The position numbers and the translations under genes are program-made. A stretch of DNA of 64,000 bases, from contig CM067356.1 in assembly GCA_034190875.2 (NCBI GenBank), positions 62,383,154-62,447,153 on the forward strand, read 5' to 3'. Below the pieces are notes generated by a model. That model was given only the letters and a program-made list of their open reading frames with translations. It had not been told where the DNA came from and made no database searches. Source of the stretch: Urechis unicinctus. Taxonomy: Eukaryota > Annelida > Polychaeta > Xenopneusta > Urechidae. Positions 1 through 64,000 of the stretch are shown here, in pieces. Each line of letters opens with the position of its first letter. Position 1 is the stretch's first letter.

Positions 1-2280
1 AACGGGAACATTAGACAAATAAATGCAAATTTGTCATCATTAAATACACCAAGATGTAATAAAGCGCAACCCAATCGGAACATTGTTAGTTTGCGACTGT
101 CTATGGAATAAACATAGGTTGTCTCCAAAATAAACTGTAGAAAATTAGTCAGTGTTATGCGTACTCTCAAGCAATTTTGCAATCGAAACTTTTTAAAATC
201 TATGTAAAATTAATAACGGAAACACTGGATCAATCTTAAGGATTAAAAAGAATTCTATCCGTCATTTTGTGACGTTTGTAATTGTGATGATTCCTTGACT
301 ATTTTGTCTGTATCACCTTTGAAAAGTACTGTTCCGATTGGATCTCTTGACAAATATGATTCCTAAGGACTCGACAATGTATTAATACAAATAAGATAGC
401 CCTGGGAACCACACGCTACTGTTTGCTGTTGCCCAGTGTTCAGTAGAAACAACCACGACTGCTCAAATGACCAAAATAAGTGCACATTGCGATCGCATTA
501 CTGGTCGTTAAAATGTCAGGCACGCCTCTGCTGGGCGACTGAGTGCTGTCGATTGTTGTACACGGCTGATTGGATGCATATAAAAGTATCAGTGTTCGTG
601 GTGGTATACAGCACTCCTTGGCGTTGATTTATGGCTTCATTGTAACCTTAAAAGGACTAATTATATATGCGGTTTACTATTTCAATCAGGCTAGTTTCTT
701 CAGTAGCATTCAGCTACGTTATAAGAGTGCCTCATCGAGCAGTCGTGATTTTAAGTGATGAAAATGATACTTATGATTTTTTTAATAATTTCGGATTTTG
801 CATGACCTATTCCACAGAACAAATATATTGCGCAAACAACAAATACAATACGTCGTTCTATCTTTTATAATGATAAACAAGCACGCATGCAGAAGTTTAA
901 TAGAACTGTTGATAAATGAAAACTGTCTTTTCGAAACAAAACGAATCATTATTTATAAAGTCGGATTAATAGTCAAGAAAACTACAGCAAGGTAGCAATT
1001 GGGCGTTTTCTGTCAAACTCAAACACATGTTTGTCTGGGTCCTAAGATGCCAAGGAATTTAGTCTTATGCCTTCTATCTAAAAACGTGTAACTTGGTCGA
1101 CCCAATAAGTGTTAGGTGATTGATAGCTCCATCTTACACACTCATCATGTAAGCCGCGTTTTATAGTTCCCGTCACGTCAATAGTACGGGCAATGAGCGA
1201 CCCATTGTGATATAAAAGTGTGCGGTCATGACCAGCAATCGATGCGAACCGACATTTCCATTCTATCATCCAACTTGATGCAAGTAGCCGCAAAAAACAC
1301 ATATCTAATACAAGCGCTGCGTAAAAATGGTAAGAACTACGTAAATATAATGCATGGGTATATAATAATATGCTGCAAGTACCCCACAAACACATATCTT
1401 ATACAGGCGCTGGTTCGGAATGATAAGAGCTACGCAAATATAATGCATGGGTCAGAATAGTAAATAATGCAGAGAGTCGGTAATGACCCAGAATTAATTA
1501 CACCTGTGTTTGACACATTTCGCATTGTTAGAGCCTCGCCCGTGGATTAATCATGACTGAATATCGTGATTATCTTGTGCAAAAGTCGCAATATAATGTT
1601 GAAGCGTTGTTGATCATACTTATACCTATTACTACAATGGATTCCGTCCTCCATATACATGCCCGCACTCGATGTTAAACAGGTGATTTGATAGGCGGAC
1701 GCCCCAAAGCATACGCATGATTGGTTAATTTAGAACCAACACGCACGTGATACAATTAATTATGGTAACATTTCAGCCAGTTGGGGAAGAATCGTGGTGT
1801 TTGAATGGTATTCATCATGATCGACTGCCATACTTTATGCCACCCTACCGACGAAACGAGATATTATCACGATATACCTATATTTACTGTGATAATTTAG
1901 AGGATTAGCCTACTTGATCCACTCGAGAACACATAAACAGCCCTAATTTAGCGCTGCCGGCTTGTTCAAACGATTCCTTTTGTAGCGTTCAAGTTGAGTG
2001 CCTGTGCTACATGTTAAACGCTTAACACTTGCATAAAAAACATTACTGGTGTAATTGCAGAAACGATATAATACAAATCAAATGTTAAAACATGGCATCA
2101 TTGCGCGGGTATAGAATATATGATGAATGAGGTAGCGATAGAACAAACTTGGCGAGTTATGTCATATGCAGTAAGTATATTATCATCAGTGTACTACGTG
2201 TCTAACGATCTCCAATGTGCAGCACAACCAACAGCTTAGAACACAAGCCAGCCTACACTAGGATCAAGTCAACTAATGAT

Positions 2281-2320
2281 CATGATAACCATGTGACAAG
2301 ACGATGGGCACGATCGTAAC
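2281..2320. repeat. Box 3 (satellite progenitor site) in A, first
   Basis: CATGATAACCATGTGACAAG leads into ACGATGGGCACGATCG. The two CAYGAT words start 28 bp apart (2281 and 2309), which equals the satellite period. Confidence 0.7.
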
Positions 2321-2461
2321 AATGTGTTGTTATTTCTGGCTGATTGCGTATATTATCTTATTTACTGAATATACCAACATTTACCATAACCTATGATAGT
2401 ACTGATGAGATCGAGTATTTATGAGATGATGCGCCTTTTGTATGAGGAGATGATGTATATT

Positions 2462-2466
2462 GTCAT
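2462..2466. other. 17-bp deletion junction in A
   Basis: A has one GTCAT where A' has GTCAT at 40766 and again at 40783. A 17-bp loss between 5-bp direct repeats. Confidence 0.85.
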
Positions 2467-2835
2467 TGCGGTCAAATGGAGATTGCTTCAATAATGACGC
2501 TTCACAATATTTGCGTTTTGCACCATCTACAGGTAAAATTAGGTATAAAATGTAAACATCGCTCCGCTCAAAATACGCTTAGGAAATCCCATCAAGCGCA
2601 GGCATCAAGCAATCAATGATAGCGTGTCGTCTATTCCTTTGATCAGTCTGATGTCACCACAAAACGTGCCACAAGTCCGTCCTTAATGCGTCACGGACAA
2701 TCGATATATCGCAAGGACTATGATATAGGGAGACATAACAGACTTTGTACAATGATTTAAGCTGTATGACAGGCTGGTGCTCTGGGCGGAAAAGATGTGC
2801 AAGGCTTTATATGCTATCGTTGCAAGTTAGGATGG

Positions 2836-2839
2836 CTAT
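2836..2839. other. 798-bp deletion junction in A
   Basis: A reads GGATGGCTATATTATGCT. In A' the left flank ends CTAT at 41158-41161 and the right flank has CTAT at 41956-41959, 798 bp apart. CTAT is therefore a 4-bp microhomology. The lost segment includes a box 1. Confidence 0.8.
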
Positions 2840-4678
2840 ATTATGCTAATAATGTCTTCCTTTATTACTTTTTCTTCAATACTGAGAATAAAATATCCTC
2901 ATCAGCATTTTCCTCATCAGCCGACGAGTTGCCTTTTACTGACTAACAATCATAAAGTAAAAACGTCGAGGAGCGTCGATCTTGATATAAGATTGTAAAG
3001 CTGATTGTATAAAGTCACGTTCCTGTGTTCTTGTTAATTTGCAAAAACAGCACGTTCGGATCACCTTGTAAATCAGCATATATTGACCAGCGAGAAGCGC
3101 ATGACATGATGGCTATTGCATATTTTACATTCTGTCAGTATATGACAGATTAACACCATTTTCATAAATGTTTTTTTCAATTTTGTCCATGTGGAATATA
3201 CGATGCAGTTGTAGTCATTACGTGTGGCTCATTCGTAGAAACAATTATTTTATCCGCCTGCCAATAGGGCTGCATATCATGGCTCACAGTGGTTTTCTGC
3301 AAGACTCTATTAGAGTATTACGGTTGGGCGTAACAGCAATATCTGACAGGGAACAAAACATATCCGCATAACTACTGAGCCATCGATTTGAGGTACAAAA
3401 TTTTCTATTGTTGTTTCATTACCTATATCAGTCAAGTAAATACATGAGATGTGGTGTCTTTAATTGTTTTATGTTTATATTCACCACGTTCAAGTATTAA
3501 GAGGTACATACACACCATTTATCATTGGAACACTCACCATCCACCATTTAGGGTACCAGTACAAACTGTTTTTAACTTAAAACAAGGAAATTCAAACTCA
3601 ACGTCCGTTCACTGTTACATTCGTATGCCTTTTGTGTTTCCTCTGGTTATCATATTTATCAATGGTCGAAACATTAGGAATAACCATGGCTTAACAAATT
3701 ATACCGATTCATTAGACGAACTGGCGTAAAGTAGCCAAGGCAGCTAAAGTGGGGTACTTCCTAGTCCATCCGTGAGTTTGCAAAGAAAATGCGCTTCTGT
3801 CTTTCAGATTCGGAATATATTGTGTTCAAACTTGCATGGAAGCTTTGACTTCCAGTGCGTTCAACTACGTTTGTGGTTGGTAATGCTCTAGGCGAGAAAT
3901 ATAATGTGATTCAGGGCTATTTATATTCGAGTCGTATGTGCTACACACACCGTTAGTTCTGATGTGACCATTCCAAGAAACATGAATAAAACCGCGTTCA
4001 GATAGTCTATGGTATGAATTACGTATGCTTCCCTCCATTCGACTTGAATTTCTATGATATATCCGCAATAGTTGATTCATTCCTAGAAACAACCATTACT
4101 GCCACGCGATATTACCTCCATTGCATATGCCAGCCAATCCAATTATTATTCCGACATGAACATTAAGGTGAGCATCAAATGACATCCACATTAAACCAGC
4201 AGCTGCATAGGTATTAACCGTTCGGCGTTTAAAAAATGTATATATCATATAAAGTACGTTCTTTGATGTCTAATTGTATATCAAAACGTACATTTGCTCA
4301 AGTTTGATCAAAACAGTCACTCATCTTACCATTCTTTATATCTATCCAATGACCAGTAGGGGTTAGTGTTAACCGTAGAAGTAGTTCAGGACCGTTGTAG
4401 CTACAATCGTCTTACAGCAACAGATTGAATAGCACTTAAACTGCAACAAAACTATTACTACCTGCATCATCATGGTCTCCATTGTCATGTTCGATCATGA
4501 GCTGCATCGAACTCTTTGGGATTAACCTTCATGCAGCATGAACTATATCCGCCAATATTCCGCGGACGTATTCGCTCTTGTACCGTAATACGGACAGCCT
4601 GAGTGTATTGCTCTGAGAAAGGCGCGATAATCTGTTCGATAGCGCAACATACTAAACTTTCCGATTGTGCCGCATGGA

Positions 4679-4688
4679 GGGGGGGGGG
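4679..4688. repeat. G10 homopolymer in A
   Basis: Run of 10 G after GCATGGA, the longest G run in the window. The partner in A' has 9 G. Confidence 0.85.
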
Positions 4689-5770
4689 TGTAATCTAGTT
4701 GCAATAAAATGCAATAACATTCCTAATCGCAGAGGCGCATCCGATGCCATAAACACTGCGTACAATCATCCATTGTTTTTGGATGGTCGATAAAGTCTAA
4801 TTATTGGCTCTAAAACACACAGGAATGGCTAATATGAGCGTCGAGCAGAAATAATAGGAAATTACTAAAACTCAATAGGCTGACATTTGAACTAATACAT
4901 TTCCCTTTTATGCCTGCTATTAAGAGCTAAATAACAAAATTAACTTAGATTGCTTCGAGAACGCGCACTGCAAATCCCACCAATACAAACGGTCCAGCTG
5001 TCTGACGACTAGTGATGGACTATTTGCGCCAGATATACACCACCTTTTAACTGGCGTTTTATTTTCTGGTTGTTCTTCAAATCATGGATCGTACAGTGTC
5101 AGTTTAATGTTCGTATTTCGCGAAACATGAATTAATACAATGCATTTATATTGCTCTTTTTAGTATAGGTGAGACCTACTTATTTTCATCGGTCTAACCG
5201 TGTAGCACATGAGAGCTGATTGAGGTGGGACAGAGCGTTTGCACAATGATGCGACTGCAGAATCTCTAAACCCGTCTACACACAAGGCGTACCAGCCTAT
5301 TTTCAATAGAGGTCACATGTCTTTAATTCAAAATAAGCGGGAGTTGTCATTTAGAGATAGTAAGCAAAGAACATTTGTCCGTTTGGTAATGCTAAAACTG
5401 AGAAATGTATATGATCTAATGGTATCCGCACACATTAAAATAAATATTGTTCGTATTTAGAAAAAAAAATGAATTAATACGGCGCAATCATATCTCCTTA
5501 TTTAGTATAAATGACTTCTTAATAGTCGACTTGGTTATCAATAGTATAGACGCAATACCCAGTTTACTCGAGGTAATGCCTAAATTGTATGCCATTCCAA
5601 TATATGACCCTACATATTGGCAGGCTCAAATGACATCCTAAGCGTGATTTATCAGAATTCATTCGCCACGTTAATAAACGTGTGATTATATCATTCACAG
5701 CGAGATGCGCATCTGTTAAGTGTTCATAGATGTTTGGCATCGTAGCATCGCCGTTTTCGAAAACATATAG

Positions 5771-5870
5771 CTACGATCAACTGTCACGGCTTCCCATTCA
5801 GCAATATATTTAACCTTCCGGTGTTCAACACTAGTTTGCATTCCGAGTGTTCTTAGTGCTTAAATAATAA
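5771..5870. repeat. Box 2 in A, first
   Basis: The landmark starts TACGATCAACTGTCACGG, then TTCCCATTCAG, then GGTGTTCAACACTAG and ends TTAAATAATAAC. It recurs at intervals of about 4 kb in the monomers and helps define the sub-repeat level. Confidence 0.65.
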
Positions 5871-6795
5871 CATTAAATATGTCTTCGCCTTATCACTGCT
5901 TCTCCATTTTTGTTATCGAATATACCCGTACCTAACATTACGACATGCGGGGGTTTGTCTTGTTAGAGGCTCTGTGTGCTGCGACGATCTGTATCGCAAA
6001 TTTCGCATAAAATCCCATGACGTTTTTGTTCCTGGATATACCACATACAATGAGTGTCAATTAGGTTGATAAAGTAATCATCGACACGCCATATATAGGC
6101 TTACGAACTAAGCTTAATATAATCGTGCGAAGAAACACGGCGATAATGTAGCTCATTGTGTTACCTCTACGGGCATGCTGAACGTAATTCCCATGACAAA
6201 AATATGAGAAACTTTAATTTAGACGTCGTCGTGGATGGTCACAACGATATATAGCTCTTTAACCAACAACATATATAAATCTGGTATAGTCGGACGTTCC
6301 ATTGTGAGTGTTTATGCCCGTCTGAATAGATTGCTGATTACCGATTTCGTCACCGAGTGGGGACATAATAACATATCAGCATGTTCCTAGGCCACAAAAA
6401 GTGCGTTTAATTACGCATGTAGCTTCCACCGTCTCATATTGCAAAATATGTCGTGTCATATCACGCCGAGTTTAAATGAACTAATACTCACTTAACTGAA
6501 ATGTATTAAAGCATAGCACTTTCGTAAATGCGACACTGTTTGTGACATTCTAACGAATTGTAACAATATACTTGATGAGGAAAGGGAACGTTTTAGATCT
6601 CTGTTTGTTGCATTTGGTGTCAATGAGTATAGCAAGCAAAGCAAATGCAATTTAGCTTTCTTAATCTTATCTTGAAGGCTTTAAGTACAAAGCTTAGTCT
6701 TTGTCGTAGTATTCTAACTAAACAGTCTATAAGTCCATCGCATATAATTGCATACCATGAATGTTGGTGATGTTGTAGAACATGCATTACGCATT

Positions 6796-6840
6796 GAGCA
6801 AAATAAGCAAGTGACAAGGTGATCGACACGCTCGTAAATA
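6796..6840. repeat. Box 3 in A, second sub-repeat
   Basis: AAATAAGCAAGTGACAAGGT then GATCGACACGCTCG; a diverged relative about 4.5 kb after the first site. Its GACAAGGTGAT stretch matches the satellite. Confidence 0.6.
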
Positions 6841-7438
6841 TGTGATGTAATTGCACGCTGTCGGATGGTGATTGCTTCTATAACCTACCGAAAATATCCT
6901 TATTTACATCGTAATAAGTTAGGCCTGATTAGATAATGGTCTATAAGATGCTACGCTATTTGCAAAAACCCTGTAAGGAGATGATAAACATGTTCTGTAT
7001 TATTGCTGGCTGTAAAATGGCAATTGCTTATACAATTGGGTCTGCAGTGGGGGTAAACATGGGTCCGCAATAAATAAGCTACGAAATCTAGCTAACTCCT
7101 GTCAGTCAAAATCAAGCAAGCATCAATGTTAACGTGTCGCTTTATTTGCGTTATCAGAAATTATTTGCCTCTGTACATTATATTTAACTATACTTTGTCA
7201 CAACCAGGGGGCTCTAGGCAAACGACGTTAAAACTTAGCTGCGTATTTAACGCTGCACCCCAGTATAGTTTTTTTCACTTCAGACAACTGCTGTTGTATT
7301 TGTATGAATCATGCCCCAGTAAACAAATCGTTGTGAATGCTGCATTTGGCGATTCGTTCTGTCGAACAGGATACAGCACGTGTGTGCAATGGGAGATTGT
7401 TCTCTTTTTATCTCTCTGTACTCAGGTTAATGAGAAAT

Positions 7439-7510
7439 AAGGGCGACTGGCAGCCCGCAGACCAGGAGGCGCCTCGCTTGTCCCAGGGAAGCCAGTCACA
7501 GGTCATACAA
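7439..7510. repeat. Box 1 (GC-rich dyad box), copy in A
   Basis: The family reads roughly GGCAACCCGCAGACCAGG followed by AGGCGCCTC, and is the most GC-rich and best conserved short segment shared by the sub-repeats. This copy has the 10-bp palindrome GAGGCGCCTC and then CCCAGGGAAGCCAGTCACAGG. Function unknown. Confidence 0.75.
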
Positions 7511-10181
7511 TGCATTAATTTATTGATATATACCCGGGTCATTAATCAATCAGGTTTGGTCGTTGTCAATCATTATTTGCTTTACACGTTTCGCGAGATT
7601 AAAGAGGTCAATAACAAGCAGCATCACATGAATACCTCATCACTCAATCAATTAAAAACGCATTAGCGTCAACGTAGAAAATGAGCTAATCAAAGGCATA
7701 CACTTTCTGCTATTTTAGAAATTCAATCCAACAGAATTTTACCTTTCACCTTTTAGACAATTGATATGGAGGTACATTGTTTTACAGATTGTTATTGATC
7801 GGCGGAAAAACGCTGACCCTGCCCTTTTTATCTTTTGCGGCCACAAAATTATCTCTCAGCTGAACATTATGTTAGTTAGTGAAATGTAGGTCAAGCTGCC
7901 AGCAGACAGAAGCAAAATCATTTCCCTTTTTGCTGTCCAATTGATACTGTGACATTATGTTTTACAGTTCGACGACCAAGTCTGTTAAAAGGCAACGCCG
8001 TATTTTCGGTTCCATATTTTAAAAAGGTTTCGTTGATGCTGCTTTATCATTGATATAGACCTGTGCGCGATGATCAGACCAACACCGATATATCAATGTC
8101 CTCCATTTAAATACTTTCTTCGATACATCTGATCAAGTCACGTTATTGTTACCATCAGCCGTCGACGTTGATAATGTGTGCACCCCAATTATACTACCAG
8201 TCGATGCTGCAAACATATTGATCTAAAGTGATGAATTTCCAAATGCATAGCTGCCGATAGTAGCGTTGAGCTTGTGAGTATCAATTGCGAACATTTAAAG
8301 AACAACAGTCACATACATTCTTAGGCATAGTTATTGGAACTGATCTAGGCTATTCGTGCCCGACTTTATAACAATATCTGTTACACATAAGTGTGGGATT
8401 TTGTGCGCTGTCAAAGCGCAGAATGAACTAAAAGTTACGCGATTCCATGACAATAGGCAGACGAGCGTTTCGCTGTGAACAGCTGGGCAGATGTATTGTT
8501 ATTACGTTAAGACTAAAAAAGGACGTTTGCTCTAATTTGGGTTTAGCTCAGCACCATCCCTATTGTAATACCCTGCCTGTAGACCAATATAACTTGTATT
8601 TATTCGAGTGTTCGAAATAGGTCGGTGTATCATAGGATAAAGATGCTGATATAAACTGCTTAAAAAGTCATACTCTGGCATAAGACCCATATGTGCGTAT
8701 AGTGGCACCTGGTCCCCCGCAAAAACTCCAGTGCGGCAAATATTTTATTCCGTTTGTTGAGGCATACTTACCTTATGGCGGAGAATGTGATAATTCGAAT
8801 TCTAATATTTACACAATGGTTCTGTATTGTATTGAATAAGGTGTTTTATAAGCGCAAGATATATGTTCCATTGCTGTTGATGTTCAAAAAAGCACCTAGT
8901 CCTTGGGTTACATTTGTATGCTGTTATTGTTATTTTGGCTGTTGTTGTTGTCAGTACCCTCTTAATTGAAAAATGCGCATATGAAAGAAGCACTTATAGC
9001 ACCTTCGCACAAGATTCATTCATTACGGTATATTATAAGAGAAAGAAATTGTACGAGCTTGATTCAACTTTCAATTACTATTCACTCCGTAAATGTTATT
9101 TGTATTTGCACCTGCTTGAATAATCAATCAGAAACCTGTAATAACGAAATTCCTGTGAGGCATGAATTACATCTCGTACTTCTCTTATAGAGACACCATT
9201 TAAATAGAAACGTTTGCTCAAAAGGCAACAAATACCATATAGTTTTCGCATGATAATTTTCGCCTGAAAATAAAATTTTATTTCACACGTCTGACTTATA
9301 TCCATTGCACTGGGCAGTAACAAAGCGACTAAGGAAATTTACCGATTATTATACGTGTGAATCTGGCTGCAACGTTCTCATGATCCAACTAGTATATATT
9401 TTGATGGATGGCAGAACCTGGCCGAATAGTTGTGTTTATTTATTGCATCGGTTCTTATCAAAGTAAAAGATATGTTGTGATCAAGAGAATTTAGATTGCT
9501 GTGCGTGCTGTTCCATTTTGATTTATCGACCAATAATCATATGACAAACACGTTTTAGAGAGTCCATTAAGTAAGTATAACATTTCAAAGCAGAAAGCAT
9601 AGAACCATATATTGTCGCCTTTGATGTTTTCATATAAACACCAAATATATGAAATGTTATGATTACCTTGAAAATCAATGTATATTGGCCCAGTCAAATA
9701 CGTTACAGTATGGCATTAAGCCTATAGCATACATAAAAACAAACCAGTTCATATGTGTCCAAATATTTAATACGTCAGCCTAGCTTGGTGAATGTGCCGC
9801 ATGTTTATCAGTTGTGATTTTTTTTACATTTTTGTCACTGCAGATTTTACAATACATTTGTAACCATTGCATTTGGCCAATGAAAGTACAAATGTATTTT
9901 ATCCACACTGTGTCAGACCAGGAACATATGCATATTGAGCCATACATATTATTTGGTATTGTTCTCACCCTGACTCGCTGCTTCATTAGCGGGTTTTATC
10001 AGTTTAATCTGTATTGCGTGGGTTTCTCAAACACTATGCTGTCGTGGCAACAAAAAGGCAAAAGTCATGGGTAATTCCTCAAGTGAGATATCAACACAGA
10101 AGCCGTTTCATTTCACAATAACTTGGTGAAAGCATTCGTTTATGAAGCTATCTTAGTGTCGCCATTTCGCACACATAAAGT

Positions 10182-10241
10182 TACGATCAACTTTTCTTGC
10201 CTTCTTATTTAGTGATAGCAATAACCTACCAATGCGTCAAT
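10182..10241. repeat. Box 2 in A, second (shortened)
   Basis: TACGATCAACTTTTCTTGCC; a 37-bp stretch present in A' (TTCAACATCAGTTAATATTC and neighbours) is missing here. Confidence 0.6.
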
Positions 10242-12877
10242 ATAAACTTAGGTTTCTACAGAATATTGCACTAAAAGCATCATGGTTGCGCAAAATGTGA
10301 TTATAACAACAGCGTCTATTGATATCCATAAAAAGTCACATAGGCATGAAGCGTAAGTGCTATAGAACAGAGCCGAATTACTAGAAACATTAACAAATTA
10401 TAACGTCACACGCAGCATTTGTATTGCAATAATTGGCAGTTTTTAAATGTCTCTTATGGTATATTTAAGGTTTTATTTTAACTATAACAAGTGTCTTGTG
10501 TACTCCATATCCATTCAACCAAAGTGTTATGCACCATAAGTCGGCACGAAACAACAAATACATCGCACCGACCTTTGGGCGGTAACTCAAATAGCTGATA
10601 TATTTTTACCATATGAATGTAGATGTTTTTTGCCTTCTCCATAACGGCTAGCTGAGCGGACACAATATACAATACAGTCACATTTAAGAACAAGGGACGT
10701 GCCTCATTCTACATTTCTTTAAACGCCCACGGTGCACCGGAGGATTAAACCGATTTGGAATCACTTATATTTTAGTCCCTAAATAATCACGTGAGAATTT
10801 CATGATAGCTTAACGCATTCAGTCTTCTTAATGTGGTGTCAAATATAATTCATTCCTCGATAAACTCATCTAAGGGTGTAAAGACGACCGTATTTGTGCG
10901 ATATTACAACGCAATATGGAATGCACTCTGTTGACCTACGATGTTTATGCAAAAAGGAATCATGTTTGTGACAGCACAGTGTTGGCGCATCTATGCGGGC
11001 ATCCTTTCAAGATTTGCCTTAAAAAGACATCGTGCATTTATGAGGAGTCAACCATATGTAGAGTAGAAATTGGCGAGCGTGAATACTTAAGGTAATAGCA
11101 TTAATTCGACAGAACCATCTGTAATCAATATTTTACATATTGCGTTCTTGCATTAGAAATTATTCATTTAATCGTGCATATTTCAGAACAAATCAAAACG
11201 TTACTATTGTGCATATGTACAATGCTCTACATCCATGCTCTGACCAGAAGGGAGTATGCTGAATCACAGTAGTAGTTCAGGACCGACGGCAAATACAAAG
11301 TTAATTAAATCATTTCACAGCAAAAGATTGAACAGGCTTTTATTTCACAACTGATGTAACCAAAAATATATTTGTGTTTTCTGATTTTTCAAGTTCAATG
11401 ATGAACTGCATCGAACTCTAATAAAATACAATGCACTACATATGCTCATTATTCCACGATGGATTCCGTTAAGACCAGCGATCAACACCTATTAGATGGA
11501 CTAATTGGTCAATTCTTTGCAAAGTTTTCTCAAAATACGAGAAACCTCCCAACAGAGAGAGCAATATACTGCTCTTCATGTGTGGGCAGCGTCGTCAGAT
11601 AATTTGATTGCAAAGAAATACTATAGCATTTCGTATTTTAGTGACGCACCAGTTGCCATGAACACTGCCAACAAGCTTCCATTCTTGCAATAGACGAAAT
11701 ATGAGCTCCAGTATGCATATTAGTGCTGTATTCTTTTTCAATTTTTTTCGGAAAAGGAATCGAAGAGGAGCCATAATGCTTGCTTTTAATCTTATTCGTG
11801 GGGCTCTTATCACATAAGATGTATTTATAGCAAAAACTCATCTAAGATTTACAAACATGATAAGACTTCTAATATCTGCATGTTGTTAATATCCAGGCAT
11901 GCGTCTTGTACTATTCTGCGCAAGTTGCCTAAATTGAAATAAACACCACCCAGACACATTGTTCCAGTATGACACCTGCAAGGTATCTAGGAGTAATACA
12001 CTTAATTTTATAGTAGTCAGTCACAAGCGGCAGATAATTATATGCCTTTAAAATATTTAATTAAAAATGCGAACCTTTTCCAGAACATGATCGTTGAGTT
12101 GAGGTCACTTCGCACTTCAGGACAATGTGTAAGATGACAAAAAGACAGTTATGTATTCATATCGCTATTTCAGCAAAGCTGTTTTTTAAGTGATGCAGGG
12201 AAAATTCATTTGAACCTTGAACAAATTTGACAGCTCAATGATGACAGAAACCAGTATAATCCAAAAGAACCGCAAACGTTTCTGATAAAATATTATCCCC
12301 CCATTCTGAAATGTGGCTAGGCATTTGATAAAGTATAAAATACCCTAAATATTTACCAATCAATGTGTTCTGATGAAATCAACAGCTCGAGCAGTGGATT
12401 GACAGAGATTTTGTGAGCTAATCCGCTTCTAAAGTCACTGATTGCCTTATATATGTATTTGCACTTACATACCTTTAAAAAAATAGGGTTTACGTCAAGA
12501 ACCGTGGCGTCTCTTATGTATATTTATCATCCCAATAAGAAATAAGATCATGTTATAGTTTTAGAGACGCATGATATATCCTTGTTAGCCTGGTGAAGCA
12601 CATATGACAGAACTTCTTTATGCACAGGAAATTGCGGATTATTTGGCCGGAGCAATTTACTCATCCTAATTGCATATTAGTGTTATTAAATTTTTGAGCA
12701 ATTTGTCGCATAAGCAAAGCCATGCAAACCGGTGGCCTGACTCATGTGCTGTTAACCTTGCAGATGTCAACCCAATTAATTCGTTCAAGGGGTTTCAGGC
12801 GGTCTTGTCATTGTATAAATGAATGCTGAACGCCTTTAACACCACGAATGGGGATCAAAGGATTTTTGCCGATAGGT

Positions 12878-13132
12878 CACGTGAGCTATATTGAATACTT
12901 TTCTATATACGGTGGAAGTGAGCTTGCAGCTGAGTGCCATTCAAGGTGAATGTGGTAAAATGACAGATTAAACACGTCGGCACTGACCACGTGATATAGT
13001 GTTGAGGCGATACAAAACAAATTGCGACACTTAAGTACATTCAATTAGAAGTTATCGAATCAAAACAACCGTGGATATACAATGCGAATAGAAACATGTT
13101 CATGTATGAGAATATATGTACGGTATCACGTG
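12878..13132. other. Three CACGTG sites at the A/B1 boundary
   Basis: CACGTG at 12878 (in GTCACGTGAG), 12988 (in CCACGTGAT) and 13127 (in ATCACGTGAC). The trio is kept in A' at 51789, 51898 and 52037; C keeps two (38052, 38151) and B2 one (29709). CACGTG is the core of many bHLH/bZIP sites and of the yeast CDEI element (RTCACRTG), but without the organism no factor can be named. Confidence 0.5.
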
Positions 13133-15578
13133 ACGTGGTTTGATTGCTGCATGATCGTCTTGACCCAGCTGCTGCATGTAAACGTTTACCCATGGCTATC
13201 ACTTCAGAATTGGCCTAAAACCGCACCTACTCTGACCACTAGTAGCGAGGCCATTTCTATAGAATCTGGTTGCTTATCGGGAACATCAGACATAAAGATG
13301 CACGTTTGTCATCATCAAATACACATAGACGTTATAAAGCGCAACCCAATCGGAACATTGTTAGGTAAAGACTGTCTAAAGAATCAACATAGGTTGTCGC
13401 CATAATTTGTTGTAAGAAAAGTGTTATCAGTTTTAATGCGTACTCTCTAGCATTTCTGCAATCCAACCATTTTAATTTGATTTTAATTTTAATAACGGAA
13501 ACACTGGATCAATCTTTAGAATTAGGAAAGAATTTTCTGAAAAACAATTTTATCCGTCATTTTGTGACGTTTGTAATTGTGAAGATTTATTGACTATTTA
13601 GTCAGTATCATTTATGAAACGAGCTGATCAAATTGGCAAATATGATCCCTACAGACTCGACAATGTATTAATACAAATAACACAACCCTGGGGACCAAAC
13701 ACTGCTGTTTCTGTTGCCCAGTGGTCAATAGAAACAACCACGACTGCTCAAATGACCAAAATAAGTGCACATTCCGATCCGATAGCTGGTCGTTAAAATT
13801 TCAGGCAAACCTCTGCGGGACGACTGAGTGCTGTCGATTATTGTACACTGCTGATTTTACGGGATTGGATGCATATAGAAGTTTCTGTGTTCGTGGTGGT
13901 ATGCAGCACTCCTCGGCGTAGATACATGGCTTCTTCGTAACCATAAAAGGACTAGCTAAATATGCGGTTTACCGTTTTAGTCGGGTAAGTTTCTTTTGTA
14001 GCATTGAGTTACTTTATAAGAGTGCCTTGTCGAGGATCAGTCGTGATTTTAATCTATGGGAATGATACTTCTCATTATTTTGTTTAATAATTTCGGATTT
14101 TGCATGACCTATTCCACAGTTGGATCAAATATATTGCGCAAACAACATATACAATGCGTCGCTCAATCTCGTATAATGCAATCCAGGTGACAGATGATTA
14201 ACAAGCACGCGTGCAGTAGTTTAATGGAACTGCTGATAAATGAAAACTGACTCTTCCAAACAAAACGGATTACTCCTTGTAAAGTCGGATTAATAGTCCA
14301 GAAAACAACAGCAGGGAAGCAATTGGGTTTTTTTCTGTTATCAACTGATTGGTGAATCAGGAAATGTTTAGCATTCAATAAGAACGCAGCATTTACCAAT
14401 CTGTGGTACTTATAATAGCAGCTCAAGCTCATGTTTGTCTGGGTCGTAAGATGCCACTTGATTTAGTCTTTTGCCTTCTACCTATAAACGTGTAACTTGG
14501 TCGAACCAATAACTGTCAGTTGATTGGTCGTTCCATCTTACGCACTCGTCAGTAAGCCGCGTCTATAATTTCCGTCACGTCAATAGTACCGCCAATTGGC
14601 GACCCATTGTGATATAAAAGTGTGCGGTCATGACCAGCAATCGATGCGATCCGACATTTCCGCTCTATCATCCAACTTGATGCAAGCACACATATGTTAT
14701 ACAAGCGCGGCGTTGCAATGATAAGAACTACGCAAATATGATGCATGGGTAAATAATGTAGACAGTCGGTAATGACCCACAATTAACAACATTTATTTTT
14801 GACAGATTTTGCATTGTTAGTGCATTGATCATGCAATAATTATAACGGAATGTCATGATTATCTTGTGCAAAAGTTTTCATGAATTATTGGTCTTATACC
14901 AATTACAACAATAGATTCAGACCTCCATATAAATGCCCGCCCTCGATGTTTACCAGAAGTTTTGATAGGCGGACGCCCCAAAGCATACGTATGGTTGTTA
15001 GGTATAGAACCAACACGCACGAGATGCAATTGATTATTATAACATTTTAGGCGGCTGGGAGAGAATCGTGTAATTTGAATGGTATTCATCCGGATCGACT
15101 GCCATACTTTATTCCGCTATAACGAAGCAACGTGACATTTTCGGAATAAACCCATATTTTTTGTGGTACTGTAAAACACTTGATCCACTCGAGAACGCAT
15201 TAACCGGAACTGCCCTCTTTTCAAAGCAATTTGCGATCCATTTTAAGCGCTCAAGTTAAGTGTGAAAATCACCATTACAAGCTGACTTTGAGAAACAAGT
15301 TAATATTTGGTCCGAAAAGATCTCAAGCGTAAATATGGCACACTCGTACTAAAATGACAGATCATCCGCTATTATCACGGGTTTTACAAAAACTGTCGAT
15401 TAATATGAGGTTCGATCTATTGTTGTTCCTAAGTGCAAAAATAAATTGATTGTTGGAAAACCATCACAACAAATCCTAGCCCTGCACTTGACATTTAAAA
15501 TACTTCCTTGAAAAGTTCCTCGCAGTTACTTACATGCCGTCACCGTTGGTGATGTTATCAACCATATGCAACTTAATG

Positions 15579-15610
15579 AGCACGATAGTCATGTGACACG
15601 ATCGTAAAAA
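15579..15610. repeat. Box 3 in B1, first
   Basis: GCACGATAGTCATGTGACAC joins ATCG directly, so the segment between the two CACGAT words is about 9 bp shorter than in A. Confidence 0.6.
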
Positions 15611-16430
15611 ATGTGTGGTTATTTCGGGCTCATTGCGTCTATTATCTTTTTTACTGAATACACTAATATCTACATCAAAACATGTTTGGACTAATGAGAT
15701 CATGGTTAGATGATGTGCCTTTTGTAAGAAGAGATGATGGATATTGTCATAAAAGCTGATGTGTCGCTGCTGTCAAATGGTGATCGCTTCAGTATTGTTG
15801 CTTCACAATATTTTCGTATTTGCACCTTCTACAACAACTTCACTTAGGTATAAACTTTTAAAATCGGTACGCACAAAATACGCTTTGGAACTTAACTCCC
15901 ATCAAGCGCAGACATCGAGCAAGCAATTAATGAAAACGTACCATCTCTTTCTATGGTAGCGCTAATAAACAAACTGAAGTCACCGAAAAACGGGTCTAAG
16001 TCAGTTCCTAATGTGTCGCGGTCCCTAGGCTGGTTAATCAGTTAGATGCATGGATTATGATAGAGAGGGACATAATACACTTTGTACAATGAGCTATATC
16101 ACACGCTGATGCTCAAGGCAGAAAAGATGTGCTAGGTTTTGTATAGTATCGTTGCCTGTCTGGAAAGCATTTGCAATTTTCTAGTTCACTCCGTTAAACT
16201 AATGATGCATTTTAACAAGGCATGCAAGGCGATACCTGCTCAACTCGTGGCTGGGTACAATATGGTGCAATATTTACTGCCGAGGTCAGCGATCATTGTG
16301 AACGCTTGGTAGAGCTTCGTCTTTTGAAAGAGATATCGCAAGTGTGTGCAGTGGTCAATGGCTCGCTTTATCTCTCTCAACGTTATGGCACTCGGGTCTA
16401 GGAATCAGGGGACTAAAGGGCCTGATAAAT

Positions 16431-16492
16431 AAGGGCGAAAGGCAACCCGTAGACCAGGGGGCGCCTCCCTGCGTCTCTAGGAAGACAAGCAC
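16431..16492. repeat. Box 1, first copy in B1
   Basis: Carries GGGGGCGCCTCCC, a near-perfect dyad, followed by CTCTAGGAAGACAAGC in place of the CACAGGGAAGCC seen in the other sub-type. Confidence 0.7.
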
Positions 16493-17550
16493 TTTTAATA
16501 AGCGGCCGGTTCATTAATCAGTTAGGTGGCGCCCTTGTCTCCCGGTATTTGTGCAACGCGATTGGCTTGATTGTAGAGATCAATAACAAACAGTATCACA
16601 TGCGAAACAATTTTTCTTAATCTATCGAAAGCACATAAACCTCATTGTAGAAAATGAGCTGCCTCTCAGCGAATCCACTCCAGTCGAGCATCAATTGTCG
16701 CTGTGGCGTTGTAACTTTAAACGCCATTGCACTTTGCCTATGATGGTTCAGGGAAATAATAAAGGGGTAAATGGTTAGGTTATAATGAATATTTAGCGGT
16801 ATTATGCTGACATTGCTGCTTTTATTTATTGCCAATCGTATGCCACTGGCGTTTTGCCTTAAGAATCAAAATGTAGACGAAGGCAGATTTTCGAACCAAT
16901 ACTGTTGCAGTAAATTTGAGAGATCGGCGACCAAGTTCGTTTAGTATTGTAAACTAGCAATGTTTTCCTTTATTACTTGCACTTCAATACATCGGAATAT
17001 CCTAATCAGCAGCAGAGTTGTAATTTACCGACTTATAATACCTTAGTAAATCGTCGTGAAACGTCAATCTGGAGAAAATAGGATTTCAAAGCCGAAAGTA
17101 TACAGCCACAATCTTGTCGTTATGGTTATTCGCAAAGACACCTGGTTTGAATCACCAGGCATACCAGAATATGTTTGACAAGACAAATGCCATTACATTG
17201 TGGCTATAGCTTGTATTGCATCTTGTCAATAAATCATAGACTGAAAACCCGTTGATAAATGACCTCAACTTGAATAAATGTTACGCCGCATATTGATCAG
17301 ATGTACATTTTGTACATGACTTTATAATTTCGTCCATTACACATGGTCGATGTGTTGATGCGTGTATTTGATCAGACAGCCAATCGAGTGACCTGTGCTG
17401 CATATAATGGCTCTTAGTGTCCCTCTGCAAGACAGATCAATACGATCAGGTTTATCGAGCATTTAACTGAGAACGAAACATATCGGCATACTCATTGAGC
17501 CCTCGATTTAAGATGGTGTCGTTGCCGTCGGGATATTTGGAATGTACAAA

Positions 17551-17555
17551 CGGAT
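17551..17555. other. 1,112-bp deletion junction in B1
   Basis: CGGATAAGG in B1 joins sequence equivalent to B1' 56196-56197 (GA) and 57308-57309 (GA). Two bases are shared at the junction. The missing stretch is present in B1' and partly in C. Confidence 0.75.
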
Positions 17556-18888
17556 AAGGTTACATGCATCGATAACTCTCTGTGGATGACTCAAATCAAC
17601 CCCTTTTTGGTCGCGAAACAATTACGTAATGGTGTCATCTAAACGCATGTATACGTCTTCTTGTTCTAGTGGCAACTTTAATTTATCCCTTACCGTTTCA
17701 CTCCATCAAGGTGTGGTAAAAAAGACCGCCATATTGTTACGATATTACTACACCGTATGATATGTGGTTTGTTGACTTCGATGTTTATACAAAGCGAAAC
17801 AAACGTAAATATATGTTAAGTGTCGGCGTCTCTGGGCAAGCATAATATCATGTCTTGCCTCAGTAGGACGCTGCATAATATTTATGAGAAGTCGACCTCG
17901 AGGCATTATACGCAAAGAAGCAGTATGCAAGCCTTTGATGCATCAGAATATTGTTGGTACAGCTTATAAAATGTAAATTAGCAGATTCATAAGGTCATTA
18001 ACGTTCGGTTGTGTTTGATTAGTTTATTTACCCCATGCAGTTCTTTCTTTGATAACAAATTATTTATAAAAACGTACATATCTTCGATTTGTTCAAACAT
18101 ATGTACAATTCTCTATATCCTTTCAACGGCTAGTAAGGCATGTTTTAACCACAGTAGTAGGTCAGGACTTCATGCATGTCTGATGTCACTACAACTGTCC
18201 GACAGCAGGAGATCCAACATGACCTTTATTACAGCTTAACAATTATCACCTATAATTATCAGCAATTTAGAGAGAACAGATGGTAGCTAGAGATATTGCA
18301 CTATTGTGCGACAGGAAATTCTTAAAACCTCTGTCTATATCATTCATATCAACTAATAGAGACAACATGTCCTTAATTAAAACTTGGTAGGAGCTGTCAT
18401 TCAAGAGTTACGAAAAAAGTAAAGCAAGTAACAGGTCGTGTTTTGGCTATGCTGTAATTGAGGAAAAAAATATGATTAAGGACTAAGGGCATCTATTTTG
18501 GATGAGTTGCGAGCATCATTGTTATTAACGCACCTTTGTCGCAAAACATCAATTGATGCAAGGTAATTACTGAGTATAAATGACATCTACTCATTTTTAT
18601 CCAATTTGGCTATTAATTTTATGTCCGCTTTACTCATAACTAACGGCATTTTTTGCTTATCAAAATTGCAGTTGCCAGGTTAATTGCTTCGAGATAGAGA
18701 TGTGAACAAGCATCATATAGCAACCAAAGCGAGACTAATAAAGATAACGAGGCGGAAGTATTCGCCAAGTTGACAAGTTAGTGGTAGCACTGTTCACAGC
18801 ATAACTCATTGGAATAAGATGCGCAGTTGCTTACTGTTTCCAGATGAAGCTGTATCGTAGTAAAGCCATTTTCGCAAACAAAGAGCCA

Positions 18889-18989
18889 CGCGAACTTTCA
18901 CTGCCTTCCCGTTAAGTGTTAGAAATAACCTTCCAGAGTTCAATACCAGTTGTATCCTGAGGGTCGCGAATGAGTAAATAAAAACACCC
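18889..18989. repeat. Box 2 in B1
   Basis: CCACGCGAACTTTCACTGCC with a TTCCCGTTAAGTG core and a GTAAATAAAAAC end; its start is diverged from the TACGATCAACT form. Confidence 0.55.
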
Positions 18990-19789
18990 AATATGTTCCG
19001 CAGAATAACTGCTACCATGGCCGTGTTACCAAATACACCCGTATTGGATGTTACAGGCGCAACATTTTTTTAATCCGGTTGCGAAGTTATCCATTGAGAG
19101 ATTACATACAGGCCAAGGTTACGTTGTGACTCATTGATACCTAATTACACCTCATCGTAGTAGACACTTCCTTCTAGTCGCCAATGAGGACAGTTTGCTT
19201 TCAGATGGCTGCTTTGCGCGGCTCATTCAAGACCGCTGTTGATGACCAAAACGACTGGCTTATTGCAAACTCGGTAGCTATGTAATGTATCGCATCACCA
19301 TGCCTTATGTCTCATTTGCATGGCGATGCTGCCGTATTTTTTCTATGATCGAGCATCCGTAATAAAAGAGAGCATGAGAAAATGTAGAGCATGGCACGTT
19401 CCTCTGGGCGCATGCTAGAGGTAATTCCCACTACAAAACTTTATAAAACTTTGCTTTACTTCAGGATTTATCTTGACGTAATTGTGGGTGGTCAATTGTT
19501 GAAAACAGCGAGGAGATGAAGCGTTTAAATAAACATCGGATCAATATCTGCTATAGCCAGACATTCTATAGTTAGTGTTTAAGTAGATTACTTATTACTG
19601 ATTACGTCACCGAACGGGGATTACAAAACTGTATCCGCATGTTCTAGACCACATACAGTATGTTTAATTACGGCCACATGTAGCTTCTGCTGTCTGCATT
19701 TTTCGTATTGGACAACAACGGCGTATGAGATAATCGCATTACGACTGTTGATAATGCTGTCGACCAGACACTACGCGACCAGCAAAATA

Positions 19790-19820
19790 AGCAAGTAACT
19801 AGATAATCAACACGGTCGTA
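19790..19820. repeat. Box 3 in B1, second
   Basis: AGCAAAATAAGCAAGTAACT followed by AGATAATCAACACGGTCG; the GTGAC core is mutated to GTAAC. Confidence 0.55.
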
Positions 19821-20620
19821 AATATGTGATGCAATTGCCAACTGTCTGATGGTGATGGTTTCTACAATGTTCCTTCCGAGTATACCCGCATTTACGACAT
19901 CATAAGTTAGGACTGATGAGATCATGGTCTATAAGATGCTGCGTCTTTTGTATGCACTTGCGTCGTGAACTGCGCAGATAACCCTATAAGGAGATGATAT
20001 ATACGATCATAGACGCTAGTGTGTCATTGCTGACTGTCATGTGGTAATTGCTTGCATAAATGTGCCGCGCAATCTTAGCATATCACCTATAGTTAGTGTC
20101 TATTAGGTTTGTCAATATGAACATCGGTCCTCAATGAATGAGCCTAGGAAACAAGAAAACTGCTACTAGCGTAAAATTGTGCTGGCAATCAACGCAAGAG
20201 TGTCTCTATGATTGTGCAAGTAATCAGACCAAAGTCCTAAGAAACCGCGCCTTGAGGGGTTAAAACGAGTCCTTAGTGCGTCAGACTTCCATTGCTCATT
20301 AATCAGTAAATTGCATGTAGTGCGATATACAACGACGCATTTGCCTCTGGCGTTATAAATTAACACAATGTCGTGCGTCTAGGCAAATAAAGTTGTGCTG
20401 AGCTGCGTATTGAACGTAGAGTAGAGTTAATGTGCCATTTACAAATGCACTCAAGACAAGAGCGATTGTATTTGTGTAAAATCATGTCTTAGTCAACAAT
20501 CGTTGTGAATGCTGCATTTGACGGCTCTTTCTGTTGCACATGATATAGCAAGTGTGTTATATGGGACGTTGCTCTTTTAATTTCTCTGTACATTATTGTA
20601 CGCAGGTCAATGATAAATAG

Positions 20621-20690
20621 AAGTGACAGGCAACCCGCAGACCAGGAGGCGTCTCCCTGTGTCACAAGGAAGCCTGTCACAAGTCATACA
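20621..20690. repeat. Box 1, second copy in B1
   Basis: GGAGGCGTCTCCCTGTGTCA; one substitution (GCGTCT for GCGCCT) breaks the central palindrome. The 4,333-bp deletion of the second higher-order copy starts inside this box. Confidence 0.7.
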
Positions 20691-21035
20691 GTACATAGCT
20701 TCATTGATAGATACCCGGTTCATTGATCAGTCAGGTTCACCCGTTATCACTCTTTATTGGTATAACGCAATCTGAGAGATTGAAGAGGTCAATAACAAGC
20801 AGTACTACAATGTATACAAAAACATTCACTCAATTGATAACACATCAGCGTCTTTGTAGAAAATGAGTCACCTCATCAGCGATTCCTTGGCATCTATTTG
20901 TTGCTATCGTTTTGCCATTTGGGAAATGCAATCCAACCGAACTTTGCCTTTCACCGTTAAGAATATTTATATAGTGGTAGGTTGTTTTGTTAATTGCAAT
21001 TGATTAGCGACCTTGCCCTTTTTATCGTTTGCTGC

Positions 21036-21170
21036 TCTTAGATGATCGCATCAGTATGCCGTTTTTGTTGATTTGAATGCCGCACATTTGTCCAATACAG
21101 AAATTTAGAGAATGTTGAATTCACCTAGAACCATAGAGAAAAGGAAAAATAGCGGCTCAAAGATCTATGG
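21036..21170. other. B1/B2 junction spacer
   Basis: About 135 bp that I could not align confidently to either flank. To its left the sequence matches A around 7820-7840; from 21171 (GGATTATGATAACATTTCAG) it matches A from about 1755 onward. A stretch reading ACCATAGAGAAAA faintly resembles C near 36533. It marks a non-allelic join between two truncated monomers, either unequal recombination or end joining. In the second higher-order copy this join is gone because of the 4.3-kb deletion. Confidence 0.55.
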
Positions 21171-22326
21171 ATTATGATAACATTTCAGCCGGCTGGGGCA
21201 GAATCGTGTCATTTGAATGGTATTCATACTTTATGCCGCCCTAACGAAGAAACAAGATATTATCACGATATACCTATATTTGCTGTGACATTATAAAACA
21301 TTGGCCCACTTGATCCACTCAAGAACGCATCAACCGGAACAGCCCTAATTTACTTGTTTTCAAAGCAATTTACGATCCGTTTTATGCGCTCAAGTTAAAC
21401 GCATAACACCTGCACAAAAAAATTCTTCTGGTGTAATTGCAGAAACGATATAATACAAATCAAAATTTAAAACATGGCATTATCGCGGGGGTATAGAATA
21501 TATGATGAATGAGGTAGCGATAGTTCAAACTTGGCGAGTTATTTCATATGCAGTTAATATATTATCATCAGTGTCGCACGTGTCTAACGATCTCTAATGT
21601 GCAGCACAACACAAGCCAGGTTACACTATGAATGCGAGGTACAGTCGTAAGATATAGGCTACACGTATTTGAAATGTTGATTAAATCATTGAACTCATCC
21701 AAACACTAACGGATGATACATATTTATTGGTTGAATAAACAGGTACAATTGGGATGATGAAGTTTGGGACACTTTGCAATTGCGTCTCGAGTGACTCTTG
21801 GTTGTCAACACCTCGATGAAGCAGCAACAATCATCATAAAAACATGGATTTTATGTGGTAGCCATAGCACTTCGCCGTTAATGCGTCCCGATTGCGACAA
21901 TAAGCTACACCGAACCCCACCAAACTAACACGAAACTTTCTCTACAGAGCCACTGCGGCTACATACTTGCCCCTTTGCAGTGTTATAGGTCAATATAAGG
22001 CTAGTAAAACGTATCTTACGAATATTTGCATAGAGCAGTGAGAATTGTATTTTCTGTGTTATAGTCATCATTTGAAGATATAAGGCTAGTACACTCAAAC
22101 GTATCGTTTTACGAAGCGGTATTTATATGAGGTTCATAGAAATGTTGTTCCTAAGTGCAAACAAATCTCAAAAAAAGAAAATCAGTAAAATTGATATTAT
22201 GTTGGAGACCAAAACGACAAATTCTACCCTTTGACGTGGCATTTAAAATAATACCTCGCTAGTTCATCACAATTACTTACATTCCATGACTGTTGGTGGT
22301 GTCACCGACCATTAGTTACCTAATTA

Positions 22327-23359
22327 GCACGATAAGCATGTGACAAGGTGATGGGCACGATAAGCATGTGACAAGGTGATGGGCACGATAAGCATGTGAC
22401 AAGGTGATGGGCACGATAAGCATGTGACAAGGTGATGCACGATAAGCATGTGACAAGGTGATGGGCACGATAAGCATGTGACAAGGTGATGGGCACGATA
22501 AGCATGTGACAAGGTGATGCACGATAAGCATGTGACAAGGTGATGGACACGATAAGCATGTGACAAGGTGATGGGCACGATAAGCATGTGACAAGGTGAT
22601 GGGCACGATAAGCATGTGACAAGGTGATGGGCATGATAAGCATGTGACTAGGTGATGGGCACGATAAACATGTGACAAGGTGATGGGCACGATAAGCATG
22701 TGACAAGGTGATGGGCACGATAAGCATGTGACAAGGTGATGGGCACGATAAGCATGTGACAAGGTGATGGGCACGATAAGCATGTGACAAGGTGATGCAA
22801 GATAAGCATATGACAAGGTGATGCACGATAAGCATGTGACAAGGTGATGGGCACGATAAGCATGTGACAAGGTGATGGGCACGATAAGCATGTGACAAGG
22901 TGATGGGCACGATAAGCATGTGACTAGGTGATGGGCACGATAAACATGTGACAAGGTGATGGGCACGATAAGCATGTGACAAGGTGATGGGCACGATAAG
23001 CATGTGACAAGGTGATGGGCACGATAAGCATGTGACAAGGTGATGGGCACGATAAGCATGTGACAAGGTGATGGGCACGATAAGCATGTGACAAGGTGAT
23101 GGGCACGATAAGCATGTGACAAGGTGATGTACGATAAGCATGTGACAAGGTGATGGGCACGATAAGCATGTGACAAGGTGATGGGCACGATAAGCATGTG
23201 ACAAGGTGATGGGCACGATAAGCATGTGACAAGGTGATGGGCACGATAAGCATGTGACAAGGTGATGGGCACGATAAGCATGTGACAAGGTGATGGGCAC
23301 GATAAGCATGTGACAAGGTGATGGGCACAATAAGCATGTGACAAGGTGATGGGCACAAT
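22327..23359. repeat. 28-bp tandem satellite, about 37 copies
   Basis: Head-to-tail array whose unit contains GCACGATAAGCATGTGAC followed by AAGGTGATGG. I counted 37 units over about 1.03 kb. Most are 28 bp; several are 26 bp because the GG before GCACGAT is missing (for example at about 22436, 22516, 22796 and 22821). Two units carry AAACATG in place of AAGCATG, each preceded by a CTAGG variant, at 22646 and 22922, exactly 276 bp apart, which suggests a block of ten units was duplicated. The last unit has CACAATCG, keeping the right flank of the ancestral site. Because 28 is not a multiple of three, it yields long artefactual open frames on the minus strand. There are no spacers, so it is not a CRISPR array. 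Confidence 0.97.
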
Positions 23360-23609
23360 CGTCAAACGCTGATACTCTGGGCGGAAAAGATGGGCTAAGC
23401 TCTGTATGCTTTCGTTATAAGTTCGGATAGCCACTTTGCCGTTTTCTAGTTCACTCTATTAAACTACAGTTGCATTTGAGATGACACCTACCGTCCCATT
23501 AGTCGCTGGGTACAATATGGTGTAATATCTACTGCTTCTTCTTCTGTTGATAGAGATAGCGCAAGAGTGTGCAATGGATAATTGTTCGCTTTATCTGTCT
23601 CGACGTTAT

Positions 23610-23622
23610 GGCAGTCCCTCCA
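23610..23622. other. Deletion junction in B2 (about 1.8 kb)
   Basis: CGTTATGGCAGTCCCTCCAC crosses from sequence equivalent to A' about 41390 into sequence equivalent to A' about 43170. Confidence 0.65.
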
Positions 23623-25349
23623 CTCTTATTGTATATCCGCAGTAGTTGATTTATTCTTAGAAACAACCATAACTTCCACACGATATAACCTCAATTTGCC
23701 AGCCCATCCAATTACCCTTCCGACATGAACATCAAGGTGAGCATCAAATGACATCCACATTAAACCAGCAGCTGCATAGGTATTAAAAGTTCGCGTATTA
23801 TCATCTAATGTGCGTTCATTGATGACAAATTATTCATCAAAACGTACATTTGTTCACATTTGATAAAAACAGTCTTACCATTCATTGTATCCGTCCAATG
23901 ACCAGTAGAGGTAAGTGTTTACCGCAGCGGTACATCAATGATGTTGTAACTACAACCGTCTTACAGCAACAGACTGAATAACACTTTTACTGCAATAAAA
24001 CAATTACCACCTAAATCATCATTGTCTCCATTGTCATGTTCCATCATGAGCTGCATCGAACAACTTATTATTAACCTATATCCAGCATACACTATATCCG
24101 GCCAATATTCCACGCATGTATTCGTTCTTGTACCGTACTTCGAACAGCCTGACTACATTTCTTTGAGATTGAATGGTCAATGCTCCGCCAAGCTCTCCTC
24201 AAAAGAGGCGCGATAGTCTCTCTGATAGCAAAACATACAGAACTTTGCGGGAATATCATTTAATTATAATGGAATGCAATAGCATTCCTTATCGCGGAGG
24301 CGCGTTCGAAGCCATAAACACTGGGTACCAGCGTTCATTGTTATTTTTGTTGGTCGCTATAGTCAAATGATTGGATATAAAACACGCAAGAATTGCTTAT
24401 ATGAGCGTCTATGAGAGGTAGTAGGAACTTACTTAAACCCAATAGGCGGGCATTTAAACAAATAGATTTCCGTTTAGGCCTGCTATTTAGAGCTAAATAA
24501 CAAAATTAGCTTAGATTGCTTCGAGAACGCACACTTCAAATCCCATCAATACAAAAAGTTCCAGCTGTCTGACGATAAGTGATGGACTATGTGCGCCAGA
24601 TCTACAGCACCTTCTCATCGGCGTTTCATTTTCGGCTTGCTCATAAGCAAACACACTGAATCAAATCATGGAGCGTACAGTGTCAGTTCAATGTTCGTAT
24701 TTCGCGAAGCATGAGTTAATACAGTGCAATTATATTGCTATTTGTAGTATAAATGAGACTTACTTATTTTCATCGGTCTAACCGTGTAACGCATGAGAGC
24801 TGATTGAGGTGGGACAGAGATTTTGCACAATGATGCGACTGGAGAATCTCTAAACACGTCTACCAACATATTTTCAATCAAAATAACATGCGTTTAATTT
24901 TAAATAAGCAGGAGGTGTCTGTCATTTAGAGATAGTAAGCAATTAACATTTTTCTGTTTGGTATGCTCAAACTGAGAAAATAGTAAGATCCAGGGGTAAT
25001 GGTATATATTTTAGACGCGCTGCACATAATTAAGTAATTATTGTTCGTATTGTGAGCAAATTAATGGGCGCAATTTTATCCCCTTATTTTGTTCAATTAA
25101 CATCTTCTTCTTTAAAGTGGACTTGACTATCAATAGTATATACGCAATGCCATTCCAATATCTGCTCCTACATGTGGGCAAGTAGCAAATGGCTTCCATA
25201 GCGCGATAAATCAAGATAATGTGGCGAAATCATTTGCCAAGTTAACAAACCTGTGGTAAAACCTGTTCACAGCCAGATGCGCATCTGTTAAGTGTTTTAC
25301 TGATGTTTATGAAACTGCATTCAAGCGTCGCCATTTCAGGAATCCTTGT

Positions 25350-25451
25350 GCAACGATCAACTCTCACTGTCTTCCCATTCAGTGATATAAATAATCTTAC
25401 GGTGTACAATACCACTTTGCATCCTGAGTGTTCGTAGTGCGTAAATAAAAA
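25350..25451. repeat. Box 2 in B2, first
   Basis: CAACGATCAACTCTCACTG, TTCCCATTCAGTGATA and a GTAAATAAAAAC end. Full-length here but mostly deleted in B2'. Confidence 0.65.
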
Positions 25452-27204
25452 CATTAAATATGTTTCCGCCTAATAACTGCTTTGACAGATAGTTGTTTGT
25501 AATGTAAGGCTCTTGTCTGCTGCAACGATCTGTATTGCAAAGTTTGCAAATAATCCTATGACGTTTTTGTTCAAGGATATACCACATACAATGAGTGTAC
25601 ATTGGGATGATAAAGTAGTCATCGGCGCGCCATGTATGGGCAAACGAACTAAGCCGAATATAATCGTGCGCAAAAATAATACCATTAAGCATTCAAATTT
25701 GTTCAATCATTCATTTGATTGCGCTAGTAATCTGCCGCCATACAACATGATGCCAGGGATAAAACAATAAGGCATTAGCAGCCCGTTTATACATAGGTGT
25801 ATATTATTTTTTAATACAAAGCTAGATATTGGACCTCGTATAATGTAATAAACAAACCGCTATCCCAACTTGTGGCTCTGGGTGTGTAAAGCCGCATTTA
25901 CTATTGTTACAAATTAGCATAGCCATATGTGTTCAATTTCCATAGCTCAACCTAGAACGCAATATTTGTACTTGAATTAAACTTGCTTGAGCTCATCTAC
26001 CGTACCATTGGTGACCGGGTAGATTTCATGCAAGCGCTACTGGAACAATAGCATCGCTTCGCATTTGGTTGTGAAGTTAATCATTAAGAGTTTACAAACA
26101 GGCCAAGTTTACTGTGATTAATTGATACCTGATTACGACTCAACGCAGTAGTCGCCAAAACGGACAGTTTGCTTTCAGGTAGCTGCTTCGCGCAGCCCAT
26201 TTACAAGACCGCAAAGCTGTTTATGTCTGATATGACTTACTTTTGCAAACTCAGTAGCTATGCAATTCATCACAACGCCATGGCTTATGCCTCGATGCTG
26301 CTGTATTTTTTATATTATCCTGCATCCTTAATGCAAAGGGCGCACGCGACAATGTAGCTCATTGTGTTACATTTTAGGGCATGCTGAAGGGTAATCCCAT
26401 AACAAACATATTGCTTTGTTCCTGTGTATATCTAGATGTCGTTATGGCTGGTCACGAAGAGATGAAGCTCTTAAACCAACAGCAAAAATAAATCTGGTAC
26501 AGTCGGTCGTTACATTGTTCGGGTTCATGCACGCCTTAGTAAATTACTGATTACCTATATTGTCACCGAGCGGGTATGTAATAGCATATCCGCATGTTTC
26601 AGGCCTCATAGCACTCTTTAATTAGGCTTACGTGTAGCTTCTGCTGTCTCATATTTCATATTGGAAATTACAGCGTGTCATATCACGCCCAGTCAAAACG
26701 AACTACTACGCTCTCATCCAATATGTATTAAAGCATAGCACTCTCGAAAATGCGACACTGTTGGAAACATTGCAACAAATTGTAACAATATACATGATGC
26801 CTTAAGCACAAATCTTAGTCTTTGGGGTTGTATTCTAAATAATCAGTTCACAAGTCAATCGCAGATAATTTCATGCTATGACAGTTGGTGATGTTGTAGA
26901 ATAATTATGCAATCAATCAATGTAAACGTGTCGCTTTAATTGCGTAATCAGACAATATTTGCCTCTGTACAATGTTTTTCACTATGCTTTGTCACAACCA
27001 GGTGGCTCTAGGTAGACGACGGTGTGCTAGGCTGCGTATTTAACGCTGCCTCTCAGTAAAGCAATAGCACTTCAGACAACTGCTGTTGTATTTGTATAAA
27101 TCATACCCAAGTAAACAATCGTTGTGAATGCTGCATTTGGCGATTCTTTCTGTTGAACACAGCACGTGCGTGAAATGGGAGAATGTTTAATCTCAATGAT
27201 AAAT

Positions 27205-27275
27205 AAGGGCGACGTGCAGCCCGCAGACCATGAGGCGCCTCGCTGTGTCACAGGGAGGCCAGTCACAGGTCATTC
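27205..27275. repeat. Box 1, copy in B2
   Basis: Retains GAGGCGCCTC, then CTGTGTCACAG, a second dyad of 5-bp arms around a single T. Confidence 0.7.
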
Positions 27276-29442
27276 AATACATGGTTTTATTGGCAGATGC
27301 CCGGTTCCTTAATCAGTCAGGTTTGTTCGTTGTCAACCTTATTTGCTTTACACGATTAGCGAGATTGAAGAGGCCAAAAACAAGTAGTATCACATGAATA
27401 CATCATCCCTCGATCAATTGAAAACTCATTAGCGTCATTGAAAAAATGGGTTACCTCTCAGCGAATCAACGGCAACAACATGTTGCTTTTTTGGAAATTC
27501 AATCCAAAAGAATTTTACCTTTCAGCGTCAGCAAAATTGAAAAGGTGGCTCAATGTTTTGCCGAATATTATTGATCAGCGGAAAAAGGCTGACCTTTCCC
27601 TTTTCATCTTTTGCGGCCACATATTTACCTTTGGGCTGAATATTGTGTCGGTTAACAGAAGCAAAATCACTTCTCTTTTTACTGTCCAATTGATACTGTG
27701 GCAATATATTTTACAGACCAAGTATGTTATAAGCCATCTCCGCATTTCCGGTCGGTTATTTTAAAATGGATTTGTTGGTGCTGCTTTATCATTGATATTG
27801 GCTTGTACGTGATGATCAGACCGACACCTAAATAACAACGGCCACCAGTACAACACTTTCTTCAATACATCAAATCAAGTAACGTTAGTGTTATCATCAT
27901 CAATCGACATTGATAATGTGTGCACCCAAATTATACTCCCAGTCGATGCTGCAAACATATTGACCTAAAGTGATGAATTTCCATAACTGCTGATAGCTGC
28001 GTTGAGCTTGTGAGAATTATCAATTAGAACATTTTAAGAACAGCAGTCACCTACATTATTTGCATATTAATTGGAAATGACGTAGGACTTTGTAAAAATA
28101 TCTTATACACAAATGTGTAGAGTTTTGTGCGCTAATAAACAGAAGGATGAAATCAAAGTGAGGAGATTCCATGCCAATAGGCAGAGGGGAGTTTCGCTGA
28201 GCACAGCTTGGCAGATGTATTTTCGTTATATTAAGACTGCAAAGGTCGTTTGCTTTTATTTGTGGTAAGCTCAACACCATCCCTATGTTAATTTATTCGA
28301 GGGTTCGAAATAGGTCGGTGTATCATGAGATAAATATGCTGATATAAACTGCTTAAAACGCCATACTGTGGCAGACGGCCCATCTGCGTTCATAGTGGCA
28401 CCTGGTCCCCCGCCAAAAATCCAGTACGGCAAATATTTTGTTCCGTTTCTTGAGGCATACTTGCCTTATGTCAGAGAAGGTAATGATTAGAATACTAATA
28501 TTTCCACAATGCTTCTGTGTTGTATTGGCACCAATGTATAAGGGTTTTTATCAGCGCAAGATATATGTTCCATTTCTCGTGATATTCAAGAAAGCATCGA
28601 TCCTTTGGGTTTCTTTTGTATACTGTTATCTTACACTGCCAGCTGAATTGAAAGATCCGCATATGATAGAAGCACTTTTACCACGTTCGCACAAAATTCA
28701 TTCATTAAGGGATAACATAATTGAAATTATAGAAAAACATAGTAGAGCGTCCATTAGCTATATATAACATTTCAAAGCAGAAAGCATATAACCACGCTTT
28801 TGTCGCCTTTGTTATTCTCACAGGCACAAAAACTATATGAAATGTCATGATAACCTTGAAGATCAATATATATATTGGCCCAGTTTAATGCGCGTTACAG
28901 TCTTGCAAAAAGGTTATAGCATACATAAATGTCAACAAACCTGTTCTTATATGACCAGAAACTGAATACGTCTGAAACCCCGAACTCCCTATTTATACAG
29001 ACGTACATGGCGCACATACATCTTAATTGTTACTCGTGGTATAGAAAAATATGATTGCGCCGGAGAATTGAAAGTACAATTATTGTTGTGATACAATTAT
29101 TGTTATGATATTGTTAGGGAGAGCTTCAGAACTAATAAATCTATTGTTGTCGAGCGGCACACGTCACAACCTTTAGTGTTACCATATCGAGAAAAGCGAA
29201 TAAAATGCAGGGCTGTTATAATCCACTTCTTTAGCCGATATTACGCTACTTATTTTAACCGACTTGGCCTTGAATGTTATATCTGCAATATTTGGTTTTC
29301 TCTTGGAAACAGCCCTTATTACCTAAATTGTATTTGCCAGCCCATCCAATATCTGCTCCGACATGAACATGTGGGCAAGCATCAAGTGGCATCCTAAGCG
29401 AAATTGATCACAATAACTTGGCCATTTAACATAACACTTAGA

Positions 29443-29522
29443 GTTACGATCAACTTTTCCTGCCTTCTTATTTAATAATAGCATTAACCTACCGTTGTTC
29501 AACATCAGTTAATATTCTGAAT
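29443..29522. repeat. Box 2 in B2, second
   Basis: TACGATCAACTTTTCCTGCC and TTCAACATCAGTTAATATTC; closest to the C and second A' copies. Confidence 0.6.
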
Positions 29523-29728
29523 GCCATTGATGCGTCAATATAAACTTATGTTTCGACGGAATATTGCGCTTAAAGCAGCATGGTTGCGCGAAATTTGCAT
29601 ATGTCAACCCAATTTATACGTGTTTTCAGGCGACCTTGTCATTGTAAATATGTATGGAGAGCGCCAGTAACACCTCAAATGGGGTTCAAGGGTTTGTTGC
29701 CGCTAGGTCACGTGAGGTGCATTGAATA

Positions 29729-29737
29729 CTTTGCATT
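29729..29737. other. B2/C junction
   Basis: GAATACTTTGCATTATCAAT passes from the equivalent of A about 12905 to the conserved leader at the equivalent of about 255, skipping the roughly 690 bp normally present between monomers. Confidence 0.6.
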
Positions 29738-31165
29738 ATCAATCCGTCATTTTGTGACGTTTGTGATTGTGATGATTCATTGACTTATTTGTCTGTGTCA
29801 TTTATGAAAAGTGCCGTTCCAATTGGACCTCATGCAAATATGATCCCTAAGGACTCAACAATCTATTAATACAAATAACACAGCCCTGGGGGCTACACAC
29901 TGTTGTTGCTGTTGCTCAGTGTTCAGTAGAAACCACCACGACTGCTCAAATGACCCAAAATAAGTGCACATTCCGATCCGATTACTGATCGTTAAAATGT
30001 CAGGCACACCTCTGCTGGGCGACTGAGTGCTGTCGATTGTTGTACACGGCTGATTTCACTGGATTTGATGATGTGTTCGTTGTGGTATACATCACACCTG
30101 GGCGTTAATACATGGCTTCTTCGTAACCTTAAAAGGACTGATTGTATTGCGGTTTACTGTTTAAATCAGATGGGTTTCTTTAGTAGCATTCAGTTACGTT
30201 ATAAAAGTGCATTTGAATGCATCAGTCGTCATTTTAACCTATGAAAATGATACTTCTCATTATTTTTTTTAATAATTTCGGATTTAGCAAGACCTAATCT
30301 ACAGTTGGATCAAATATATTGCGCGAACAACAAATGAAAGGCGTCGCTTGATCTCTTATAATGCAATTCAGGTGACAGGCGATAAACAATCACGCGTGCA
30401 GCAGTTTAATGGAACTGTTGATAAATGAAAACTAACTCTTCGAATCAAAACGAATTACTCCTTGTTAAGGCAAATTTATAGACCAGAAAACGACACAGGG
30501 AAGCAATTGGACTTTTTCTGTCATCTGCTGATTGGTCAATCGGGAAATGTTTAGCATTCAATAAAGACGCAGCATTTACCAATCTGTGGTGCTTATTATA
30601 GCAACTCAAGCAGATATTTGTCTGGGTTGTAAGATGCCACTTGATTCAGTCTTTTGTCTTCTACCTAAAAACGTGTAGCTTGTTCGAACCAATAACTGTC
30701 AGTTGAATGATAATTCCATCTTACGCACTCGTCATGAAGCCGCGTTTCATAATTACCGTCACGTCCATGATACCGCAATGAGCGATCCATTATGATATAA
30801 AAGTGTGCGGTCATGACCAGCAATCGATGCGATCCGTTATTTTCGCTCTATCATCCAACTTGATGCAAAATGCTGCAAAAAAACACATATCTTATACAAG
30901 TGCTGCGTACAAATGATAAGAACTACGCAAATATAATGCATGGGTCAGAATAGTAAATAATGTAGACAGTCTGTAATGACCAACAATTTATTATTTTTGT
31001 TTGTGACACATTTCGCTTTGCTAGAGCATCGATCATGCAATATTTATGACGGAATGTCGTGATTATCTTGTGCAAAAGTCGCAATATAATGTTGAAGCAT
31101 GTTCATGAATTATTGGTCATGCTTATACCCATTACTACAATATATTCAGACATCCATAGAAATGG

Positions 31166-32222
31166 CCGCGCAATAGCTTGAAGCCGTTGTATCAGTGTTT
31201 GACCAGCTTTTGCCCTTCGTAAAAGTATAGGTACGCGGCTTCGATGCATTCAAACAATTGGCGATTATCTGGCAATCATGGAAAAGCAAGACGCATGGGC
31301 AAAAAAATATGGCATTTCCGTTAATGATCGCTTACAGTTAAATATAAGCGGTGTTAATGAACCATGAGGAACGATTTGCGTCAGCACTTTGAAGGCAAGG
31401 GCATTGTGTTGACAGGGGCAAATATTAATGATTGCAGAAGCGAAACTGTGTCCCTAATTTCGGCAATTATGGATAACATTACATCGGAATAAAAGGGTGC
31501 GATTGGCCAATACATGCGCTTTTGTTGGCTACATCAAGTGAGCCTGTTCTTGCTGATATGTGGCTGCTGTCTTATTCCCGAACGAATGACGCACTATTTA
31601 AAGCAAGTTTTGCCACCAACCTCTCTGTTGGCTCATTATATGTGTCAGACTGAATGGTTGATACTATATTCACAATATACAGCATACCATACATTTATAG
31701 CGAATACATTATGATAACTGAATGATAGGTAACCTCTGATGGATATCAACGGGTATTTGCCCAAACATGAGGATTTAAATCTATATCATTTCACGGATCC
31801 ACGACACGGAAAACGCTAGTTATGATCGTACACACAAGCTCTTGCCATTAATCAATTAAAAGTGACGGCTAGATGCTATAATATCTCCATCAAGAAAGGG
31901 AAGTGATAAAAATAACTGTTTTATTATATATTTAGAAGCAGGTCATTCATAGTAAATAACATTCAGTTTTGATATTTTATTCCCATAATAAACTCTTTGC
32001 ATTATTCAACATCCAACTGCACTCCCGCCATTAAGCACTGCGCCCCAGTAGCCTTCGCATAGGGGAACCAAAGTTGTAACAGCACCATAGTGGAACAATA
32101 ATGCAGAAATGATACGTCATGATGACCTCAAGCAATTAGTACCTATCAATTTCAGTTCATTGGGCTCAATTGCTGACCACGCTGCTATATGATCGCGATG
32201 TCATCAATGGTCAAGTCTGTGT
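31166..32222. other. Single-copy insert in monomer C
   Basis: The family match stops after AAATGGCCGC and resumes near TTTTTGGCAATTGCTTATAT. The roughly 1,057 bp between have no relative that I can find elsewhere in the window. Hand counts give 26-27 G+C per 60 bases in 31201-31440 against 20 per 60 just upstream. Several frames are modestly open: plus strand 31514-31714, plus strand about 31372-31492, and a minus-strand frame with no TAA or TAG from 32236 down to 31859 but five TGA codons. None can be tied to a known family, and open runs of this size arise by chance here. It could be a captured gene fragment, a remnant of an inserted element, or a piece of monomer lost from all other copies. 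I see no terminal repeats or target-site duplication. Confidence 0.65.
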
Positions 32223-32498
32223 TTTTTGGCAATTGCTTATATAATTGTGCTCCAAAATATATGCGTATTTGCTCCACCTGCAGTGAGTGTAAATTAGGTT
32301 TACACTGAACACATCGGTCAGCAATAAATAGACTAAGGAACCTAGCTAACTCTTTTGGATCGCAAAATCATGCAAGCTATCTATGTAAACGTGTCGCTTT
32401 GATATGGCAATCATACAAAATTTGGCTCTGTACAGGGTATTTCACTATACTTTGTTTCAACAACGCTGCTCTTTGCAGACGTCGGCGTGCTGAGGTAG

Positions 32499-32565
32499 CG
32501 ACGGGCAGCCCGCAGACCATGAGGCTCCTCGCTTGTCACAGGGATACCAGTCATATGTCATACAA
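32499..32565. repeat. Box 1, copy in C
   Basis: Degenerate copy: GAGGCTCCTC has lost the central CpG, and the downstream part reads TGTCACAGGGATACC. It lies just after the unique insert. Confidence 0.65.
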
Positions 32566-33774
32566 TCCATTGTTTTATCGACAGATACCCGGTTAATTAA
32601 TCAGTATGGTTTGGTTGTTGTCAGTCTTTGCTATACACGATTAGCGAGATTGGGGAGGTCAATAACAAGCAGCACCACATGAATACATCATCCATCAATC
32701 TATTGAAAACTCATTAGCGTCATTGTAGAAAATTGGTTACCAGTGAACCAACGACCAATTTGTTGCTTGCTTGGAAATTCAATCCAACAGAATTTTACCT
32801 TTGACCGTTTAGAAAATTGATAAGGTTGCTCATTGTTTTGCTGAATGTTATTGATCAGCGGGAAAACGCTGACCTTGCCCTTTTCGTCTTTTGCTGCCAC
32901 ATAATTATCTCATGGCTGAACATTATGTCGGTTAGTGAAACTTAGGTCAAGCTGCCAGTAGACAGAAGGAAAATGACTACCCATTTAGCTGTCCTATTGA
33001 TACTGTGGCAATACTATTTACACATCGACGATCAAGTCTGTTATAAGTCAACGACGTATTTTTGATTGTTTTTTTTTTAATGGTTTCGTTGGCGCCTGTT
33101 CGTGATGATCAGACCGACACCGAGATAACAACACCTCCAGTAAAACATCTAACCAAGATGTATTTTTTGCTATCTATGACTGCAAATGTCATTTACTTAA
33201 ATATGAGTTTAGCTCAACACCATCATTATGTTAATACCCTGCCTATAGACCAATACCACTTAATTCGAGAGATTAAAAATAGGTGGGTGTATTATAAGAT
33301 AAAGTTGCTGATATAAACTGCTTAAAACGCCAGACTCTGGCATACGACCCATCTGTGCGTATAGTGGTACCTGGTCCACCGCCAAATATCCAGTACAGCA
33401 AATATTTCATTCCGTTGGCTGAGGGATATTTGCCTTCTTATATTTCCACAATGGTTTTGTGTTGTATTGACACCAATGTAAACGGGTTTTGATCAGCGCA
33501 AGATGTATGTTGATCAGCTGTGATTTTCTTTCGAGATTAAACATTTTACCAATTCAGATTTTATAATAGAAATTGAGCCATTACAATTGGCCCATGTAAG
33601 GACAAATGCATTTCAACCAGCATCGAGTGGCCTGCGCTGCATACTATGGCTCTCAATGCCTTATTTAAACAGAATCCCCGAACTCCCTATTAGTACTGAC
33701 GTACATAGCGCACATACATCTAAATTGCTACTCGTGGTCTGAAAAAATATCTTTGCACCGGAGCGTTGAATGTA

Positions 33775-34150
33775 AAGAGTTGCCGAGTGGAAAGCATTAT
33801 TCAGAATTATGTAAGTAAGTGAAAGAGATTGGTGGTTGCTTTCTTAATGAATTAATGGATGACTGATAATACAACGAGAGGAACTAACAATGTCCCCAGC
33901 AAGAGGTCAATATATATGTTATATTTGCATCATAAGGACGACAAAATCATTTGTTCAGTATAAATAAATGGCGCTAGTCACATACTCACATCATCGATTT
34001 TTATTGTCACATAACTTTAAACAACTTTGTTCTCCGTCTTGAGGTCTTATCTTTATGTTTAAATATGAAGTATGTGATAAGCTACAGATTTGACCTTGAA
34101 GTTTCTATTTAGCAGCATTTAAAAATACTAGTACAATAATTTATCAACGT
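33775..34150. other. Unassigned stretch in monomer C
   Basis: Between pieces that match B2 near 28975 and B1' near 56210 there are about 375 bp, A+T-rich, that I could not align to any other monomer by eye. No open frame of note. It may be family sequence too diverged to recognise, or a second small single-copy segment. Confidence 0.35.
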
Positions 34151-35396
34151 AACGATATAAAGTTACAACTCGACATCAATGTTTTATTGGTATGCTTTTT
34201 GTATCACCGAAAAAGCGCAATTATTAACAGCCATGGCATACAGTGTTCCGCGTCTTAAGATATTATATCAAATCATTAGACGTGATGTCTTAAAGCGGAC
34301 CAGGCAATCAAAGTGAAGTGCTTTGTGCCAATTTATAAGCCTGCTAACGGTAAAAGCATCTGCTGTTTAGATCCAAAATATAATGTGTTAAATATTGCAT
34401 TGGAGCTTGTGTTTACAAACGCTGCAGGCGGTGATTCACGACTGGTACTAACTTTTTTCATTAGAGCCACATGTGCAGCGCGTCTCATGCATATTAGTTT
34501 AGTTCTGAGAATCATAAATCCATACTGCGTTCTTTTATCCCTTCTTTGGTATGTTTTACGCTTACTTCGCTTTACCAGAATTAGCTTTCGATTTTTTATT
34601 TAGGTTAGTCGTAGAAAAGACCGTAATTGCCATTTGATTTTGCTGAAATCGCATTTGCCAGTCAATCCAATATCCACCCCGACATGAACATTTAGGCAGG
34701 CACACAGTGACATCAAAATAGCACTTGAAATGAAACAATATGCAGCTCAACTAGAACGAGATGCGTACCCGTGGCCGTCGATGTTTACAAAATACCTCTG
34801 CAAACAGACAGCTGCTATCAATGTTTCGTATTAACATGCACTAATATCAACAGCAATCCTATTTTTTTAAACAACGTCACATAAACTTGAATATCCAGGC
34901 AATGACTTACATTTTCAATACCATAATCGAATGCGAATAGTAGCCACGAATGTATATCACAACAGAACGTAGCAATTACACTGGTTATATCAGTACCTTA
35001 ATGCGCATCTTGTCAGTTTTACAGTTATTCTTATAATATGGTTAGGGAGAGCTTCATAACGAACTTGTCTATTGTTGTCAGCACACATCACAATCTTTAG
35101 TGTTACCATATCCTAAAATGTGAATAAAATGCAGGGCTGTAATATTAAATTTTTAAGCAGATATTACGCTAACTTCCCTTAACCGATTTGGCCTTCAATA
35201 TTATATCCACAATATTTGGTTTTCTCTTGGAAACAGCCCGATATTACCTAAATTGTATTTTCCATCCAATATCTGCTTCGACATGAAAATGTGGGCAAGC
35301 ACCAATGGCATCCTAAACGAGATTGATCACAATAACTTGGTGAAAGCATTCGTTTATGAAACTATCTTAGTATCGCCATTTCCGCACACATAGAGG

Positions 35397-35468
35397 TACG
35401 ATCAACTTTTCCTACATTTTCCTCCAGTGCTAGCAATCGGTGTTCAACATCTGTTTATATTCTGAATG
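35397..35468. repeat. Box 2 in C
   Basis: TACGATCAACTTTTCCTACA with about 10 bp lost before GGTGTTCAACATC. Confidence 0.55.
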
Positions 35469-36654
35469 TCGTTGATGCGTCAATAAAAGCTCATGTTTCT
35501 ATAGCGTAATTACTACAGAACAGAGCTGAATCACTAGAAACATTAATAAATGATTACGTCACACGCAGCAATGGTATTACAAAAATTTGCAGTTTTTAAA
35601 TGTCTCTTATGATATATTTGGGGTTTTATTTTAATTATAACAAGTGTCTCGTGTGCTACCCGTTGTGGTGTCAAATATAGCTTATTCCTAGATAATTCAA
35701 CTCATCCATGGGTGTAAGGACGCCCGTATTGGTTCGAGTTTACAACGCAATATGAAATGCACTCAGTTGTCCTTTGATGTTTATACAAAACGAAAACATG
35801 TTTGTGACAGCATAGTGTTAGCGCATCTGTGCAATCATCTATGAGGAGTCAACCATATGTAGAGAGGAAATTGGCGAGCGTGGATCCATTAAGTAGAATT
35901 GCATTGTCATAGCATTAAATTATTACAGTACGACAGAATTATCTGTCATCAATATTTCACATATTGCGTTCTTGTAATACTAATTATTCATTACATCGTG
36001 CATATTTCAGACTAGACAAAAAACGTTACTAGTGTGCATATGTTAAATGCTCGATATCCATGGACTGACCGGAAGGGATACGTCGAACCGCAGTAGTAGT
36101 TCAGGAAATACCGGCATATACGAAGTTACTTAAATCATTGCACAGCAAAAGACTGAACAGGCCATTAATTATACAAATGACGTAACCATCTATATTTCTG
36201 TTGTCAGCGCTGTCAGGTTCAATGATGAACTGCATCAAAATCCTTATATTTAATCGTTATGTACAATGCATTATATCAGGTCATTTTTCCCACGGAGGAT
36301 TCCGTCTGGTTTAATGATCAGCACCTAATAGATGAATTTCTTATTGACTAATTGTTCAATTCTTTGCAAAGTTGTATCAAAATAGGCTAAACCTTCCGAT
36401 GAGAGATATATATAGTGCTCTTCGTGTGTGTGCAGCATCGTCAGATAATTTGGGTACAATGAAATACTATAGCATTCCGTATGTTAGTGACGCACCAGTT
36501 GACATAAAAATGGGCAACAAGCTTCCATTCTAACCATAGAGAAAATATTAGCTCCAAAATCCGAGACTTGCAGAAGTAATCTAATTTTCCTGATGAAACC
36601 CTATTTGCTGTCAGTATACAGCCTCATGTTGTATGCTTTTTCCTTTTTTCGAAG

Positions 36655-36800
36655 ATAATGCATGTTTGATAAGGTCATACTACCTAAGTGAAAATTTGTT
36701 AGAGCATTGTACCTGTTTGCATGAGTGATGTGCCATATTGTAGGTACTGGGACAGCGTACAAAACATCAATAAGACGTCTTATGGATGAGAAGACATAAT
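36655..36800. other. C-specific 150-bp stretch
   Basis: In A (about 11730-11770) and A' (about 50575-50620) the equivalent region is about 150 bp shorter. C carries extra sequence around TGATAAGGTCATACTACC with no match in the other monomers. Either an insertion in C or a shared loss in A and A'. Confidence 0.4.
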
Positions 36801-39800
36801 GCATGCTTTAAATCCCATTCGGTGGGAGCTTGTCATATTATGTATATTCATAGCAAATAATCAACTAAAATTTACAAACATCGTCTAGGATAAGTCTTCT
36901 GATATCTGCATTTCTTTAATATCAAGGCATGCGTCATGTACTAATCTGCGCGAGATACCCGATGTGAAATAAACACCACCCAGAGACATTGTTCCGATAT
37001 GACATCTGTACTGCATCTAGGAGAAATGCACGTTGTTTTATACAAGTCAATCACAAGCTTTAGATAATTTTATGCCTTTTGAATATTTAATAAATAATGC
37101 GAACGACGCTAACTACAAACAAAGTCTTTTCAAGAACATGATCGTAGAGTTGAGAACATAATGCATTTCTGGGCAAGGTGTAAGTTGACAGACAGCCAGT
37201 TATGTATTCATAACCCTGTTTCAACCAAGCAATCCATCATTGCTGTTGGAGTGTTGTCAATGGTGTGATTTCTCGTATATGGCTAATTGCGCAAACCAAT
37301 GCGATCACTGATAACCTATGATAAGTCGTTAACGGTTTTTAATAACTTACCTTAAATTGGACAAAGCGGTTTCCTAAGTCATGAAGACAAACTTATCTGA
37401 TCCTAGAACAAATTTGACAGCACCACGATGACAGAAATCAGTATAATCAAAAAAGACGGCGAACGTTTCTGATGAAAAAATTATCCTCCCTCGCTGAAAT
37501 ATGGCTAGGCGTTTGATAAAGTAAAAAGTACCCTCGATATTAACAAAGTAATGCGTTCTAATGAAATAAACAGCTCGAGCCGTTGATTGACCGACATCTA
37601 GCGAGGCAATCCGCTTTCTAGCTCACTGACCGCCTTATATATATAATACCACATGCATACCTTATACGACAATGAAAATGTAAAGTTTTTGTCAAAAACC
37701 GTAGCGTCTCTAATATAATGTTGGCATCCCAACCAGAAATTAGGTAACGTTATAATTTCAGAGACGCAAGATATATCCCTGTAAGGCTGGTGAAGCACAT
37801 ATGATAGGATTTCTTTATGTACAGGAAATTGCGCATTATTTGGCAGGATAAATTTATTCATCCTGTTTTCAAATAAGTGTTTCTCAATGGTTGTGCCTTG
37901 TATACCGTTGGCCTAACTCATGAGCTGTTAACCTTGCTGATGTTAACCCAATCAATCCGTTACAGTGTTTTCAGGCGGTCTTGTCATTGTATATATGTAT
38001 GCAGAGCGCCTGTAACACCATGAATAGGGTTCAAGGGATTTTTTTGCCGGTCACGTGAGCTGCATTGAATACTTTTCTTTATACGGTAGCAGCTGAGTAC
38101 AATTCAAGGCGAATGTCGAAAAATGTCCTATTAAGCACGTCGTTACTGACCACGTGATAAGGTGTCGAGGCGATACAAAACAAAATGCGACACTTAAGTA
38201 CTTTCAATTAGAAGACCTCTACACAAAACAACCGTGGATGTACCATCAAATACACATAGATGCAATAAAGCGCAACCCAATCGGAACATTGTTAGGTTAA
38301 AGACTGTCTATGGAATTAACATAGGTTGTCTCCATAGTTTACCTGTCAGTGTTATCCGTACTTTCTAGCATTTTTGCAATCAAAACTTTTTAAAATCTAT
38401 TAATAACGGAAACACTGGATCAATCTTAAGGATTAAAAAGAATTCTATCCGTCATTTTGTGACGTTGTAATTGTGATGATTCCTTGACTATTTTGTCTGT
38501 ATCAGCTGTGAAAAGTACTGTTCCGATTGGATCTCTTGGCAAATATGATTCCTAAGGACTCGACAATGTATTAATACAACGAAGACAGCCCTGGGGACCA
38601 CACACCGTTGTTGCTGTTGCCCAGTGTTCAGTAGACACAACCACGACTGCTCAAATGACCAAAATAAGTGCACATTGCGATCGCATTAATGGTCGTTAAG
38701 ATGTCAGGCACGCCTCTGCTGGGCGACTGGGTGCTGTCGATTGTTGTACACGGCTGATTGGATGCATATAAAAGTATCTGTGTCCGTTATGGTATACAGC
38801 ACACCTTGGCGGTGATACATGGCTTCTTTGTAACCTTAAAAGGACTAATTATATATGCGGTTTACTATTTCAACAAGGTTAGCTTCTTCAGTAGCATTCA
38901 GTTACATTATAAGAGTGCCTCATCGAGCAGTAGTGATTTTAAGTGATGTAAAGGATACTTCTCATGATTTTTTTAATAATTTCGGATTTTGCATGACATT
39001 TTCCACAGAACAAATATATTGCGCGAACAGCATATACAATGCATCGTTCGATCTCTTATAATGTAATACAGGGGACAGGTGATAAACAAGCACGTGTGCA
39101 GTAGTTTATTAGAACTGCTGATAAATGAAAACTGACTCTTTGAAACAAAACGAATCACTTCTTATAAAGTCGGATTAATAGTCAAGAAAACTACAGCAAG
39201 GAAGCAATTGGGCTTTTTCTGACATCAGGTGATTGGTGAATCAGGAAATGTTTAGCATTCAATAAGAAGGCAGCATTTACCAATCTATGGTACTTATTAT
39301 CGCATTTCAAACACATGTTTGTCTGGGTCCTAAGATGCCACGGAATTTAGTCTTATGGCTTTTATCTAAAAACGTGTTACTTGGTCGAACCAATAACTGT
39401 CAGTTGATTGATAGTTCCATCTTATGCACTCGTCATGTAAGCCGCGTTTTATAGTTCCCGTCACGTCAATAGTTCCGGCAATGAGCGACCCATTGTGATA
39501 TAAAAGTGTGCAGTTATGACCAGCAATCAATGTGATCCGACATTTCCACTATATCATCCAACTTGATGCAAGTAGTCGCCAAAAAAAACACATATCTAAT
39601 ACAAGCGCTGCGTAAATGGTAAGAACTACGTTAATATAATGCATGGGTAAATAATAACTTGCTGCAAGTACCCCACCAACACAAATCTTATACAAGCGTA
39701 TCGTAGGAATGATAGGAACTACGCAAATATAATGCATGGGTCAGAATAGTAAATAATGCAGACAGTCGGTAATGACCCAGAATTAATTACACTTGTGTTT

Positions 39801-40580
39801 GACACATTTCGCATTGTTAGAGCCTCGCCCGTGCATTAATCATGACTGAATATCGTGACTTATCTTATGCAAAAGTCGCAATATAATGTTGAAGCGTTTT
39901 CATGAGTTATTGGTCATACTTATACCCATTACTACAATGGATTCAGTCTTCCATATAAATGCCCGCACTTGATGTTAAACAGGTGTCTTGATAGGCGGAC
40001 GCCCCAAAGCATACGCATGGTTGGTTAACCAACACGCACGTGATACAATTAATTATGGTAACATTTCAGCCAGTTGGGTAAGAATCGTGTTGTTTGAATG
40101 GTCATCTTCATTATCGACTGCCATACTTTATGCCACCCTACCGACGAAACGAGATATTATCACGATATACCTATATTTGCTGTGATAATTTAGAAGATTA
40201 GCCTACTTGATCCAATAGAGAACACATAAACCGGAACAGCCCTAAATTTGTGCTGCCGGCTTGTTCAAAGCAATGTGCGATCCTTTTGTAGCGTTCAAGT
40301 TGAGTGCCTGTGTTACATGTAAAACGCTAAACACTTGCATAAAACATTACTAGTGTAATTGCAGAAACGATATAATACAAATCAAATGTTAAAACATGGC
40401 ATCATCGCGCGGGTATAGCATATATGATGAATGAGGTAGCGATAGAACAAACTTGGCGAGTTATGTCAAATGCAGTAAGTATATTATCATCAGTGTACTA
40501 CGTGTCTAACGATCTCCAATGTGCAGCACAACCAACAGCTTAGAACACAAGCCAGCCTACACTAGGATCAAGTCAACTAG

Positions 40581-40620
40581 TGATCACGATAAACATGTGA
40601 CAAGACGATGGGCACGATCG
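40581..40620. repeat. Box 3 in A', closest unexpanded relative of the satellite
   Basis: CACGATAAACATGTGACAAG then ACGATGGGCACGATCG. The CACGAT words start at 40585 and 40613, exactly 28 bp apart. The AAACATG form also occurs in two units of the array. Confidence 0.8.
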
Positions 40621-41432
40621 TAACAATGTGTTGTTATTTCTGGCTGATTGCGTATATTATCTTATTTACTGAATATACCAACATTTACCACAACCTATGA
40701 TAGTACTGATGAGATCGAGTATTTATGAGATGATGCGCCTTTTGTATGAGGAGATGATGTATATTGTCATAGAAGCTGATAAGTCATTGCGGTCAAATGG
40801 AGATTGCTTCAATAATGACGCTTCACAATATTTGCGTTTTTGCACCATCTACAGGTAAAATTAGGTATAAAATGTAAACATCGCTCCGCACAAAATACGC
40901 TTAGGAAATCCCATCAAGCGCAGGCATCAAGCAATCAATGAAAGCGTGTCGTCTATTCCTTTGATCAGTCTGATGTCACCACAAAACGTGCCACAAGTCC
41001 GTCCTTAATGCGTCACGGACAATCGATATATCGCAAGGACTATGATATAGGGAGACATAACAGACTTTGTACAATGATTTAAGCAGTATGACAGGCTGGT
41101 GCTCTGGGCGGAAAAGATGTGCAAGGCTTTATATGCTATCGTTGCAAGTTAGGATGGCTATTTTGCAATGTTCTAGTTCACTCGATTAAAGAACATTTGC
41201 ATTTGAATAAAACGTGTGAGGTGACACATGCCGTCACAGTTGTGGCTGGGTACAGTATGGTGTAATATTTACTGCCGAGTTTAACGATCATTGTGAATGC
41301 TGGGTGGAGGTTATTCTTCTGTTGAAAAAGATGTCACAACGATGTGCAATGGGTAATAGCTCGTTTTATCTCTTTCAACGTTATGGAACTCGGGTATGTG
41401 AATCCGGGCACTTTGAGAGCACGGCGATAAAT

Positions 41433-41502
41433 AAGGGCAATAGGCAACCCGATGGGCAATCCGTAGACCAGGGGGCGCCTCCCTGTTTCTCTAGGAAGAC
41501 AA
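41433..41502. repeat. Box 1, first copy in A'
   Basis: Contains a short internal duplication (GGCAACCCGAT then GGGCAATCCG) before AGACCAGGGGGCGCC. Its counterpart in A is removed by the 798-bp deletion. Confidence 0.7.
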
Positions 41503-43784
41503 TCACTTACTATGCAGTATATGCGTTTTTATAAGCGCCTGGTTCATCAATCAGTTTGGTAGTGCCGTTTTCTCTCGGTATTGGTACAACGCGATTGGCT
41601 TGATTATAGAGATAAAAAAACAAACAGTACTACATGGGAAACGATATACCTTAATCAATTAAAAGCGCATAGAAAATTAGATTCCTCTCAGCGAATCCAC
41701 TAATGGCGAGCATCATTTTGTTGCTGTTTTGCTGTTAGCAATGTAAAAGAATATGTTTGTTTTGTTGGCTGATTGCTTTATCCTAATATCAGTCGTATGC
41801 CATTAGTGTTTGCCTCGAAGGTTCAATATATTGGCGAAAGCTGAGTGTCAGTAGACACCCGAAGAGCCTCGTACCTTTTTTAATCAATATTATTGCAGTA
41901 CACTTCAAAAAAAGACGACCACGTTCGTTATGAGTCCATGCAGTATATCAGATTTCTATTTTATGCTAATAATGTCTTCCTTTATTACTTTGCTTCAATA
42001 CTGAGAATAAAATATCCTCATCAGCATTTTCCTCATCAGCCGACGAGTTGCCTTTTACTGACTAACAATCATAAAGTAAAAACGTCGATCTTGATATAAG
42101 ATTGTAAAGCTGATTGTATAAAGTCACGTTCCTGTGTTCTTGTTAATTTTCAAAAACAGCACGTTCGGATCACCTTGTAAATCAGTATATATTGACCAGC
42201 GAGAAGCGCATGACATGACGGCTATTGCATATTTTACATTCTGTCAGTATATGACAGATTAACACCATTTTCATAAATGTTTTTTTTCAATTTTGTCCAT
42301 GTGGAATATACGATGCAGTTGTAGTCATTACGTGTGGCTCATTCGTAGAAACATGTATTTTATCCGCCTGCCAATAGGGCTGCATATCATGGCTCACAGT
42401 GGTCTTCTGCAAGACTCTATTAGAGTATTACGGTTGGGCGTAACAGCAATATCTGACAGGGAACAAAACATATCCGCATAACTATTGAGCCATCGATTTG
42501 AGGTACATAATTTGCTATTGTTGTTTCATTACCTATATCAGTCAAGTAAATACATGCGATGTGGTGTCCTTAATTGTTTTATGTTTATATTCACCACGTT
42601 CAATTATTAAGAGGTACATACACACCATTTATCATTGGAACACTCACCATCCACCATTTAGGGTACTAGTACAAACTGTTTTTAACTTAAAACAAGGAAA
42701 TTCAAACTCTACGTCCGTTCACTGTTACATTCGTATGCCTTTTGTGTTTCCTCTGGTTATCATATTTATCAATGGTCGAAACATTAGGAATAACCATGGC
42801 TTAACAAATTATACCGATTCATTAGACGAACTGGCGTAAAGTAGCCAAGGCAGCTAAAGTGGGGTTCTTCTAGTCCATCCGTGAGTTTGCAAAGAAAATG
42901 CGCTTCTGTCTTTCAGATTCGGAATATATTGTGTTCAAAATTGCATGGAAGCTTTGACTTCCAGTGCGTTCAACTACGTTTGTTGTTGGTAATGCTCTAG
43001 GCGCGAAATATAATGTGATTCAGGGCTATTTATATCCGAGTCGTATGAGCTACACACACCGTAAGTTCTGATGTGACCATTCCAAGAAACATGAATAAAA
43101 CCGCGTTCAGATAGTCTTTGGTATGAATTACGTATGCTTCCCTCCATTCGACTTGAATTTCTATGGTATATCCGCAATAGTTGATTCATTCCTAGAAACA
43201 ACCATTACTGCCACGCGATACTACCTCCATTGCATATGCCAGCCAATCCAATTATTATTCCGACATGAACATTAAGGTGAGCATCAAATGACATCCACAT
43301 TAAACCAGCAGCTGCATAGATATTAACCGTTCGGCGTTTAAAAAATGTATATATCATATAAAGTACGTTCTTTGATGACTAATTGTATATCAAACGTACA
43401 TTTGCTCAAGTTTGATCAAAACAGTCACTCATCTTACCATTCTTTATATCTATCCAATGACCAGTAGGGGTTAGTGCTAACCGTAGAAGTAGTTCAGGAC
43501 CGTTGTAGCTACAATCGTCTTACAGCAACAGATTGAATAGCACTTAAACTGCAACAAAACTATTACTACCTGCATCATCATGGTCTCCACTGTCATGTTC
43601 GATCATGAGCTGCATCGAACTCCTTGGGATTAACCTTCATGCAGCATGAACTATATCCGGCCAATATTCCGCGGACGTATTCGCTCTTGTACCGTAATAC
43701 GGACAGCCTGAGTGTATTTCTCTGAGAAAGGCGCGATAATCTGTTCGATAGCGCAACATACTAAACTTTCCGATTGTGCCGCAT

Positions 43785-43793
43785 GGGGGGGGG
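43785..43793. repeat. G9 homopolymer in A'
   Basis: Run of 9 G directly after GCAT; relative to A the GGA before the run has gone. It shows slippage or polishing error at this site. Confidence 0.85.
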
Positions 43794-44891
43794 TGTAATC
43801 TAGTTGCAATAAAATGCAATAACATTCCTTATCGCAGAGGCGCGTCCGATGCCATAAACACTGCGTACAATCATCCATTGTTTTTGGATGGTCGATAAAG
43901 TCTAATTATTGGCTCTAAAACACACAGGAATGGCTAATATGAGCGTCGAGCAGAAATAATAGGAAATTACTAAAACTCAATAGGCTGACATTTGAACTAA
44001 TACATTTCCCTTTTATGCCTGCTATTAAGTGCTAAATAACAAAATTAACTTAGATTGCTTCGAGAACGCGCACTGCAAGTCCCACCAATACAAACGGTCC
44101 AGCTGTCTGACGACTAGTGATGGACTATTTGCGCCAGATATACACCACCTTTTAACTGGCGTTTTATTTTCTGCTTGTTCTTCAAATCATGGATCGTACA
44201 GTGTCAGTTTAATGTTCGTATTTCGCAAAACATGAATTAATACAATGCATTTATATTGCTCTTTTTAGTATAGATGAGACCTACTTATTTTCATCGGTCT
44301 AACCGTGTAGCACATGAGAGCTGATTGAGGTGGGACAGAGCGTTTGCACAATGATGCGACTGCAGAATCTGTAAACCCGTCTACACACAAGGCGTACCAG
44401 CCTATTTTCAATAGAGGTCACATGTCTTTAATTCAAAATAAGCAGGAGTTGTCATTTAGAGATAGTAAGCAAAGAACATTGTCCGTTTGGTAATGTTAAA
44501 ACTGAGAAATGTATATGATCTAATGGTATCCGCACACATTAAAATAAATATTGTTCGTATTTTGAAAAAAAAAATGAATTAATACGGCGCAATCATATCT
44601 CCTTATTTAGTATAAATGACTTCTTTATAGTCGACTTGGCTATCAATAGTATAGACGCAATATTCAGTTTACTCGAGGAAAGCGCCATAACGTGTAATGC
44701 CTAAACTGTATGCCATTCCAATATATGACCCTACATATTGGCAGACTCAAATGACATCCTAAGCGTGATTTATCAGAATTCATTCGCCACGTTAATAAAC
44801 GCGTGATTATATCATTCACAGCGAGATGCGCATCTGTTAAGTGTTCACAGATGTTTGGCATCGTAGCATCGCCGTTTCCGAAAACATGTAG

Positions 44892-44990
44892 CTACGATCA
44901 ACTGTCACGGCTTCCCATTCAGCAATATATATAACCTTCCGGTGTTCAACACTAGTTTGCATTCCGAGTGTTCTTAGTGCTTAAATAATA
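44892..44990. repeat. Box 2 in A', first
   Basis: Partner of 5771; differs by TATATAACC for TATTTAACC. Confidence 0.65.
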
Positions 44991-45117
44991 ACATTAAATA
45001 TGTCTTCGCCTTATCACTGCTTCTCCATTTTTGTTATCGAATATACCCGTACCTAACTATTACGACATGCGGGGGTTTGTCTTGTTAGAGGCTCTGTGTG
45101 CTGCGACGATCTGTATC

Positions 45118-45535
45118 GCAATTTCGCAAATAATTGACGTTTTCGCCTGGATAACCACATCCCATGTCACGTTTTTGTCATCGACACGCGCCATGGATAT
45201 TACCACATACAATGTGTCTCATTAGGTTGATAAAGTAATCCCATCGACAAAAATATGCCAAATATAATTTAGACGTCGTCGTGGACGACAACTAAGCTTT
45301 AAACTATATAAATCTGGTATAGTCGAAGAATTGTTAGTGTTTACCCGCGATAATGTAGCTCATTGTGGGGACATAATAACATATCAGCATAGGCCAATCG
45401 GTATAATTACGCATGACGTCCATCGTCCATTTGCAAAATATGTCGTGTCATTATGCCTCAACTGAAATGAATAGATTTCGTACTACGATTTCGTGACATT
45501 CTAACGAATTGTAACAATATACTTGGGGTACATTT
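45118..45535. other. Scrambled patch 1 in A'
   Basis: Against A 5998-6565 this stretch is a set of short matching blocks in altered order. The block with CATCGACACGC (45180) comes before the block TTAGGTTGATAAAGTAATC (45221), whereas in A it follows it. GCGATAATGTAGCTCATTG (45347) comes after TTTAGACGTCGTCGTGGA (45269), whereas in A it precedes it. About 150 bp are lost overall. Flanks on both sides are near identical to A. Assembly error or a real complex rearrangement cannot be told apart here. Confidence 0.7.
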
Positions 45536-45724
45536 GGTGTCAGATCTCTGGTGTCAATGAGTAAAGCAAAGCAAATGCAATTAGCTTTCTTAATCTTATC
45601 TTGAAGGCTTTAAGTACAAAGCTTAGTCTTTGTCGTAGTATTCTAACTAATCAGTCTATAAGTCCATCGCATATAATTGCATGCCATGAATGTTGGTGAT
45701 GTTGTAGAACATGCATTACGCATT

Positions 45725-45770
45725 GAGCAAAATAAGCAAGTGACAAGGTGATCGACACGCCCGTAAATAT
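45725..45770. repeat. Box 3 in A', second
   Basis: Partner of 6796, with GACACGCCCG in place of GACACGCTCG. Confidence 0.6.
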
Positions 45771-46366
45771 GTGATGTAATTGCACGCTGTCGGATGGTGA
45801 TGCTTCTATAACCTACCGAAAATATCCTTATTTACATCGTAATAAGTTAGGCCTGATTAGATAATGGTCTATAAGATGCTACGCTATTTGCAAAAACCCT
45901 GTAAGGAGATGATAAACATGTTCTGTATTATTGCTGGCTGTAAAATGGCAATTGCTTATACAATTGGGTCTGCAGTGGGGGTAAACATGGGTCCGCAATA
46001 AATAAGCTACGAAATCTAGCTAACTCCTGTCAGTCGCAAAATCAACCAAGCGATCAATGTTAACGTGTCGCTTTAATTGCGTTATCAGAAAATATTTGCC
46101 TCTGTACATTGTATTTAACTATACTTTGTCACAACCAGGGGGCTCTAGGCAAACGACGTTAAGCTTAGCTGCGTATTTAACGCTGCACCTCAGTATAGTT
46201 TTTTTCACTTCAGACAACTGCTGTTGTATTTGTATGAATCATGCCCAAGTAAACAAATCGTTGTGAATGTGCATTTGGCGATTCGTTCTGTCGAACAGGA
46301 TACAGCACGTGTGTGCAATGGGAGATTGTTCTCTTTTTATCTCTCTGTACTCAGGTTAATGAGAAA

Positions 46367-46440
46367 TAAGGACGACCGGCAGCCCGCAGACCAGGAGGCG
46401 CCTCGCTTGTCCCAGGGAAGCCAGTCACAGGTCATACAAT
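46367..46440. repeat. Box 1, second copy in A'
   Basis: Near-identical to the copy in A at 7439, with GACCGG for GACTGG at its left edge. Confidence 0.75.
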
Positions 46441-47049
46441 GCATTAATTTATTGATATATACCCGGGTCATTAATCAATCAGGTTTGGTCGTTGTCAATC
46501 ATTATTTGCTTTACACGTTTCGCGAGATTCAAGAGGTCAATAACAAGCAGCATCACATGAATACATCATCACTCAATCAATTAAAAACGCATTAGCGTCA
46601 ACGTAGAAAATGAGCTAATCAAAGGCATAAACTTTCTGCTATTTTAGAAATTCAATCCAACAGAATTTTACCTTTCACCTTTTAGACAATTGATATGGAG
46701 GTATATTGTTTTACAGATTGTTATTGATCGGCGGAAAAACGCTGACCCTGCCCTTTTTATCTTTTGCGGCCACAAAATTATCTCTCAGCTGAACATTATG
46801 TTAGTTAGTTAAATGTAGGTCAAACTGCCAGCAGACAGAAGCAAAATCATTTCCCTTTTTGCTGTCCAATTGATACTGTGACAATATGTTTTACAGTTCG
46901 ACGACCAAGTCTGTTAAAAGGCAACGCCGTATTTTCGGTTCCATATTTTAAAAAGGTTTCGTTGATGCTGCTTTATCATTGATATAGACCTGTGCGCGAT
47001 GATCAGACCAACACCGATATATCAATGTCCTCCATTTAAATACTTTCTT

Positions 47050-47345
47050 CGATACTCTAATCAAGATACATCTGATCAAGTCACGTTAAGTCACGTTGAT
47101 AATTTACCCTATTATACTACCAGTCGATGCGTATTGATAAAAGTGATGAATTTCCAAATGCACCCCAGCTTGTGAGTTCAATTGCGAACATTTAAAGAAC
47201 AACAGTCGATGCATTCTTATGCATAGTTATTGGAACAGATGTTATAAGTGTGGGATTTTGTTGTCACGTGAACTAAAAGTTACGCGAATGACAATAGGCA
47301 GACGTTTGCTGTGAACTAATTTTGGGTTTAAAAAAGGACTTTGCT
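47050..47345. other. Scrambled patch 2 in A'
   Basis: Equivalent to A 8115-8555 but about 150 bp shorter through many small losses, with a local duplication (AAGTCACGTT twice in a row near 47080) and one order swap: AATTTTGGGTTT precedes AAAAAAGGAC here and follows it in A. Confidence 0.65.
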
Positions 47346-49011
47346 CTAGCACCATCCCTATTGTAATACCCTGCCTGTAGACCAATATAACTTGTATTTA
47401 TTCGAGTGTTCGAAATAGGTCGGTGTATCATAGGATAAAGATGCTGATATAAACTGCTTAAAAAGTCATACTCTGGCATATGACCCATATGTGTGTATAG
47501 TGGCACCTGGTCCCCCGCGAAAACTCCAGTGCGGCAAATATTTTATTCCGTTTGTTGAGGCATACTTACCTTATGGCGGAGAATGTGATAGTTCGAATTC
47601 TAATATTTACACAATGGTTCTGTATTGTATTGAATAAGGTGTTTTATAAGCGCAAGATATATGTTCCATTGCTGTTGATGTTCAAAAAAGCACCTAGTCC
47701 TTGGGTTACATTTGTATGCTGTTATTGTTATTTTGGCTGTTCTTGTTGTCAGTACCCTCTTAATTGAAAAATGCGCATATGAAAGAAGCACTTATAGCAC
47801 CTTCGCACAAGATTCATTCATTACGGTATATTATAAGAGAAAGAAATTGTACGAGCTTGATTCAACTTTCAATTACTATTCACTCCGTAAATGTTATTTG
47901 TATTTGCACCTGCTTGAATAATCAATCAGAAACCTGTAATAACGAAATTCCTGTGAGGCATTAATTACATCTTGTACTTCTCTTATAGAGACACCATTTA
48001 CATAGAAACGTTTGCTCAAAAGGCTACAAATACCATATAGTTTTCGCATGATAATTTTCGCCTGAAAATAAAATTCTATTTCACACGTCTGACTTATATC
48101 CATTGCACTGGGCAGTAACAAAGCGACAAAGGTAATTTACCGATTATTATACGTGTGAATCTGGCTGCAACGTTCTCATGATCCAACTAGTATATATTTT
48201 GATGGATGGCAGAACCTGGCCGAATAGTTGTGTTTATTTATTGCATCGGTTCTTATCAAAGTAAAAGATATGTTGTGATCAAGAGAATGTAGATTGCTGT
48301 GCGTGCTGTTCCATTTCGATTTATCGACCAATAATCATATGACAAACACGTTTTAGAGAGACCATTAAGTAAGTATAACATTTCAAAGCAGAAAGCATAG
48401 AACCACGATATTGTCGCCTTTGTTGTTTTCATATAAACACCAAATATATGAAATGTTATGATTACCTTGAAAATCAATGTATATTGGCCCAGTCAAATAG
48501 GTTACAGTATGGCATTAAGCCTAAAGCATACATAAAAACAAACCAGTTCATATGTGTCCAAAAATCTAATACGTCAGCCTTGCTTGGTGAATGTGCCGCA
48601 TGTTTATCAGTTGTGATTTTTTTACATTTTTGTCACTGCAGATTTTACAATAGATTTGTAACCATTGCATTTGGCCAATAAAAGTACAAATGTATTTTAT
48701 CCAACATCGGGCTTCTACTAGGTCGGTTAGACACACTGTGTCAAACCAGGAACATATGCATATTGAGCCATACATATTATTTGGTATTGTTCTCACCCTG
48801 ACTCGCTGCTTCATTAGCGGGTTTTATCAGTTTAATCTGTATTGCATGGGTTTCTCAAACACTATGCTGTCGTGGCAACAAAAAGGCAAAAGTCATCGGT
48901 AATTCCTCAAGTGAGATATCAACACAGAAGCCGTTTCATTTCACAATAACTTGGTGAAAGCATTCGTTTATGAAGCTATCTTAGTATCGCCATTTCCGCA
49001 CACATAAAGTT

Positions 49012-49090
49012 ACGATCAACTTTTCTTGCCTTCTTATTTAGTGATAGCAATAACCTACCATTGTTCAACATCAGTTAATATTCTAAATGC
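49012..49090. repeat. Box 2 in A', second
   Basis: Partner of 10182 but complete, retaining the 37 bp that A has lost. Confidence 0.65.
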
Positions 49091-52000
49091 CGTTTATGCG
49101 TCAATATAAACTTAGGTTTCTACAGAATATTGCGCTTAAATATTGCGCAAAATGTGATTATAACAACAGCGTCTATTGATATCCATAAAAAGTCACACAG
49201 GCATGAAGCGTAAGTGCTACAGAACAGAGCCGAATTACTAGAAACATTAACAAATTATAACGTCACACGCAGCATTTGTATTGCAATAATTGGCAGTTTT
49301 TAAATGTCTCTTATGGTATATTTTGGGTTTTATTTTAACTATAACAAGTGTCTTGTGTACTCCATATCCATTCAACCAAAGTGTTATGCACCATAAGTCG
49401 GCACGAAACAACAAATACATCGCACCGACCTTTGGCGGTAACTCAAATAGCTGATATATTTTTACCATATGAATGTAGATGTTTTTTGCCTTCTCCATAA
49501 CGGCTAGCTGAGCGGACACAATATACAATACAGTCACATTTAAGAACAAGGGACGTGCCTCATTCTACATTTCTTTAAACGCCCACGGTGCACCGGAGGA
49601 TTAAACCGATTTGAAATCACTTATATTTTAGTCCCTAAATAATCACGTGAGAATTTCATGATAGCCAGTGTGTCTTCTAAAAATATAATTTACATAAACT
49701 CATCTAAGGGTGTAAAGACGACCGTATTTGTGCGATATTACAACGCAATATGGAATGCACTCTGTTGACCTACGATGTTTATGCAAAAAGGAATCATGTT
49801 TGTGACAGCACAGTGTTGGCGCATCTATGCGGGCATCCTTTCAAGATTTGCCTTAAAAAGACATCGTGCTTTTATGAGGAGTCAACCATATGTAGAGTAG
49901 AAATTGGTGAGCGTGAATACTTAAGGTAGAATTTCGTTGTAATAGCATTAATTCGACAGAACTATCTGTAATCAATATTTTACATATTGCGTTCTTGCAT
50001 TAGAAATTATTCATTAAATCGTGCATATTTCAGAACAAATCAAAACGTTACTAGTGTGCATATGTACAATGCTCTACATCCATGCTCTGACCAGAAGGAG
50101 TATGCTGAATCACAGTAGTAGTTCAGGACCGACGGCAAATACAAAGTTAATTAAATCATTTCACAGCAAAAGATTGAACAGCTTTTATTTCACAACTGAT
50201 GTAACCAAAAATATATTTGTGTTTTCTGATTTTTCAAGTTCAATGATGAACTGCATCGAACTCTAATAAAATACAATGCACTACATATGCTCATTATTCC
50301 ACGATGGATTCCGTTAAGTCCAGCGATCAACACCTATTAGATGGACTAATTGGTCAATTCTTTGCAAAGTTTTCTCAAAATACGGGAAACCTCCCAACAG
50401 AGAGAGCCATATACTGCTCTTCATGTGTGGGCAGCGTCGTCAGATAATTTGAGTGCAAAGAAATACTATAGCATTTCGTATCTTAGTGACGCACCAGTTG
50501 CCATGAACACTTCCAACAAGCTTCCATTCTTGCAATAGACGAAATATGAGCTCCAGTATGCATATGAGTGCTGTATTCTTTTTCAATTTTTTTCGGAAAA
50601 GGAATCGAAGAGGAGCCATAATGCTTGCTTTTAATCTTATTCGTGGGGCGCTTATCACATAAGGTGTATTTATAGCAAAAACTCATCTAAGATTTACAAA
50701 CATGGTCTATGATAAGACTTCTAATATCTGCATGTTGTTAATATCCAGGCATGCGTCTTGTACTATTCTAAGCGAGTAGCCTAAATTGAAATAAACACCA
50801 CCCAGACACATTGTTCCAGTATGACACCTGCAAGGTATCTAGGAGTAATACACTTAATTTTATAGTAGTCAGTCACAAGCGGCAGAAAATTATATTCCTT
50901 TAAAATATTTAATTAAAAATGCGAACCTTTTCCAGAACATGATCGTTGAGTTGAGGACACTTCGCACTTCAGGACAATGTGTAAGATGACAAAAAGACAG
51001 TTATGTATTCATAACTCTGTTTCCACAAAGCAATCCATGATTGTTATTGGAGTGTTGTGAATTGTGTGATTTCCCGTATATCGCTATTTCAGCAAAGCTG
51101 TTTTTTAAGTGATGCAGGGAAAATTCATCTGAACCTTGAACCAATTTGACAGCTCAATGATGACAGAAACCAGTATAATCCAAAAGGACCGCGAACGTTT
51201 CTGATAAAAAATTACTCCCCCATGCTGAAATGTGACTAGGCATTTGATAAAGTATAAAATACCCTCAATATTTACCAAGCAATGTGTTCTGATGAAATCA
51301 ACAGCTAGAGCAGTGGATTGACAGAGATTTTGTGAGCTAATTCGCATTCATGATTGCCTTATATGTGTATTTGCACTTACCTACCTTTAAAAAAACAGGG
51401 TTTACGTCAAGAACCGTGGCGTCTCTAATGTATATTTATCATCCCAATAAGAAATAAGATAATGTTATGGTTTTAGAGACGCATGATATATCCTTGTTAG
51501 CCTGGTGAAGCACATATGACAGAACTTCTTTATGTACAGGAAATTGCGGATTTCTTTGCAGGAGCAATTTACTCATACTGATTGAATATTAGTGTTTCTC
51601 AATTTTTGTGCAATTTGTAACAAAAGCAAAGCCATGCATACCGGTGGCCTGACTCATGTGCTGTAACCTTTCAGATGTCAAGCCCATAAATCCGTTCAAG
51701 GGGTTTCAGGCGGTCTTGTCATTGTATAAATGAATGCCGAGCACTTGTAACACCACGAATGGGGTTCAAAGGTTTTTTGCCGAAAGGTCACGTGAGCTGC
51801 ATTAAATAATTTTCTATTTACGGCAGAAGAGAGCTTGCAGCTGAGTGCCATTCAAGGTGAATGTCGTAAAACGACAGATTAAACACGGCGGCATTGACAC
51901 GTGATATAGTGTTGAGGCGATACAAAACAAATTGTGACGCTTAAGTATATTCAATTAGATGTTATTTAAACAAAACAACCGTGGATATACCATGCGAATG

Positions 52001-54233
52001 CAATCATGTACGAGTATGAGAATAGATGTACGGTATCACGTGACTTGGTTTGATTGCTGCATGATCGTCTTGACCCATCTGATGCATGTAAACCTATACC
52101 CATGGCTATCACTTCAGAATTGGCCTAAAACCGCACCTACTCTGACCACTAGCGACAAGGCCATTCCTATAGAGTCTGGTTGCTTATCGGGAACATCAGA
52201 CATAAAGATGCACGTTAGTCATCATCATATACGCAACCCATTCGGAACATTGTTAATTTACGAGTGTCTATATGATCAACATAGGTTGTCGCTATACTTT
52301 GCTGTAGAAAATAAGTCAGCGTTATCAGTTTTAATGCGTACTTTCTAGCATTACTGCAATTCAACCTTTTTAATTTGTTTTTACTATTAACAACGGAAAC
52401 GCTGGATCAATCTTAAGAATTATAAAAGAATTTTCAGAAAAACAAATTTCTATTCGTCATTTTGTGACGTTTATAATTGTGATGAAACATTGACTATTTT
52501 GTCTGTATCATTTTTGAAAAGTGCGGTTCCAATTGGCACATATGTTCCCTAGAGACTCGACAATGTATTAATACAAATAACACAACACTGGGGACCACAC
52601 ACTGCTGTTGCTGTTGCCCAGTGGTCAGTAGACACAACCACGACTGCTCAAATGACCAAAATAAGTGCACATTCCGATCCGATTACTGGTCGTTAAAATG
52701 TCAGGCACACCTCTGCTGGGCGACTGAGTGCTGTCGATTGTTGTACACTGCTGATTTAATGGGATTGGATGCATGTAGAAGTATATGTGTTCGTTATGGT
52801 ATACAGCACACCTTGGCGTTGAACATGGCTTCTTCGTAACCTTAAAAGGACTAATTATATATGCGGTTTACTGATTCAGTCGGGTCAGTTTCTTTCGTAG
52901 CATTGAGTTACTTTATTAGAGTGCCTTGTCGAGAATCAGTCGTGATTTTAATCTATACTTATCATTATTTTGTTTAATAATTTCTGATTTCATATTCTAC
53001 AGTTGGATCAAATATATTGCGCAAACAACAAATACAATGCTTATTATAGCAAATCAAGCTCGTTTTGTCTGGGTCGTAAGATGCCACTTGATTTAATCTT
53101 TCTACCTATAAACGTGAAACTTGGTCGAACCAATAACTGTCAGTTGATTGGTCGCTCCATCTTACGCACTCGTCATGTAAGCCGCGTTTATAATTTCCGT
53201 CACGTCAATAGTATCGCCATTGGCGACCAATAGTGATATCAAAGTGTGCGGTCATGACCAGCAATCGATGCGATCCGACATTTCCGCTCTATAATCCAAC
53301 TTGATGCAAGCTCCCCACAAAAACATATGTTATACGAGCGCGCCGTTGCAATGGTAAGAACTACACAAATATAATGCATGGGTAAATAATGTAGACAGTC
53401 GGTAATGACCCACAATTAATAACATTGATTTTTGTCAGATTTTGCATTGTTAGTGCATCGATCATGCAATAATTAAAACGGAATGTCGTGATTATCTTGT
53501 GCAAAAGTTTTCATGAATTATTGGTCTTGCTTATACCCATTACAACAATAGATTCAGACCTCCATATAAATGCCCGCGCCCGATATTTACCAGGAGTCTT
53601 GATAGGCGGACGCCCAAAGCAAAGTATGGTTGGTTGGTATAGAACCAACACGCACGAGATGCAATTAATTATTATAACATTTTAGGCGGCTGGGACAGAA
53701 TTGTGTAGTTTGAAAGGTATTCATCCAGATCAACTGCCATACTTTATGCCGCCATAACGAAGCAACGTGACATTTTCGCAATAAACCAATATTTTTTGTG
53801 GTATTGTAGAACACTTGATCCACTCGAGAACGCATTAACCGGAACTGCCCTCTTTTCAAAGCAATTTGCGATCCATTTTAAGCGCTCAAGTTAAGTGTGA
53901 AAATGACCATTACAAGCTAACTTGGGGAAATAAGTTAATATTTGTTCCGACAAGATATCAAGCGTAAATATGGCACACTAGTACTAAAATGACAGATCAT
54001 CCGCTGTTATCACGGGTTTTACCAAAACTGTCGATTTATATGAGGTTCTATTTATCGCTGTTCCTAAGTGCAAAAATAATACCAAAACAACAATAAGTAA
54101 AATTTATTGTTGGAAACCATCACAACACATCCTAGCCCTGCACGTGACATTTAAAATAATTCCTTGAAAGGTTCATCGCAGTTACTTACATGCCGTGACC
54201 GTTGGTGATGTTATTAACAATATATAACTTAAT

Positions 54234-54262
54234 GAGCACGATAGCCATGTGACACGATCGTA
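54234..54262. repeat. Box 3 in B1', first
   Basis: Partner of 15579 with the same short form: CACGATAGCCATGTGACACG then ATCG. Confidence 0.6.
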
Positions 54263-55091
54263 AAAAATGTGTGGTTATTTCAGGCTCATTGCGTCTATTA
54301 TCTTTTTTACTTAATATACTAATAATAATACTAATATCTACAACAAAACATATTTTGACTAATGAGATCATTGTAAGATGATGTGCCTTCTGTACGAGGA
54401 GATGGTGTATATTGTCATACAAGCTGATGTGGCATTGCTGTCAAAGTGTGATGGCTTCAATATTGCTGCTTCACAATACTTGCGTATTTGCACCTTCTTC
54501 AGCTTAGGTATAAACTTTTCAAATCGGTCCGCACAAAATACGCTTTGAACGTAACTCCCATCAAGCGCAGACATCGAGCAAGCAATCTATGAAAGCGTGC
54601 CATCTCTTTCTATGGTAGCGCTAATAAACAAACTGAAGTCACCGAAAAACGGGTCTAAGTCAGTTCCTAATGTGTCGCGGTCACTAGGCTGGTTAATCAC
54701 TTAGATGCACGGATTATGATAGAGAGGGACATAATACACTTTGTACAATGAGCTATATCACACGCTGACGCTCGGGGCAGAAAAGATGTGCTAGGCTTCG
54801 TATAGTATCGTTGCCTGTCTGGAAAGCCATTTTGCAATTTTCTAGTTCACTCCATGAAACTACTGTTGTATTTTAACAAGGCACGCGAGGCGATACCTGC
54901 TCAATTCGTGGATGGGTACAATATGGTGCAATATTTACTGCCGAGGTCAGCGATCACTGTGAATGCTTGGTAGAGCTTCGCCTTTTGAAAGAGATATCGC
55001 AAGTGTGTGCAGTGGTCAATGGCTCGCTTTATCTGTCTCAACGTTATGGCACTCGGGTCTAGGAATCAGGGGACTACAGGGCCTGATAAAT

Positions 55092-55147
55092 AAGGGCGAT
55101 AGGCAACCCGTAGACCAGGGGGCGCCTCCTTGCGTCTCTAGGAAGAC
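55092..55147. repeat. Box 1, first copy in B1'
   Basis: Partner of 16431; GGGGGCGCCTCCTT has one change that weakens the right dyad arm. Confidence 0.7.
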
Positions 55148-58100
55148 AAGCACTTTTAATAAGCGGCCGGTTCATTAATCAGTTAGATGGCGCCCTTGTC
55201 TCCCGGTATTTGTGCAACGCGATTGGCTTGATTGTAGAGATCAATAACAAACAGTATCACATGCGAAACAATTTTTCTTAATCTATCGAAAGCGTATAAA
55301 CCTCATTGTAGAAAATGAGCTGCCTCTCAGCGAATCCACTCCAGTCGCGCATCAATTGTCGCTGTGGCGTTGTAACTTTAAACGCCATTGCACTTTGCCT
55401 ATGATGGTTCAGGGAAATAATAACGGGGTAGATGGTTAGCTAATAATGAATATTTAGCGGTATTATGCTGACATTGCTGCTTTTATTTATTGCCAATCGT
55501 ATGCCACTGGCGTTTTGCCTTAAGAATCAAAATGTAGGCGAAGGCAGATTTTTGAACCAATACTGTTGCAGTAAATGTGAGAGATCGCCGACCAAGTTCG
55601 TTTAGTATTGTAAACTAGCAATGTTTTCCTTTATTACTTGCACTTCAATACATCGGAATATCATAATCAGCAGCAGAGTTGTAATTTACCGACTAAATAC
55701 CTAGTAAATCGTTTTCCTGGAGAAAATAGGATTTCAAAGCCGAAAGTATACAGGCACAATCTTGTCGTTATGGTTATTCGCACATTTGAATCACCAGGCA
55801 TACCAGAATATGTTTGACAAGACAAATGCCATTACATTGTGGCTATAGCGTGTATTGCATCTTGTCAATAAATCATAGACTGACAACCCGTTGATAAATG
55901 ACCTCAACTTGAATAAATGTTACGCCGTATATTGATCAGATGTACATTTTGAACATGACTTTATAATTTCGTCCATTACACATGGTCGATGTGTTGATGC
56001 GTGTATTTGATCAGACAGCTAATCAAGTGACCTGTGCTGCATATAATGGCTCTTAGTGTCCCTCTGCAAGACAATGAGATCAATACGATCAGGTTTATCG
56101 AGCTTTTAACTGAGAACGATACATATCGGCATACTCATTGAGCCCTCGATTTAAGATGGTATCGTTGCCGTCTGGACATTTGGAATGTACAAACGGACTA
56201 GTACAAACTGTTATTAAAATGGCATTTAAACTTGACGACTGTTCAATCTTACCGTTATATGCGTTTTGTTTCGTCTGCAATGCATAATTACTAATGGTCA
56301 CAAAATTAATAGTTCCGTGACTTAACACATTTTACTGCTTCATGGATGTACTGGCGTAAAGAGGGCCAAGCAGTCAAAATGAAGTGCTTCTTGACAAATA
56401 GCTGCACACACAATGCGCAGCTGTCATTCAGGTCCATAATATAATGCATTCAAACTACTAACTACGTTTATGCTTGGTAATGACACTAGCGAGGTAGAGA
56501 AAAAAAAATCAGAAATAGTTCTGTCTTTATATATTCAAAACACCTATGCTGCACACATCATTTTTATTGATTAATTAATTCTACGAAACAGACATTAATA
56601 CAGCGTTCAGCTATCCAAATTTGCATTTACCAGCCCATCCAATATCTATCCCAACCCGACCATTTAGTCAATCATGACATCAAAAGTAAACTAGTGCTGA
56701 AACTGTACAGCTAAACGGGTACGGGATAAGCATATATTCAGTGCGTCATTCTGCAAGCATGCATCTATATTCAACTTTAAATTCCCATTCAGTAATTGAA
56801 ACGACCTTCTGGCGTTCGACATATGAACATTGTAAGATTATAAGAGCATTATGGCAGCACGCTGTGTCAACATATTGTTAGCCTCATCAACTTGATTATT
56901 CGGGTGCACAAATCTGAATTGTTGCCATTAATCAAAATCACCACAGAACGCAGCAATTTCCATTGATACATCAATAAATAAATATGTTAGTATTGCCAAG
57001 CGCACGCAGTATGTTTATTGCGAATTTGCTCAGTCATAAATTTGGTTTTATGATGTTGTTAGAGATAGCTTGAGGGGTCATGTGTACTACATGCTTGTTT
57101 TATTTTCTATTGACACCTATCACTTCATTGTGTTGTTACTCAATTAAAACGATGCATTATTTCCGTATTACTGAAGGCGTTGTTTTAAATATTCCAGAAT
57201 GGCTTCACCAGCTTTGCGGACCTAATGCACAACAGAGTCATGGTTAAAGAGAACATTCTGTGAATGAAATACATGCCCATAATGTTAGAAAAAGTGTGGA
57301 AACTGTTGATAGGGCTACATGCATCGATAACTCTCTGTGGATGACTCAAATCAACACCTTTTTGGTCGCGAAACCATTACGTAATGGTGTATGGTCTCCT
57401 TATTCTAGTGGCAACCTCATTTTATCCCTCACTGTTTCACTCCATCAAGGAATGGTAATAAAGACCGCCATATTGTTACAAGATTACTACAACGTATGAT
57501 ATGTGGTTTGTGGACTTACGATGTTGATACAAAGCGAAACAAACGTAAATATATGTTGTGTCGGCATATCTGGGCAAGCATAACATCATGTCTTGCCTCA
57601 GTAGGACGCTGCATATTATTTATGAGGAGTCGACCTCGAGGCATTATACGCCAAGAAGTAGTATGCAAGCGTGGATGCATCAGAATATTGTTGGTACAGC
57701 TTATAAAATGTATATTAGCCGATTCATAAGGTCATTGACCGTTCGGCTGTGTTTGATTAATTTATTTATCCCATGCAGTTCTTTCTTTGATAACAAATTA
57801 TTTATAATAACCTAAATATCTTCGATTTGTTCAAACATATGTACAATTCTCTATATCCTTCTAAGGACTAGTAAGGCATGTTTCAAAAACATCTGTCTAT
57901 ATCATGCATATCAGCTAACGTTCAATAGTGACAACATGTTCTTAATTAAAACTTGGTAGGAGCTGTCATTTAAGAGTTATGAGAAAAGTAAAGCAACTAA
58001 CAAGTCGTGTTTTGGCTATGCTGTAATTGAGGAAAAGAATATGATTAAGGACAAATGGGAATCTATTTTGGATGAGTTGCGAGCATCATTGTTATTAATG

Positions 58101-58481
58101 CACGTATGTCGCACAAAATGAATTGATGCAACATAATTATACCTCTTACTGAGTATTAATGACATCTACTCCTTTTTTATTCAATTTGGCTATTAATTTT
58201 ATGTCCGCTTTACTTGATTAACTCATAACTAACGGCATTTTTTGTTTATCAAAATTGCAAATGCCAGGTTTAAATTCTTTGAGATAGAGATGTGGACATG
58301 CATCATATAGCAACCAAAGCGAGATTAATCAAGATAACAAGGCGGAAGCATTCGTCAAGTTGACAAATTAGTGGTAACACTGTTCACAGCATAACTCTTT
58401 GGAATGAGATGTGCATCTGCCTACTGTTTGCAGATGTTTATGAAACTGTATCGTAGTCAACGCATTTTCGCAAACAAAGAG

Positions 58482-58583
58482 CTACGACCAACTGCCACTG
58501 CCTTCCCGTTAAGTGTTAGAAATAACCTTATAAAGTTCAACTACAGTTTGTATACTGAGTGTCGCAAATGGGTAAATAAAAAC
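58482..58583. repeat. Box 2 in B1'
   Basis: CTACGACCAACTGCCACTGC; closer to the family start than its B1 partner at 18889. Confidence 0.6.
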
Positions 58584-59390
58584 ACCCAACATGTTTCCGC
58601 AGAGTAACTGCTGCCATTGCCGTGTTACCAAATACACCAGTATTGGGTGTTACAGGCGCATATTTTTTTAATCCGGATGCGAAGTTATCCATTGCGAGAT
58701 TACATACAGGCCAAGGTTACGTTGTGACTCATTGATACATAATTACACCTCATCGTAGTAGACACTTCCTTCTAGTCGCCAATGAGGACAGTTTGCTTTC
58801 AGATGGCTGCTTTGCGCGGCTCATTCACAAGACCGCTGTTGATGACCAAAACGACTGGCTTATTGCAAACTCGGTAGCTATGTAATGTATCGCATCACCA
58901 TGCCTTATGTCTCATTTGCATGGCGATGCTGCCGTATTTTTTCTATGATCGAGCATCCGTAATAAAAGAGAGCATGAGAAAATGTAGAGCATGGCACGTT
59001 CCTCTGGGCGCATGCTAGAGGTAATTCCCACTACAAAACTTTATAGAACTTTGCTCTACTTCAGGATTTATCTTGACGTAATTGTGGGTGGTCAATTGTT
59101 GAAAACAGACAGGAGATGAAGCGTTTAAATAAACGTCGGATCAATATCTGCTATAGCCAGACATTCTATTGTTAGTGTTTAGGTAGATTACTTATTACTG
59201 ATTACGTCACCGAACGGGGATCACAAAACTGTATCCGCATGTTCTAGACCACATACATTATGTTTCATTACGACCACATGTAGCTTCTGCTGTCTGCATT
59301 TTTTCGTATTGGAGAACAATGGCGTATGAGATAATCGCATTACGACTGTTGATAATGCTGTCGACCAGACACTACGCGACGAGCAAAATA

Positions 59391-59420
59391 AGCAAGTAAC
59401 TAGATAATCAACACGGTCGT
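59391..59420. repeat. Box 3 in B1', second
   Basis: Partner of 19790, including the GTAAC change. Confidence 0.55.
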
Positions 59421-60215
59421 AAATATGTGATGCAATTGCCAACTGTCTGATGGTGATCGTTTCTACAATTTTACTTCCGAATATACCCGCATTTACATCT
59501 TCATAAGTTAGGACTGATGAGGTCATGTTCTATAAGATGTTGCGTCTTTTGTGTGCACTTGCATCGTGAACTGAGCAGATAACCCTATAGGGAGATGATA
59601 TACATGATCATAGACGCTAGTGTGTCATTGCTGACTGTCATGTGGTAATTGCTTGCATAAATGTGCCGCGCAATCTTAGCATATTAGCCACAGTTTGTGT
59701 CAATTAGGTTTGTCAATATGAACATCGGTCCTCAATGAATGAGCCTAGGAACCAAAAAAACTGCTACTAGCGTAAAATTGTGCTGGCAATCAACGCAAGA
59801 GTGTCCCTATGATTGTGCAAGTAATCAGACCAAAGTCCTAAGAAACAGAGCCTTGAGGGGTAAACACAAGTCCTAAGTGCGTCAGACTTCCATTGCTCAT
59901 TAATCAGTAAATTGCATGTAGTGCGATATACAACGACGCATTTGCCTCTGGCCTTATAAATTATCACATTGTCGTGCGTCTAGGCAAATAAAGTTGTGCT
60001 GAGCTGCGTATTGAACGTAGAGTAGAGTTAATGTGCCATTGAAAAATGCACTCAAGACAAGAGCGATTGTATTTGTGTAAATCATGTCTTAGTCAACAAT
60101 CGTTGTGAATGCTGCATTTGGCTCTTTCTGTTGCACATGATATAGCAAGTGTGTTATATGGGACGTTGCTCTTTTAATTTATCTGTACATTATTGTACGC
60201 AGGTCAATGATAAAT

Positions 60216-60282
60216 AGAAGTGACAGGCAACCCGTAGACCAGGAGGCGTCTCCCTGTGTCACAAGGAAGCCTGTCACAAGTC
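60216..60282. repeat. Box 1, second copy in B1' (cut by deletion)
   Basis: Partner of 20621, interrupted at CACAAGTC where it fuses directly to B2-type sequence starting GCTGCACATAATTAAG. Confidence 0.75.
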
Positions 60283-60283
60283 G
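60282..60283. other. 4,333-bp deletion junction (satellite-removing)
   Basis: CTGTCACAAGTC joins GCTGCACATAATTAAG. In copy 1 these flanks end at 20685 and start at 25019, so 20686-25018 is absent here, including the B1/B2 join and the whole 28-bp array. At most one base is shared at the junction. Confidence 0.85.
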
Positions 60284-60671
60284 CTGCACATAATTAAGTA
60301 ATTATTGTTCGTATTGTGAGAAAATTAATAGGCGCAATTTTATCCCCTTATTTTGTTCAATTAACATCTACTTCTTTAGAGTGGACTTGACTATCAATAG
60401 TATATACGCAATACTCAGATTTCTCGAGGATACCGCCATAACTAAGCACCTTTTAATGCCTATTTTGTATGCCATTGCAATATCTGCTCCTACATATGGG
60501 CAAGTAGCAAATGGCTTCCATAGCGCGATAAATCAAGATAATGTGGCGAAATCATTTGCCAAGTTAACAAACCTGTGGTAAAACTGTTCACAGCCAGATG
60601 CGCATCTGTTAAGTGTTTTACAGATGTTTATGAAACTGCATCTAAGCGTCGCCATTTCAGTAACTCTAGTG

Positions 60672-60707
60672 CAACGATCAACTCTCACTGTCCTCCCATT
60701 CAGTGAT
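60672..60707. repeat. Box 2 in B2', truncated
   Basis: Only CAACGATCAACTCTCACTG through CATTCAGTGAT remains; the rest lies in the 236-bp deletion. Confidence 0.65.
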
Positions 60708-60708
60708 C
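60705..60708. other. 236-bp deletion junction in B2'
   Basis: CAGTGATCGGCGCGCC fuses the equivalents of 25386 and 25623, with AT shared at both flanks. Confidence 0.8.
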
Positions 60709-62291
60709 GGCGCGCCATATATAGGATAACCAACTAAGGCGAATATAATCGTGCACAAAAATAATACCATTAAGCATTCAGATTTGTTCAATCATTCATT
60801 TGATTGCGCTAGTAATCCTCCGCCATACAACATGATGCCAGGGATAAAACAATAAGGCATTAGCAACCCGTTTATACATAGGTGTATATAATTTTTTAAT
60901 ACAAAGCTAGATATTGGACCTCGTATAATGTAATAAACAAACTGTTATCCCAACTTGTGGCTCTGGCTGTGTAAAGCCGCATTTACTATTGTTACAAATT
61001 AGCAAAGCCATATGTGTTCAATTTCCATAGCTCAACATAGAAAACAATATTTGTACTTGAATTAAACTTGCTTGAGCTCTTCTACAGTACCATTGGTGAC
61101 GGGGTAGATTTCATGCATTCGCTACTGGAACAAGAGCATCGCTTCGCATTTGGTTGTAAAGTTATCCATTAAGAGTTTAAAAACAGGCCAAGTTTACTGT
61201 GATTAATTGATACCTGATTACGACGCAACGCAGTAGTCGCCAAAACGGACAGTTTGCTTTCAGATAGCTGCTTCGCGCAGCCCATTTACAAGACCGCAAA
61301 GCTGTTTATGTCTGATATGACTTACTTTTGCAAACTCAGTAGCTATGCAATTCATCACATCGCCATGGCTTATGCCTCGATGCTGCTGTATTTTTTATAT
61401 TATCCTGCATCCTTAATGCAAAGGGCGCACGCGATAATGTAGCTCATTGTGTTACATTTTAGGGCATGCTGAAGGGTAATCCCGTAACAAACATATTGCT
61501 TTGTTCCTGTGTATATCTAGACGTCGTTATGGCTGGTCACGAGGAGATGTAGCTCCTAAACCAACAGCAAAAATAAATCTGGTACAGTCGGTCGTTACAT
61601 TGTTCGGGTTTATGCACGCCTCAGTAAATAACTGATTACCGATTTTTGGTCACCGAGCGGGTAGATAATAGCATATCCGCATGTTTCAGGCCTCAAATAG
61701 TGCGTTTAATTAGGCTTACATGTAGCTTCTGCTGTCTCATATTTCATATTGGAAATTACAGCGTGTCATATCACGCCCAGTCAAAACGAACTACTACGCT
61801 CTCATCCAATATGTATTAAAGCATAGCACTCTCGAAAATGCGACACTGTTGGAAACATTGCAACAAATTGTAACAATATACATGATGCCTTAAGCACAAA
61901 TCTTAGTCTTTGGGGTTGTATTCTAAATAATCAGTTCACAAGTCAATCGCAGATAATTTCATGCTGTGACAGTTGGTGATGTTGTAGAATAATTATGCAA
62001 TCAATCAATGTAAACGTGTCGCTTTAATTGCGTAATCAGACAATATTTGCCTCTGTACAATGTTTTTCACTATGCTTTGTCACAACCAGGTGGCTCTAGG
62101 TAGACGACGGTGTGCTAGGCTGCGTATCTAACGCTGCCTCTCAGTATAGCAATAGCACTTCAGACAACTGCTGTTGTATTTGTATAAATCATACCCAAGT
62201 AAACAAGCGTTGTGAATGCTGCATTTGGCGATTCTTTCTGTTGAACACAGCACGTGCGTAAAATGGGAGAATGTTTAATCTCAATGATAAA

Positions 62292-62360
62292 TAAGGGCGA
62301 CGTGCAGCCCGCAGACCATGAGGCGCCTCGCTGTGTCACAGGGAGGCCAGTCACAGGTCA
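62292..62360. repeat. Box 1, copy in B2'
   Basis: Partner of 27205 and apparently identical over the GAGGCGCCTC and CTGTGTCACAG dyads. Confidence 0.7.
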
Positions 62361-64000
62361 TTCAATACATGGTTTTATTGGCAGATGCCCGTTCCTTAAT
62401 CAGTCAGGTTTGTTCGTTGTCAACCTTATTTGCTTTACACGATTAGCGAGATTGAAGAGGCCAAAAACAAGTAGTATCACATGAATACATCATCCCTCGA
62501 TCAATTGAAAACTCATTAGCGTAATTGAAAAAATGGGTTACCTCTTAGCGAATCAACGGCAACAACATGTTGTTTTTTTGGAAATTCAATCCAAAAGAAT
62601 TATACCTTTCACCATCAGCAAAATTGAAAAGGTGGCTCAATGTTTTGCCGAATATTATTGATCAGCGGAAAAAGGCTGACCTTGCCCTTTTCATCTTTTG
62701 CGGCCACATATTTACCTTTGGGCTGAATATTGTGTCGGTTAACAGAAGCAAAATCACTTCTCTTTTTACTGTCCAATTGATACTGTGGCAATATATTTTA
62801 CAGACCAAGTATGTTATAAGCCATCTCCGCATTTCCGGTCGGTTATTTTAAAATGGATTTGTTGGTGCTGCTTTATCATTGATATTGGCTTGTACGTGAT
62901 GATCAGACCGACACCTAAATAACAACGGCCACCAGTACAACACTTTCTTCAATACATCAAATCAAGTAACGCTAGTGTTATCATCATCAATCGACGTTGA
63001 TAATGTGTGCACCCAAATTATACTCCCAGTCGATGCTGCAAACATATTGACCTAAAGTGATGAATTTCCATAACTGCTGATAGCTGCGTTGAGCTTGTGA
63101 GAATTATCAATTAGAACATTTTAAGAACAGCAGTCTCATACATTATTTTGCATATTAATTGGAAATGATGCAGGACTTTGTAAAAATATCTTACACACAA
63201 ATGTGTAGAGTTTTGTGCGTTAATAAACCGAAGGCTTGGCAGATGTATTTTCGTTATATTAAGAATGCAAAGGTCGCTTGCTTTTATTTGTGTTAAGCTC
63301 AACACCTTCTTATGTTAATTTATTCGAGGGTTCGAAATATGTCGGTGTATCATGAGATAAATATGCTGATATAAACTGCTTAAAACGCCATACTGTGGCA
63401 GACGGCCCATCTGCGTTCATAGTGGCACCTGGTCCCCCGCCAAAAATCAAGAACGGCAAATATTTTGTTCCGTTTGTTGAGGCATACTTGCCTTATGGCA
63501 GAGAAGGTAATGATTAGAATACTAATATTTCCACAATGCTTCTGTGTTGTATTGGCACCAATGTATAAGGGTTTTTATCAGCGCAAGATATATGTTCCAT
63601 TTCTCGTGATATTCAAGAAAGCATCGATCCTTTGGGTGTCTTTTGTATTCTGTTATCTTACACTGCCAGCTGAATTGAAAAATTTGCATATGATAGAAGC
63701 ACTTTTACCACGTTCGTACAAAATTCATTCATTAAGGGATAACATAATTGAAATTATAGAAAAACATAGTAGAGCGTCCATTAGCTATATATAACATTTC
63801 AAAGCAGAAAGCATAGAACCACGCTATTGTCGCCTTTGTTATTCTCACAGGCTCAAAAACTATATGAAATGTCATGATAACCTTGAAGATCAATATATAT
63901 ATATTGGCCCAGTCTAATGCGCTTTACAGTCTTGCAAAAAGGGTTATAGCATACATAAATGTCAACAAACCTGTTCTTATATGACCACAAACGGAATACG

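Follow-up and report, generated by a model that had tools for sequence, protein, structure and literature searches.

A locus-specific, probably macrosatellite-like array with higher-order structure in Urechis unicinctus

The window analysed here, a 64-kb stretch of the 1.19-Gb Urechis unicinctus genome (C15:62,383,154-62,447,153), is part of a larger, 156-kb tandem array spanning 62,305.5-62,461.5 kb on C15, in which nearly all copies are direct. With a probability of roughly 0.75, this array is locus-specific, non-coding and macrosatellite-like, with a higher-order structure that arose by stepwise tandem duplication and exchange; the macrosatellite-like assignment rests on structure and locus in one assembly.

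Window self-BLAST, a 500-bp type map and multiple alignment recover the four monomer types, A, B1, B2 and C, that the original prediction had distinguished. Across the array, about a dozen related pieces of 8-14 kb each make up three A-B1-B2-C units of 40.9, 38.2 and 37.5 kb and two extra A-like monomers, D1 and D2, whose combined 26.8 kb are interposed among the units. The result is a short array in which the unit recurs three times in tandem, with D1 and D2 as the interruption. Since this structure continues beyond the window, the predicted period of 38-39 kb stands at about 38 kb but is not strict. The predicted monomer length of about 13 kb fits A (13.3 kb) and A' (14.0 kb) but not B1 (7.9 kb), B2 (8.3 kb) or C (8.7 kb), which are unequal in length because they are truncated or deleted forms of the roughly 13-kb unit. 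Both array ends consist of diverged, partial monomers. Apart from a single inverted block in unit 1, at about 62.327-62.330 Mb, the kilobase-sized units form a direct tandem array, as in macrosatellites and megasatellites. The window contains the following features:

1..13277, plus strand: monomer A of unit 2, about 13.3 kb (self-BLAST and 500-bp type map)
430..600, no strand: best conserved monomer block (windowed alignment identity and genome probe)
13278..21170, plus strand: monomer B1 of unit 2, corresponding to monomer positions 0 to about 7.8 kb (self-BLAST and 500-bp type map)
20447..21035, no strand: module among the most widely repeated (window analysis and genome probe)
21171..29487, plus strand: monomer B2 of unit 2, beginning near monomer position 1.76 kb (self-BLAST and 500-bp type map)
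22327..23356, no strand: 28-bp minisatellite in B2 of unit 2, 37 copies, 96% matches (TRF)
29488..38208, plus strand: monomer C of unit 2, with an internal deletion relative to A (self-BLAST and 500-bp type map)
31762..32226, minus strand: copy of the neighbouring gene's 3' end in C of unit 2, 87.7% identical (sequence comparison)
38209..52187, plus strand: monomer A' of unit 3 (self-BLAST, multiple alignment and type map)
52188..60285, plus strand: monomer B1' of unit 3 (self-BLAST, multiple alignment and type map)
60286..64000, plus strand: monomer B2' of unit 3, extending beyond the window (self-BLAST and type map)

B2' lacks 4.3 kb that unit 2 has around the B1/B2 junction and in B2. In alignments, the minisatellite site corresponds to an interval of about 0.44 kb in unit 1 and falls within the missing 4.3 kb in unit 3.

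The self-comparison of the window that had been called for shows long direct copies at offsets of 39.1, 39.05, 38.6, 39.6 and 35.1 kb, with all 148 self-matches at E<=1e-10 in direct orientation. In this comparison, the main pieces of A/A', B1/B1' and B2/B2' are 88-97% identical, while unlike monomers are mostly 66-86% identical, with short pieces up to 91%. Multiple alignment gives 95.9% for A/A', 93.8% for B1/B1' and 97.0% for B2/B2' against 61-82% for the remaining pairs, bearing out the view of related but diverged types with close counterparts in the next unit. Identity is also not uniform between all monomers: in a block common to 11 of them, same-type values (0.903-0.995) and different-type values (0.834-0.886) do not overlap. 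Trees of the array monomers cluster by type, with A/D, B1 and C clades supported at 99-100 / 96-100; together with the identity matrix, they place monomers at the same position in successive units closer to each other than to their neighbours. The array is therefore a true higher-order structure, and the predicted higher-order repeat is confirmed in three units.

Unit-to-unit identity is 95.6-96.1% and D1/D2 identity 98.0%, values biased high because only pieces of at least 86% were counted, which add up to 29.5-32.2 kb per unit of 37.5-40.9 kb. Divergence between unit 2 and the in-window part of unit 3 is patchy, with a variance across 87 windows 6-fold above binomial and a lag-1 correlation of 0.68 that none of 2000 permutations matched. 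Polymorphic genomes can yield false assembly duplicates a few per cent apart, so retained haplotypes or mis-joined contigs might mimic such copies. This origin is highly improbable: the array has 11 start blocks of graded similarity and three units 3.9-4.4% apart in their aligned parts, and its diverged edges, mosaic identity and unit-specific indels, as read from the assembled sequence, would argue against a simple assembly duplication.

The family is locus-specific and not a genome-wide satellite. For three array probes, all listed matches (48 of 48, 11 of 11 and 28 of 28, counts that are lower bounds) lie on C15 at 61.69-62.46 Mb, the locus-specific placement seen in macrosatellites and megasatellites. 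The 11 genome matches listed for a 431-bp probe around block 430-600 all lie inside the array, and the 28 listed genome-wide for module 20447..21035 all fall on C15 at 61.69-62.45 Mb. Classical satellites have short monomers in very high copy number, unlike the roughly one dozen copies of 8-14 kb at this one locus. The right flank is a second neighbourhood-private family whose sequence has no detectable resemblance to that of the array, and the left flank contains an RVT_2 reverse transcriptase ORF. This ORF and the recurrence of some modules within monomers are what tandem copies of one large transposable element might leave, but that account has very little probability, given that none of the three probes has a listed match off C15 and Pfam six-frame scans of the unit detect no family of transposon proteins.

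Coding tests largely uphold the prediction that all monomers are non-coding. Array substitutions have synonymous fractions of 0.18 and 0.25, compared with 0.19 and 0.27 in simulated neutral DNA and 0.59 and 0.68 in simulated coding DNA, and 45 of 311 indels between array copies have a length divisible by three. The substitution pattern is thus neutral overall, unlike that of a tandem gene family with coding exons under purifying selection. Outside the minisatellite, unit 2 gives one match, below cut-off, in Pfam six-frame scans; Rfam at gathering threshold and ARAGORN return none. Mean 3-periodicity (1.07) is close to the simulated value (1.02). The 28-bp minisatellite harbours the three longest start-to-stop ORFs; outside it are two more, 123 and 129 aa long. 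A few short exceptions qualify the claim: 10 of the 30 best separate windows listed reach synonymous fractions of at least 0.43, a level inside the 5-95% range seen in simulated coding DNA, leaving room for very small exons in the array. Four of these 10 are copies of block 430-600.

Several other readings were tried and rejected. With alternative genetic codes, six of seven stop sets give longest ORFs that do not exceed the range from three Markov simulations; when TAG is the only stop, one 742-codon ORF is slightly longer than the simulated maximum (711). Minus-strand ORFs of the REIKRA..THL type resemble exons; their array copies share stops. Two open families of this type occur, confined to the left flank and 61.72 Mb and absent from the array, with pN/pS of 0.7-2.2 in six pairs and weak, sub-threshold Pfam matches for one of three ORFs. 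Window positions 1-7990 have no match in phages and positions 7400-15300 none in plasmids, and one 20-mer searched in viral contigs and one in genome contigs each gave 0 matches.

The right end of the array falls within the last exon of a minus-strand, membrane-protein-like gene, whose two exons have no Pfam match above cut-off. C monomers of units 1, 2 and 3 carry a copy of this gene's last 13 codons, stop and 3' flank at 87.9, 87.7 and 88.7% identity, with the short frame intact in all three. The amplification therefore included sequence adjoining the gene, a direction of events that we infer from the observed copy. These tails, along with one array pair of an ORF-like module with pN/pS 0.56 (65 codons, 83% identity), would also suit a decayed tandem gene cluster, whose monomers are remnants of duplicated minus-strand, multi-exon genes akin to the one at the edge. 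We consider such a cluster unlikely, because array similarity to the gene ends inside its last exon and tblastn with both exons finds, beyond the C tails, only weak, chance-like matches in the array; the best other match (E 0.071) lies in the left flank. Additionally, coding signal is absent overall, the ORF-like module has stops in common across its array copies, and Pfam gives no match above cut-off.

Block 430-600, about 170 bp long, reaches up to 97.5% identity in 40-bp windows of alignments that are at most 88% identical overall, against an all-window median of 74%; standing above the rest, it could be functional. Its conservation and the orientation common to nearly all array copies are compatible with a functional non-coding array (a long RNA, a small-RNA precursor or a chromatin boundary; compare DXZ4) whose copy number is selected. 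Yet blind probes on other chromosomes reveal same-neighbourhood copies in four of five cases (C3, C5, C9 and C17; none found for C12), and the C9 copies recur at 43,547 and 43,623 bp, a spacing of about 43.6 kb with a second set between. Local copies at such unrelated sites suggest a general neutral process, making a selected array quite improbable; the observed array can be accounted for without invoking any product or function.

Growth of the locus-specific, non-coding array would have begun with a non-coding stretch of about 13 kb, lying among similar older duplicates, that was duplicated in tandem. As alignment shows, the copies drifted roughly 15-30% apart and acquired deletions. Type-clustered trees and identities of 96-98% show that the A-B1-B2-C block was then duplicated in tandem at least twice and that A-like monomers were added. 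Unequal exchange and gene conversion, as the putative recombination process, would account for interior copies that stay similar patch by patch and for edges that decay; the patches and the edge divergence are both observed. Diverged edges are also a feature of alpha satellite arrays.

The suggestion that this repeat class lacks precedent does not hold, as excerpts of the human megasatellite literature describe both a higher-order repeat of six monomers of about 3.5 kb and 12-kb gene-bearing tandem units (PMC2588610). The former, the LTR megasatellite of chromosomes 13, 18 and 21 (Warburton et al. 2008, PMC2588610), shares kilobase-scale, distinct monomer types and a higher-order unit with our array, and unequal crossing over is proposed for it in those excerpts. 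It differs in being made of LTR retrotransposons, on three chromosomes, from monomers about a quarter the size; here, monomers of 8-14 kb occupy one locus and no transposon protein was found. As excerpted there, the human macrosatellites DXZ4 (3 kb) and Gor1 (a 12-kb array at 8q21.2, with a gene in each unit) are likewise large-unit tandem arrays at given loci, Gor1 being similar in unit size and DXZ4 free of RepeatMasker transposons; those excerpts mention no nested monomer types for either, and Gor1, unlike the array, bears genes. Alpha satellite higher-order repeats also have type-clustered monomers, but of 171 bp and at human centromeres, rather than kilobase monomers at one non-satellite locus (PMC2588610, in part). 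NBPF 3mer higher-order repeats have kilobase-sized monomers too, yet these measure about 1.6 kb and lie inside genes (excerpts of PMC9584774). The array is thus of a known kind with smaller human precedents, at a monomer size (8-14 kb) for which no higher-order repeat was found among the literature titles and abstract openings listed.

In apparently gene-free DNA, the array documents the evolution of a higher-order repeat from monomers of 8-14 kb; short monomers are therefore not required for the process. It also cautions annotators and assemblers, who could take such blocks for genes, haplotype duplicates or transposons. A broader proposal, which we advance tentatively and with some doubt, is that the array represents this genome's normal state: much intergenic DNA would belong to putatively non-coding, neighbourhood-private families duplicated within a few hundred kilobases, some reaching higher-order structure, and local duplication rather than transposon spread would therefore be a main engine of the 1.19-Gb size. 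In its favour stand the local copies at four of five blind probes, the recurrent C9 spacing and the second private family in the right flank. Local copying may be one way in which the non-coding DNA of this genome grows; if the blind-probe result holds genome-wide, a major share of its intergenic DNA would stem from local duplication.

The tandem repetition described in the original prediction was confirmed, and the array proved to run past the window, from ~62,305.5 to 62,461.517 kb on contig CM067356.1 (C15). The genome (G000) holds 1.19 Gb in 926 contigs, with the window at G000:C15:62,383,154-62,447,153, and the surroundings were analysed over C15 62.23-62.51 Mb. Self-comparison of the window recovered the four proposed monomer types, A, B1, B2 and C, showing long direct copies at offsets of ~39 kb (35.1 kb past a deletion) and less similarity from one monomer type to another. 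All 148 self-match pairs in the window (E<=1e-10) are in direct orientation. An inverted block lies inside unit 1, at about 62.327-62.330 Mb.

Layout of the C15 array, left to right, and its monomers in the window by self-comparison (primes, copies in unit 3)
Left array edge: diverged, before unit 1
Unit 1: A0-B1-B2-C (A0, its A monomer), 40.9 kb
D1 and D2: two A-like monomers, 26.8 kb together, between units 1 and 2
Unit 2: window 1-38207, 38.2 kb
Unit 3: after unit 2, 37.5 kb
Partial terminal monomer: array right end, after unit 3; start block 83-87% identical to others
A: window 1-13277
B1: window 13278-21170
B2: window 21171-29487
C: window 29488-38208
A': window 38209-52187
B1': window 52188-60285
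B2': window 60286 to window end

In one multiple alignment, A/A' are 95.9%, B1/B1' 93.8% and B2/B2' 97.0% identical, and the remaining monomer pairs share 61-82%. Across the start block of 11 monomers, with D1 and D2 scored as type A, same-type identity is 90.3-99.5% versus 83.4-88.6% between types; the uniform identity named beforehand as refuting was not seen. The trees also cluster by type, bearing out the predicted near-identity within types and divergence between them. The start-block tree (11 rows, 7 of 8 inner branches starred) contains clades of three C, two B1 and five A or D starts; the second-block tree (13 rows, 5/10 starred) has four type clades with 100/100 support: three A, three B2, three C and two B1. 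In the third-block tree (9 rows, 4/6 starred), 100/100 support falls on a clade of three C and one of two A. In aligned parts, excluding pieces <86%, unit identities are 95.9% (1/2), 95.6% (1/3) and 96.1% (2/3), and D1/D2 identity is 98.0%.

Unit 2 and the in-window part of unit 3 diverge by a mean of 4.0% over 87 windows of 250 bp. This divergence is patchy: its variance is six times binomial, and neighbouring windows correlate at 0.68 (0/2000 permutations as high). Together with the diverged edges, the patchiness suggests that unequal exchange or gene conversion may have acted within an array grown in steps. A 28-bp minisatellite of 37 copies is long in unit 2 only.

At the right edge, two exon-like minus-strand ORFs (piece L021:1477-3119) apparently encode a single-pass membrane protein; Pfam gave no match above cut-off for either.

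Exon-like ORFs at the right array edge, features judged by eye
62,462.56-62,463.12 kb, minus: Ser/Thr-rich, splice-donor-like end
62,461.48-62,461.74 kb, minus: last exon, likely transmembrane segment

Array similarity starts within this last exon, and the C monomers of units 1, 2 and 3 carry a copy (88-89%) of the gene's tail, comprising its final 13 codons, the stop codon and the 3' flank, so the amplification took in this tail. Besides these tails, tblastn with both exons gave only chance-like matches in the array.

The monomers had been called apparently non-coding, and their overall synonymous share of codon changes agrees: 0.18 in diverged copies (113,174 overlapping windows) and 0.25 in near copies (1,728 stop-free windows), against simulated values of 0.19 and 0.27 for neutral DNA and 0.59 and 0.68 for constrained coding DNA. 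The description holds less well locally, since 10 of the 30 separate best windows listed for the diverged copies reach the simulated coding range (5-95%, 0.43-0.72), with shares >=0.43 and up to 0.59. Four of the ten are copies, on both strands, of a conserved block near 400-600. This block, at window 430-600 and in 10 further copies, is far better conserved than the sequence around it; the copies differ by single-base indels, so the block is not read as a shared exon. A tiny exon elsewhere in the array is conceivable. Upstream of the block, at about 260, lies a palindrome-like CGTCATTTTGTGACG.

ORF lengths resemble simulated ones for seven stop sets, apart from a marginal excess with TAG as sole stop. 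Of 311 indels, 45 have a length divisible by three. When unit 2 outside the minisatellite was scanned against Pfam in six frames, a single match came up, RecO_C, below cut-off (E 0.068); Rfam at gathering threshold and ARAGORN returned none. The sole valid ORF pair inside the array has pN/pS 0.56 over 65 codons, and open ORFs of two families outside it have 0.7-2.2 in 6 pairs.

Every listed match of three array probes (at least 48, 11 and 28) falls on C15, at 61.69-62.46 Mb. Array relatives cover 20% of the fetched left flank, with 166 of 522 matches inverted; none was found in the fetched right flank, up to 62.51 Mb. That right flank (L021-L025) belongs to a second local duplication family, with 30/30 probe matches on C15 at 62.47-62.63 Mb and no similarity to the array found. 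Within the left flank (L026-L031, C15:62.23-62.305 Mb) are inverted repeats as long as 5.8 kb (96%, 42-53 kb apart), direct repeats ~17 kb apart and retrotransposon-like ORFs (L028:1410-3412, minus strand). The one scanned, L028:2010-2453, matched RVT_2 (2e-38), and we take it to be Copia-type. Over C15 62.26-62.51 Mb, poly-A/T runs >=10 are rare (one each in 4/25 10-kb bins), and CpG shows little depletion (0.77-1.02).

Control stretches on C3, C5, C9, C12 and C17 were chosen blind at round coordinates and searched for matches. For the C3 probe, 97% copies lie at distances of 85 and 91 kb, with further ones between 24.7 and 25.2 Mb; no match off C3 is longer than 318 bp. The C5 probe has a full-length 85% copy at 139 kb (9/9 matches on C5), and the C9 probe 84-85% copies at 108-195 kb (50/51 on C9). 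Among the 40 of 8532 candidates that were scored, a full-length 95% copy of the C17 probe lies at a distance of 4.5 kb, and numerous other matches are mostly to the probe's simple-repeat-like middle. Among the 40 of 364 candidates scored for the C12 probe, none was a nearby copy, and the matches belong to a short dispersed repeat. Copies at 30.805, 30.848 and 30.892 Mb on C9 are spaced 43,547 and 43,623 bp apart with a second set between; this regularity suggests a second higher-order array of long monomers (G000:C9:30.748-30.936 Mb). Four short matches at G000:C8:43.795-43.808 Mb, spaced 4.1-4.2 kb, suggest another tandem array.

The C15 array works like a macrosatellite, having higher-order structure and agreeing in the features that could be tested. 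The satellite-like interpretation is borne out in part; a class without precedent is not supported, since human megasatellites include a 12-kb array bearing a gene and a higher-order repeat in which LTR elements make up six ~3.5-kb monomers (PMC2588610). The NBPF repeats, whose monomers are 1.6 kb long, are a case within genes. The C15 array may be one of many such arrays in the Urechis unicinctus genome, which would be the more interesting lead.
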